The notes beneath the pieces are model-generated. The model saw only the letters and a program-made list of their open reading frames with translations. It was not told where the DNA came from and searched no databases. Of a DNA stretch of 64,000 nt, positions 1-64,000 are shown in pieces. The DNA is from Portulaca oleracea (lineage: Eukaryota > Streptophyta > Magnoliopsida > Caryophyllales > Portulacaceae). The translations under genes were made by a program, and so were the position numbers. The stretch spans positions 24,161,594 to 24,225,593 of the forward strand of contig CM055881.1 of assembly GCA_029582165.1 (NCBI GenBank), given 5' to 3'. Position 1 is the stretch's first letter. Each line of letters starts with the position of its first letter.

Positions 1-832
1 GAGAGAATTCTGAAAAAAAGAGAGCTAATTACTGGATCCACGCGGATTTCTCCGCTACACCTCTGCAACTCTGAGCCATTTTGGGTGAAACTTTTTTGGG
101 TATTTTTGAGGAATTGCGCGGATTTGCGAAGGATTGGTAGGGCACCTTCATTTTTCATACTTGTGTTTTTCGTATTTGGGAATTGCGCGGATTTGTGTTT
201 TTTTTTGTTTTGTTCAGTTTTCGTATTTGGTAGATCAGATTGTAAAATGTAGATTAATCACCCCGCCCGCTGTAATTTTTTTTTTTTTTTTGAATTTGTT
301 CAAACTTCATTCAAAGTTCTATGCATGTTTCTGTTTATTCCGAGTGACAACCTTTATACTTTTTTTTCCTTTCTTAATAAACCCGACCTAGTAAAGGCCG
401 CTGTGGCGGACGATGCAAGGGCACCCCCCTACATCGATACCTTTACCCCCGGATCCGAACTTTGGTTTGAGACCGGAGTCATTTTTTGTTGTTTTTTTTG
501 TTAATTTTTTATTAAAAATTAACTGGCGACTCCTTTTATTTTTTTTATGCGAATCAACGTTTTTCAGGCTCAAAACACTGTTCTGAAATCCGCATGGATT
601 TCTGGTCAGTGGTTCGAATCTTGTCAGAACCGCGTGGATTTACGGTCAAGGCCCAGGGCAATCGCTCGTAAATCTGCGTGGATTTCAGTCGAGGCCCAGA
701 GATCGCTCGTAAATCGCGTGGATTTCTAGTCGATGAGCTGGCACGATCGATTCGATAATAAAAACTGCGTAAAATTTGTACCCTAAGCAACCCTACGTCG
801 ACTCGACATTCCGTGGGGTCATGTGCCCTACA
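1..832 (+). repeat. LTR-A, 3' part of Tat LTR (cut by window start)
   Basis: Position 1 corresponds to position 14931 in LTR-B, so about 950 bases of this LTR lie outside the window. The sequence ends in CCCTACA just before the primer binding site. Its U5 part (about 575-740) holds four reverse-oriented copies of the ATCCGCRTGGAT motif, where LTR-B and LTR-C hold two each. This makes LTR-A about 70 bases longer over the shared part. The GC-rich block just before the end (CTCCGGGGGCCGCGG in LTR-B) is missing here. Confidence 0.9.
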
Positions 833-834
833 AA

Positions 835-852
835 GGGCGACTCCACTGGGGA
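835..852 (+). other. Primer binding site, Tat copy 1
   Basis: This 18-base site matches the PBS of copy 2 (15694-15711, TGGCGACTCCACTGGGGA) except for the first base (G for T). It lies two bases after LTR-A. Tat/Ogre elements are reported to prime from tRNA-Arg with a very similar site. The tRNA identity was not checked here. Confidence 0.75.
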
Positions 853-2448
853 CTTATTAGTGGGTAAGACTTGAAAAGTCGGGTTTTGTTTTTAAAAAAA
901 TAAATAAATAAAGGTTGTCACATTTTTTTTTATTTTAGGCATATTGCATTTACGGGCCTTCCCCTTTGTTGGGCACACAAGGCACCGTTTAGGTAAAAAC
1001 CCTTTTATTATTACCATTTTTTGGGAAAACATTGAACCATTCAACTCAGGTGGGTCCATTTAGACCTTCACCGAGCCGGTGGTTGTTTTTCCCACTCGTG
1101 CACCACTCCCTAATCCATATGATAAAAGGGAGCAACCCAAGTGTGTTAATCTTGCCATGCAACCCATGGAAGATCAAATACCCGGGACACGAGCTAGAAG
1201 CTAGGGAACTGACCCTTTAACCCTCTAAACATAGGACCTTGGTTAAGTTTGAATTCATTTGTGTGTTATGTGCTCTTTGTAACCCTTGAACCCAGGACCA
1301 TGCCGTAATGCTTAGACAAAAAAAAAAAAGAGTGAAAAAAAAAGTCAAGTATGGTCGTCCCTGTTTGCCTGCAGGCTGAGATAATTACTTTGGTCTATAC
1401 AAGTTCTGACCCTGTAGATCCACGCGGATCCCGTGATCGGTCAGGCTTGTATAGCCCAAATTAATGGTCATGGCTAATGGTCGTCAGTCTCTGTTTAGGC
1501 TTTGTAGTGCTTTTGAGCCCAGAATCCGCGCGGATTTTGGTGTGCTCGGGTACTACCGGGCCTAAGTCAAGATGTTTTCTAGGGTTATGTGTTGGGTTGT
1601 GGTGACTGACTTGGCCCATACGGAGTTTAGGCTCCTGAAAACCGCGCGGATCTCAGGCAGGGTCGAACCCGTATGGTCCAAGCCAGTTCTCCCGCTTTCT
1701 TTTTTTTTTCGTCGTCGTGTCTTTAGGATTTGGCCCATACATAACTCGAGCCCAGGAGATCCACGCGGATCTCAGGTTGGGCTGGGTTATGTATGGTCCA
1801 AATTCTCGTTTTTCTCCTTCACCTCTTTTTGTTCGACCTGGATTTAGGCTTAGTAGCAGGCCTGAGCCCAGGAAATCCGCGCAGATCTCAGTACGCCTGA
1901 GCCTGTGAAATCCGCGCGGATCCCATGAGCTCGGTTGCTACTGGACCTAAATTTAGGTGTCCTTAGGGTCATTAGTTTGCATTTTTGTGTGTGTGAAGTT
2001 TTTTTTTTTTTTATCTTGTGTCGGCAGGTCATTTGGGTGGCACAAGGCTGCTGGGCCTCATGGATCCTCGCGGATTTTGTGAGCGAGCCCGATAAGGTCT
2101 AAATATGTCGTTCCAGGCCAAAGTCTGCATTTTGCATAAGAGCTTTATTTGGGCTTCGCATATGATTTTGAGCTTTAGTTCGATCATTCGGGTCCAAATA
2201 GAATTCTTCATCCATTGCATGCATGAAGTTTTAGAACGACGTTGAGCTGAGTCTTCGAATTCATCCACCTTTCAGGGGCAGGATAGGTTGGTTTCGGGTT
2301 TATCGGTAGGCGAGGCAGGTCGGTTGGAAACTTTTGGCGTCCACTCTGACGATGCGAAGATCGGGTATCATCGAGGCAACTAATTCGGGAGCAACCGGCG
2401 AAGAAGCATCGAGGAAGGTGTTGAGTCTTTAATTGACCCATCGAGATA
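853..2448 (+). repeat. Non-coding leader of Tat copy 1 with hairpin array
   Basis: There is no credible ORF for 1.6 kb between PBS and gag. From 1389 to 1952 the leader is a series of five imperfect inverted repeats, about 110 bases apart: 1389-1460, 1493-1565, 1610-1682, 1730-1802 and 1842-1952. A copy of the ATCCRCGCGGAT motif sits at or near the centre of each. The fourth is clearest: arms 1730-1762 and 1767-1802 pair almost throughout and leave only ACGC of the motif as loop. Another motif copy is at 2063. Compared with copy 2, about 115 bases are missing near 2090, between short GCCCG repeats. Confidence 0.8.
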
Positions 2449-3960
2449 ATGTTGGATCCCAATGATGATCATCACGAAGATCATCCGCCTAGTGACCATG
2501 GAGAGGAGCCGGTGCCTCCTCCACCACCTCCACGTAACGACATGGAGCAATTGACCAACATAATTCTGAATATGCAAGTCTCTATGAATGCTCAATTAGA
2601 GGCACAAAACCAAAGAATCGACGCTGTCATTCACGCCATGGAGGAGGTGAAAAATTCAAATGTGAAGAATCCCCCTACGCGAAGTAGAGCGATGCGGAAG
2701 AGAAGGATGGATCAGTCCACGGGGTTTCGAACTCGAGACTTGATCGCATTGAGCAAATGTTGAAAGAGTCTACACTCTTTAACAATCAATTCATGGATGA
2801 TGTAAGTTTCACGCCCGTCCCCCGGGGTAGACTTCCCCCCAAATTCAACATGCCTGATATCAAATTTCATGGTGTCGAGAACCCACATCAACATATGCGG
2901 AATTTTCGGGGCTATGACGAAAGGAGTTGAAGAGGACATTTATCACATCATCTTTCCTTGGACTTTAGGTCAGGCGTCATGAAATGGTATAAATGCGCTC
3001 AGTCCGCCAAGACTTCACAATGGAGCTCACTTTGCAAGGAGTTCCTACATCAATACTCCTCTGATGTCGACATGCTGTCACCTTAAGGGACATGGAACTA
3101 ATGAAGCAAGGAAAGGGAATCTTTCTCAGTTACTTGCTCGATGGAGATCAAAGCGGCTCAAATGGTAGATCGACCCTCGGAGGAACACCAAGTTGATATG
3201 CTTATTCGAAGCCTGCAACCCTCATACAACACTCATATGAGATTTCAACCTCTCAAAGACTTTGGCACACTGAGATTGGCCGACACAAAGATTGAGAGTG
3301 AGTTCGCTAAAGGGGTTATTGAAATTTGGAAGAACACCTACACTAATAAAAAGTCACCGGCCCATCCGATGGCTAATAAAGGAACGAGGTGAATGCTTTA
3401 CAACGCTACAGAGTATACCCCGATAGACACTTCATATGCTCAGCCTTGGGCGCTATTAAGCGAGGAATGATTACCCTTCCCGACTTAAAACTGAGCGAAA
3501 GAGAAGCCACGTGGTTGGGATCTTTGGTAAATTTTGCAAGTATCACGAGCGCGAGGACATGATCTTGAGCATGTTTCACCTTAAAGAATAGAATGGAGGA
3601 GATGTTTAGGTCGGCGGCGCTTTTACCGGCCAGCGAAGCAACACCGAAACCCATTAGGTTCCTTACACATACATGCTATTTCTGAGGAGTGTGCATGGGA
3701 TCCTTCTGATTTCATTACTGATGCAACGAGACCGACGTACATTATGCGCTACTTTTCCGAGGACAATGAGGTTAATGGTCTATGGGTTAGCGATGAGGAA
3801 GATGTCTATGGCGAACCTCATGCTCAGAACGTCACCAACAACTTTTGGGACTCGACCGGTGGCAGCGACTTTTGAGGGAATGAAAATCCGGGAAACCAAA
3901 ACCCGGATGTCACTTTCCTCACAAGATTAGGGCCATAATCATCAGAGGTCCTTCCCAAGT
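2449..3960 (+). pseudogene. gag of Tat copy 1, broken by many small indels
   Basis: Gag forms the retrotransposon capsid. The translation matches the intact-frame gag of copy 2 (17412-18814) in pieces. The N-terminus contains the acidic and Pro-rich segment (PPPPPP) and the coiled ILNMQVSMNAQLEAQNQ region, followed by the capsid-type segment around 2760-3400 and the zinc-knuckle region near 3530-3600. Frame is lost many times by one- and two-base changes between about 2340 and 3660, while protease and RT downstream stay open. No functional product is expected from this copy unless the indels are sequencing errors. Confidence 0.85.
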
Positions 3961-4000
3961 CCAACCTCAAGACAAAGGGAAGGAAAAAGTAGGGGAGACA

Positions 4001-5440
4001 GTGGTCCCTACCCCTGAAGAGGATCTTGTGTTAAAGCAGTTGAAGAAATTGAAGATGGATGTTACGGTCTGGCAGTTATTGGCAGCTTCACAAAAGCATA
4101 GACAGGCTTTAATCGAGGCTTTAAGTAAACTTGAAGTGTCGCCTGAAACCACACCCGAGGAAGTAGTATCTCTTGTCACTTCAGGCCAAAGTGCTATAAC
4201 CTTTAGTGATGAGGATTTGCCCAAAGAAGGCTTTGCACACAACAAGGCCTTATACTTATCTGTGGGTTGTTCTAATAAGGTGATACCATTGGTATTGGTT
4301 GACAACGGATCTGCTGTAAATATTTGCCCATGGAGGACAGCCCAAAAGCTGGGTATTCAACCTCATCAGCTTACTCAACAGGCTATCCAACTTAGGGCTT
4401 ATGATAATACTCCTAGGCGAATTTTGGGATCAATCCTCTTGCCAGTCACTATGGATACCATTTCTAGCAATGTTGAGTTCTTGGTACTAGACATTCCGAC
4501 TTCCTTTAATCTCTTACTAGGGCGCCCTTGGTTGCATGAACAACGAGCGGTGTCGTCTACTTTGCATCAGAAAGTAAAGCTATCGGTCAAGGGTCAAGTG
4601 GTGACCATCAAGGGAGAGGAGTTATCCGCGATGATTACTTCTAAGAAGCCGATGTTGGAAGTAGAACATAACTCTAAAGATGAGGAGTTCCATCATTTTG
4701 ACATTGTTGCTGCCTTGAATGAGGACGAAGCACCTTTGGACTTCGATCCTTACTCGAATAGGAAGGTCAACGCTATACTCAAAAGACAAGGTTACTTTCC
4801 TGGTTTACCTTTAGGAAGGAAAGCACAAGGGCCCACATCCTTTCCCTTGACTCAAAAAGGAAACCATCGTTTTGGATTGGGGTACACTCCAACGGAGGAG
4901 GAACAACGATTAGCCAAGAAGGTCGCGAGGGTCAAGAAAAGTGAACCAATACCGCTTTATAGTGTGAAGCCGTATCCACTCACGCTTAACGGTCAGTTTG
5001 TGAAAGAAGGAGATTATTTCCCCTACTTCGGCTTTCCAGAGCCATACTACTTGAAAAGCAAGGGGATTTTGGTTCCAGGATTGGAGATTTTCAGTGACTG
5101 CATGCTGCTCGAGGAAGAACCTTGCACGCCAGCACGGGAGAACAAGACCCCACTAGATTGGACTCATCTAGCCAGGAGTAACATCTTTGGGATGTTGTTT
5201 GGTCAAGAGGCCCGAAAAGAAGAGAAACCTGTGGAGGCACTTTCTCTAGCCCTATCAAGCAAGGATTTTGATCCTACTAAGCTCATCACAACATGGGGCC
5301 AGGAGAACAAGCAAATCACCTGGATATCGGCTGATGGAGATAAGGAGTTCACTCTAGCTATAGGAGAGTGCATTCGTGGATGCAGGTCTAGTCATCATTC
5401 ATTCATGTTCCATTTTCGAGTCTGTCTTGAGTGGCCTTAA
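4001..5440 (+). CDS. Tat retrotransposon protease region (gag-pro C-terminal part)
   Basis: The 479-residue open frame carries a retropepsin-like aspartic protease. The active-site segment is VLVDNGSAVNICPW near residues 98-111, with DNG in place of the usual DTG/DSG, as is common in Tat elements. The flap and C-terminal part (LGRPWLHEQRAVSSTLHQK) follow near residues 174-192. The protease would cut the polyprotein in virus-like particles. The frame begins without a clear ATG, so it is probably the downstream part of a gag-pro polyprotein whose N-terminal part is frameshifted. It overlaps the RT frame by 65 bases in a different frame, so a frameshift or an intron near 5376-5440 is needed to join them. 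Confidence 0.85.
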   Translation: MVPTPEEDLVLKQLKKLKMDVTVWQLLAASQKHRQALIEALSKLEVSPETTPEEVVSLVTSGQSAITFSDEDLPKEGFAHNKALYLSVGCSNKVIPLVLVDNGSAVNICPWRTAQKLGIQPHQLTQQAIQLRAYDNTPRRILGSILLPVTMDTISSNVEFLVLDIPTSFNLLLGRPWLHEQRAVSSTLHQKVKLSVKGQVVTIKGEELSAMITSKKPMLEVEHNSKDEEFHHFDIVAALNEDEAPLDFDPYSNRKVNAILKRQGYFPGLPLGRKAQGPTSFPLTQKGNHRFGLGYTPTEEEQRLAKKVARVKKSEPIPLYSVKPYPLTLNGQFVKEGDYFPYFGFPEPYYLKSKGILVPGLEIFSDCMLLEEEPCTPARENKTPLDWTHLARSNIFGMLFGQEARKEEKPVEALSLALSSKDFDPTKLITTWGQENKQITWISADGDKEFTLAIGECIRGCRSSHHSFMFHFRVCLEWP

Positions 5441-7004
5441 GCCCACTAAGTCTGTGCATCCATACGGAGGGTCTGTTGGGTCATCTGTGGATGTTCTTGT
5501 TTCTCAATTCAATGAAATGAACTTTTTCGCTTACGACTCTTCTCATCCCCCGTCCCTGAACTGCTTTGCCTCAAAAGAAAATAATGATGATGCTGTAAAC
5601 GAATCTGAAATCCCTAAAGATCTTTTAAAAATTTGTAGAGGACGAGAATCGAATTTCATGATTGAAGAAACCATAATCGTAAATCTGGGTACCCTGGAAG
5701 AACCTAAATTGACCAAAATCGGGAAATCTTTAACCCTCGAGGAGCAAGAGCAATTTACTCTACTTCTACGAGAATTTGTAGATGTCTTTGCCTGGTCATA
5801 CCAAGACATGCCCGGTATAGACAGAGAGATAGCTGAGCATAGAATACCGCTTTACCCTGATGCTAAACCGGTAAAACAGAAGCTTCGTCGCATGAAACCA
5901 GAATGGACATTGAAAATCAAGGAGGAAGTTGAGAAGCAGTTAAGTGCAGGCTTCATTAGGGTGTCGGAATACCCACAATGGGTAGCGAATGTGGTCCCAG
6001 TCCCGAAGAAGGATGGGAGAGTGCGGATGTGTGTGGACTTTAGAGATCTGAACAAGGCAAGCCCGAAGGATGACTTCCCTTTACCTCACATTGATATTTT
6101 GGTAAATAACACTTGTGGTCATGCTCTTCTTTCCTTCATGGATGGATACTCGGGTTATAATCAAGTCAAGATGTCCGAGGAAGATATGGAGAAGACAACG
6201 TTCATCACTCATTGGGGTACATTCTGTTATGTAGTGATGCCATTTGGGTTAAAGAATGCAGGGGCAACCTATCAAAGGACTGCCACCACATTGTTGCATG
6301 ATATGATGCATAGGGAAGCAGAAGTTTACGTGGACGATATGATTATTAAATCCGTCGATCGCGAAACACATTTAGATAGCCTTAGAAAGTTTTTCCTTAG
6401 GCTCCGTAAGTACGGAATGAGATTAAACCCACAGAAATGTGCCTTCGGGGTGACATCGGGTAAGATGTTAGGCTTTGTAGTAAGTTCTAGGGGTATCAAG
6501 GTCGATCCCGCAAAAATCAAGGCGATACAGGAAATGCCACCGCCTAAAACAGAAAAGGAGATAAGAGGTTTCCTAGGCCGACTACAGTACATAAGCCGGT
6601 TCATAGCAAAGTTAACCATGATCTGTGACCCCATATTTAGGAAGCTGAAGAGAGGAATCAAGCCTGAATGGGATGAAAAATGCCAAGCAGCCTTTGACAG
6701 GATCAAAGAATACTTGGCCAATCCACCCGTTTTAATGCCTCCCACGCCTGGAAGACCCTTACTGTTGTATCTAACTATTACAGAGGCAGCAATGGGGGCT
6801 ATGTTAGCTCAAAGATACGAAGGTGAAGAACGAGCAATCTACTATTTAAGTAAGAAGTTCTTGGAATATGAGACTCGGTACTCCAATATTGAGAGGTTGT
6901 TCCTAGCTCTTGTTTGGGCAACAAGGAAACTACGTCACTACATGCTTGCTCATACAGTGCATGTGACTGCTTTCATGAACCCTCTCAAATACTTGATGGA
7001 GTAG
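5376..7004 (+). CDS. Tat retrotransposon reverse transcriptase and first RNase H
   Basis: The 542-residue frame contains a complete Ty3/gypsy reverse transcriptase. It shows the VPKKDGRVRMCVDFRDLN block, the FMDGYSGYNQV block (first catalytic Asp), the MPFGLKNAGATYQR block and the catalytic YVDD at residues 318-321. It continues into a gypsy-type RNase H with SKKFLEYETRYSNIERLFLA and HVTAFMNPLKY. The stop TAG at 7002-7004 lies where related proteins have a Lys in a K-P-L-type segment. The next frame continues in phase, so this looks like a single point nonsense change. RT copies the element RNA to DNA in the particle. Confidence 0.93.
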   Translation: MDAGLVIIHSCSIFESVLSGLKPTKSVHPYGGSVGSSVDVLVSQFNEMNFFAYDSSHPPSLNCFASKENNDDAVNESEIPKDLLKICRGRESNFMIEETIIVNLGTLEEPKLTKIGKSLTLEEQEQFTLLLREFVDVFAWSYQDMPGIDREIAEHRIPLYPDAKPVKQKLRRMKPEWTLKIKEEVEKQLSAGFIRVSEYPQWVANVVPVPKKDGRVRMCVDFRDLNKASPKDDFPLPHIDILVNNTCGHALLSFMDGYSGYNQVKMSEEDMEKTTFITHWGTFCYVVMPFGLKNAGATYQRTATTLLHDMMHREAEVYVDDMIIKSVDRETHLDSLRKFFLRLRKYGMRLNPQKCAFGVTSGKMLGFVVSSRGIKVDPAKIKAIQEMPPPKTEKEIRGFLGRLQYISRFIAKLTMICDPIFRKLKRGIKPEWDEKCQAAFDRIKEYLANPPVLMPPTPGRPLLLYLTITEAAMGAMLAQRYEGEERAIYYLSKKFLEYETRYSNIERLFLALVWATRKLRHYMLAHTVHVTAFMNPLKYLME

Positions 7005-7007
7005 CCA

Positions 7008-7799
7008 TTGGTCAATAGCAGGGTAGCTCGATGGATGGTCATGTTGTCGGAATTCGATTTACAGTTTGTTCCACAAAAAGCCATAAAAGGAAGAGTGGTG
7101 GCGGATTTTCTGGCTGAACTACCCGTAGAGGAAGCTCGTGAAGAAGAACTCGAATTTCCCGATGAAGAAGTATTTCAAACGCAGAAAGAAACTTGGGAAA
7201 TGTATTTTGATGGCGCCTCTAATCAAAGTGGATATGGAGTAGGAATCATTCTGATCTCACCCGAAGGAGCACATACTCCGATTTCGGTGAAATTGGATTT
7301 TGAAGCCACCAACAATGTGGCTGAATATGAAGCATGCATCATTGGTATGCAAGCTGCGGTAGAGATGGGCATAAAGTGCATAAGAGTATTTGGGGATTCA
7401 AGCCTCATAATCAATCAAGCTTCCAACAAGTGGAAGGTAAAGAATGAACCTTTAGCACCTTACCAAGCTTATGTAAGAGATTTAGCAGAACACTTTGATC
7501 AAATAGTGTTCACTTATTTACCTCGGGAGCATAATGAATTAGCGGACGCTTTGGCTAAGCTGTCATCCTTGCTTAATATCCCGAGAGGAGCAGTTTCTAT
7601 GCCTATATGTGTAGATCGAAGAGCTCAGCCGGCTTATGTGTACTCTTTGGAGGTGTGTGAGGTAGACCCAACTTGTTGGTATTACGATATATACCAGTAC
7701 CTCACCAAAGGAACGTACCCTGAAGGTTCCACTAAGAGGTCACAAAGAGCAATTAGACTCTTGGCTTCACAGTATTGCTTGATTGAGTCAATTGTCTAA
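7008..7799 (+). CDS. Second, archaeal-type RNase H domain (Tat lineage marker)
   Basis: This frame is in phase with the RT frame and separated from it by one stop codon. It starts with the end of the first RNase H (VNSRVARWMVMLSEFDLQFV, VADFLAEL). It then holds a second RNase H of the archaeal/plant type: MYFDGASNQSGYGVGI (first Asp), NNVAEYEACIIGM (Glu), VFGDSSLIINQ (Asp) and HNELADALAKL (last His/Asp region). Doubling of RNase H between RT and integrase is an established hallmark of the Tat clade. The frame ends near 7799 with a frameshift before the integrase zinc domain. Confidence 0.9.
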   Translation: MVNSRVARWMVMLSEFDLQFVPQKAIKGRVVADFLAELPVEEAREEELEFPDEEVFQTQKETWEMYFDGASNQSGYGVGIILISPEGAHTPISVKLDFEATNNVAEYEACIIGMQAAVEMGIKCIRVFGDSSLIINQASNKWKVKNEPLAPYQAYVRDLAEHFDQIVFTYLPREHNELADALAKLSSLLNIPRGAVSMPICVDRRAQPAYVYSLEVCEVDPTCWYYDIYQYLTKGTYPEGSTKRSQRAIRLLASQYCLIESIV

Positions 7800-8917
7800 G
7801 AAAACTGACATGGGCATCAATTTGCTTTGTCTAAGCCAGGAGGAAGCTAAGAATTTGATGGAAGAAGTTCATGGAGGAGAATGTGGTCCACATATGAATG
7901 GACAGATGTTGTCCAAAAAAGTACAAAGAATGGAGTATTACTGGTCGACTATGGAAGTGGTATCGCGATTACGTGAAGAAGTGCTACAAGTGTCAAATTT
8001 ATGCGAACTTGCAACACCAACCCCCTTCATTCTTGACTACTTTAACCTCGCCTTGGCCTTTTTCAGTATGGGGCATCGATATCATAGGGAAGATCACTCC
8101 TAAAGGAACAGGAGGACATGAGTATGTGCTTGTAGCCATTGACTACTTCACAAAGTGGGTAGAAGCGGCATCATATGCAAAGTTGACTTCTAAGCACGTT
8201 GCTAAATTCATACTTACAAATATTATATGCCGTTACGGGGTACCTCATGAGTTGATTAGTGATAATGGGGTTCACTTCAAGAGAGAGACAGCTGAGTTGT
8301 TAGCTAAATATAAGATCCAACATCATAGATCTTCGGTTTATAGACCTCAAACCAACGGAGCGGTTGAGGCAGCTAACAAGAATGTCATTAAGATAATAGA
8401 GAAAATGGCCACAACTTATAAGGACTGGCCAGACAAGTTGCCCTTCGCATTGTGGGGTTATCAGACTTCTATTCGTACATCCACCGGAGCAACACCTTAC
8501 TCTTTGGTATACGGAATAGAAGCAGTCTTGCCAGTAGAGGTGGCAGTTCCTTCACTGCGAATTATAGCAGAAAGTCAGATTCCAGAAGCGGATTGGGCTA
8601 AAGCCAGGTATGAAGAATTGGTTAACGTGGATGAGAGGAGACTCAGAGTCATGCACAATGTCCAGGTATATCAGAACCGCATATCTAGGGCATTCAATAG
8701 AAAGGTTAGGCCGAAGAACCTTGGAGAGGGTGATATGGTGATGAAAGAGGTAAGGGCACCTATTCAGGACCCGAGAGGGAAGTTTAGGCCCAATTGGATG
8801 GGCCCGTTCATTATAAAAGAGATCCTTCCAGGAGGAGCTGTGAAGTTGATGGATTTGGAGGGTGAAGAGTATGCTCAGCTAACCAACTTGGATCAACTGA
8901 AGAGGTTTTATGCTTAA
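7783..8917 (+). pseudogene. Tat integrase, frameshifted near its N-terminus
   Basis: The zinc-binding part is read first in one frame from 7783 (VHGGECGPHMNGQMLSKK) and then, from about 7955 onward, in the frame of 7898-8917 (YVKKCYKCQIY). At least one frameshift therefore divides the His-His and Cys-Cys halves. The second frame (339 residues) holds the complete catalytic core: Asp61 in WGIDIIGK, Asp122 in LISDNGVHF and Glu157 in QTNGAVEAANK. Asp122 and Glu157 are 35 residues apart, one fewer intervening residue than usual for gypsy integrases. A C-terminal segment with a GPF motif (PNWMGPFIIKEIL) and a TAA stop at 8915-8917 follow. The product would insert element DNA into the host genome. 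Confidence 0.9.
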
Positions 8918-10074
8918 GGGTAAAAGTGGACATAGAAACTGGTGACCGAAACCAGCAACTATCCTCAAAACATTAGCCACTGATCTGTTTAAGTCAGCAA
9001 CTAAATACTTACACTACCATTTGAACTACGATGGCCTGATTCCATGTAATGTGGATACGTAGGAAGCTTCTCTAAAAGTCCGGCCCAAACAAATAAAAGA
9101 TTTTCCTGATACCCTATTTTCGGCCCTTAAAGCAACATGGACTCCTCGCGGATTCAATGAAACTTAAAACCTTTGTAGGGCTCGAGATTTCAAAAAAAAA
9201 AAGACCTTACCTAGGCCTCCGCAGGTCCACGCGGATTTTCCGAGGCCTAAGTCCGGAGTTCGTTCAAGCCTAATTCAGTCTGTGGGTCCAACAAATCCAC
9301 GCGGATCTGGGACAATTTTGCCACCCAACTGGGTCCGTGCGGATTTTTGGGTACATGATCCCGTTTGATTTTGAGTCTTAAAACCCCCATAGATCTTAGC
9401 GGATTTTGCAAGGCCCGAATCAGGGTTCGTATGAACTACCGTCAGCCCAGTCCTCCATGCGGGACCATTCACCCAAGCCTGTGGATCCACGCGGATTTTA
9501 CTCATCCTTGGTCCAAAATACTCACCTTATGATTCTGGAGCTATTTTGGGTCGGATCCGCGCGGATCCTTTGTTTTCTAGACCCATTATTTTAATGAGGT
9601 CCTCGCGGATTTGGTTACTGACCTGGCCCAGAATACTCATTTTTGGAGCAACTCTGGGTAGATCCGCGCAAATCCTCAACTTTTCTGGGCCCATTTGTTT
9701 TTTAATAAAATCCATGCGGATCTACTTAACGACCCAGATACTCACCAGATATTTTCCGGAGCAGTCTTGGTTGGATCCACGCGGATTTCATATTTTCCTG
9801 GGCCCATTTTTATTACTTCGATTCTCGTGGGTTACTTTCTTGATGCAAAAATCTTCGTAAATTTTCAGTGTACAGAAGTCCACGCGGATTTCACACATGT
9901 AATTGAAAATTCTGAAATCCCGTAAAATGCAATTTATTATTTCAAGCAAACCTAAAGCCTAAAGATCAAAAACGAAAAGAGAGCATGCAAACTAATAACT
10001 TGCAACTACAACGTTCATCAGCATCAAAAAAAAATACTAAAAAAAAAAAGCTAAAGGCAAGGCAGCATCAGTAT
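8918..10074 (+). repeat. 3' spacer of Tat copy 1 with CGCGGAT motif copies and about 115 bp tandem units
   Basis: No sense-strand gene is seen. From 9130 on, the motif CCACGCGGATTT and variants recur about every 50-100 bases. From about 9511 to 9860 the sequence is organised as three diverged tandem units of about 115 bases. Each contains an AGATACTCA/AGAATACTCA segment, a TCCGCGCGGATCC-type motif and a CTGGGCCCATTTT segment, with a second motif copy in the first two units. Confidence 0.75.
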
Positions 10075-11541
10075 CTAATCCTGCTTGAGTTTCTTTCCAG
10101 ACTCTAGAATAGTGTTTGACCCAGATCCTTCACTTTGTGTAGACGCTCTTCGTTGTCTTTTCTTGGCAGCATAGTCACTGGGGGCTTTCTCTTTGCCTTT
10201 CCCAGTAGTTTTAGGGGTCGTTTGAGTCACTGATGGATTCAATTCTTTTTCTTCATCTTCCTTTAACTGCTCCCTAGTAGCGGAATCTTTTTCAAGTATC
10301 CAATGGCGATAAGCCGTAGATACATAGGTACTTCCACCGGTTGTAGGAACAGTGAGAGTTGGCCTGCTCATTCAATAGTCTTGCCAAGATCTAACCTTTG
10401 TGGCATCGTTTGTGATGACTTTAGGGCTAAGAGGAATGCAGTCAAGCGTGGGGATCCTTTGTTTTCTTCTTATCTGACGCCTGGCCCGCTCGGGGAAGTA
10501 ATAAGTGGTATGTGTTAGACCCACAAGCCTCACAAAAGGACATCTGTGGTCCACGGTTACCACTTCTCTTATTCTCCACCAGGTGATATGCCACTTAACG
10601 ATCATCTCCTCAATGAACCACTTCAACCACTTGTCCGTAGAGCGCTCCTTGTACTTACGGGCACGTTGGCAAAACTGGGTCATCCGGAATGTGGGTTCGT
10701 TCTTCAGAGGAGCCAAGAAGCGAGTGTGCTCCATCAACCATATCTGTAAGGAAAGAAAGGAGAAAGTTAGAGTTAACAAAGTGGGTCCACGCGGATTCCC
10801 GGGGAGGAAGATCCACGCGGATTTGTAGGTGGCAATTTGGGTGATAGGAGTAAAATCCGCGCCAATTTCGAGAGAGAGTTACCTGAAGAAGCAGGGGGCT
10901 TCCTGAGAATTCGCCCTTGGGTTCTTCACAAAGTCGATCCAAGCACAAGATGGTCTCAGCTACTATCATGGGTGCTAGATTTTGATCATCACGGAGGCTC
11001 TCGCTGATATTAATTAGCGAAGCCGGACCGCTATTTGTACCACCATGGTAGAAACAAAATCCTCCCAACAAACACAGAACTAAAGCCCTAGTTCTTCTCT
11101 CAACGTTGTCACTTCTTTTGAGTAAAGAAATTAAAGGCAGAAAGTTTACCCTTTCACCTTCTAAAATTCTTTCTAGGTTGTCTTTCTCTAGGCCAAGAAG
11201 GGAGGTATACCTAGGGGCGGTATTCCTAGAAGAAGTCGGGATTACGGGTGTTGAAGTGAATTTGAAACCTAGTATTGCACCGAATTCTTCAGGGAGAGGG
11301 CACAGTTCTTTTTCCCCAAACCTAAATAGGTGAAGCTCAGAGTCCCGAGTGTGGCCCTCAAGAAATCCCACATAATCCTCACTTGCCTTAGGCTAATTAG
11401 GGTATGAAGATTGTATCTCTTCAATTCTTCTTTTCCAGCATACGGAAGGGAGAGCATCCATCGTTCTAGTTCTTTCTCGAACGACATATTTTCGGTAGTA
11501 AATTGGGTATCACGCGGATTTTGGAAAATTGGCCAAGCCAA
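10075..11541 (-). pseudogene. Antisense plant-mobile-domain-like gene inside the Tat element (spliced, mutated)
   Basis: Read on the minus strand, this is a gene with one intron at 10882-10744. The donor is CAG|GTAACT and the acceptor ACAG|ATATGG, phase 0 on both sides. Exon 1 encodes segments typical of plant mobile domain (PMD) proteins: RFGEKELCPLPEEFGAILGF and LVLCLLGGFCFYHGG, ending SPLLLQ. Exon 2 continues IWLMEHTRFLAPLKN and ends in a basic tail with AAKKRQRR, a possible nuclear localisation signal. A frameshift near 11355 and an in-frame TGA at 10374-10372 break this copy. Extra ORFs in antisense downstream of integrase, some PMD-like, are known from Tat elements. Their function is unknown. 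The intron itself contains copies of the element's motif. Confidence 0.75.
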
Positions 11542-13560
11542 AAGACAGGTGTAGGGGAAATTTGTGATGATATAGGAGGTAGATCTACGCGGATTTTATA
11601 GGGCGGAAGTCCACATGCAGTGTTATGGTTGTAGCAAAAGTCCATCCGGAATACCAATCCATATAAAAATCAAAGACTCGGTTGGCAATTCAAGTGGGAT
11701 AAGTTTCGGATCGCAGTGGAAGTCATACAGATTTAGGATCCTCGCGGATTTGTTGGCAAATTAGCCCACGCGGATTTTGGGCCCAGTACTATGATCCACG
11801 TGGATTTTCCAGCTTTTGGGCCAAGCACAGGTCCACGCAGATTTGTGAGCAAGTGGGTTCATGCGGATTTGGGCTCACGGACCATACAAAGACTAGGCTT
11901 TTTTTTTGGATTTTGCAAACTTTGGGCCAAACTCGGGATCACGCGGATCTGGGTCCACGCGGATCTGGGTCGGATCTGGGTCCGTGCAGATTCAGGACTG
12001 CATGGATTTTGGACGGGAAAAAGTCGCGCGAATCCTTGGGCCGTCATTTGAGCCTACATAGATTTGGGCCGGCCACGAGTCCACACAGATTTTGGCTGAA
12101 CAAAGGTTCACGCGGATTTGCTACTACTTGGGATCACGCGGATTTAGGTCGGAGTTAAGTTTAGGATGATCCTCGTGGATTGGTCGAGTTTTAGACCCGA
12201 CTTACTTATTTGCAAGAGAACTTGTTAATTTTGGTGTAATCAAGATTTATTCGCTTCTGACGATATTTATAGAAATCGACTCCTGTTTTGACCACAGCTC
12301 AACGTCCTGTCTTAATTATTTCGTTTTGCATCGCATGTAGTCCTAGTTTTTTTTTAATAAAAAAAAGAGAACATTCATACATTAGCATTTGCATCAATGT
12401 TTGCGTCTAGGATAGCTCATAAGTAATAAATGAAACGATAATTGTCTAAGCATTATACATGGGTGCCCTTCAATCATCCTCTTCATCCGAGACGAGGTCT
12501 ATATACTCAGGGCCCGAGAAGCCAAAGCGGCCGGTAGAAGCGGATTTAACTACCCGAGCAGGTTTATCAAGCCCCACGGATTTGATTAAGCGAGCAAAGC
12601 GCGAGCAGCGGAGGTCCACGCGGATTTGGGCCAAGTAAATTTTGTTTGGCCCGGCCCAGTGGAGCTCCACACGGATCCAGCAGCAAAACAGAGTGGGATG
12701 TCCAAAACTTAATCTTAATGGATTTAAGTTCAAGACGACAGCGTGTGCATGGGTTGGGTCGGATCCACGCGGATTTGTCACCCAACGCACATTAAATTTC
12801 TCAAACATAATTTTATGGCATGCCCAAACAAAAAGCTCGACACATTTTCAGCTCAAAAACCAGTTTTTTCGGGCATGGCATCACGTGGGTTTCCACAACA
12901 AACATGCTCAACTGCCACTGAAATCCACGCGGATTTCAGCTACAAAACAGAGCAAACATGCTCAATTGCCACTGAAATCCACGCGGATTTCAGCAACAAA
13001 ACAGAGCAAACATTCTCAACTGCAACTGGAATCCACGCGGATTTCAGCAACAAAAAAAAAAATTTTAAAAAAAATAATAAAAAAAAAAAATAAAATTTTT
13101 TCGACTGCAACTGGAATCCACGCGGATTTCAGCCAAAAAAAAAAAAAAAAATTCGACTGCAACTGGAATCCACGCGGATTTCAGCAACAAAACAAGGGCA
13201 AAAAACGACTCAACTGAAATTCACGCGGATTCAAGCCACAAAAATACAGCAAAAATGTTTCAAAGTACTTGAAATTTTGAAGCTCAAAATTGGACCGAAG
13301 TGTACTCGCCTGCTAGATTTGCAGTTCAAGTTGGAAGTTGAATTGATACATTTACCTGTTAAGTTACGGCTGGGAATCACGCGGATTTTGGCAAAAATCC
13401 AGCTCAAATTCAACCCGGTTCAAGCTTAGTTTACCAAGAAACCGGTTCAAGCTCAAATCCAGCTCTAATCCAGCTCTGATTCAGCTCTAATCCAGCTCTA
13501 ATCCTCGCGGATTTGGGTTCAACAATAGCTCAAAACAGTCCCTGAACATAAATGGAAGGG
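11542..13560 (+). repeat. 3' non-coding region of Tat copy 1, dense near-palindromic motif array
   Basis: No gene is recognised. The region carries about 20 copies of the CACGCGGATTT motif plus decayed variants (ACGTGGAT, ACGCAGAT). At 12905-13240 it becomes a tandem array with about 50-80 base spacing. There each unit contains TGAAATCCACGCGGATTTCA, whose nine-base arms are perfectly complementary around ACGC. A-rich slippage tracts separate some units. The plus-strand ORFs here are by-products of the repeats. The region also holds the upstream flank of the antisense gene. Confidence 0.8.
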
Positions 13561-13700
13561 GAGTATCCTTATCCTACTTTCATCTTATTTTTATCATATT
13601 TTTCATTTTATTTTATTTTATTTTATTTCATCTTTTCTTTTTTTTTTCTTTTCTATTTTTTATACTTACAAAATTTGTCCTTTTCAGAAGAAAATGTATC

Positions 13701-13930
13701 AAGCCTGGACGATATCCAGCAACCATGCTAGCAGCGGACTAACTCCGGATAATTTTTCAAGCTACCCTTGAAAGTCGAAGCCTGGACAACATCCAGCAAT
13801 TACACCAACATCGAACTACCTCCGGTCGGATCCAACCTACCCTTGGATAACTCAGCCTGGACAATATCCAGCAATCAAAGTTAACAATTGGACTACCTCC
13901 AGTTAACTACAACGTTCTTTTCAAGATATA
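13701..13930 (+). repeat. Three diverged tandem units of about 76 bp before the polypurine tract
   Basis: The segment AGCCTGGACRAYATCCAGCA starts at about 13702, 13778 and 13854, a period of 76-77 bases. Each unit also repeats a GGACTAMCTCCGGT-like and a CTACCCTTGGA-like part. The stretch 13561-13700 before it is a pyrimidine-rich tract with nothing recognisable. Confidence 0.75.
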
Positions 13931-13962
13931 TACTTTGACTTTCGTCTTACTCAGACTCAGTC

Positions 13963-13973
13963 AAAGTGGGGGG
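13963..13973 (+). other. Polypurine tract of Tat copy 1
   Basis: AAAGTGGGGGG lies five bases before the LTR start TGTAGACACC. Position and composition fit the plus-strand primer of a gypsy element. Confidence 0.8.
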
Positions 13974-13978
13974 CTAAC

Positions 13979-15692
13979 TGTAGACACCAAAGTAATGTTC
14001 TAGACCAGGAAAATACATGGCATCTGTCAATACAGTCCAGTTAAAATCCTGGCGGATTTGCTCAGACAGACCCAAGAAAATTCTTGTGGATTAACCCAGG
14101 AAAAACCACGCGGATTTTCCAGGCCGGCCTAACACAAATTCTCGCGGATTTACCCAGTACCACGCGGATCCGGGCCAAAATTCAGCCTGGAGTCTCGCGG
14201 ATCCCGGCCAAAGTTCAGCTCAAAATTCAATGGGAGTCACGCGGATTTGGGCCAAATTTTCATCAGATCGTCCTGGCTCAAGTCCACGCGGATTTGGGCC
14301 AAATTTCATCAGATCAGCTTGGTTCAAGTCCACGCGGATTTGGGCCTAATTTCCATCGGATCGACAATAAATCCACGCGGATCTAGATCTGGGTCGGCAC
14401 AGAAGACCTCGCGGATTTGGGTCTGGGTCAGCCTGGAGAGTTACGCGGATCCCAGTTTTGGCCCAGAAAAAAGCGGATCCACGCGGATCCCAGTTTTGGC
14501 CCAGAAAAATGCAAAATCCGCGCGGATCCCAGTTTCCCGGCCAAGGACAGATCCACGCGGATCTCATTCTCCAGCCTAGAAGAAATCCGGGCCAATCAAA
14601 TTTCTCAACCCAGCAGAAACTCTCGCGGATCCCAGTTCTGGCCCGGAAAATCGATCCTGGCGGATCCCACTTATCCACCCGAAAAAAATCTCGCGGATCA
14701 AATTATTCAACCCGCATTAAATTCACGCGGATTTGCCAGACTTTGTCAATCCGCTTAACCAAAGGCCACGCGGATTTTTGATGGCGATACCACTACTTGG
14801 AATCCGCGCGGATTTCCAGCGAAGTGAGTGGCAACTGCCGTGATCTGATCCCGACCTCTATCTATAAAAGGATCCGCGCGGATCCTGCCAAAAAAAAAAA
14901 GGAAAGAGGAGGCAGGAAGGAGAAAGTGTGGAGAGAATTCTGAAAAAAAGAGAGCTAATTACTGGATCCACGCGGATTTCTCCGCTACACCTCTGCAACT
15001 CTGAGCCATTTTGGGTGAAACTTTTTTGGGTATTTTTGAGGAATTGCGCGGATTTGCGAAGGATTGGTAGGGCGCCTTCATTTTTCATACTTGTGTTTTT
15101 CGTATTTGGGAATTGCGCGGATTTGTGTTTTTTTTTTGTTTTGTTCAGTTTTCGTATTTGGTAGATCAGATTGTAAAATGTAGATTAATCACCCCGCCCG
15201 TTGTAATTTATTTTTTTTTTTTTGAATTTGTTCAAACTTCATTCAAAGTTCTATGCATGTTTTTGTTTATTCCGAGTGACAACCTTTATACTTTTTTTTC
15301 CTTTCTTTATAAACCCGACCTAGTAAAGGCCGCTGTGGCGGACGATGCAAGGGCACCCCCCTACATCGATACCTTTACCCCCGGATCCGAACTTTGGTTT
15401 GAGACCGGAGTCATTTTTTGTTGTTTTTTTTTGTTAATTTTTTATTAAAAATTAACTGGCGACTCCTTTTATTTTTTTTTATGCGAATTAACGTTTTTCA
15501 GGCTCAAAACATCGCTCGAAATCGCATGGATTTACGGTCGATGGCACGGAATCTTGTCGAGAAATCGCGTGGATTTCAGTCGATGATTCGATTCGATAAA
15601 AAAAAAACCGTTAAAATTTGTACCCTAAGCAACCCTACGTCGACTCGACATTCCGTGGGGGACCGTGCCCTCCGGGGGCCGCGGGCCCTACA
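13979..15692 (+). repeat. LTR-B, complete Tat LTR (1714 bp)
   Basis: It starts TGTAGACACC after the polypurine tract and ends CCCTACA before the PBS. It serves as 3' LTR of copy 1 and 5' LTR of copy 2. The U3 part (14040-14880) is packed with about 22 copies of the CGCGGAT motif every 20-60 bases, many linked to GGGCCAAA or CCCAGTTTTGGCC segments. A TATA box lies at 14862-14869. The R/U5 part carries motif copies at 14966, 15045 and 15113, and two reverse-oriented ones near 15515-15575. Confidence 0.92.
14861..14870 (+). promoter_or_regulatory. TATA box of LTR-B
   Basis: TCTATAAAAG is followed at once by the fully palindromic motif copy ATCCGCGCGGAT. The same arrangement is found in LTR-C at 19510-19519. 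Transcription would start some 30 bases downstream, near the A-rich segment at 14890. Confidence 0.7.
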
Positions 15693-15693
15693 G

Positions 15694-15711
15694 TGGCGAC
15701 TCCACTGGGGA
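15694..15711 (+). other. Primer binding site, Tat copy 2
   Basis: TGGCGACTCCACTGGGGA follows one base after the LTR end, in the typical position for reverse-transcription priming. It is the intact form of the site at 835-852. Confidence 0.8.
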
Positions 15712-17411
15712 CTTATTAGTGGGTAAGACTTGAAAAGTCGGGTTTTGTTTTTTAAAAAAAAATAAATAAAGGTTGTCACATTTTTTTTTTATTTTAGGCA
15801 TATTGCATTTACGGGTCTTCCCCTTTGTTGGGCACACAAGGCACCGTTTAGGTAAAAACCCTTTTATTATTACCATTTTTTGGGAAAACATTGAACCATT
15901 CAACTCAGGTGGGTCCATTTAGACCTTTACCGAACCGGTGGTTGTTTTTCCCACTCGTGCACCACTCCCTAATCCATATGATAAAAGGGAGCAACCCAAG
16001 TGTGTTAATCTTGCCATGCACCCCATGGAAGATCAAATACCCGGGACACGAGCTAGAAGCTAGGGAACTGACCCTTTAACCCTCTAAACATAGGACCTTG
16101 GTTAAGTTTGAATTCATTTGTGTGCTATGTGCTCTTTGTAACCCTTGAACCCAGGACCATGTCGTAATGCTTAGACAAAAAAAAAAAGAGTCAAAAAAAA
16201 AAGTCAAGTATGGTCGTCCCTGTTTGCCTGCAGGCTGAGATAATTACTTTGGTCTATACAAGTTCTGACCCTGTAGATCCACGCGGATCCCGTGATCGGT
16301 CAGGCTTGTATAGCCCAAATTAATGGTCATGGCTAATGGTCGTCAGTCTCTGTTTAGGCTTTGTAGTGCTTTTGAGCCCAGAATCCGCGCGGATTTTGGT
16401 GTGCTCGGGTACTACCGGGCCTAAGTCAAGATGTTTTCTAGGGTTATGTGTTGGGTTGTGGTGACTGACTTGGCCCATACGGAGTTTAGGCTCCTGAAAT
16501 CCGCGCGGATCTCAGGCAGGGTCGAACCCGTATGGTCCAAGCCAGTTCTCCCGCTTTCTTTTTTTTTCGTCGTCTTGTCTTTAGGATTTGGCCCATACAT
16601 AACTCGAGCCCAGGAGATCCACGCGGATCTCAGGTTGGGCTGGGTTATGTATGGTCCAAATTCTCGTTTTTCTCCTTCACCTCTTTTTGTTCGACCTGGA
16701 TTTAGGCTTAGTAGCAGGCCTAAGCCCAGGAAATCCGCGCAGATCTCAGTACGCCTGAGCCTGTGAAATCCGCGCGGATCCCATGAGCTCGGTTGCTACT
16801 GGACCTAAATTTAGGTGTCCTTAGGGTCATTAGTTTGCATTTTTGTGTGTGTGAAGTTTTTTTTTATCTTGTGTCGGCAGGTCATTTGGGTGGCACAAGG
16901 CTGCTGGGCCTCATGGATCCTCGCGGATTTTGTGAGCGAGCCCGTCCATGTGTGGTCCAAATGGGCTCCTCGGTCTGTTTAGTCGGCTAGAAACGGTATG
17001 TTTAGCCCTTATGTGAGGCCTGAGTTCGTTTTCAAGCTCGGCCCGATAAGGTCTAAATATGCCGTTCCAGGCCAAAGTCTGCATTTTGCATAAGAGCTTT
17101 ATTTGGGCTTCGCATATGATTTTGAGCTTTTGTTCGATCATTCGGGGTCCAAATAGAATTCTTCATCCATTGCATGCATGAAGTTTTAGAACGACGTTGA
17201 GCTGAGTCTTCGAGTTCATCCACCTTTCAGGGGCAGGATAGGTTGGTTTCGGGTTTATCAACGGGGCGAGACGGGTCGGTTGGAAACTTTTGACGTCCAC
17301 TACGACAGTAACGAAGATCGGGTATCATCTGAGGCAACTAATTCAGGAGCAACTGACGAAGAAGCATCTGAGGAAGGTGTTGAGTCTTTGGTAATTGACC
17401 CATCTGAGATA
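15712..17411 (+). repeat. Non-coding leader of Tat copy 2 with hairpin array
   Basis: This is nearly identical to 853-2448. The five motif-centred inverted repeats recur at about 16248-16812. The segment of about 115 bases lost from copy 1 is present here (about 16945-17060). No credible gene is seen. The open frame continues upstream of 17412 without an ATG as far as 17280. Confidence 0.8.
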
Positions 17412-18814
17412 ATGTCGGATCCCAATGATGATCATCCTGAAGATCATCCGCCTAGTGACCATGGAGAGGAGTCGGTGCCTCCTCCACCACCTCCACGTAA
17501 CGATATGGAGCAATTGACCAACATAATTCTGAATATGCAAGTCTCTGTGAATGCTCAATTAGAGGCACAAAACCAAAGAATCGACGCTGTCATTCATGCC
17601 ATGGAGGAGGTGAAATATTCGAATATGAAGAATCCCCCTACGAGCGAAGTAGAACAGTCTGGAAGAGAGAAGGATGGATCAGTCCACGGGGTTTCAAACT
17701 CGAGACTTGATCGCATTGAGCAAATGTTGAAAGAGTCTACACTCTTTAACAATCAATTCATGGATGATGTAAGTTTCACGCCTGTCCCCCAGAGTAGACT
17801 TCCCCCCAAATTCAACATGCCTGATATCAAATTTCATGGTGTCGAGAACCCACATCAACATGTACGGAATTTTCTGGGGACTATGACACTGAAAGGAGTT
17901 GAAGAGGACATTTATCACATCATCTTTCCTTGGACTTTAGGTCCAGACGTCATGAAATGGTATAGTACGCTCAGTCCCGCCAAGACTTCACAATGGAGCT
18001 CACTTTGCAAGGAGTTCCTACATCAATACTCCTACAATGTCGACATGCCTGTCACCTTAAGGGACATGGAGCTAATGAAGCAAGGAGAAAGGAAATCTTT
18101 CTCAGATTACTTCGCTCGATGGAGATCAAAGGCAGCTCAAATGGTAGATCGACCCTCGGAGGAACACCAAGTTGATATGCTTATTCGAAGCCTGCAACCC
18201 TCATACAACACTCATCTGAGATTTCAACCTCTCAAAGACTTTGGCACACTGAGATTGGGAGTGAGTTCGCTAAAGGGTTACAATCAAATTTGGAAGAACA
18301 CCTACACTAATAAAAAGTCAGCTGGCCCATCCGCAGTGGCTAATAAAGGGAACGAGGTGAATGCTTTACAACGCTACACCGAGTATACCCCGATAGACAC
18401 TTCATATGCTCAGGCCTTGGAGCGCCTATTAAGCAAGGGAATGATTACCCTTCCCGACTTAAAACCTGAGCCGAAAGAGAAGCCACGTGGTTGGGATGCT
18501 GGTAAATTTTGCAAGTATCACAGGGCGCGAGGACATGATACTGAACAGTGTTTCACCTTAAAGAATAGAATGGAGGAGATGTTTAGGTCGAAGCGACTGC
18601 CTTTACCGAAGGCAGCACAGAAGCCGAGCAACACTGGAAACCCATTAGGTTCCTTACACATACATGCTATTTCTGAGGAGTGTGCATGGGATCCTTCTAA
18701 TTTCATTACTGATGCAACGAGACCGACGTACATTATGCGCTACTTTTCCGAGGACAATGAGGTTAATGGTTTATGGGTTAGCGATGAGGAAGATGTCTAT
18801 GGCGAACCTCATGC
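17412..18814 (+). CDS. gag of Tat copy 2, C-terminally truncated by a deletion
   Basis: The first ATG in the open frame is at 17412 (MSDPNDDHPEDH). The frame encodes a Pro-rich and acidic N-terminus, a coiled segment (ILNMQVSVNAQLEAQNQ), a capsid core (GVENPHQHVRNFLGTMTLKG, DVMKWYSTLSP, GERKSFSDYFARWRSKA) and a zinc-knuckle-like CKYHRARGHDTEQCFTLK. At 18814/18815 gag is fused to the U3 of LTR-C. The frame remains open to 19223, adding about 136 LTR-encoded residues rich in Arg, Ser and Gly from the repeated motif. The rest of pol is absent. Capsid assembly in trans is conceivable but unproven. Confidence 0.85.
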
Positions 18815-20343
18815 CGGGCCAAAATTCAGCCTGGAGTCTCGCGGATCCCGGCCAAAGTTCAGCTCAAAATTCAATGGGAGTCACGCGGATTTGGGCCAAA
18901 TTTTCATCAGATCGGCCTGGCTCAAGTCCACGCGGATTTGGGCCAAATTTCATCAGATCAGCTTGGTTCAAGTCCACGCGGATTTGGGCCTAATTTCTAT
19001 CGGATCGACAATAAATCCACGCGGATCTAGATCTGGGTCGGCACAGAAGACCTCGCGGATTTGGGTCTGGGTCAGCCTGGAGAGTTACGCGGACCCCAGT
19101 TTTGGCCCAGAAAAAAGCGGATTCACGTGGATCCCAGTTTTGGCCCAGAAAAATGCAAAATCCGCGCGGATCCCAGTTTCCCGGCCAAGGACAGATCCAC
19201 GCGGATCTCATTCTCCAGCCTAGAAGAAATCCGGGCCAATCAAATTTCTCAACCCAGCAGAAACTCTCGCGGATCCCAGTTCTGGCCCGGAAAATCGATC
19301 CCAGCGGATCCCACTTATCCACCCGAAAAAAATCTCGCGGATCAAATTATTCAACCCGCATTAAATTCACGCGGATTTGCCAGACTTTGTCAATCCGCTT
19401 AACCAAAGGCCACGCGGATTTTTCGGTAACTGACAGCCCCACTACTTGGAATCCGCGCGGATTTCCAGCGAAGTGAGTGGCAACTGCCGTGATCTGATCC
19501 CGACCTCTATCTATAAAAGGATCCGCGCGGATCCTGCCAAAAAAAAAAAGGAAAGAGGAGGCAGGAAGGAGAAAGTGTGGAGAGAATTCTGAAAAAAAGA
19601 GAGCTAATTACTGGATCCACGCGGATTTCTCCGCTACACCTCTGCAACTCTGAGCCATTTTGGGTGAAACTTTTTTGGGTATTTTTGAGGAATTGCGCGG
19701 ATTTGCGAAGGATTGGTAGGGCGCCTTCATTTTTCATACTTGTGTTTTTCGTATTTGAGAATTGCGCGGATTTGTGTTTTTTTTTGTTTTGTTCAGTTTT
19801 CGTATTTGGTAGATCAGATTGTAAAATGTAGATTAATCACCCCGCCCGCTGTAATTTATTTTTTTTTTGAATTTGTTCAAACTTCATTCAAAGTTCTATG
19901 CATGTTTTTGTTTATTCCGAGTGACAACCTTTATACTTTTTTTTCCTTTCTTTATAAACCCGACCTAGTAAAGGCCGCTGTGGCGGACGATGCAAGGGCA
20001 CCCCCCTACATCGATACCTTTACCCCCGGATCCGAACTTTGGTTTGAGACCGGAGTCATTTTTTGTTGTTTTTTTTTGTTAATTTTTTATTAAAAATTAA
20101 CTGGCGACTCCTTTTATTTTTTTTTATGCGAATTAACGTTTTTCAGGCTCAAAACACTGTTCTGAAATCCGCATGGATTTACGGTGGTTCGAATCTTGCC
20201 CGTAAATCCGCGTGGATTTACAGTCGATCAAGGCTCAAATCGATTACGATAAAAAAAACCGTTAAAATTTGTACCCTAAGCAACCCTACGTCGAATCGAC
20301 ATTCCGTGGGGGACCGTGCCCTCCGGGGGCCGCGGGCCTTACA
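18815..20343 (+). repeat. LTR-C, Tat LTR lacking its first about 190 bases
   Basis: It starts at the equivalent of LTR-B position 14171, directly after gag, and runs to CCTTACA at 20343. There is a TATA box at 19510-19519. It differs from LTR-B by scattered substitutions, a short replaced segment near 19423-19440, and the U5 motif block (about 20150-20250). Flanking DNA after 20343 begins AGTTC. Confidence 0.9.
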
Positions 20344-20640
20344 AGTTCGTTCGAGGCTGAATTGACGGCACCGCCACAAACACTACCACTGCTTCCCTCT
20401 ACACAAATCCTCGCTTATGAGTTTGCTAATTTTCTGATATATTTGTATAACATTAATTATCTTGATTCAGCATATTCTGTGCAAGAAGGCGTCAATTTCA
20501 ATCACAGAAGACTCAAGCAATTTGAAATAACAAAATCAAATATCCACACATCACTTTTATATATGAAAGGAAATGCAAAATTGAATACCAACAATATGTT
20601 GGTATCAACATCTAATTTCAGTCACAAATTTACAATGTAG
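20344..20640 (+). other. Unassigned spacer
   Basis: This is AT-rich sequence between the Tat array and the next LTR-like element. The overlapping short ORF has no recognisable domain. Nothing further is seen. Confidence 0.5.
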
Positions 20641-21974
20641 TGTAGACACCGGGATTTGCACCGAAAAAATTCTGACTCGACAAGACTCGGCAAGTTAATG
20701 GGTCGAACATTAAAATGGATCATTGGGCCCACGATATCGTTAAAACAGGTCTGACAGAACAGGTCAACCCGCATGGAAATTGCGTAGGCTGCATAGCCTT
20801 CATCAGCTCATAGGCTGGCCCAAAACGAGAATCTCGACCATAATAAATGCAAAAGCCGCATAGCCTTTGGGATTAAACACCCGGTCCAGTGCTGACTGCC
20901 AAGTCAGCAATCCGTGTGTTTGATCCCTATAGGCCGCATGACCTTTGCAAATATAATAAAATTTGGCGCTAGAATTCCCAAGAATCCCTTGACCATAGCA
21001 ACATGTGTTTTTGACTCGAATTGACCATTTTATTGCCAAAAGCCGCATGACCTATGAGCTTGCATGGAGGGGCATATTTTTGGGATGTGTCTCTCATCTT
21101 TCCCTCTAAACCTTTCATCCTCCACCTATAAATACCCCACCATTTTCACTCACTCATCACCAACTATCATCATCGTACTACCTAAACTCTCTCCATACTA
21201 TTCTACCTCTCCAATTCTCTCATATAATCACCTTCATTATCATCACATCATCATTCATACACCACCTTTCTCACCATTCTACACTCATCTTTTCATTCAA
21301 GCTTCAAAATCGGGGTCAAGTCAAGGGATCGATCTACATTTCCATCTTATCCATTATCTAGCAAGGTTTGCTTTTCTTTGCTATTGTGATTTAATCATGT
21401 AATTCATGCTTTAATTTTCTTATTTGTACATATTTTGTAAAGAAAACCTTATTATTTTAACATTGCATGATCAAGAATATAATTTCGTGAAATTAATTAA
21501 ACTTCTCCCCACTCTTTTTCATTTCAAGTTCGATTTTAGTAGAGTCTGTTTTTCTAACAGGCGGATTCGAGAATTCTTTTAATTCTCAAATTCGTAACCT
21601 TGCCCCCGGACTTAGAATTCGGGTTCCTAGACCGGAGTCTTTTCTTTATCTTTTGGTTTGTTGATTTCCTTAAATCTGTTGGCAACTCTTTGTTCTTTTA
21701 TAACCTTTTTTTATTAAAAATACACGTTTTTGCATTAAAATACTTAGAAATGATTTGATACCTCTATATTTATCAACCTAAGGCCGACTCAAGAGAAAAC
21801 GGGCATGGAAATCAGTAAAGGCTATGCGGCCTTTGCTAATTTCCACTCATTTTTCTTTGGGCCGGAGAATCGCTGGCCCAACCATGAAATTATTATAAGC
21901 TATGCGGCCTATAATGATTTCTGGCAGCCCATATGTCTTTTCTTTGGCCCGGGTTTGGGAATGGATCGGTAACA
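20641..21974 (+). repeat. Second Tat-like LTR remnant (different family), right end uncertain
   Basis: It begins TGTAGACACCGGGATTTGC, the same first ten bases as the Tat LTRs above. It later has CCCCCGGACTTAGAATTCGG and GACCGGAGTC, which parallel the R/U5 part of those LTRs. A TATA box lies at 21126-21133. Six copies of a near-palindrome are spread through it. Four read AAAGCCGCATAGCCTTT or close variants (20786-20800, 20851-20868, 20931-20946, 21038-21055). Two are in reverse orientation (21817-21835, 21895-21914). No PBS follows, so this is a solo or broken LTR. The end at about 21974 (GGTAACA) is only a guess. Confidence 0.65.
21126..21133 (+). promoter_or_regulatory. TATA box of the second LTR
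   Basis: CTATAAAT lies in a CCACC-CTATAAATACCCC context and is followed by a pyrimidine-rich CACTCACTCATC stretch, as in plant promoters. Confidence 0.55.
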
Positions 21975-22966
21975 AGTCATTGATAAATTATTTTTGTGCA
22001 ATTCGAGTATTTTTATAATAAATAGGTTCGTAAATAAATAACATTTCATCACCCCGAAAATGAATTTCGAAAATTAAAAATATCCTTATTTAAGGATTAA
22101 GCAATCTTAGTTTGCTCCCGATCATTAAGTAGCGCATCCGAAACTATTTCCCTAAACGGGGATTTTTTCCGAGGTACTACATGTAGTAATGTAGGAAAGA
22201 CAACATATGACCTTGAGAAGTAAAGAAAACAACATGCAAAGTGAATGAATGAACCGAACAAGATTCCTCACTTGTCGTCTATGGTCTGACTGCGAGAAAA
22301 CAAGCAGGTGACTTTGTATCTTTCCTATGTACGCATGCAAGTGGTAGCGTTGGTGGGGTGGTGGCAGTGGCAGTGGCAGTGGCGTTGGTGTTGGTGGCTT
22401 GGTGTCTGTAGGAAAAGGAAGGTCAAATTGATGGGGTGGTGGCATTGGTGGCTTGGTGTCTTCAACTTTGATATATGAAGGAAAATGAACTCATGGAGAG
22501 AGGATGGAGGTAGATGAAGGATGGAGGATGGAGGATGATGGGGAGCCAGAGAGACAATAAAGTTAGATAAAGGAGTGAGAGAAAATGTGGGAGGGTAATC
22601 GTACAAATAAGTGAAAGCACGGTAATTAAAAAAATGGCAAAAGTAATTATAAAATTATGGAATAAAAAATTTTAGAACAATATATTAAGACCCTCTTATC
22701 TCTTTTTTTAAATGTGTAGGATTAAATTATGTAAGGTAAGGTAATGAAAGGAAAGCTATGTAAAAACATACTAAAGGTAGATAAATGTCACATAACTTAA
22801 TTTTTTTTTAATTCTTAAATAAATTATGTGCGTTGATTAAAGAATTTTAAATATAAATTATCTAAAACTAAGTCATATTTATTTGGATGGTAAGGTAAGA
22901 TAAGGTAAATTTAAGTTAGGTTAGTTAAGAATAATTTTACCAAGTTAAAGAATATGACCTAAATAT
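21975..22966 (+). other. AT-rich intergenic DNA with GTG-rich simple repeats
   Basis: From 22338 to 22460 there are GGTGGCAGTGGCAGTGGC-type repeats, with GTTGGTGGCTTGGTGTCT given twice. From 22500 to 22545 there is a GGATGGAGGATGGAGGATG repeat. The minus-strand ORFs here are low-complexity by-products. From 22700 to 22760 and 22880 to 22945 there are GGTAAGGTAAGG repeats. No gene is seen. Confidence 0.6.
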
Positions 22967-23173
22967 TTCATCCATCTCAAAATAATTGTCCATTTTAACA
23001 AATTTTGACAGCTAATTAATTATAATAACTCACAAAATGAAACCACTAGCAATAAAAATTATCTCCGTAAATATTATTATCAATAAATTCAAAAATTTTA
23101 TTAAAATAAATTAACAAAGATTAATGGTCAAAATTCATCGAAATAGACATAAATTTGAAATGGAGGTAGTAGT
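22967..23173 (+). mobile_element. Stowaway-like MITE, degenerate
   Basis: The left end CATCCATCTCAAAATAATTG and the reverse complement of the right end (TACTACCTCCATTTCAAAT) resemble each other and the CTCCRTYYCAAAAT ends of plant Stowaway elements. The interior is AT-rich and non-coding. The TA target duplication is not clear-cut. Confidence 0.5.
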
Positions 23174-23177
23174 AAGC

Positions 23178-23209
23178 AACGCCCGTGCCTTGCGTGGGCC
23201 TGTCCTGCT
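23178..23209 (+). mobile_element. Helitron-like 3' terminus
   Basis: The stretch GCCCGTGCCTTGCGTGGGC can form a hairpin of eight pairs (two G-U), followed by CTGTCCTGCTAG and then T. A GC-rich hairpin shortly before CTRR with insertion before T is the Helitron 3' end pattern. The 5' end was not located. Confidence 0.5.
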
Positions 23210-23210
23210 A

Positions 23211-23749
23211 GTAATAGTAAAAGAGAACAAAGCTTGTGTTGTGATAATTTTTCTTTTGCTGGTTGGGGTATTGGGCTGGCCCAATTCAATCTCATAATTA
23301 AATTGCACTATATGTTGTTCCTACAAATATCATTAGCTTCATCTTCCACCACCCTCTTTCATCCCCACTTTTCATCCTCATCTTAGGTTCAATGTCACGA
23401 TTGGATTGGTGGATTGTGATGAATTTCTTTTTTTTTTTGATTTTATTGTTGTTACAAGATAAACTTAAAACTATTTTTTCTTTATTCTCAAAGAAAATTG
23501 ATAAATTTACTGTATACAAATAATAAAGATATTAAGTTCTAAATTATAGTTCAATTTTTCTAAAAGTTATAATTATATATTTTTAAGTTGTTGAAAAGGA
23601 AAGGTTTCTTACCATTCAAAATTTATATAAAAATTATTTTTAATTTACATCTTTTCATAAATATAAAATTATACATAAAATTTATTTTTTTAATCAAGGC
23701 AATATGATTAGGCTTCATTCTTTTATGCAGTTGGTTGCGGTGTGGTTAG
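23211..23749 (+). other. AT-rich spacer
   Basis: This non-coding AT-rich DNA includes GGGCTGGCCCAATTC near 23272 and nothing that looks like a gene. Confidence 0.5.
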
Positions 23750-24634
23750 ACCTGGGTAATGGGCCGGGGACTCGCCTGGGCAATGGGCCCGAAAAATAGC
23801 GGGTCAAGGTCACATTTTTTGAAGGCGGCCCGGCTCGGCCCGAAAAGACCGGGGCCCCGATGAGTAGACGGGTCGGGCTCGGGCCGAGGTTCTGTGACCC
23901 ATCCCGGCCCGCTGACCCGCTCATATATGTTAGAAAAAATCCAGAAAACCCATTACAATTAGGGTTTTATGCGCCTCATTGCCTCATCCCTCGCGCCTCT
24001 CACTTCCTCTTTCTTTTTGAGTTTCTGTCTCTGAGTTCTCTCTGTGCGACTCTCTCTGTTCGACTCTCTCAGATGCTCGACTCTCTCTGAGTTCTCTCTC
24101 TGCTCGATCTCTCTAATGCTCGACTCTCTCTGACATCGACTCTCTCGGAGTTCTCACTTCTTCAGCAGCACGCAAAAAACCCATTACAATTAGGGTTTTG
24201 TAATCTGCACGTCGACCTGGTTCTGCAGCATGCAGGTAACGTCGATTTGGTTCTGTAATCTTCGTCCTAATCTTTGTATCTTTCTGGTATGTTTCGATTT
24301 GTTTCGATTTGTTTAGTTTACACCAGGCATTGATTTGTTGGTTCTGTGTTTGAAGTTTGAAGTTTATTTTACTAGAATTTTGTTTCTGCTTGTTTTACTT
24401 AAATTCCTCAAGCATTTGAAGGCCTTCTTGCTTGATTCTTACTACTCCACACACGCAAATGGCAGCGGAAGTGGAAAATGAAGAAATATGTGATAATTAG
24501 TAGGATTATAAATTAGTAGCATTTAAATTTCTCAAAGTTATGTTCATGCCTTTGTAGCATTTATATTCATCAAAGTTATTTTCATGTCTCTGTAGGATTC
24601 TTGCTAACTATGATTTTTTCCCCTTTTTGCAGCT

Positions 24635-26777
24635 ATGGAGACGGGAAGTGGTTCGGGTTTTCCACAATCTACATCAGTACACCAAGATTCACAAGCACCA
24701 CATGAGGATGGTTTCACCGAGTATGAACAAGCACCAAAGAGGCAAAGACAAGTGTCCAAGGTATGAAACGATTTCGAAAAAATTCGTGGTAGAATTGAAA
24801 AGGAAGATAAAGCAAAATGCAAACATTGTTCTGAATTGGTGAGTGCATATAGTAAAAATGGGACTACTCATCTAAAACGACATTTAGATAGATGTCCTAA
24901 AAAGATGAATCATGATATTAGGAGTTATATGTTGGGATCTAAAACAAATGCTGATGGCTCAACTGTTTTGAGTAATTGGAAGTATGATGATGCTCGTGGT
25001 AAGAGGCTTATAGTGTCGTACTTGGTTGAAGATTCACGCCCTTTTGAAACTGTTGAGAGGAGAGGATTTCACAAGATGAAAAAAGGGTTCAATCCAAGAT
25101 TTAAACCTTTTAGTAGGCACACCGCAAGGAGAGAGCTTTTTAATTTGTATGCAAAAGAGAGAGACAATGTGAGGGATTTAATTCATAATGCACCGGGGAG
25201 AGTGGCATTGACAACTGATAATTGGAGAAATGATAGCACTTCTGAGGAGTATATTTGTGTGACTGCACACTTTATAGATGCTAATTAGAAATTGCAAAAG
25301 AGAATCTTGAGGTTTAGGTGCTTGGTTCCTCCTTATGATGCCACTTGCATTTCTGATGAGATTATTTTGTTTTTACGACAATGGGGGTTGGAGCACAAGC
25401 TTCTTACAATCACCACTGATAATGCTTCATATAATTTGCCTATGGTGAATCATATCAAACAACATGTACTAACAAAAAGCAAACTTGTGGGTGGAGGTGC
25501 TTTTTTTCATATTCGTTGTTGTGCTCATATTCTGAATATAATTGTGCAACTTGGATTGAATTTGTTGTCAAACATTCTCACTTGTATTCATAATATGGTG
25601 AAGTGCATTGATAGATCTCCTGTTAGAAATAAAAAGTTTTTTGATGTGGCGGAGAAGAATTTTGACTTGGCAACTAATAAGAGGTTTAGGCCTGATATGC
25701 CTGTTAGGTGGAATTCTACTTACATGTTTCTTGATCGTGTGCTTTACTATAAAGATGTGTTCATCTATTGTGTTGAAAGGGATGGTGCTGTGAGATCCCT
25801 TGCACCTTCATTGGATGATTGGGAGAAAATTCGTTATGTGCATAACTTTTTGAAGGTGTTTTATCTTGTGACCAATATATTTTCTGCTGCCAAGTCTCCT
25901 ACTTCGAACTGGTATGTCTATGGGGTTTGGAAGATCCAAACTGCTTTAAAGGACATGGCTTTGGTCCCTGATTATTTTTTTGAATTTGCTAATATGGTGC
26001 GAGACATGCCAAGTAAGTTTGACAAGTATTGGGGTGAGTATAATATAGTGCTGAGTTGTGCTACAGTCTTGGACCCTCGATACAAGGTGCAATTTTTGAA
26101 GTTCACTTATTTCAAGATATATGGAACTGAAGGTATGGATGATCATATTAAGAATGTCATTAATTGTCTTAGAAATTGGTATGAGGAGTATTGCCAAGGT
26201 TCTTCTTCTAGGGATGCGGCGGGTGAAAATGTTGCAACTTCTGGTTCCTCAAGTAGCAACATGCCTAGCGAAAACAACCACGGTGATCTTGTTGATTATG
26301 TTAACTATGTCACTCAAGAGAGAGAAACTTTCCAAGTTGGTAAGAATGAGCTTGATGAGTATTTACAGGAAGGAGTCAAAAGTGTACATGAAGATTTGGA
26401 CATATTGGATTATTGGTTCAAGACTTCGGCTAGGTTTCCGAATCTTTCAGATTTGGCTCGTGACATATTGACTGTAACCTCTGAATCAACTTTTAGCATT
26501 GGTGGGAAAACAATAACCCCTACAAGAAGCTCCTTGAAGCTGAAGACTGTGCAAGCTTTAGTTGGTCTTCGTGATTGAATGTTAGCAATGGGAGAAGGTA
26601 ATTAACTTATATGAATCATTTGTAAATTTTAAGTTATTTATTTGATATTTAAATGTTTATCTAATAGTTTTGTATTTTAATTTCTTTAATGGTGAATATG
26701 TAGATGATAGTATCTCAAGCAGTGATGATAATGATGAAGATGGAGATGAAGAAGACGAAGTCGTGGTTCTTGAATAA
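24635..26777 (+). pseudogene. hAT transposase with three Trp-to-stop changes
   Basis: A 5' UTR intron (24236-24632, CAG|GTAACG to TGCAG) precedes the ATG at 24635. The frame then reads without a frameshift to 26597, then an intron (26598-26703), then a final exon ending in DEEDEVVVLE and TAA at 26775-26777. A BED zinc finger (CKHCSELV, HLKRHLDRC) is followed by the catalytic core and the C-terminal hAT dimerisation region (STFSIGGKTITPTRSSLK, ALVGLRD). In-frame stops are TGA at 24764, TAG at 25286 and TGA at 26576. Each lies where hAT transposases usually have Trp (BED start, IDANWKL-type segment, RDW-type segment). The protein would bind the ends and excise the element. Confidence 0.9.
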
Positions 26778-26940
26778 TGTAAGATGGAAATATTTTGAAT
26801 ATTGGTTTTTTATTTGATAGTTATTTATTTGATATTTAAATGTTTATCTAATAATTATTCATTTGATATTTAAATGTTTATCTAATAGTTCTTGAAGTCA
26901 TGGAGATGATGATGATGGAGATGAAGATGGAGTGAACAAG
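26636..26940 (+). repeat. Duplicated segments in the 3' part of the hAT element
   Basis: TTTGATATTTAAATGTTTAT followed by CTAATA occurs three times (about 26641, 26828 and 26870). It is followed by GATGATGATGGAGATGAAG-type repeats that echo the acidic last exon. This points to local duplication at the end of the transposase gene. Confidence 0.65.
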
Positions 26941-27435
26941 GATGATGAGATGAGGAAGATCAAATTGTTATTTGGTCTATTGTTGTGAGAATTTGAACAT
27001 TGAACTTTTATTTGGACTTGAACTTTTATTTTGGTTTGTTTAAGTGTTGTAGAACAATTTAAATTTCAAGTTTTTTTTTGTATGTTTGAATTTCGGAATG
27101 TTGAATGTTATATCCAGATTCCAGGATTCCAGGTGGTTGCGCGTTATGGAATTAGGTGGTCAATTATTGTTGAAATCAGCTTTAAAATGCAAGGAATATT
27201 CATTTTTTTGTTATCCAGAAAAATCTAGGTTGCATAATTACCGGCCCGTTAAACCGGCCCGCGGCCCACCGGGTCAGGGCGCGTTATGGTAGTTGGTGTG
27301 GCTTACATTCCCCCCTATAAGAGGAAAACATCTCCAGATATGGGTACTTTCTTATCCAACTTCCGTTGGCCATTTAGCAACCACTCTCCCTAAAATAGCA
27401 ACTAGCCTTTTAGTCGAGATATAGGCAAAAGACCT

Positions 27436-29052
27436 TTGAATAAAGTTAAGGAACATTCGGTGGAAGTCCGTCGCAATATCAACCTCTCGTTCCTAGGGAA
27501 AATTCTGAATAGAAGGCATTGGGAGCCAAAGAAAATAGAAGTGTTGGCCAACAAACATTGGGGGCTCAAGGGTTTGGTTGTTGTAGAGAGAGTTCCGAGG
27601 GATAATTTTATGTTTAAGTTCGTCCTCTCGGAGGAGGTGGACGTTTCGTATCTGATCAAAGCTCATAATGTAACTTTAGATGGTTCTCTTTTGGTGTTAA
27701 ATACTGTGGAGAGTTGGGAGTCCTAGAAAGGCTAAACTTTTGGAGTACTTTGTTTTGGGTTCAAGTGGAAGGTCTCCCTTTCAAGTATAGGAGGGCGAAC
27801 GTGCTAAAAGAACTAGCTAAGGTTATAGTGATGAAGGTTAGAGTTGGAGTTTGAGAAGATCACAACCCGTCTCAAGTAAAGATGAAGGTCAGAGTGAAGG
27901 TGGATCTTAGGAAACCCCTTGCCTCGGGAGCCTTCCTTAAGCTCCAAAGGGGTCACCCGATTTGGATTCGCTTTAGATATGAGGGGCTCTTCATTTTCTG
28001 TAAGAAGTGTGGTCATGTGGGATACCATATGAAAGAATGCAAAGCTACGATCCTTAATGATGCAAAAGGGATTATTGATATGTTCCACTCTTGGGAGAAA
28101 CAAGGGTTTGAGGTCCTGCCGAGTAAGGAACCCTTGTTTTGCAACAAGATTTTTGCGTTCCCACCCATAGAGCCGTTCACAACTACCCAATTGGTTAGAG
28201 GATGCCCTATTTTTACAAGGGTTTTACCGGAGGAACACCAGCAAACAACGCTCAAATAGGAAGAACCTATTCTTCAGGTAGCCCCGACCAGAGGACCGGT
28301 GGTGCTGGTCTGGATTTAGTTCAAGAGGAAGCTGATAGGAAAAGGAAGAGAACGTCGGAGGAAGAGGGTAGTAGCCGGTCCAATTTGCATGGCATGCATG
28401 CAATGTTTACGGCAGCAGCCGAACTCATCAGGATGGAACGACTGGGGAAAAAAGCACGAATTGAGGTTAATCATGGGCAAGCAGGTGCCGCCAGTGACGT
28501 GGGTCATTAACTCAAAAGGGATTTCATTTGAGGGCCCCTGGCCCTGAGGAGATCGCGGGCCAGGATATGGTTGGGAAAAGGCCGACTCCTGTCTGGCCCA
28601 ATATAGATATTCTCAACTCTTTGGATAATTTAAAGGAGGGCCTACGTGCACAAGGTCAGTATCAGCAACAGAAAGTGCAGACTAACAGAGGTGGGGCTTT
28701 CATCACTTTGGATTTAATGCCTTTGACTTCCGAGCCACAGACATCCGACATAGGAAGCACCCCGAACAGACCCATTATTATAGACCTCACACCCGAGGAA
28801 AGGGGATCTGATGAAAAGATTTGTGAAGGATTTCAAGGGGATGTTCTGCAGGGGGAGCCAACCGCTATTTATACCCCCAAATTTTTGGATCTGAATATAG
28901 ATCTCAATCAGTCGTTAGGAGTTCCAGGGAGTAACTCTGTTTGTGCGGATTTTTCGTACCAAAGTGGGAGTAAGATGAAGAAGGGAGGACAAAAGAGGAA
29001 AGCAGTGGAGTTTGAGGTCAATATGGAGCAAGCTTCTCAAGAAATAGGGTAA
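27436..29052 (+). pseudogene. LINE ORF1, RNA-binding/zinc-knuckle protein
   Basis: The first piece (27436-27726) matches the DUF4283-type region of plant LINE ORF1 (WGLKGLVVVERVPRDNFMFK). Out-of-frame remains of an FWVQVEGLPFKYRR-like segment follow. The next piece (27882-28259) has PIWIRFRYEGLFIFCKKCGH with a CCHC knuckle, C-X2-C-X4-H-X4-C. A charged, low-complexity C-terminal part runs through 28202-28510 and 28528-29052 (FLDLNIDLNQSLG). At least three frame breaks are present. ORF1 proteins coat LINE RNA. Confidence 0.75.
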
Positions 29053-29572
29053 GAAGGCAACCATAAAATAAAAATGCACATTGTGTATAACGCCGTGCAT
29101 GAGGAAAGAATGACAATGGAAGTCGAACAGGGGGCGGAGGAGGGCCAGGAGGCGTGGGAAGGAAGTGATGGTGCCGAAAATTCGAGTGAAGAGGGCATTA
29201 GCTCAAGCTAGAAAAGGCAGAAACTCAAGCTGAGCAGGACTGTTAGCCTTAATATACAGTCACCATGGCGGAGGGCTAAAGGAGTTCAGAACCCCAAAGA
29301 GAAAGGCAGTGTATCTACCAAAGCTAGGTACAATAAATTCCCTGGCTGTCGACCACTTGTACAAGAGAGAAGACAATGGGGGAATATACACTTCACTGCC
29401 CAAGAGGTTCAAGCAGGCAGAGCTGGACAATTTATGGGTCTCGGGTGGGATACTGAGGCGAGTGGAAGACGAAAAACAAACAATGGACTCATCAAAGGAA
29501 GCACAGCCAATTGGAAACCAGAGGCATCTAAGGCGCAGAGGACCAGCCGCTTAAGGTTCCCGATGTATCCAT
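29053..29572 (+). other. LINE inter-ORF region
   Basis: This purine-rich stretch lies between ORF1 and the first recognisable endonuclease codons. A short frame at 29309-29554 has no recognised domain. It is probably a decayed end of ORF1. Confidence 0.5.
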
Positions 29573-31469
29573 AAAGATCTATGTCTGGAATTGCAGAAGG
29601 GTAGGTGAAGCGAAGACCTCTGTAATTCCCTACCTAAAATGGATTCTTCACACCTGTCAATTGGATGTTTTATGTCTTCTTAAATGTAAAACTTCTATTG
29701 AGTCTGTTGTTAGGAAGTTAGCATGTCTGAAGTTAAAGTTTGTTTCGGGTACTGATGCTAGAGGAAGGAGTGGGGGGATCAATGTCTTCTGTAAGCCGGG
29801 GTTGGATTTGTTGCCAGTTTATGTTTCTTGCAATGTACTACTTTGTTCAATGAATGAAAGTCAAGGGGCTATGTTCTACTACTGCTTTGTTTATGGACAC
29901 CCAGAATTCCATAAAAGACAAGAGGTTTGGGATGAACTCGCACAACAATGTAAAGACCTGGATTACCCTGTGGTATTTTTGGGAGACTTTAATCAAGTTG
30001 AGTTCAATCATCAAAAATTAGGGGGATCAAGGCAAATCCCTGGAAGTGAAGTGTTTCAGAAATTCCGAAGTGATCTTTTGTTGGTAGACATTCCGGCCAC
30101 TGGCACACAGTATACTTGGACGAATGGGAGGGAAGAACCCAATTTGATCATGGAAACCCTAGATAGAGGGTACATGAACCAGCTAGGAGGAGCAACCATA
30201 CCAGACGCTTTCATTTAGAATCTACCAGCTCTTTTTTCATATCATAGCCCGATTGTGTTCAACTCGAAACCAGTCCAGAACTCTAAGAAATATAGAGGTT
30301 ATCGCATTGAAGTATGGGCTATTAATTCATCTGAATTAATCGGCCTGTTGAGCTCGGAATGGGCTGGGAGCCCAAGAAGACCAGGGAGTGTGTTTGATGT
30401 TGTGAAAGATCTGAAAAATCTGAGGCTGAAATGCAAGGAATGGACCCTGAATTGGAAAAAATACCGAGAAGGGCCTGTTGAAGATAGTATCTGGAAGGTG
30501 TGCTAAGCACAAAAGCATATGGGCAACTGGACGAGCGAGTCGGGCCCAGATAGTGAGGCCGATCTTATTCTGCAAATGTTGGGCCTCTCAGATTTGGCTC
30601 TTGGGGCTTCTGCGAAGCAAAATAAAAAGCGGAGGAAGCTGTCAAGCTATCCACAAATTACTGGGCCCAACGCTCAAAAATCAACTGGCTACGAGGAGGT
30701 GACCGTACCACTAACCTATTCTTCAAGCAGTTCAAGTACAAGAAAACATGTATAAGGGTGAAGGGCCTGGAGGTGCAGGGTAAGGGATGGACGGATATGG
30801 AAGAGGAGATGTTAGGAGAGGCAACCTCGTACATCAAAAAATTGTTTTCTGATAGCTCGCCTAACGGCGCTATAAAGAATAGAGCGTGGAAACGTATTTT
30901 TGATGAGTACCACAAGCGCCTATCAGAGGAGCATTTACAGGGATTTTACAGAAAAAGAGGTCATGGAGGCCTTAAAGCAAATGGGGAATTTGAAAGCCCC
31001 TGATCCTGATGGTTTACTGACCGTTTTTTTCTAAAGAATTTGTAGCCTGCTATTGGCCAAGAGGTCACAGCAGCGGTGCTAAAGATGCTCAACTCTGGTT
31101 CCATCTTGAAGGAGATCAACCTTACTCACATAAATTTGATCCCAAAGATTGATTGTCCTACTTAGATGTCTGACTTCAAGCCGATAAGTCTATGCAACGT
31201 CTTCCATAAATTATTTTCTAGTTGTCTAGTAAACCGATTGAGACCAATCTTGAAGGGCTTAATCGATGAAGCCCAGAATGCGTTTGTCAAAGGGCGGATT
31301 ATTGGTGATAGTTGTTTGGTGGCACACAAAGTGCTTCATTGTATTAAAGAAAGGAAACAAGGTGCCAAACTGGGGGTTATAAAAGTGGACATAAGCAAGG
31401 CCTACGACAGAATTAGCTGGAGTTTCTTGAAAGATGTCCTTCAGAGATTACAGTTCCCTCCATGCTGGT
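29573..31469 (+). pseudogene. LINE ORF2, 5' part: endonuclease and start of reverse transcriptase
   Basis: The apurinic-type endonuclease starts near 29578 (VWNCRRVGEAKTSVIPYLKW). It shows RGRSGGINVF, VFLGDFNQVEF and QYTWTNGR. The final SDHSPI-like segment is decayed (SYHSPIVF near 30238). RT remains include LKAPDPDG (about 30990), SDFKPISLCNVFHKLFSSCL, AFVKGRIIGDSCLVAHK and IKVDISKAYDRISW, which carries the first catalytic Asp. Many stops interrupt the frame. The nested LTR element begins directly after the FPPCW codons. Confidence 0.82.
31465..31469 (+). other. Left target-site copy of the nested Athila-type element
   Basis: CTGGT here corresponds to CTAGG at 39282-39286 (three of five bases equal). 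The LINE RT coding sense is continuous across the two flanks, so the site is placed with confidence even though the duplication has diverged. Confidence 0.5.
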
Positions 31470-33075
31470 TATAGCGTGGTTTTGTATACCCGGGTTTTGT
31501 CATTCTTCTCAGGGAGCGAGGGGCCTTGGCTAAAGGTATTAGTCAAGAACGGATCTAGAATTCTAGGTTCGCAAAAGGTGAGGGTAAGGTAACTAATCTA
31601 AGCAAACATGAAGAAACAAAGAAACTAAGGTCAGGTCAAAGGGGAAAATGGGCTTCGGAGGCTTTTCGGGATGCAAACGGGAACGAGGAGGCAGGTTTTG
31701 TAATAAGAGAGTGAAAACTGAGGAAACCCAAATGAGAATTCTGTTGGAAAAGGCCGCGGGATTCCCCCTTTCGAAGGTAATCCAGATGAACTTCCCCGAA
31801 ATCCACCACGGACACTGGAGGTTAATTGAACAGAATTCCCTAGTTAGTTTCTATCTCACTCTCGTGAGCGAGTGCCAACTATCCCATCTCCAACCTTCCA
31901 TTGACAAGCGTTAGATGTATTTGGGAGCTTTCGGACCCGAATACACCCTACTTGAAGGAAGGATTGGAGCGGGAAAGTGGTTTTCCCCTTAATCATTCTC
32001 TAAAATGCTAACCCATTCACACCCTTAATTACCCCCTAACCCATTAGGGTTCTAACCACTACTCATCACAACAACTAAACTAGCATCAACAAAACCAACC
32101 TTAAGCATGGATTCTAACATGGAATAAGTAAAACTCAACCAAAGTAATTGAAATGGCAACAATGAACGACCAAGCAACAAAGAGGCAATTAAAAGAAAGC
32201 AATTAAAGTAGCAAGTAATAACAAAAAAGATTAAGGAAGGAATTCACCTATCAAAGGAGTAATGAACAAGGATGAACAAGAGAAAAGTTGCTTCCAACAA
32301 TCTTCAATCAACAATACAATCAAAGTAACAATCTCTAGTGGAAATCTCACTAATCATTCACTAATTAAACCCTAATTACAACCTAAGAGCTAGGTAAACC
32401 TAGCTTAGAGTCTCCTAAGACTCCCTAAAAAGCTCTCCCAATATAATCTCAGCCTAGGGTTTATATACAAAGCAAAGAAGTTACTTAAAACGTTGTCGTT
32501 CAAGCCGTAAAATCGCGTGAAATTATAGTCTGTCGCAGGCGCGACCACCCAGGTAGCGGGTGCTACCACTCAGGTAGCGGGCGCGACCACCCTGATAGCG
32601 GGCGCGAGCATGAGAAAAGTGCTCAGGCGATTTTTTTGTGCGCTAGGTAGCGAGCGCTACCTCTCAGGTCACGGGTGCAACCCTCATCTGGACGGAGCTT
32701 GTCGCGGGCGCGACCACCCAGGTAGCGGGTGCTACCACCTTCTGGACCATTTCTTCCCTTCTCTTTCCAGGTTGTGGCGCCCGCTACAATGGCTGTAGCG
32801 GGTGCTACGACCCCGATTTCCTTCAAACTTGGGGAAAAGGTTCCCGGGTCGACTCCGCCTCGGTTCTCGACTTGGCTAGGCTCGGGGAATTACTCGAAAT
32901 TCTCCAAAATGCCCCTAAAAAGCCCCGAAATAGCTCATTTGCTTTGTTTTCCTCCTTAAATGCGAAAAACTTACAAAAGAACGAAAAAGCGGATAAAATC
33001 AATAGAAAAGACTCGGAATTGAGCCAAAATAGCAATTCGAAAAGCGTTATTTAGGCCCAAAAATGGGACTAAACA
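31470..33075 (-). repeat. 3' LTR of the nested Athila-type element
   Basis: It matches 36810-39281 apart from the 862 bp insertion there and scattered substitutions. On the plus strand it begins TATAGCGTGG (TGTAGTGTGG in the other copy) and ends ACTAAACA. It contains about ten copies of the GTAGCGGGYGCTACC-type motif at 32532-32808. It also holds the unoccupied hAT target CGTGAAAT at 32516-32523. Confidence 0.87.
32532..32808 (+). repeat. Array of GTAGCGGGYGCTACC near-palindromes in the 3' LTR
   Basis: Copies start at about 32532, 32553, 32573, 32595, 32647, 32668, 32701, 32722, 32774 (reverse sense, GTGGCGCCCGCTAC) and 32795. Most are joined by an ACCACYCAG linker with 20-22 base spacing. 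The second LTR repeats the array at 38743-39018. Confidence 0.85.
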
Positions 33076-33087
33076 CCCCCCACACTT
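33076..33087 (-). other. Polypurine tract of the nested Athila-type element
   Basis: On the minus strand it reads AAGTGTGGGGGG, immediately before the 3' LTR start TGTTTAGTCCC. This confirms the minus-strand orientation of the element. Confidence 0.75.
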
Positions 33088-34872
33088 GAACTTTTTCTCG
33101 TCCCGAGCAAAACAAAATAAAACACACTAAAAACTAAACACCAACTCCTCTGTTGTGGGAGGAAACGAGTGCATTTAGCATATGCACCATGCCCTTTAAA
33201 CCCCCTGGCAGCCCAGGTGGACGAGATGGGTCTCGTGAGGGTTTGTAGCGGCTATACCCACAAAAGCCAAAGAAAAGGAAAAAGGAGAGAGACAAGGTGA
33301 AAAACAAAACAAAACTCGAAAAAGAAAGAAAAAAAGAACTTGCTTGTTAAAAGAATTATGCAATCAACTACGAGTAAGCAATGCTAATCAACCAAAAGGA
33401 GCGGATATGAGCACATCAAGGATACCTAATCTAAGGTATCGCCAATCTTAGAGATTTTCGACTCCCAAACGTCTCCTACAAAATAAAGTCCTTTGTGCAC
33501 AAGTGCTAGTGTTTCCTAGTTGATTCCAATTGATCCAAAGTAAAAATCACCATCTTAACTCATTTCAAAGCGAAAAGGTCAACAAAGTGTTGCCTTCCCT
33601 CGCTAGTGTCGCCCTTGGCTTGGTGAGGGCCGCGGGAAATGTGAGGAAAGGCCCCACAAATTATTTACTTACAAGTTATTTTCTTTTCTTTTTCTTTTCT
33701 TTCAATTAACACTTTGTTTTTCTAGTTGGCATGTTTCGAGATTAACGCTGCCCGGGAAGGGGTTTACTCTCCCAACGTGGTTTCGCTCCGTACGTAACAA
33801 GGTACTTAAGGGACGAGGGCGCCGCAACCACCCACGTTAAACCATGTTGGTGAACCAACTTTTCGCTAGGTTTCCAATTTTAAGTCGGGTTTTCCGGGAA
33901 TTGGAACGACCCTCCGAAAAGGGGTCACCCTCCCAACTCAGGCTACTCCGTACATAACAAAGTACTTAAGGGTTGTGAGTGCCGCTCACTCACACCAGGC
34001 TTTGTTGATTTAGCTGACAATTAACCATTTAATCAATTTAATTAGCTTCCACTTTTTCAACGAGCTCGAGGGTGAACAACTAAGGTCTCACGGTTTCAAA
34101 GAGGAAGTGAAAAAACAAGAACCTCAAGTTGCAATCAACAAAGTAAATCTAATTAGATGAGTCTTGGCAACACCCGGACTACGCGATTTTAAAAACAAAG
34201 CAAAAACTAAGACTTCGAGCCATTGACTACGCGATTCTAAAAACAAAGCAAAAACTAAAGAAAAAGCAGAAAGCTTTAGGGGTTTTTCACAACTTTGTCT
34301 CCTTTTTTCTTTCTTTTTCACGAAAACTTTTCAAATTTTAGCCTAAAAAGGTCAAAAATAAAAATGGTAGGTGATCTACCCTTGAAACAAATATAACTCC
34401 CCCCCTCCCCCAACACTTAAAACGCCAAATGTCCTCATTATGGTAAGGGTGTCACGTGAAAGGTAGAACAACCACAAAAAGCACATAAAGACACCTAGCA
34501 ATAAAAAGCGGTGGCGACTTGAGCCCACATGGCTCCAACAACAAGATAAACCCAACAAGCACATACTAGGGGCTCGCCATCGAAAGAAAAATCAAGCATG
34601 CAACATGGATAAAAAAATATAACACATTCAAAGGGAGTGGAAAGAGGTTACCTCGAGATCTTCAATTAGAACACTCTCAACCCACGATCCAAAAGAACCA
34701 AGCATAAGGTTAGGATATGCAAATTAAACTACCTAGATACTTAGGTCCTGGCATGCAAGATTAGAGACAAGACAAGAAAAAGAACTGACTAAAAGAAAAC
34801 TGGAAGTTACCTCAAAAGAAAGAAGAAAGAAAAACAAACGAAGAAAAGTATGGGTTACCTCCCATATAGTGC
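33088..34872 (-). other. Non-coding 3' interior of the nested Athila-type element
   Basis: No coding potential is seen. Two diverged copies of a segment of about 160 bases occur (about 33751 and 33910), each with an AAGGGGTYWCYCTCCCAAC part and a TCCGTACRTAACAARGTACT part. A 48-base direct repeat with GACTACGCGATT lies at 34177 and 34225. The part near 33180-33260 matches, in reverse complement, 58320-58420 in the ERdj2 intron. Confidence 0.65.
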
Positions 34873-36617
34873 TTATTTTAGGTCCCTAGCTTGACCCAAT
34901 ACCTGTTTGATCCTTGAAAGACGTGGTGCACATGAGAGAAACATCTTCCATCTCTTCCACCATATTCTTTTCCTCCCCTTCCAGCATTTCCCCACGTTAC
35001 ATGATTGAAGGTCAAGATAGTTTATCAATTTGTTAGTTGACCTTAGGGAAAAAGGGGGCAAAGGCTTCTTATGCTTCCTCCACCTTCGTTTCTTTCTCTT
35101 TTTCCAACATCTCCTAACCACCTTAGTGAAGCAAATAAGTTGTTCCTCCAGAGGTCGAATCGGGTGAAATAGATGAGGAGACAATTTAAACTCCACTTTA
35201 GTTGGTTCCCAGAGTTTTGGACCCTCGGGAACAAGCATGGGTTGCTCACGGTCATCTTGCTTCAATAATTCTTCTTCTTTCTCAACCCCTCCTTAAATTC
35301 TTCTTCCTCAAAATTGCTCAATGTGATCGGGAAAGAAAAGTATGGCTCTATTGAGTACCCATTTATTTCCTCATTGAATTCTTCCTCCTCACCCCGCTTC
35401 TCTTCATTCCCAATTTTGACTACTTCAACCACCACATCCCCTTCTTCATTCATCTTCAACTCATTCTCTTTTTCTCCTTCTCCCAAACATCCCTCCTCCA
35501 CAAAATTTGGTACTTTGGCTTCTTCTTCACTCTAGAGGGTGATAAGATTCACCGGCACCATTGGGGTAGGTTGAGGTTGGACGGGGATAGTTTGTAAAGC
35601 GTAATTTTTCTGAGAAATTTGGGCTCATTGATTTTCAATGCCTTCAATGCGAGCCCTATCCTTCTCTTGGTTTTTCATGATTTGCTTCAGCATTTTCTCT
35701 ATGTTGGACTCTTGAAATGGTTGGAACTCTTGAAGTTGAGGGGTAGGTTGGTGGTAAGTGGGTTGCCAAACTTGTTGGTCTTGGTAGCTTAGTGAGAAAT
35801 GTTGGATATTTTGATTGAAAGCTTGAGTCTCCTGCCTGATTTCCAATTGGTTGGTTGCTCCATCAGATACCACCTTCTGTTGCATCTCTTGGTCGATGCC
35901 CATAAGGAGTTTGATTGTGGGTTCGCTCTCCAAGGAATATCCTCCATCTCCTGAACTCCGGTAGCTTCCCCAAGAAGGAGAATGTTGAAATAATTCATGA
36001 AGGAAGACATTTGCTTGATGCTCGGTCTTCATAAGGAACATTCCTTCAAATGCAATGTCAATTGACTCTTTGAGATCGTCTTGAAGCCCATGGTAAAACT
36101 GATGTAACAATAACCAATCCGGCAGATTGTAATGCGGACATCGCCTTTGGAGACTTTTGAATCTTGCCCATGATTCGAAGAGAGTTTCTCCCGGCTCTTG
36201 CTTGAAGTTCAAGGTGGCTTGTCGGAGCCTATGCGTCTCATCGGCCGGGAGGAAATGGTAAAGAAAATCATAGCTCAATGTGTCCCAAGTAGTATATATG
36301 CCGAGTGGGCAAATGTCGAGTCACATCTTAACTTTTCTCTCCAAAGTAAGAGGGAAGAGCTTCAATTTCAAGAACTCCGAAGATACCTCTGGCATATGCA
36401 CAAAACCAATCCGATCTTCAAATCTTCTAATATGATCGACGAGATTCTCGAAGGCATCCCCATGGAATTGGTTTCTCTCAAAAGCATCCAGCAGGCATGG
36501 TTTAAACTCAAATGTTGTGGTGGGGGGTAATGGCGGTAGGATTATGGGATTGCCTCCCGTACCCGATGATGGAACGGAGTATGATAGGAGGGTATGGTGT
36601 GGATCAGGCTTGGCCAT
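34873..36617 (-). pseudogene. gag of the nested Athila-type element
   Basis: On the minus strand an ATG at 36617 opens a 98-residue piece with LVDHIRRFEDRIGFVHM and LKLFPLTLERKVKM. After a frame break, 36278-35625 continues with the retrotransposon gag core: YHFLPADETHRLRQATLNFK, ETLFESWARFKSLQRRCPHY, LPDWLLLHQFYHGL. Downstream pieces at 35501-35262 (Glu-rich) and 35265-34873 (TKVEFKLSPHLFHPIRP) look like the gag C-terminus. It encodes a capsid, with no linked enzymes. Confidence 0.8.
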
Positions 36618-36786
36618 CGGGGCTTGATGTCACCTACGGTCTCTGATCGGCACTAGTGCGAATCTGCTTACACCAAAGAAAACAAAAGAAGCATCAAATT
36701 CCCTAGGACCCAAACAACTGATCTCTAGCGAAGAAAACAATCTAAACTACTCTTAACCAAAGGAACCTAAAGCTAGGGGCACTAGC

Positions 36787-36804
36787 TCCCCGGCAACGGC
36801 GCCA
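36787..36804 (-). other. Primer binding site of the nested Athila-type element
   Basis: On the minus strand it reads TGGCGCCGTTGCCGGGGA. It sits a few bases inside the 5' LTR (LTR end CACTACA, then CAAAA). Confidence 0.85.
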
Positions 36805-36809
36805 TTTTG

Positions 36810-39281
36810 TGTAGTGTGGTTTTGTATACCCCGGTTTTGTCGTTCTTCTCAGGGAGCGAAGGGCCTTGGCTAAAGATATTGGTCAAGAACGGGTCTAGAA
36901 TGCTAAGGTCGAAAAAGGTGAGGGTAAGGTAACTAATCTAAGCAAACATGAAGAAACAAAGAAACTAAGGTTAGGTCAAAGGGGAAAATGGGCTTCGAAG
37001 GCTTTTCGGGATGCAAACAGGAACGGGGAGGCAGGTTTTGCAATAAGAGAGTGAAAACTGAGGAAACCCAAATGAGAATTCTGTTGGGAAAGGCCACGGG
37101 ATTCCCCCTTTCGAAAGTAATCCAAATGAACTTCCCCGAAATCCACCACGGACCCCGGAGGTTAATTGAACAGAATTCCCTAGTTAGTCTCTATCTCACT
37201 CTCGTGAGCGAGTGCCAACTATTCCCTCTCCAACCTTCCATTGACAAGTTTTGGATGTATTTGGGAGCTTTCGGATCTGAATACACCCACTTGAAGGAAG
37301 GATTGGAGCGGGAAAGTGGTTTTCCCCTTAATCATTCTCTAAAATGCTAACTCATTCCTAATTACCCATTCACACCCTTAATTACCCCTAACCCATTAGG
37401 GTTCTAAACACTACTCATCACAACAACTAAACTAGCATCAACAAAACCAACCTTAAGCATGGATTCTAACATGGAATAAGTAAAACTCAACCAAAGTAAT
37501 TGAAATGGCAATAATGAACGACCAAGCAACAAAGAGGCAATTAAAAGAAAGCAATTAAAGTAGCAAGTAATAACAAAAAATATTAAGGAAGGAATTCACC
37601 TATCAAAGGAGTAATGAACAAGAGAAAAGTTTCTTCCAACAATCTTCAATCAGCAATACAATCAAAGTAACAATCTCTAGTGGAAATCTCACTAATCACT
37701 CACTAATTAAACCCTAATTAGAACCTAAGAGCTAGGTAAACCTAGCTTAGAGTCTCCTAAGACTCCCTAAAAAGCTCTCCCAATATAATCTCAGCCTAGG
37801 GTTTATATACAAAGCAAAAAGTTACTTAAAACATTGTTGTTCAAGTCGTAGAATCGCGTGAAATAGACCTGGCAATTCTCGACCCGACCCGGAAACCCGA
37901 CCCATACCGACTCGCAAAAAATGGGTTTTGAACACGAAATTCCGACCCGGGACCCGAAAATGACCCAACCCAAAGGACCCGGTAAAAAACGGGTCAGGTT
38001 CGAGTCGACCCGTTGGGTCAGACACTTTAATTTTAAGTGTTTTGTCTACTTTGGCCTTGTACAAAAAAATGGGCCCATTTCATGAAAATTAAGGCCCAAA
38101 AGTAGAATATTTGGTGGCTTTGGAAAGTTATGCGTAGAGAGAGACATACAAATGAAATAATCAAACAACAAATGACCAAAACAAAACCCTAACATTGTCA
38201 CTCACTCACTCTTTCAGTGAACCCTCAAACTCCTGCAGTCCCGCCGCTCTCCTCTCTTTCAATAAAATAGTGTATTATTGTCTAAGGTCAAAGTTCAGTG
38301 TATTGTTTTCCAATATCCTAAAAGTTCAGTATATTAGCATCCCAAAACCCTATATATTTCATAAGTGTTGTTATTCGTGGATTGTTGACGTAAACCGCAT
38401 AATACTTGTAGACTTGAAGATTGTCAAATTTTGTCCTTTAGGTGTATAGTAATATGTCTATACAACTATGACATATCGTGGTGGTCGAACTTGGAATAGA
38501 ATGGTACATTACACAGGTGTCTTTGACTAATTATAATCAATTTTATTAGTTGTAAGTGACTGAGAAAAAAGGCGGTCATGACCCGTAAACCCGACCCAAA
38601 CCGCCCGAAATCGGAATACACCCGACCCGTATTTACCCGAACCCGAAATACACCCGACCCGTATTTACCCGAACCCGATATACGACCGACCCGTAACCCG
38701 CCCGCCCGCCCGTATTGACAGGTCTACGTGAAATTGTAGTCTGTCGCAGGCGCGACCACCCAGGTAGCGGGTGCTACCACTCAGGTAGCGGGCGCGACCA
38801 CCCTGATAGCGGGCGCAACCATGAGAAAAGTGCTCAGGCGGTTTTTTTGTGCGCTAGGTAGCGGGCGCTACCTCTCAGGTCGCGGGTGCAACCCTCATCT
38901 GGACGGAGCTTGTCGCGGGCGCGACCACCCATGTAGCGGGTGCTACCACCTTCTGGACCATTTCTTCCTTTCTCTTTCCAGGTTGTGGCACCCACTACAA
39001 TGGTTGTAGCGGGTGCTACGACCCTGATTTCCTTCAAACTTGGGGAAAAGGTTCCCGGGTCGACTCCGCCTCGGTTCTCGGCTCGGCTAGGCTTGGAGAA
39101 TTACTCAGAATTCTCCAAAATGCCCCTAAAAAGCCCCGAAATAGCTCATTTACTTTGTTTTACTCCTTAAATGCGAAAACCTACAAAAGAACGAAAAAGC
39201 GGATAAAAACAATAGAAAAGACTTGGAATCGAGCCAAAATAGCAAGTTGAAAGGCATTATTTAGGCCCAAAAATGGGAACA
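36810..39281 (-). repeat. 5' LTR of the nested Athila-type element, carrying a hAT insertion
   Basis: It corresponds to 31470-33075 but is 862 + 8 bases longer because of the insertion at 37865-38726. The GTAGCGGGYGCTACC array recurs at 38743-39018. On the plus strand it begins TGTAGTGTGG and ends GGGAACA. Confidence 0.87.
37865..38726 (+). mobile_element. Non-autonomous hAT element with perfect 8 bp target duplication
   Basis: It starts AGACCTGGCAATTC and ends GTATTGACAGGTCTA. The ends are inverted repeats of the plant hAT type. CGTGAAAT flanks both sides (37857-37864 and 38727-38734). The sister LTR has the single empty site at 32516-32523. The interior has no transposase. Subterminal regions are full of CCCGACCCG and ACCCGAA words, with a 32-base tandem repeat near 38615-38678. 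Its left end is similar to that of the hAT at 23750. Confidence 0.92.
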
Positions 39282-41580
39282 CTAGGTAAAGTTAATCATA
39301 GAGTGTGTAACCACAGTACGCTATCCAGTCCTCATGAATGGGGTCCCATCCCCTCCTTTCATTCCTGAAGGTGGCTTGAGACAGGGTGATTCGCTATCCC
39401 CTTACCTCTTCATACTTTTCCTAGATATTTTGGGCGATTTCCTGCACAGAGAACAGAACCTCAAGAAAATAAAAGGGGTGAAGGTGGCCAGGGGTAGTCC
39501 GAAAGTCACACACATGTTTTTTGCAAATGATTCGATGTTTTCTACAGATTTAAGGGCGGACTATTGCCTTAATCTGAAGTCCATAATCGACGACTTTTGC
39601 ATAGTCTCGGGTCAAACAATCAATATTCAGAAGTCAAGAATCATGACATCCCCCAACACCACAGTGGAGGATAAGCAGGGGATGCAAGTCATCTTTGGGT
39701 ATCATATTGAGGAGATTTTTAACAAATATCTGGGAATTCCGCATATCATTGGTAGGTCCAAGACATCACAGTTTAGATTTCTCTCTGACATCATCTCGCA
39801 CAGGCTCCTGAATTGGAAGGCATCCCTTTTATCATCGGCCGGAAAACTGGTCCTAATCAATTCAGTCCACTCTGAATAATCACATTCTGGCGCCTTTACA
39901 AAGTCCCAGTGAAAGTGGCAAAACAAATGGACAACATTATGACTAGATTTTTTTGGTGGACTAGTGCGGGGGGCGGGGCCGGGGGGGAAGGAAAACATTG
40001 GGCAACTAAATCCAAACTCTTCGCTCCAAGAGGAGTAGGGGGTTGGGATTGAGGAAAACGGAATGGGTGAATGATGCGTTGTTGATCAAACAGGCTTGGA
40101 GACTCATGCATAACCAGAACAGCCTGTTATCCAAAATCTACAAGTCGAGGTATAAGACATCGACCCCAATCACGATTAACAATGCCAGGTTTTCTACAGG
40201 CTCGTGGGGTTGGAAGAGCATGTGCAAGGCTGTGAGCAAAGTCCAAGATGGCATGAGGGTGAGAGTGGGTAATGGCCTACATACCCGGATTCTAGGACAC
40301 AACTGGACAGGCCAAGGGGAAGTCAAGCTCAAACCAGGCACTAGTATTACAGAGTGGCAAAATTCCAACATGCATGAGCTGATGCTTCAAAACCCAAAAC
40401 GTTGGAACATCCCCTTAATCAGAAATTCTTTTGAACGGGGCTCCTCGGAGATAATCTTGGCCTATCCTATCAAGGAGAATGTGGAGGAAGATGAAATCTT
40501 TTGGGGCGGTACTCGAAATGGTATGCTCACTACAAAATCAGCTTATTTCCATTTGTGGTTTGCAGAGAATAGTGATGACCTAGGACATGAAGGAAGCGAT
40601 GGCACCACCAGTTTAAGGTTCTGGAAGAAATTTTGGGCGACTAAAGCCCCTAAGAAATGGAAGGTTCTGGTTTAGCGAATCTTAAAGGATGCGTTACCTC
40701 TTAATGGGAAGAGCGCATGTTGGGATCCAGGAACCAGCCCCTGGTGCGCAATGTGTGGAGGGGCAGTGGAGGACAGGGAACATCTTTTTAGGGTCTGCAC
40801 TTGGGCTTCTCGTATCTGGTTTGCATCTTCTCTAGGGATTAGGGATACTATGCATAGCATAATCCCCATTGATCAATGGATCAGCAACTGGTTACGGCTG
40901 ATTTGGAAAGATAAGGGGAACGGAATAAAATTATCTCAGGAATTCTTGGCAACTTGTTGGTTTATCTGGATCACAAGAGATAGGATAACCATTAACAATG
41001 AGTGGATTAACCCAGGGATAATACCAGGCTGGATCCGCACAGAACTCAGCCTCCTTACAAAAGGAGGGCGGGAGGGAGGATGCCGCACTTTTGGTTCAAG
41101 GGACAGGGTCCCCACAAATTACAACCAACCGAGAGATGGAGTTTATCTGGACTTCCAACCAAGCTCAAGAAACCGATGGGATCTTCTGCTGTGATGGAGC
41201 TTGGCACAGTAATACTTTGAGAGGAGGTATTGGGTGGGTCCTAACTTAACATGGAAGGAAAACAGAACAACATGCACAACCTGAGCTGGGGCTGTCTGCC
41301 CTCCAAATGGAACTATCTACGGTAGAGAATGCATTGGACAGAGCTCGAAGGAAATGTTTAAGGATTTCATCATTAACACAGATTCGGTGGAGGTGGTTCA
41401 AGCTTTTAGGGATATAGATAGTTGTCCGCAATTCTGTAGGAGTATTGTGTCATCTTGCAAGTCCTTATTAGTAGATTTAAGTTTATGTAAGATTAGGAAG
41501 TTAGTAGGTGTGTAGTTAAGGAAGCTCATATTCTGGCACAGGGAGCCAGAAACCTAGCCCTTCCTTAGCTGTCTTTATTT
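39282..41580 (+). pseudogene. LINE ORF2, 3' part: RT, zinc-binding region and RNase H
   Basis: RT resumes with KLIIECVTTVRYPVLMNGVP, then GGLRQGDSLSPYLFILFLD and KVTHMFFANDSMFS, where the usual catalytic FADD reads FAND. The next frame (40043-40675) holds the thumb/linker region and GNGLHTRILGHNW. A TAG at 40673 lies at an expected Trp (KVLVW-like). Then come RILKDALPLNGKSACWD and a zinc-binding C-X2-C-X7-H-X4-C at about 40750-40802 (CAMCGGAVEDREHLFRVC). Decayed RNase H remains, such as INTDSVEVVQAF, end near 41580. Confidence 0.82.
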
Positions 41581-41612
41581 TCTGTACTCTGTCTTAATTG
41601 CCAAAAAAAAGT

Positions 41613-43142
41613 AGGCTGAAATAAGTTTATAATAAATTGTATTTTACAAACAAGTTCTTGATAATGGGTTCAACTAATAAGCACACAATTTAACAAAAAA
41701 AAATCTTTTCCTTTACTATTTGTTGAGTGCCTACTTGATTGCCTGGTTTTCAATTTATAATTTTTTTTGGTTATTTTTTTCCTTGGTGGATTGAAGGACA
41801 ACTTCTTATTATTGGTTTCCATATTCTATATGTTCCAGATATTGGGGGGCCTATAAAATTTGTGGGTATATGCTAAATTAGTAGAAATTGGTTAGCAAAT
41901 TATGAGTAAATAGAAACTAAATTTTTATTATTTATTTATCTATATTTATTAAAATTCATTTAAAATTACCAAACATTATTAAAACTTTCAAAAAAAATAA
42001 TCAAAATTCATTAAAAATTGTTAAAACTTACTTTACCTTACCTTAACTTAATTTAATGTTAGAGGTTTACTGTTACTCGTTTTCCATTTGCTGTTATAGC
42101 GTCGTGGCTCAGCCTCGGATTTGCATCCTCTCCGCTCCATATCCTCTCCTTTGTGTTGCCCAAATTTCCTACTCTCCCAGTTTAGATATTAGCTACACTA
42201 CAACATACGCCTGTTTTTGCATCTTCCCAGTTGTCCCTCCTCTCCCCAGTTTGCACTGCTTCTTTCTCCGCTTCAATTGTCTCAACCACCATTACAACCA
42301 CCATCCCTACCCACCTACGGAATTCCAACTCTTATACCCACCAATATTTCCGGTAACTCCATTTTTTACTGAATATATATCTTCTTTTATTCAATCTCTG
42401 AAGCTTATCTGACCCATATACTTCGTCTTCCACTTCATGTGCTAACAATTAATCTTATCCAATTCCATCGGATTCTATTGACGGGAATGTGTTTGTTTCT
42501 CGGAATGATGGAAGTCAATATGGGGCTTCTTACACTTTAAACTAATATGGGGCCTGTCAGACTTTCTATTCAATCTAAAGGTTTTAAGTATCACCTATCA
42601 AACAAGCATAATTGAGTAGGCTAGTAATCCGTAAAGGGAATACTTTATGAGAAATTGATTTTATAAGCTTATCAGAAATTGATTTTATAGGTTGGTGACT
42701 GCAGTTAGATATGGATTGAGTACATCATGGATACAAGCAAATGACTCCGTGTGTAAATATCAAATGAATCTATTTCTGTTTATTCTTTTGCAATTTAATA
42801 TGCTCAGTCCATTCATTTTGGTCAATATTTGTGTTCAAAAATTAAGAATCAGAACCTCTGTTCGAGAAATAGCTTTCAATTTTGATTGTTTACTGTATTC
42901 AGTTCATTCATTTTGGTCGATATTGTGCTCAAAAATTAAGAGTTAGAACCTCTGTCCAACAAAAAGTTGTCCTTATAGCCTGGCGAAATTATCTTGCAGG
43001 TGTAATTGACTCTCATCAAATTTCATAGATTGGATGTAGGATTTTTGTATATGTAGTTCCTGTAATTTTGCAAACTATAATGGCAATTTTTTTCATCTGT
43101 TGTGTTGATCTGTAATTGCAATTTGTATGTCAAGTTTGGTGC
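41613..43142 (+). other. AT-rich intergenic DNA, probably a Helitron relic
   Basis: There is no gene. AT-rich sequence includes ACCTTACCTTAACTTAA near 42033, which resembles the GGTAAGGTAAGG words at 22730-22930 in reverse sense. A segment with TTCATTTTGGTC occurs twice (about 42812 and 42907). The stretch ends at a Helitron-like terminus. No 5' end could be set. Confidence 0.45.
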
Positions 43143-43200
43143 CGCCCGTGCAAGTGTAAGTTTGACACAGTCCGAGCCTTGCACGGGTATTTCCCACTAG
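43143..43200 (+). mobile_element. Helitron-like 3' terminus
   Basis: CCCGTGCAAG (43145) pairs with CTTGCACGGG (43179), followed by TATTTCCCACTAG and then T. A GC-rich hairpin close to a terminal CTAG|T fits a plant Helitron end. It resembles the terminus at 23178-23209. Confidence 0.55.
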
Positions 43201-43378
43201 TAATAAATAAATAAAACACACAAAAATTGTCTGGGCTTCACGGCTCTTGACTGTCAAGCCTTATCTCAGTTTGGAAGTTGTTTAAATGCTAAATCCCTCT
43301 GCAATTCCATCTCTTTGTGTGCTTGAAATCCCTTAAGCTTGCGATACTTTCTTTGTTCAGCAGTCAATTCAAGCGTAA

Positions 43379-46300
43379 ATGATGCTGAAACCCACACCCA
43401 CTGGTGATTCATCCATTGGAGCCCACTCAATTTCAAGGCTTTTCAAACATCACTCATTCTGCTTCGGGATGCTGAGCTTGAGATGCCCTCCTCATATTAA
43501 AAACCCTAGCTCGGATTCTGTTCATCTCTCTACCCCCAGTTGTTCAAGAAATGTCATTGTAGGTTTGACTACTTAGCTCCTTTAGATTGTCACAGGGTTT
43601 TATTTATTTAGTTTTTAATCTTATCTCAAATGATTTAACAGGTATGTGGGTTGAAAGGGCCAAGACCCAGATATCCTCGAGTGTGGAAAACTCGAAACAG
43701 AATTGGAACTATCTCCAAATCTAGAAAGCTCGTTGATTGTGTAAGCTGCTCACTGTAGCTCTTTCATGTGTTTTAACATCAACTTATCTGTTTGAATTTT
43801 GGGGAACCATAGAATGATTTTCATTGGATTTCCATGTGGTAGAATGCAGCTAATCTAATTTCCCTTGCATTCATGTTGTTTCTCCTACACACATTGCAGA
43901 GTTCTTTTGAAGTTCATCCTGTTAGATTTAAAGTGGTTTATGCTCAGTCAAATGTTGGGTTTGTGTCCTGAAATCAACAAAGTTCTTGACTACATAATTT
44001 GTTTCTTAGTACAATGAGGGAATTGTATGGATTTCTTCTTATGTTGGATTTTCTAAATGTATTAGGTTTACTATTGGAGTAGTAGTATAGGCAAGGTTTT
44101 GTGTTTCTCACTAGGGAGTTATGTTCACCTTGTTTTGTGTGGCATTGTTGGGTGCCTCTTGACAAGTCTTGGTGATAGAGGTTCTCTTTTTTTTTTTTTT
44201 TTTTTTTGGGTATCAAGGGGTTTTAGGAGATTCATTGTTTGTTGTACTCTCTACCAATAATAGATTCGTTTGTGCTTGTCTTATATGTGGTTTTTTTTCC
44301 TGATTTGGGTTTCATAGTTTAAATTTTTGTCTTGTTTTCTTGCATCTTTTTCTCTGGATATTTTAATGGTTGTCTTATTTGCTTAAATTGCTCAAATTAT
44401 TCCCGATATCAAATGTAGACAGTGTTGCATATGACTCACTAGGACTGATCTATAAAGGTTGTGTGAAATCACTTGACCACTATGGGTTAAAGTGGTGTGT
44501 GTAGCTTTAAAGGAGTTCCTGTCCAATTTAGGGTTTACAAATTGTTGTTATTTTGGTAGGTGCTTAAGGTGACTTGATTTCCAACTTAGGAGACAAGCAT
44601 GAAAGAAATTGTGCTATGAGCCTATGAACCATTGTCCTTCTGATTCATACAACAATGGCACTTAGATGACAAAGTTTTCTATGTTTTGTATTGAAGCAAC
44701 GTATATGTCTTGTATTATGACTCTACGATAGGTGATAACCTTACCCTTATGGATCATGCTGGCACCTTCAGGTTCAATTTGTGGTTGAGACTATTTAAAG
44801 TTCTTGTTACTACGCTAGCAATGAAGGAGTGCTTACTTTTTTGGGAGACATGAAGACTTTGTACTGTCATTCGTGGGGTTCACATCCACAACCTCTTCCT
44901 TTCTGGGGTACAGCTGTATACTTTTGGGCTTACCTAAACCAAACTTCAGTGTGATCCATATTATTTTGATTGGTTCTGTTATGCATATGAGAGAGACCTT
45001 TAGTTGTGTCTTCTACATGTTCACTTTGTTTCCTTCTTTCCCTGTTTTGAAATGACAACGGCTTAAACATTCCAGGTAAAGGGTCTGTCAAATGTTAAAG
45101 AGGAAGTATATGGAGCTCTTGATGCATTCATTGCTTGGGAGCTAGAATTTCCTCTTATAACAGTAAAAAAAGCTTTGAAGATTTTAGAGGATGAAAAAGA
45201 ATGGAAGAGAGTAATTCAGGTATGACGCAGGATAACTTTGCAGTATTGACAAGAAGCTAATTGTTTTTGAACTAGATAATTGTTTTAAATTAGGTGACAA
45301 AATGGATGTTGAGCAAAGGTCAAGGGAGAACAATGGGAAGCTATTACACGTTGCTGACTGCATTAGCAGAGGAAGATAGACTAGAGGAGGCAGAAGAGCT
45401 TTACACAAAATTGTTTGAAGAACATCTGGAAAGCATGCCTCGGATGTTCTTCGACAAAATGATTAGCATTTATTATAGCAGGGGGATGCAGGACAAAATG
45501 TTTGATGTACGTCCAACCTTGCCCTTTTAGCATCATAACTTTTCATCTTTTGTTGCGATGCTGCTTCTAGATCTTGTGGTTGTATTATCGATACTGCAAC
45601 CCCTCAGGTCTTTGTATCGGTTAGATCCATGCTGATGTTGTCGGGATTGTCTGAATTAATGATGTAAGGACTTGAGTTCTATTCCATAGTGCACACTCTA
45701 GAGTCTTTTCTTACGTAGGGTGTGTGGAGGTGTCATCTCTGATTCCAAATCCATAATCCAATGTCTTGCTTGGGTAGGGAATGAGTGACTTGTGTAGGCT
45801 GTAGCTTTCTCCACAAAATTGATGTTACTTTGACTCTTCATTTTCCCTACCCTACCCGTGTGAAATCCTTCACACCTTGGACAAGGGTGCAACACTCAAC
45901 TCTCCCAATTACAATGAAAGTGCACAAAATTTCTTAAAATTAACCATATCTGACATGTGTATGTGTCCATGTAGGACATCCCTACCCAATTCCAAGTAAC
46001 ATAGCACAAAATAAGTTAGTGGTTTATGGTACACAGACTCATTTAATTTGATGTACACTTGAGGGAGTTCGCTACTCTGACATGGATTTGTGCACTAAGG
46101 TTGCACTTTTGACAAAAAGCACGTAGTAATTTTCTAATCACCGAGTTTGGTACCTGGTTGTGTATCTATATTGGACGCTTGCAGACGACTCCAAGTCTCC
46201 CACTAAATGGATACAAAGCATGTTCCTAATGTCATGTTTCTGTTAACATGTTGGTCTTTTTGGGATGTTGCTTTCCGTGCCTTGCTATGCAGCTCACTTT

Positions 46301-46680
46301 CTTGTTCTGTGCAGATATTTGCAGACATGGAAGAGCTGGGTGTCCGACCCACAACTTCGATTGTGTCAAAGGTGGGAGACATTTTCAAAAAGCTTGGAAT
46401 GATGGACAAATATGAAAAGTTAAACCGAAAATATCCACCTCCCAAGTGGGAATATAGGTACATCAAGGGCAAGCGTGTTAAAGTTAAGGCAAAACAGCCA
46501 GATGAATCGACTGATGAATTTGAAGACACAAACAAGTTTAATGAGGCAGAAATGGAGTCCTGTGAAGCTAACGAGGTTGTCGATTCTTCTGACGTGGAAC
46601 ATGATCTGCAACTGATGGGCCTTCTGGAAGATATCAGTGGATCCTTTGTACTTGATGAAACTAGGGAGGGAACGTTGTGA
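43379..46680 (+). CDS. EMB1417: PPR-like chloroplast-type protein, At4g21190 (EMB1417)-like, five exons
   Basis: Exons are 43379-43558, 43642-43740, 45076-45219, 45294-45506 and 46315-46680. All splice sites are GT-AG and phase 0. The product has 333 residues. The first 60 are poorly conserved and Ser-rich, as in an organelle transit peptide. Next comes [20 protein letters not shown], then a helical part ([14 protein letters not shown]), PPR-like repeats ([37 protein letters not shown]), [20 protein letters not shown] and an acidic tail. I recognise the order and these blocks from the Arabidopsis PPR protein whose loss is embryo-lethal. A role in organelle RNA processing is family-based inference. 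The ATG chosen is the first in exon 1. Confidence 0.9.
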
Positions 46681-48414
46681 GGCCAGTGGCTTGTATTTAT
46701 GGCAGAACTGCCTCTAACTTTAGACCTTGAGCTGGGTGGCAAAAGAATAATATCAATGCCGTACTATGTAAATTCTCCACGAAAATGCACAGGATTTATG
46801 ACAATCTTGGAAACAGATTCAGTTTCAGACTGCGTAATGCTTCAAATGAGCTTCTGACAGTCGCATGCATCTATTCTATGGTGATTATGGAGTTATTCTT
46901 GGAGAAAAAGGTAAAAGGGTTTTTGTATATATGAATATATGATTACAACAACTAAGTATAATTTGTCGGAAACGGGAGTCCAACTGTGAGGCTTGTAAAA
47001 TCGCGCAACTTGATTTTACTTGACAAATAGAACATGAAGAGGCTTGTAAAATCGCGCAACTTGATTTTACTTGACAAATAGAACATGAACGCATTAATAG
47101 CACCACAATAATTCATGAAATTATAGAAAAATTACAAATCGTGCCACGACCTTGTCACTGTTCAAAGAATGATTTCGCTGATTTTGATGAAGTTACGGTG
47201 CAAATTTCTCGTTTCCCAGGATTAACACGGTGTTAATTAATCGACTTCCAATTAATTAACTTGGAGTATTTGAATTTATCCCAAAGATGGATATATAAAG
47301 GGTTTCAAGATCGTCAAATAAGGCTAGGCAATAATACTGTGGTATTAACGGGAAAAGTGAAGAATAAAACGGGGTAATTATTGGGATGATACACTTGAAT
47401 AAGACGGAAGAAATGAGCTGAAATTTCTGCTCAATTGTGCCTGGAAAGACCCAGCACGCCTTCTTCGGTTGCGGTGGCAGTGGCAGACTGGCAGGTGAGG
47501 GAGGGAGTACGAGAGAGAGAATGGAGGACTCGAGTGTGAGAGGTGAGAACATGAGAGATGAAACTATAGCGCAGAGATCATTGACCTGTTCAGCCGTTTC
47601 TTACTAACCGGCTACTGGCCCAAGGGTGCTTGCAATTCTTCATAAACAAGCCTACCCATTTGAGCCCGCTCCATTTACCTCCTTAAACGGGCTGAGCCCG
47701 GTTTTTCCCTACCTGCTCATCAGGGCCCAGTGGGTATCCGACCCATTGCCCAAGCCTATCTGTGAGTGTACGGTGCCGAAGCAGCAATCATTAGGTTCCC
47801 AAACCTGTGATCAATGAATTCTCAGACAAAACTTGAGATTATCAGATTTGAGTTGTTTTGGCCCAGATCCAGCTAGTTACAAAGGAGACATATCGGGTAG
47901 CATTTCATCTTATGACCAGGGGTTAATACCAAGTTCATGGAATTCTCATATTCAACATGACAAATTTGACAGGTCTGTTTGGTTTGTTAGTCAATTAAGT
48001 ACCATCTGCTTTATCATATGATTTATCTAGAAGTACATACAGCGAAGCACTACTACAATTGCACAATACTAGGAGATACCTGCCAGAACCTTATGAAAAG
48101 GAAGATGTGAACTCTAAAATCCAAACATAACGTGGAATAATCCAAATTTCGACAAATATAGAATCTGTGCAAATAGTGAGTACATAATAACACAAAAAAC
48201 ATAGTCATCTGAGATTCCTAAGTCTAAACCTATGGAACCGAAGAATTTCAGGTAATTGAAGAAACCCTAAGCCGAATATGATGTGTGCTCTATCAAAACT
48301 CAACCACCCTGTAGCTGTCAATCATCTACACTTGAAAAAACGTATGAAATACCAATCATCCCAAAACTAATTCAGTTTATTAATCTACAAAAGAAAAGAA
48401 TGGTAGCTGTACTT
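46681..48414 (+). other. Intergenic region between two convergent genes
   Basis: It holds the 3' ends of both genes: EMB1417 ends at 46680 and ERdj2 ends at 48415 on the other strand. A candidate poly(A) signal for ERdj2 (AATAAA on the minus strand) lies at 48381-48376. No further gene is seen. The ORFs at 47256-47552 and 47626-47817 have no recognisable domain. Confidence 0.6.
46988..47089 (+). repeat. 51 bp perfect tandem duplication
   Basis: The 51-base unit starting GAGGCTTGTAAAATCGCGC is given twice in direct succession (46988-47038, 47039-47089). Each unit contains GTAAAATC and GATTTTAC as an inverted repeat. Confidence 0.9.
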
Positions 48415-51400
48415 CTATTCCTCATCTGAAGCAGAGCCTTCAGAAGTGGAGTGTTTAGCCTTGTTACGAGCATCACCATTAGCAGAAGGGCCTTTCTTGG
48501 TATCTTGGTCATCTTCTTCATCTTCACTGTACTCGCTCTCGTAATCATCATCATATTCAGCCTCCTGGTTCTCCTCCTCGTCATCGGCATCATCCTCCAA
48601 TAGAAGTCCCTCTTCTCCAATGGCACCACCCCTGGTTCCAGCCCTGCTTCTCTTCAGAACCTTCAACTTCAACCCGGTCTTAGTGTCACAGCCAATCCAA
48701 GAATCACACAAGCAATAACAATTCAGATTATAAGTCCCTTCAGCCGGGGCCTGGAATTTGCCCATGACCATCCTCGACCCAGCCTTGACTTTCTCAACAG
48801 CCTCCCTGACCGCATCACTGGTTTCCTTTGCACTGGCTCCTGAAACTTCCATCATCTCCCCAATTGCCTTGGATGCGGTAGTTATAGCTGTAGATTCATC
48901 CACAAAGCTAAGCTTTTGGGAGAACCAAACATTATTCAAGTTCTGATCGGCCAGAAGAAACCAGAAATTCTCATCCTTGTGATTGGGGTAGTAAGGGGCA
49001 TGTGGAAGAGCACCAGTCAAGCCATTTGGACGCTCGAGCTTAACCCAAGCCTGGAGTGTCACAAGGTCACCCTCTTGTATGCCCTCCTCACCTTCAGTTT
49101 CACACTTGATATCCAAAGTGAGCAAAGGCATCATCTCAAGTACCCTCTCTACATCCTCTATTTTTGATGCAGAAAACCCAGCTGTCTGCGACAGCAGCTC
49201 CGCACGCTCTGCTACACTCATATCACGAAGGTCCTCAAATGTCCGCACTTTCTGCATATAAATAAGGAAAAGGCAATGCATCATGTGTACATCTTGAGCA
49301 AAGAATCTAAGAGGCTAGTGAGTAGTGACAATTCATTTTTTGTTTTTTTGCTTTTTTTTTCGGAGTAGGGGGTCCCAGGCAAAACAATGGAAATTTGTGT
49401 GTTGTGGCGGAGCTTAAGTGAGCAACTGAATTTTATACCAGCTGTGGCCAGTGGGTTTAAATGATGCTCTTGGTGAAATCAATGGGAATTGGGAACCATG
49501 GGACAAAGATTGTTACCCAAAATTTCATGGACAAATTAAAAACTTCTAGTGTGGTTTCTATGACATTTAGGTTTGTGGTCTGTCAAGATAATCAAAGGAT
49601 AGCAGCAATCTGCCAGTCGGATGGTTTTGATCTAAGTGCAGTTTTAGCTTACTGTACAAAAACAATGCCATTATACTAGGTTTCAAGTAGCTAGTCTGAG
49701 ATTAATTGCAAGTTGATAGGGTTCAAATAGCATGTTTGGGACACTGCAGCAATACCTGGGTGCAAAGCTCTGTGATCCTCTTAAGGTTTTGAGTAATTTT
49801 GAAGGATATGTAGAATTTTCAAAAAATGCAGATTAGCTGCACCCCCCCCCCCCCCTTCTTCCTGAAACCATTCAACTGATAGCCTAAAGCTCTAGAAAAC
49901 TTGAAGGATTTAGCAGTTGCTGAAAATTGGGAGCCCCTCTCTAGGGGTAGCTAAAGTGTTATTCACAAGTCCTACCTAGCCCAGAAATTTATCAGACGAT
50001 GATCACATTATGTCATGATTCAATTAAAAGTACACACATCCCTGCTTTCTCCTGAATCCTGACAACCAGACACAAGAAGGCAACTGCTCCCCTAAGGGAA
50101 CTTCTGCATTAAAATGGAGCTCCAACACCAGGTATGAATTGCTAGGCATGCTGTAGACAAACTTTTTCCATATACAGCCATCAGGACTATTTATCTCACC
50201 TTAAGGACCTTCCGATATTCAACATCCAGAGACAGGCATGGACACTTAACACTTCATGGCACTTGCCAATGGAACATCTTAACTTCAACAAAATAAGAGC
50301 CAATAGACTCAAACAACTATCAGAGTAGCAGACACACATGTTCGATGCTTGGGACTCCAAGTAACCAAGGCAGGGAGTACAATAACATATTAAAATAAAT
50401 ATCTGAATTAGTATATGTGAAGTAATATTCCCACAAACCTTGCGTGCAATCTTTTTGGTGACTGCTTCACTGAAGTGTGGAAGCTGCAAGAAAGGTGCAA
50501 TGCCCTCAGTTGATCCTCCACCTGCTTTCCTAGCACTGAGGGGAACAGCCTGGAAAAGGTGTAAATATGGCTATCAGACCAATAGCCTGCATAGCATATA
50601 AATTCAAATAGAGAACACGTAGCAACAGAACCAGCACATAGCATCTAAATAACAAAATTGTAATAGGAAGTACTATGATGGGAACTCTGATACCTCAGCA
50701 GTCCACCCAGTGACAGTTGTTCAAAGTGAACATGGGCATGAATGGCTATGCACATGAAAATATTTAATAAATCCTATCAGCAGATTACAGAAAGGAAAGG
50801 ACTCAGTTTTGCCCATCGCCTCGCACCTAGTTATAATGTGCAACCTGGATCCTACACCGCGTGGGAAGAGATGGATGCAAACATAGACAGAAGCCCCAGT
50901 TCAAGCTGTTGGGCTTACCAAAACTAGCAACTTTTACACTGAGTTAACAGAAGATGATCATTCATGCAAAATTGTGGCTGAGATAAACTAAAATATACCC
51001 AACTATTGTATAAATTGATATTACAAACATATCAAAAAGTTAAACAAGTATAATGAGTTACAGAACCTGGATAATACATTGAAAAAGCTCCATAACACCT
51101 ATAGCAGGCCTAAGCCATCCATATCCTTGAGGTGGGCGGGGTATCAGAGCCATCTGCATGAATCATGAAATATTAGTAATAAAAGAACATAATATGTATC
51201 AAAGAACTAATCTGTCAATAAAACACATGAAATATAAATGGAAAGGATAGAAATCAATAGTTTGAAAAGAGAACCATTCCTACAACAGCAAAAACATAAT
51301 ACTTGTTTGATGGTAGATGAACAAATACTACGTGTGTCTCTATCCCCATTCCTGGTCACATAAATGCACTCAAACGTATAACCATGTGAGAACCTAAACA

Positions 51401-54400
51401 GTTATTCCCATACAAGATCATACCCAACAACATCAAGAATAGAAACCTACTCAAGCTGTTAAAAACAGTACTATTAATCCAGAAGCATATTGGCTAGGAT
51501 TTGCCCAGGACATTGGTAAAGGAAAGAATTTACTAATGGGACATCTCAAGTCACCTTCATTAACTCTTCAAGAAGGCGAGGAGCAAGTTCCAGTACACGT
51601 TTGAGATCGCCATTTAGAGTTGGAGGTAGTCCTGCTGTCTCTCGAGTCAAGTGGGCTTGAATCAACAATTGTGTCTGATTGTTAAAAAGAAAAAATGAAA
51701 AATGGTTCAGGACCACTTTCAATTGCTTCTTAAGCATTATTGAGCAGATACCTAATTTAAAATTCAAAAAAAAAAAAAAGATTTCCCATACCTTAACTAG
51801 TGGAGGGTGTTGTTTCAAAAATTTAGCTTGCTCTTGCTTGATGTTTTTGGTGTCTAGGTTCAACTCACTCCTTACTAACAGCAACAGTTTGTGAAGTGGT
51901 TCATCATCAACCCTTCGAACTGGAATTTCCATGTACTCCGCTGCCTTAATGAACACATCCAAAACTTTGCTGGAATAAAAATACATAGATGTAAAATCAG
52001 AAAACACTGAACACCATATCAGACAAAAAAAATGCAAACTCCGCAAATGCTATTGAGGAACTAAGAAGTACAAACATGATCAGTTTAACTAACAAAGAAG
52101 CAAAATGAAAAGTAATGGCATACACAAAAAAGGTTCAAGATAAGACCAGACAAACAGCATGCTTTTGCTATCTCTATAGTATTTAGGTTGTGGGAGGACA
52201 TTCAAGGAACTGCTGAACCAGTGCAAAACATGATATATCCACACGCAAACTTAACAAACATAACCAGATACTGACTCAAGAAAAGGACAGAATCCCTCCA
52301 AAAATGCAAAGTCAGTATCATTTGGGCTTGCACCAGTGAAGCATATTATATCTACAGACTAACTTACTAAAGGCTACAGGTAGCTCCTTGGCATAAGAGG
52401 ATAGGATCCCCAAAAACACAAGCTCAATATCTTTTGGGCGCAAAATATGGAATTATAAATAAAATCTAAACCAAATTAAACCATTACCCAAGGGCCCTAA
52501 CTTTCAGAAAAGGTCAATACAAATGAAAACAAATGCAAGACTCAATAATATAAAATCAGCATGTTCCATCTTCAGGCACAAACAGGGCCTTCAAGGATAA
52601 AGAAAGTTAACCACAGAAGCAGATGCATCAGATCTAGCCTTTCAAATTAGGGGTGTCCAATATATTATTAAACTCATTTGGCAAATATACAATACATATT
52701 TTTTACTCCAAATTATACTGATTTTTCATTTTTTTATATAAAAAAAAAAAAAAGGTTTTCACTCCATACTGATTTTTCTTTTTTTTAAAAAAAAAATAAG
52801 GGTGGCCATGGCACCCTAAAACCTAATGCAAATACGCCAGTGGGTGCATGTTGAATAATTTTCCCGCAAGAAAAGGGTCATCTTCATCTTGGTTAATTGT
52901 CGTCTACCAAAACTTTTCAGATTTTCTGTGAGGTGTTGAGTGAAAATAGGAGCTCTACTAAGATATCACTATTCAGGCAAAAAACTACGGTATTTTGTCT
53001 GCACTTTTATATTTAATTTAGCTCAAAATAAATATTAAGTTAGAATTTTATGTAGTTTATTTAAATTTTGCAGGTTGATGATATAAGTTGAAAAAATGGA
53101 CCGAAAAGGGAGTTTTGGGCTTGATTTGGACAGACATGGACCGACCAAGATTTAAATTGGGTTGAAACGAAAAGGAAAAAAAAGGGGTCCAAATGGGCAT
53201 TCACGTGCCCAACCACCCACTCTTCTTTCTTTTTTTTTTTTTTTTGTCCCTATTGTATCAATCACCAATCTTCATCATCATCATCAACCATCATCATCAT
53301 CAAAAATAAGGAGGCTATCACTCAATGCGGCACCACCACAAATCCATCAACTGAATCCCAACTATTTCGGTTCCTGATGCACCACCACCAACTGCTCCAA
53401 GTGCTAAGATATGTGGATATTCTCCTTCAAACTTGGCCAAGTCAACCCATGGAGGTGGGTACCGAAGATGTTGCAACTGAATCAAATTTTGCGGAACATG
53501 AGTAGTTGGGTTGGGGTTGAGTTCCTTGTATAAAAAATAGTTGGGTAGGAGATTGGTAGAAATCATCAATTTTTATTTTCTAGCTTTCAATTTGTAGCAT
53601 CAATTTTCTTCAGCTTTCAATATATAATTTTACAGTATCAAATTTTCAGTTGTCCTTTCCAATTTTGTTTCGAGTTGTAGTCCTCTGATTCAAAGTTTAA
53701 TAGAGCAAGGTTCTTCTCCATTTTCATCTGGGTTCTTCTTCGCTGTTGAACCAAGGCCCAGAAGCCATCGTCATTTTTTTCAAGCTCTATATTCTTGCTG
53801 CTTATATCTTTAGTTTCTTTCCCCTTTTCTTTTTCTTTAGCTTCATAAAAGACAAAGTAAAAAAAAAGTTGAGTTGAAATGGAGGCATTAATTGTGACAT
53901 TCTAGTGACAGTACACCATTGTCTCCCAATTCAATTTAGTATTTGTTTTCTTCTTTTTCACTCTTTCTTTTAATTAATTAATCTAGTTAGTCATGGAGGT
54001 TTAATCAATTAGTTTAACTATTATTGGTTTTTGGTGCGTTTAACCTTTGATATTAATTTAATTTAATCTTAATTTTTTAATTTTGATTTTATAGATTTTT
54101 ATAACTAAATTAGTTTGATGCCACTTAAGATTAATTGTTTGCTAATTGTGCTGGTTAAAGTTTGATACTACCGTCTTCGTGGGATCGACCCGTATCTACC
54201 AGACTACACTACAAGTGAACACCGTGCGCCTGCGGTCAACATTTTCATAATCAACAACTTCTAATCTCATTATCAGGGATACATCTCCTAAAGATCTGAT
54301 GAGAACAATACTTAAATAAGTAAGGGTCATCCCAATAGAAAAACTTCACCAAAGAAAAGAACTTGTACTTGTCATGCTTATTCCAACCTAAGGGTACCTT

Positions 54401-57400
54401 ACCAGTCACTAAGTAACTGACAATATCAGCACACCATGGTTCAGATTGGACCATGAGTAGTTGCTCATCAGGGAAGCACTCAGAAATAGGGGACTCACTC
54501 TTATTTTCAACAACGATTCGGGATAAGTGGTCTGCAACCAGGTTCTCAGAACCTTTTCTATCCCAAATCTCACAATCAAATTCCTGCAAAAGCAAAATCC
54601 ACCTAAGCAGTCTAGGCTTTGCATCCTTCTTGGAGAGAAGGTGCTTAAGCGCAGCATGGTCAGTATAAACAATCACACGAGAGCCAATCAAGTAGGGACG
54701 AAATTTTTCAAAGGCAAACACAACTGCCAAAAGTTCTTTCTCAGTCACAGGGGGTGTTTGGCTACCTAGCTTTTTCGGTAGCTTTTAGCTTTTTGACCAA
54801 GGTTAAAAAGCTACTTAGGGTGTTTGGTAAGTAACTTTTTATATTAGCTTTTTGGACCAAAAAGCTACTTGATGAAGCTTTTTAAGGTAACTTTTCACAA
54901 AAAGCTACTTTACCAAACACTTTTACTGCAAAAAGATAACCCAAACAGTTAAAGCCGAACAGTTAATCCAAAAAGCTATCAGCTGGTTACCAAACAGGGC
55001 CACAGTATAGTTCAATTGGGCCACATTCAAGGTATGACTGGCATAATATATGACATGAGGTTTCCTATCCATACGTTGTCCTAAGACAACCCCTACAGCA
55101 AAGTCAGAAGCATCACACATCAGCTCAAAGGGCTCTCCCCAGATGGGAGGGTGTAAGATAGGGGCAGAAGTCAGGGCTTCTTTCAACCGAGTGAATGCCT
55201 TCAAACACTCTTCCGAGAGGTTAAAAGGCACATCCTTAGCTAAAAGATTGGTCAAGGGCCTAGCAATTTTACTAAAGCCCTGGATGAACCTTCTATGAAC
55301 ACTTCAATACATCCTGCATGCCCTAAAAATGACCTCACGTCTTTCACACAAGTGGGACGCGGAAGATTGGAAATCAAATCAACTTTAGCTTTATCAACTT
55401 CAATCCCTTCATGTGAAATTACATGCCCTAGGACTATTCCCTTTTTAACCATAAAATGGCATTTCTCCCATTTCAGAGTCAAATTTTTCTCCCTACATCT
55501 TTCCAAAACCTTAGTAAGATTAGCTAAACAGTCATCAAATGAGGGACCAAACACAGAAAAATCATCCATGAACACTTCAATACATTGCTCAATCATATCA
55601 GAAAATATAGAAATCATGCAACGCTGAAAAGTGGTTGGGGCATTACAAAGACCAAAGGGCATTCTCCTAAAGGCAAAAGTACCAAAGGGACAGGTGAATG
55701 TGGTCTTATTTTGGTCCTCAGGTGCTATGGAAACTTGGGTGTAGCCAGAGTATCCATCCAGAAAGCAATAATAACTATGTCCAGCTAACCTCTCAAGCAT
55801 TTGATCCATAAAAGGTAGTGGGAAGTGGTCTTTCCTACTGGCGGCATTTAACTTCCTATAATCAATACAAACTCGCCACCCAGATTGGACTCCAGTGGGA
55901 ACTAACTCATTCTTGTCATTCCCAATCACGGTAACACCGGTCTTTTTAGCTAATCTTACTAAGGTTTTGGAAAGATGTAGGGAGAAAAATTAGACTCTGA
56001 ACTCGGAGAAATGTCATTTTATGGTTAAAAAGGGAATAGTCCTAGGGCATGTAATTTCACATGAAGGGATTAAAGTTGATAAAGCTAAAGTTGATTTGAT
56101 TTCTAATCTTCCCCCTCCCACTTGTGTGAAAGACGTGAGGTTATTTTTAGGGCATGCAGGATTTCATAGAAGGCTCATCCAGGACTTTAGTAAAATTGCT
56201 AGGCCCTTGACCAATCTTTTAGCTAAGGACGTGTCTTTAACTTCTCGGAAGAGTGTTTGAAGGCATTCACTCGGCTGAAAGAAGCCCTGACTTCTGCCCC
56301 TATCTTACACCCTCCCATCTGGCGAGAGCCCTTTGAGCTGATGTGTGATGCTTCTGACTTTGTTGTAGGGGTTGTCTTAAGACAACGTATGGATAGGAAA
56401 CCTCATGCCATATATTATGCCAGTCAAACCTTGAATGTGGCCCAATTGAACTATACTGTGACTGAGAAAGAATTTTTGGCAGTTGTGTTTGCCTTTGAAA
56501 AATTCCGTCCCTACTTGATTGGCTCTCGTGTGGTTGTTTATACTGACCATGCTGCGCTTAAGCACCTTCTCTCCAAGAAGGATGTAAAGCCTAGACTGCT
56601 TAGGTAAATTTTGCTTTTGCAGGAATTTCATTGTGAGATTCGGGATAGAAAAGGTATTGAGAACCTGGTTGCAGACCACTGTTCCCGAATCGTTGTTGAA
56701 AATAAGAGTGAGTCCCCTATTTCTGAGTGCTTCCCTGATGAGTAGCTACTCATGGTCCAATTTGAACCATGGTATGCTGATATTGTCAATTACTTAGTGA
56801 CTGGTGAGGTACCCTTAGGTTGGAATAAGCATGACAAGGACAAGTTCTTTTCTTTGGTGAAGTTTTTCTATTGGGATGACCCTTACTTATTTAAGTATTG
56901 TTCAGATCAAATCTTTAGGAGATGTATCCCTCATAATGAGATTAGAAGTGTCTTTATCATTTTGTCATGACCAAGCTTGTGGAGGGCATTTTAGTGGGAA
57001 GTAAACAGCTGCCAAAATCCTTCAGTGTGGTTGGTACTGGCCTACTTTGTTTAAGGATGCCCATTTGTACTGTAAGAGGTGTCATATATGTCAACAGATT
57101 GGGAAAATCAGTCGGAGAGACATGATGCCCCTTAATCCAATTATTGGGATTGAGATCTTTCATGTCTGGGGGATTGATTTTATGGGTCCATTTCCTTCTT
57201 CTTTTGGGAATGAGTATATTCTTTTGGCTGTAGATTATGTGTCTAAGTGGATAGAGGCAGTGCCAACCAGGTCAACTGAAATAAAACACATTCCATATCC
57301 CAAAGCCCTTGGCCAAAACACATTCCATATCCCTAAGCCAGGTCTATTGGAGCAACCTTGTTAGAAAGGTATGATGATATATGGGAAAATATATGTGGTG

Positions 57401-59980
57401 ATCTTTTTTGTCTTGTTGTTTAATTTAGAGTGTTGGTGAAAATACTTTGGTTTGAGTTGTGATATCTGTTTCCCCATGTCATTCTCAATTCATATAAAAA
57501 AAACCCAAAAGAAAAAAAATGAAAAAAAATTGAGAATAAAAGAGTGGCATGAAGGGACTTCAATTCATTTCCAAGCTCATCTAAAGGCGTTGAAATTTAT
57601 TGATACATGGCAGCTTGAAGGGTGTTTATTAGAGCTGGCAAAATTTTGTCCAACCCGAAATAAAACCAGGCTTGGACATGAATTTCTCATCCGAATTTTG
57701 GTATTGTCCGAATTTGTCCAACCCAAATTTACCCCGACTCGAATTTTTGCCAGCGCTAGTGTTTATGGATGTTTGAGGTACGGCTGGAGAAATAATTTGT
57801 GCTCCATTAGCATCTTGGCGTTTAACTCCACATATCCTAAATGATTTCCGTCCCTCACCTTTAACCCAAGCCTCCATTACAACCCTTAAAAGCCCTCTTG
57901 ATTATAATTGCATTTTAGCCTACTAATGGTGGGGAATTGAGAGTATGACCAAGCTTATGGTAGATTGTACTCATGAAAGAGAATCTGAGAGAACCTCTAC
58001 AAAATTTAAACATATGAGTGTGAGTGTTCACTAATCCTAAAGTGAGGTTCTACCAGTCAACACTTAATCTACATAATGATGGGGAAATAGTTGATGTGTG
58101 GATATAAGCAGTGAGACCATTGTCTTGAATTGTACATTTTGTCTATGTGTATGCTAACAATTAGGTTTCTTAGGTAATATTGTTGATTAAACTGTATATA
58201 TTTTCCTTCCACTGTTTTTTTTCCCTCCATTTTTCTTAGTCCTTTATTTTATTTTATTTCTTTTGTTTTTGTTCTCTTTCATTTCAAAAAAATATATATT
58301 ATAGATTTTGTGGCTATATCTTCTGCAAACCCTCACGAGACCTACTCGTCCACCAAGGGGAACCTAGGGGTTTAAAAGGGCTTGTTGCATGCGCTAAATG
58401 CAACCGTGATTCCTACAAAAGTGAGTTAGAATTTTTTGCCTTATTTTATTTTTATTTCCCTAACTTTTTACTCAAGGGCGAGCAAAAATCACAAAGTTGA
58501 AAGTTAAATTGCTCTGCTAAGATTTCAAGTCATGATCTTCACATATGGAGCTCAGACGAAAACTTGAAGTTCCTGCTAAAACTTCAAAGCTCTCCAAAAA
58601 CTCATATGCAACTCACACAAATTGAGCATCATCATTATAGACAATCATGAACAAGTTTCAAAATATCTCAGCAGCAAAATATCCGGACAGAAAGTGTTAA
58701 GAATGAAGGATACCTCGGGGCCAAAGAGGGTTTCATTAAGTGATAGTATGCTAGAAGTGTTTGGTGCATGACATAATTCCCTGTGTACTTCGCCGACCTT
58801 GAGAGGTAGATAACAGCTATCACCAATGGCAACAGGATACAGACCCCAACAATCCAAAGCAACAATATTCCACCTGATGCCCCTTCAATATTTAACAAAA
58901 ACTGGGGGAGAGCTATTCCCATTTGAAATCCCTGCAAACAACCATGAGATTGCATATTACATCAATGTGTTACGTATCTCTTTTATGAAAGGGGTACATA
59001 GTGGATGTCAATGACCCCTAATGACAATTTAATCTTCAATAAACAAATAAATGATACCTGTCTTCCATCTGGATGTCCATACTTTTCATAATTCTCACGA
59101 GAAACAGGATCAGTTAAAGCCTGATAAGCTTTTGAAATATAGTCTACAAAATATGTGTGGGCCTCTGCATAACAAACAAATGATATAAAAAAAATGTATG
59201 AATGTTAAAGGTAGAATTACCCATCAATTACGGAAGTAGAGAAGCATCCACGTAAAGATTCCACACCTGGATCTGGGTTTTTATCAGGATGGTACTGGAT
59301 AGAAAGCCTCCTGTAAGCCTTCTTTATTTCTGAGTCTGAAGCTCCGGGCTCCAGACCAAGAATACTAAATGGCTCAAAGACTTGAATCTGGATAACCAAA
59401 ATTCTAATCAAGTCAGGAAATAAACGTGTGCAAACATGATCTGCATCGATGCAGAATAAAATGTTTGGCACCATTCCTAAGACAATCGAAGTTCCAAAAA
59501 CCCACACGCATAGTGAGACATCATCAACCAGAAAAGCTCAAAGAATATACATACCTCAGTGCTCGTATTTTTGATGTAGTAAACAAGGAAAGCCATAATA
59601 ACCCAAAGCAGAACAAGCGTCAAGTTACTACAAGTGGAGAAATTTGAGATCTGCAGGCCAAATATGCTGTCAAAACTCAAAACTATGCACAGCAAACAAG
59701 CAATGCAGTAACGTTTTTTTTCTTTTTCGCCGGGGGGGGGGGGGGGGTTGCAGGAATTGACAAACTCTGACAGCCAAGAAAAAGGACTACTTACCCTTTT
59801 GAACAATGACTTGTGATATTTGCCAGATCGAGCACATACATTGCATGGACAATGTATGCTTTTTGTCTTCTTTTTTGCAGCACGAGATAGCTTTAACATA
59901 GTATATGGAACTAAAGGCAATGCCATCATCGTCAAAATGAATATTGGAAATAATGAACTGTTCTCTTCTGAAGCTGCCAT
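48415..59980 (-). CDS. ERDJ2: ERdj2/Sec63-like DnaJ protein of the ER translocon, ten coding exons
   Basis: Exons (minus strand) are 59980-59795, 59650-59555, 59387-59267, 59164-59058, 58931-58714, 51969-51792, 51674-51555, 51153-51067, 50549-50439 and 49251-48415. All have GT-AG borders and compatible phases, giving 686 residues, close to the 687 I recall for Arabidopsis ERdj2A. Membrane segments lie near residues 12-30, 70-88 and 190-213. The J-domain (about 98-160) has HPD at 127-129 in [12 protein letters not shown] Sec63/Brl region (about 230-600) is followed by an acidic tail ([15 protein letters not shown]). It should sit in the ER membrane and recruit BiP for protein import. No stop or frameshift is seen. 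Confidence 0.95.
52930..54241 (+). repeat. LTR-like remnant of an Athila-type element (ends uncertain)
   Basis: The right part, CGTGGGATCGACCCGTATC to GCCTGCGGTCAACA, followed by TTTTCATAATCAAC, resembles the 3' end of gypsy LTRs just before an Athila PBS. The PBS itself is missing because the sequence joins inverted pol at about 54253. The left end is a guess. The minus-strand frame at 53318-53569 is not a recognised gene. Confidence 0.4.
54253..55947 (-). pseudogene. Athila-type reverse transcriptase/RNase H fragment, minus strand
   Basis: Read on the minus strand, RT starts near 55947 with [15 protein letters not shown]. It shows [39 protein letters not shown] and the catalytic [13 protein letters not shown] frame break near 55270 is followed by RNase H ([18 protein letters not shown]), a 250 bp MITE that splits it, then [19 protein letters not shown] and the linker to [12 protein letters not shown] at about 54258. 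There is no integrase. Confidence 0.87.
54751..55000 (+). mobile_element. 250 bp MITE inserted in the Athila RNase H fragment
   Basis: The ends GGGGTGTTTGG and CCAAACAGGGC are inverted repeats. The interior is AT-rich and full of AAAAAGCTACTT and AGCTTTTT words that can fold back. CACAG flanks both sides (54746-54750, 55001-55005). The sister pol copy at 56450-56470 shows the uninterrupted site. The ends look hAT-like, but only a 5-base duplication is evident. Confidence 0.87.
55948..57360 (+). pseudogene. Athila-type pol fragment, plus strand (RT end, RNase H, start of integrase)
   Basis: It begins inside RT at LTKVLE (about 55950), in head-to-head contact with the minus-strand copy. RT end and RNase H (56257-56607) are followed by stops (TAA at 56605 at an expected Trp, TAG near 56743 at an expected Gln), linker, and the integrase zinc region ([17 protein letters not shown]). 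The first part of the integrase core is [20 protein letters not shown] 24-base segment with ACACATTCCATATCCC is duplicated near 57287-57335, where homology ends. Confidence 0.85.
57630..57758 (+). mobile_element. 129 bp hAT-type MITE with perfect 8 bp target duplication
   Basis: The ends TAGAGCTGGCAAAATTT and AATTTTTGCCAGCGCTA are inverted repeats. GTGTTTAT flanks both sides (57622-57629, 57759-57766). The interior has repeated TTGTCCAACCC words. A diverged relative lies near 63410-63555. Confidence 0.9.
58320..58510 (+). mobile_element. Fragment of Athila-type 3' interior
   Basis: The segment CCTCACGAGACC, CTCGTCCACC, GGTTTAAA-GGGC, GCTAAATGCA corresponds in order to the reverse complement of 33180-33260 in the nested Athila-type element. 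It is probably the 3' interior of the element that left the plus-strand pol fragment. Confidence 0.65.
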
Positions 59981-60019
59981 CTTTCTTCGTTATTTGGGAC
60001 TAGTACAAAATCCTTATCT
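59981..60019 (-). other. ERdj2 5' UTR segment with splice acceptor
   Basis: On the minus strand TTGTCTGCAG|AGATAAGG lies 39 bases before the ATG, so a 5' UTR intron probably ends at 60020. The upstream exon may be the CT-rich stretch at about 62240-62110 (minus strand), but its donor was not identified. Confidence 0.5.
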
Positions 60020-62550
60020 CTGCAGACAATTGAAATTGTTATAAATTATGATCACGCAGTTTGTACTTGTAGATGGAGAATAAACTGAGCACATCAGACA
60101 GATATGCAGTTAATGTCTCCAGGGCTTTTCCAATACTGAATGAAGGTTATAGTGCAAGACAATTAACTCTTATAGGCCATTACTTCTGAAAAAAAAATAT
60201 TATTTGGAGAGAAGAGGTTCTTTTATATATCAAATTTAAAGGCACATGCAGATGCAGGATCAACACCAAGAGGGAGAGCAACTTTCCCAAAGACAAGCAG
60301 ACAACATAAGAATAAGGCTCCCCAAAGTTTTTTTTTTTAAAAAAAAAAATTACAGTGCAACAGATTATTGTATTGTCTCAACTTACAAAAATGACAGATA
60401 ACAAATCACAAGTCTGATATACAAGAACATTCAATCTACTCAACTGACAATTTCAAACATCACAAACTTTTCAATTACCGATTCTACTAACATGAAACAC
60501 CACAAATGCAACAGCCATCAAATGTTTGGCATGATTAGGCAAATAGATCTTTAACATATGCAACACACAGACACTAGTCCATGTTCATCGAAAACGATTA
60601 TAAAAAAAAACTGTACGAGTACCACAAAGCTCACTTTACAATTATACACACATCAATTATGTTCCAGCCATCATATGCAGGCATCGTGCGCTTCATGCAT
60701 CTTTTCCTGTATCTTTGTTTTTCCATTAATTTTTTGGTTTTTGCTGCTACTTGCTCCTCCTCCTTCATCTCTACTTTCTCCCACTTCCTCTTCCTCTTTC
60801 TTTTTCTTCTTCCTCCTCTATTCACGTTGTTCAAGTAAATATGTTTTTCTCCTTTTTATTTTGGCTTTGCTAGGTTTTGCTACTTGAATTTCTTTTTTCT
60901 TTCTTGATTTTGGTGAGCTGCTATCAAATTTCCTTTTTATTGTTTTGTTGAAAGTGTTACGCTTGCGTGAAGCCCGCATTTTTGCTCTGTGCTCTGAGCT
61001 CTAGGGACCTGTGTGCTTTTTTGCACTTCGCACTCTTCTAATCTAAGCTGTTTAGGGAACATGATTTGGTCCCGTACGAAAATGTCATCAGTAAGAAAAA
61101 AAATTAGGCTTCTAAAATGCACAGTGTTCATTCCATTCAGCACCCTTGTGCTTTTACTAATTCCATTTGAAGGGCAGAAGTTAAAAGGTCCATCCGGCAT
61201 CCTCTGCTTTGAACACTACACATACGACAATCATCCCCTTTTAATCAAAGTAACTAATACTTCATAAAATAGTAAATTGGTCTAATTTCTGAAGTACTTA
61301 GTCTGCATTTCATACGCTCCCATATAAAGTTCAAAGAGATTCACATAACCTATCAGTAGCACATTCTAAACATCCTTAATGTGAAGGTTCCTAGTTTATA
61401 GACTCACAAAAATGAATGTGCACCACAGTGATAGTGTGATACACTCTTAAAACCAAGCTGTGACATGGGTGGAATTGGCAACCGCAAATTCCTAAAATAG
61501 AAATTCCAGGAATAAACCTAAACACATTCTAGGAGTCCATGGCGCATGCTAATATAATCCCATTATAACTCGGCCAGTACTATAGCTATGTCATATTGAC
61601 CTTAACAAATGATAAACGAGGGGTGGCGATCTCTGAGGAACAAACCTTTAGACAATAAGTAATATAAGTACAAAACCTATTCTTACATTACTAATTCTGC
61701 AAGCTAATCTAAGTTTACAGCTCGTACCCATATCAACCCTAACCATGGGAAATACAGCTGTAGCATATAACCGATTGAACAAATCCTACCCATGATTCAC
61801 AAGGAATAAACAACAATTTCTACCCAGTTTCTACAGAGCTAAAACTAGCGCACCAATATAGACAAAAACAATACCACTACTGCGAACCGTTACTTTGACA
61901 ACACCGTCGCGTATATGTTGATTCAGAAAGAGAAGATTAAGATCTGGGTAACGAATTGATATACAACATTGACAACAGATTGAAATTTCGTCTTAAGTAA
62001 TCGTATTGTGAAAATTACTGGGAAAACTCAATGAGATGATCATGATGGTGAAGAGTGAAATTTGAGATAAGAGTGGTGTGTGCTGAAAGTAAATAAAATA
62101 AAAGAAAGAGTGGGGAAGCTTGCCTTGACTAGAGAAGCCGATCAGTCAACGTCGATAATGGGGTGGAGATCGAAAGAGGATAGAGATTGCAGGGGAAAGA
62201 GCAGCGCTTTAGAGAGAGCACAGGAACAAGGGCTTCATCAGTGTCACCGCCACCGGGGTTTGGATTTTTGCATCCACTGCAAGCATAAGCAACTCAACCC
62301 CTTTTTTATTTTCATTTTCTTTTCTTTTCTTTACTTTTTTTTTTTCAGTTTTCGTCTACGTTACGTTTTTGAAGGGGGGGTTAAAAATCAGAATCGCTAT
62401 CTTTAATCCTTGGTGGTCCGGGTATCCATTTCATTCATTCCATGCAAATTATTGAGGTAAATTAATTACGAGGGATGGCTCTAAAACCAATTTGACCGTG
62501 AAGTTTCTAATGTCTAGAAGTTTTAATTGGCAAAAATAAAAAGGCTAAAT
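60020..62550 (+). other. Upstream region of ERdj2, no further gene recognised
   Basis: It may largely be a 5' UTR intron and promoter of ERdj2. Notable content is only simple sequence (CT-rich at 60770-60840, poly-T near 62320-62345). The short ORFs at 60558-60887 and 61013-61267 show no domain. Confidence 0.45.
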
Positions 62551-62624
62551 TGGCAATTTAAGTGAAAATCCATTATTTTTTGTCAATTGGCAATTTAAGT
62601 GAAAATCCATTATTTTTTGTCAAT
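62551..62624 (+). repeat. 37 bp tandem duplication
   Basis: Two identical adjacent units start with TGGCAATTTAAGTGAAAATC, at 62551 and 62588. Confidence 0.9.
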
Positions 62625-62830
62625 TGCTTGTCTCTACCCACCTCTCACTGCCCACCGGCTACCACCACCCATCAGCACCGAACGTCCGCCCACCTACACC
62701 AGAAACCCCTTCCGATCGCCCCCAACATCGGCAACTGACACCGATACCGCCACCCCTTTCTCTCTTCTTGAGCCGCCCCTCCCCCCCCCCCCAAAAAAAA
62801 AAAAAAAAACTCTCTTAAACTCTAATCAAC

Positions 62831-62990
62831 CCTCAGATTGGATGTCAGTAAAAAAATCATGGTTTGCCTCTGTACATATCCAATTGGATGTCAACAAAGG
62901 AAACCATGATCTGCCTTTGTAGATATCCGCGAGATATGTACAGAGGCGAATCATGATTTCCTTTTACTGACATCCAATCTAAGGACTGAG
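62831..62990 (+). mobile_element. 160 bp foldback MITE made of three about 43 bp units
   Basis: Units starting GGATGTCAGTAAA (about 62840) and GGATGTCAACAAAGG (about 62885) are in direct order. The third, ending TTTACTGACATCC (about 62974), is inverted. The outer ends CTCAGATTGGATGTCAG and CTGACATCCAATCT are inverted repeats. No clear target duplication is seen. Confidence 0.7.
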
Positions 62991-64000
62991 TTTGACAATG
63001 ACAACTCTAGTTACGAAAACTACAACCCAAGGCTAAGGCTCAATTGTAACTAGCACCGTTTGGGCAACAAAAGGGGTAGGAAGGCAGGTTGCTGGGCATA
63101 TGGTGGTGGTTTCAAGTGGCAGTGGCAGCGGTAGTGGTGGTGGTTGAGGAGAGAGAGAGAGAGCGATTGGGGTTGGTAGTGCGACGATGCAGATAGGAAA
63201 GTGGTTTCTCTTTCTAGCGTTGGATTATTTTGTTGGAGTAGATGTCGGTGACGAGGATGCAGTTGAGGCTGTAGTTGGATGATGGAGGGTGTTGGTTGTG
63301 GTTGGTCTGGCGTTGAGGATATGGGGCGGTGCGGTGGGCGGTTTGTGGGAGAAAGGATGGCGAGTGGCGACTAGGCTGGGTTGTGATGGCTGATGAAAGT
63401 TGCAGCGTTTTTATTGTCCGAACCCGATTTTAGTTTCGTCTGAATTGTCTTACCTGGTCGGACCCGAAACAAAATCTGGTCCGAACATGAATTTTTGGTT
63501 TAAATTTTGACATTGACCGAATTTGTCCAACACGAATTTACCCGGACTCGAATTTTTGTCAACACTACTTTATGGTTCCAACTTAGACGCTTTAATTACG
63601 CAACTTATAATTGGTTTTTGAACATCTTACTTTTCTTATGTTTAATTATTTGTGTTTGTGATAATTTGAACATAATAGGATAAAGTTTTTGATATCTTAT
63701 TTTTTTAATTTATAATTATTTTTATATACATCATATTTTGAACATTATATATAATTTCTTTTCAAGGGAATGGTAAATATAAGTTTTTTGAACATTATGT
63801 GTATAAGTTTTTGAATATTTACATAAAGTGAGATTTTGAACATTGTATATATTAGATTTTGAATATAATATGTATAGTTTTTGAACATTGAAATATTAGG
63901 GTCACAATACTACATGATCCTAGGACTATAATCTAAGTGAATCTTCAGGTGATGGTTGTTATACTTCGTCATGATTGACTATATAGGAATGCGATTGTTC
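62991..64000 (+). other. AT-rich terminal stretch with a hAT-MITE relic
   Basis: GTGGTGG-type simple repeats occur at 63100-63330. At about 63410-63555, sequence with TTGTCCAACACGAATTTACC and a right end AATTTTTGTCAACACTA resembles the MITE at 57630-57758. Beyond 63600 there is AT-rich DNA with repeated TTTTTGAACATTAT words. No gene is recognised. Confidence 0.5.

Follow-up and report, generated by a model that had tools for sequence, protein, structure and literature searches.

A clade-dependent palindromic motif in the non-coding DNA of an Ogre-type Tat retrotransposon of Portulaca oleracea, a candidate recognition site for its antisense plant mobile domain protein

The closest described parallel to the locus analysed here is the VANC system of the Arabidopsis VANDAL elements, in which VANC21 has the motif YAGTATTAY and VANC6 the motifs AGTTGTCC and AGTTGTAC (PMC5735166, PMC10398659). 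As far as these accounts go, the motifs are short and dense, share a single orientation, lie mainly in non-coding DNA including introns, occur in part in tandem repeats and come as single-base subtypes that differ between subfamilies. The locus described below resembles this picture, with a minority of its cores in tandem arrays. A second parallel lies within the Tat LTR retrotransposons. In the available text of PMC6317226 and PMC11963269, a plant mobile domain (PMD) extra ORF is reported for 57% of Ogre elements and a Transposase_28 ORF, predicted to bind DNA, for 23% of Retand elements; as at our locus, the extra ORF of Retand is antisense between pol and the 3' LTR, and there is a long 3' region with tandem repeats. 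The available text of these two sources describes no motif array that is specific to a family and linked with the extra ORF, and the ORF studied here differs in being a PMD gene with a motif-bearing intron. The same domain (PF10536) is present in the plant proteins MAIN, MAIL1, MAIL2 and MAIL3. MAIN and MAIL1 are described as required for silencing and not as acting against it, with DNA contact not established (PMC7156037, PMC9899485), and the genes dependent on them share a promoter motif, DOWN (PMC7156037), whose form for MORC1, CATGCAGTTT (PMC9899485), is unlike the word found here.

The window, 64,000 nucleotides of P. oleracea DNA, opens inside a three-LTR insertion whose first 918 bp, beginning with LTR1 at contig position 24160676, lie to its left. 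A sequence-only reading had placed the element at 1380..19780, which is too short, as the insertion runs from 918 bp left of the window to position 20343 and carries the 5-bp target duplication AGTTC before LTR1 (locus L009) and after LTR3. The LTR termini are of TG...CA type (TGTAGA...CTACA), with ends TGTAGACACC...CTACA or CTTACA, and together with a PPT, GTGGGGGG, a short way before LTR2 and a putative PBS, TGGCGACTCCACTGGGGAC, after it, they identify an LTR retrotransposon. An additional RNase H between PF17917 and PF00665 assigns the element to the Tat clade, and it is labelled Ogre-type because a PMD gene is present, PF10536 scoring above its cut-off in the spliced antisense gene of locus L016. 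In window coordinates, the features are as follows.

1..20343, + strand, three-LTR Ogre-type Tat insertion, target duplication on both sides
1417..2077, + strand, leader motif sites, repeated in the second leader at 16275-16930
4001..5440, + strand, ORF with a weak, sub-threshold match to a protease (PF13650, E=0.032)
5376..7004, + strand, reverse transcriptase and RNase H (PF00078, PF17919, PF17917)
7008..7799, + strand, additional RNase H, the Tat signature (PF13456, PF00075)
7898..8917, + strand, integrase (PF00665)
9141..9891, + strand, motif array of the spacer that separates integrase from the antisense gene
10078..10743, - strand, exon 2 of the antisense PMD gene, with one internal stop in the window copy and no motif core
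10744..10882, - strand, GT...AG intron with three motif cores (10790, 10816, 10855)
10883..11487, - strand, exon 1 of the antisense PMD gene, frameshifted in the window copy, with no motif core inside
11511..13514, + strand, array of motif sites upstream of the antisense gene, in the spacer that precedes the 3' LTR, with tandem arrays at 12899-13055 and 13102-13255
13978..15692, + strand, second LTR, complete, its U3 with the densest motif array
14863..14885, + strand, TATA box, then the palindrome GGATCCGCGCGGATCC at a fixed offset; the same in LTR3 from 19512
18814..20343, + strand, third LTR, its 5' end truncated at the junction with a partial second internal region

The motif spans 16 bp and forms an imperfect palindrome, RRATCC-N-CGCGGATYY in the version typical of clade 1 of the PMD protein. 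Positions outside it carry only 0.0-0.3 bits each, and clade 2 has a less strict left arm, which often reads RRRTTGG. An earlier estimate by eye, about 90 GCGGAT hexamers in the non-coding parts of the element and about three in gag-pol, agrees well with the exact count: the window holds 101 copies, 95 of them at or before the insertion end at 20343, and exactly three are in gag-pol (6023, 7101 and 8588, given earlier as 6025, 7108 and 8590). The reverse hexamer ATCCGC has 27 copies, two within gag-pol (2483, 4624). When the core ATCCRCGCGGAT was scored with at most two mismatches and compared with 50 dinucleotide shuffles per region, 83 sites fell in the 12,300 bp made up by LTRs, leaders, spacers and the antisense gene, with the duplicate copies of LTR and leader included, one in the 6,618 bp of gag-pol, none in the 1,534 bp of the second gag and one in 43,550 bp of downstream neighbouring DNA, with shuffled means of 0.02 to 0.6 per region. 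These counts bear out the proposed saturation of the non-coding parts and near-absence from gag-pol, part of the total being a second copy of identical sites, since the insertion is a three-LTR composite. The proposed dominance of one orientation is likewise real, given that CACGCGGAT occurs 46 times in the window and its reverse complement once. Site spacing had no clear helical periodicity (58 spacings gave a resultant length of 0.24 at 10.5 bp). We rejected CpG retention as evidence, because CpG observed/expected ratios outside the motif (0.65-0.81 in leader and spacers, 1.04 in the LTR, 0.52 downstream) do not set the motif apart from its context.

Genome-wide, exact AATCCRCGCGGATTT has 1,573 forward and 1,549 reverse matches, with palindromic sites scored on both strands, while the same pattern read backwards has none in either direction. 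In a survey of further genomic copies, all 30 motif loci that were fetched, covering 95 of the 100 matches listed, belonged to this Tat superfamily, L033 being assigned to it only via other loci. Copies without detected pol or PMD (L019-L022 and L026) retain 17-31 cores per locus, and a PMD gene in an element that is Mutator-like by eye (L040) is accompanied by no GCGGAT. Sister families with Transposase_28 gave 13 matches in the genome search. A second palindromic word, GCGACCGTTAAATTAACGGTCGC in L015, was first taken for the code of another Tat family, a view since rejected; its copies form two clusters that are separated by about 0.7 kb and lie outside the Tat part, and from their appearance we take them to be subterminal repeats of a DNA transposon.

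The antisense gene encodes a full-length PMD. The 426-aa spliced product of L016 covers positions 5-345 of the 347 in the PF10536 profile (E=1.5e-14; 54.4 bits, against a curated cut-off of 34.9), PMD and DUF7745 are the only Pfam families above their own cut-offs in the search of the antisense product, and a Saponaria PMD protein is 36% identical to it over 71%. In a tree of exon 1, clades 2 and 3 have supports of 1.000 and 0.999, respectively. Between clades the protein is under strong purifying selection, with dN/dS of 0.03-0.08 in all 40 comparisons of clade 1 with clade 2 (dS 1.4-3.1) and of about 0.03-0.06 in the six cases where exon 1 of clade 3 was compared; inside clades the ratio rises to 0.12-0.86 (clade 1) and 0.16-0.39 (clade 2), as expected if many copies are dead. 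Across 15 gene copies, two of them represented by exon 1 and intron only and the degraded genes of L010 and L018 left out, there are no motif cores in 17,994 bp of exon and 43 in 2,529 bp of intron. Within the intron, the three sites are better kept between clades than the DNA around them: site columns are 82% identical between clades 1 and 2 and other columns 55%, a footprint matched by one in 10,000 random block placements.

What is new here is that the base N of the motif, upstream of the PMD gene, follows the PMD clade: clade 1 has A and some T, clade 2 has G and clade 3 has T. Counted over forward non-palindromic sites, N is A73 T24 G5 C1 in clade 1 (five loci, the window among them), G39 A1 in clade 2 (four loci) and T17 in clade 3 (two loci, introns included), with nine perfect palindromes set aside in each of clades 1 and 2. 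Among 6,930 label assignments the true one alone reaches its tightness, in a sample of 11 loci from three clades of one genome that were chosen by gene and not by motif, loci of one clade being related to each other. This outcome is unchanged if only upstream DNA is counted (clade 3: T8) or if both strands are included, and if deaminated cores are included the counts become A89 T32 G6 C2, G51 A3 C1 and T21. The two clade 3 loci, at each of which about 1.0 kb was tallied, are among five places named by gene class before L033 was tallied; L033 itself, where T-richness was first noticed, had been selected by its motif and is left out of these counts; it is linked to a nearby clade 3 gene by proximity. 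CpG deamination as the sole origin of the variants was rejected on the argument that it could account for a change of G to A, though not for T. The code has exceptions, as 24 of the 103 clade 1 sites are of T type, and it breaks in the introns of clade 2, where the non-palindromic sites of five genes have A4 G2 C1.

CAMTA-type transcription factors read the CGCG box. The element might have hijacked a host factor of this kind, with N drifting by clade without consequence, which would allow the mixture of A and G in clade 2 introns; both ACGCGG and GCGCGG fit the CAMTA consensus, and sites crowd the U3 promoter region and the TATA box. We nevertheless consider such a factor unlikely, since the conserved 16-bp word has outer arms (ATCC/GGAT) that a CGCG box does not need, in clades 2 and 3 N is nearly fixed in the DNA upstream of the gene, exact 15-mers are confined to this superfamily among the 30 loci examined, and dense arrays distant from promoters would be unexpected.

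Conservation between copies depends on their divergence. Among alignments of at least 150 columns, those above 90% identity have motif columns that are no better kept than the flanks, and two CpG-containing positions are worse (0.87-0.88 versus 0.94 overall). A motif excess appears only below 80% identity, where local alignment favours shared words: there most motif columns stand at 0.83-0.97 and the flanks mostly at 0.6-0.8, with base N at 0.68 and one further motif column at 0.74. Site pairs with flank identity of at least 0.6 in alignments of at least 100 columns number 58, few sites outside the intron being alignable; the exact core is present in both copies in 28, lost from the non-clade-1 copy in 22 and from the clade 1 copy in 8. 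In the 28 pairs with both cores, N is A/G in 11, G/G in 10, T/G in 3 and otherwise in 4.

The lack of extra conservation among near-identical copies would suit a neutral spread, in which tandem duplication and gene conversion multiply a functionless word and coding selection alone clears it from exons. Family-specific tandem repeats are indeed described as common in the 3' region of Retand (PMC11963269), and 15 of the 66 cores in 8918-17279, a palindromic site counting as two, lie inside Tandem Repeats Finder arrays with units of 16, 38, 46, 52 and 54 bp. The initial statement that tandem expansion does not explain the copies thus fits most cores, which lie outside arrays, but not these 15. 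We rejected pure tandem expansion because the flanks of the sites share almost no information and because of the intron footprint. Neutral spread as a whole appears quite improbable to us, given those same flanks, the prominence of the three intron sites despite near-saturated synonymous change, and a TATA-linked site that keeps its offset across differing U3 regions.

The strong single orientation of a palindrome could also reflect an RNA-level or replication signal, such as a hairpin, dimerisation or Gag packaging, and all six arm pairs are possible in 60 of the 112 sites from clade 1 and in 11 of the 17 from clade 3. In clade 2, however, only 11 of 49 sites allow all six, the innermost stem pair failing in 51% of the 49 with the other arm unchanged, and no compensatory changes in both arms were found among the sites tallied in the three clades. 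The hairpin reading was rejected on account of this broken stem, and a genomic-RNA signal by itself does not explain conserved sites in the intron of an antisense gene; we regard any signal of this type as very improbable.

Among 31 LTRs with a U3, some of which are pairs from one element and hence not independent, 20 have the palindrome (at least 11 of 12 bases) at an offset of 9 or 10 from the TATA box, taken as the best TATA-like word within 900 bp. These include elements of clades 1 and 2, and the 11 LTRs lacking the arrangement include all five of L026 type (two from L026 and one each from L030, L032 and L038). The TATA-linked site is mostly of the G form in clades 1 and 2, no clade 3 promoter being among those seen, with ATCCGCGTGGAT in L015 and L016, so that a single clade-specific readout does not cover all sites. 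A PMD protein bound just after the TATA box could hinder initiation, and sites upstream of and within its gene could limit its own expression, so the same protein might serve as an autorepressor or copy-number control. This seems to us rather unlikely, as the dozens of sites over leader and spacers exceed what a repressor needs and the non-coding arrays resemble VANC targets as PMC5735166 describes them.

The reading that we favour is recognition of the family by its own protein. That the motif arrays serve this purpose, bound by the element's PMD protein, is in our view the best explanation, though close to an even call, and a role in anti-silencing or activation is less certain; binding by this protein is suggested because the upstream N follows its clade. 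A PMD dimer would bind the palindrome, reading one half-site strictly (GCGGATYY) and the other more loosely, at the LTR promoter, in the upstream region and intron of the PMD gene, and in the spacers. Bound PMD would mark family members in trans, non-autonomous copies included, and might counter host silencing or activate the promoter, as VANC does for VANDAL; changes in specificity would then part sister families. Such a role would be unlike that of the host PMD proteins, which support silencing in the available accounts (PMC7156037, PMC9899485). The VANC-like self-recognition first proposed gains from the agreement of upstream N with the element's own antisense protein, from the selection on that protein and from the kept intron sites, and loses from the clade 2 introns. 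The base and the protein clade could also co-vary simply by descent, with another factor reading the sites.

Set against VANC and VANDAL, the locus has a dense, family-specific motif in non-coding DNA in one orientation, and its subtype follows subfamily and protein upstream of the gene, though not in clade 2 introns. The likeness is one of sequence, and there are clear differences: the element is an LTR retrotransposon and not a Mutator-like DNA transposon, the candidate protein is a PMD from an antisense gene, the motif, a palindrome of 16 bp, has a CGCG core and a TATA-linked copy, and most copies lie outside recognisable tandem arrays.

A wider reading, which we hold as tentative and somewhat doubtful, is that this is a retrotransposon version of VANC, in which PMD proteins would recognise their own elements by sequence, with a specificity for one base (A, G or T) that diverges in step with their sites; the MAIN and MAIL proteins of hosts would be domesticated forms of such proteins. 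The available literature gives the function of the Tat antisense extra genes as unknown, and the coupled code of motif and protein makes a testable prediction: three PMD proteins with three base preferences. If the reading is true, sequence-specific anti-silencing self-recognition would have arisen not only in Mutator-like DNA transposons but also in retrotransposons, using a different protein domain, one that plants have also recruited to regulate their own genes. The dozens of sites in an element would serve each family as a private address and as its particular means of evading silencing.

The motif enrichment claimed by the sequence-only reading is real: about 1,550 exact 15-mers occur per strand genome-wide, against none for the reversed pattern, a whole-genome count that is the cleanest control for this motif. 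The sites are dense, and all 30 of the fetched motif loci, which cover 95 of the first 100 listed genomic motif places, match parts of the window element or of sister families. Aligned gag-pol DNA (30,394 bp) contains no CGCGGATT words and GCGGATTT three times. A logo built from 204 clade 1 and 76 clade 2 sites (the clades being those of the plant mobile domain, PMD, protein) reveals a sharply bounded 16-bp word whose flanks have near-zero information, seven positions being fixed by the selection of sites through exact CGCGGAT. The clade 1 consensus is RRATCC-N-CGCGGATYY, where N is a variable base, while the left arm of clade 2 is looser and often reads RRRTTGG. The same reading had discounted tandem expansion, which was partly wrong because 15 of the 66 cores in window 8918-17279 sit in tandem arrays (units of 16, 38, 46, 52 and 54 bp, each with one motif), although the majority of sites do lie outside arrays. 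VANC targets are tandem repeats too (PMC5735166).

The window (G000:C14:24161594-24225593, within a 1.13-Gb genome that its elements mark as a plant's) contains the following features:

1-20348 (also L009): a single LTR-retrotransposon insertion occupying the first 20.3 kb
10078..11487, minus strand: antisense PMD gene
17280-19223: open reading frame running from gag into LTR sequence, at the fusion of the third LTR with gag
55004-57292: two Ty3/gypsy RT fragments placed back to back, with 32-42% identity to the Tat RT; one reaches 55905 on the minus strand and the other starts at 55946 on the plus strand

Three LTRs, one full internal region and one partial internal region make up this composite insertion. 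A single 5-bp target duplication, AGTTC, flanks it beyond its outermost LTRs, and the third LTR, missing ~190 bp at its start, is fused to gag. The gene order is gag, protease (a weak match), RT/RH, additional RNase H and integrase. The additional RNase H, lying between RH and integrase, is the signature by which Tat elements are recognised (PMC6317226), and the PMD gene points to the Ogre subclade, 57% of whose elements carry a PMD (PMC6317226).

The window copy of the PMD gene has a frameshift and one internal stop. The copy at the related locus L016 is fully open, with two exons, a 142-bp GT-AG intron and a 426-aa product that matches PF10536 end to end (E=1.5e-14) and has a 36% identical relative in Saponaria. 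Such genes are numerous in this genome (at least 119 matches from 117 scored, among 5,314 candidates of a first look). Retand antisense ORFs usually carry Transposase_28 (PF04195), which has just 13 matches genome-wide (59 candidates) against thousands of PMD candidates. The PMD protein is under selection: between clades 1 and 2, dN is ~0.1 and dS 1.4-3.1 (ratio 0.03-0.08), and the higher within-clade ratios (0.12-0.86) are as expected for copies that include dead ones. The motif word is absent at another PMD gene locus, L040 (C1:21695500-21703499), where the gene adjoins ORFs resembling, by eye, a Mutator-like transposase and an OTU protease.

Upstream of the gene, base N changes together with the PMD clade. 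At eight PMD-adjacent loci taken from the PMD match list, blind to motifs, clade 1 neighbours are mostly CACGCGGAT and clade 2 neighbours nearly all GCGCGGAT. Two further loci from a third PMD class, obtained in smaller pieces, carry TCGCGGAT exclusively (17/17; 8 upstream, 9 in introns). Across 11 loci including the window, forward sites with perfect palindromes set apart give A73 T24 G5 C1 for clade 1, G39 A1 for clade 2 and T17 for clade 3. Among 6,930 label permutations the true assignment alone is this tight, and the result is unchanged with upstream DNA alone or with both strands. Exon-1 tree support is 1.000 for clade 2 and 0.999 for clade 3. The code is valid upstream of the gene and broken in clade 2 introns, since these hold A4 G2 C1 plus 3 palindromes, in both orientations (five genes, L049-L052 and L013); 4 of the 7 non-palindromic sites are thus A-type, while the upstream arrays of those genes are G-type. 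For clade 1, the introns of eight genes give A17 G4, again in both orientations. At locus L018, sites take the form CCGCGGAT (7 forward, 6 reverse), which may be a fourth base type; its PMD gene is degraded and we make no claim.

Within 15 PMD gene copies (both exons in 13, just exon 1 and the intron in the other 2), counting a palindrome as two cores, there are 0 cores in 17,994 exon bp against 43 in 2,529 intron bp. For three intron sites alignable between clades 1 and 2, site columns are 82% identical and the remaining columns 55%, an identity equalled by 1 of 10,000 random placements. Selection acting on the sites themselves has left this footprint. Outside the intron the picture is mixed: motif columns are conserved above their flanks in alignments below 80% identity, but not in those above 90%.

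A site is also locked to the promoter. Of the 31 LTRs for which U3 was available (not all independent, no clade 3 promoter among them, and each scanned over 900 bp for its best TATA-like word), 20 carry a palindrome that matches ATCCGCGCGGAT at 11 or more of 12 bases and starts 9 bases downstream of where the TATA box begins, or 10 in L027 and L039. Sixteen match 12/12, with one change in L015, L016, L021 and L039; both clades 1 and 2 are included, and the surrounding U3 varies. The palindrome is degraded in L010 and L018, and absent among the scanned LTRs from L048, L012, L036, L037, L030, L032, L038 and two LTRs of L026. In the sister family represented by L026, L030 and L032, a GATGTTYRAGATC-like sequence rather than the CGCG palindrome follows the TATA box, which may mark another specificity. 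Other words were seen as well: L027, a locus with a Tat LTR, has AAGGACAT 12 times in a single orientation, and L015 (1135-2664) has two clusters in which the 23-nt palindrome GCGACCGTTAAATTAACGGTCGC and its variants occur in either orientation, probably as subterminal repeats of a DNA transposon.

For VANC21 and VANC6, published accounts cover the motifs with their orientation, their subtypes and their position in non-coding DNA (PMC5735166, PMC10398659). Host PMD proteins and the DOWN motif (PMC7156037, PMC9899485), Retand antisense ORFs with predicted DNA binding (PMC11963269) and further antisense ORFs (PMC7264820) have been described as well. Among the literature matches listed, those for the motif letters include no plant transposon paper, judging by titles and abstract beginnings, and neither these nor the listed matches for related systems in LTR elements report a comparable motif-protein code.

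The candidate binder of the motif sites is the element's own PMD protein, probably acting as a dimer because the site is palindromic; from the CpG-rich core, one might guess that binding is methylation-dependent. LTR elements in general have been suggested to encode factors that may shape their own methylation (PMC12844716). More tentatively, the bound protein could shield the element from silencing, or activate it, in trans; relatives in which neither pol nor PMD was detected (L019-L022, L026) would therefore benefit and retain their sites.
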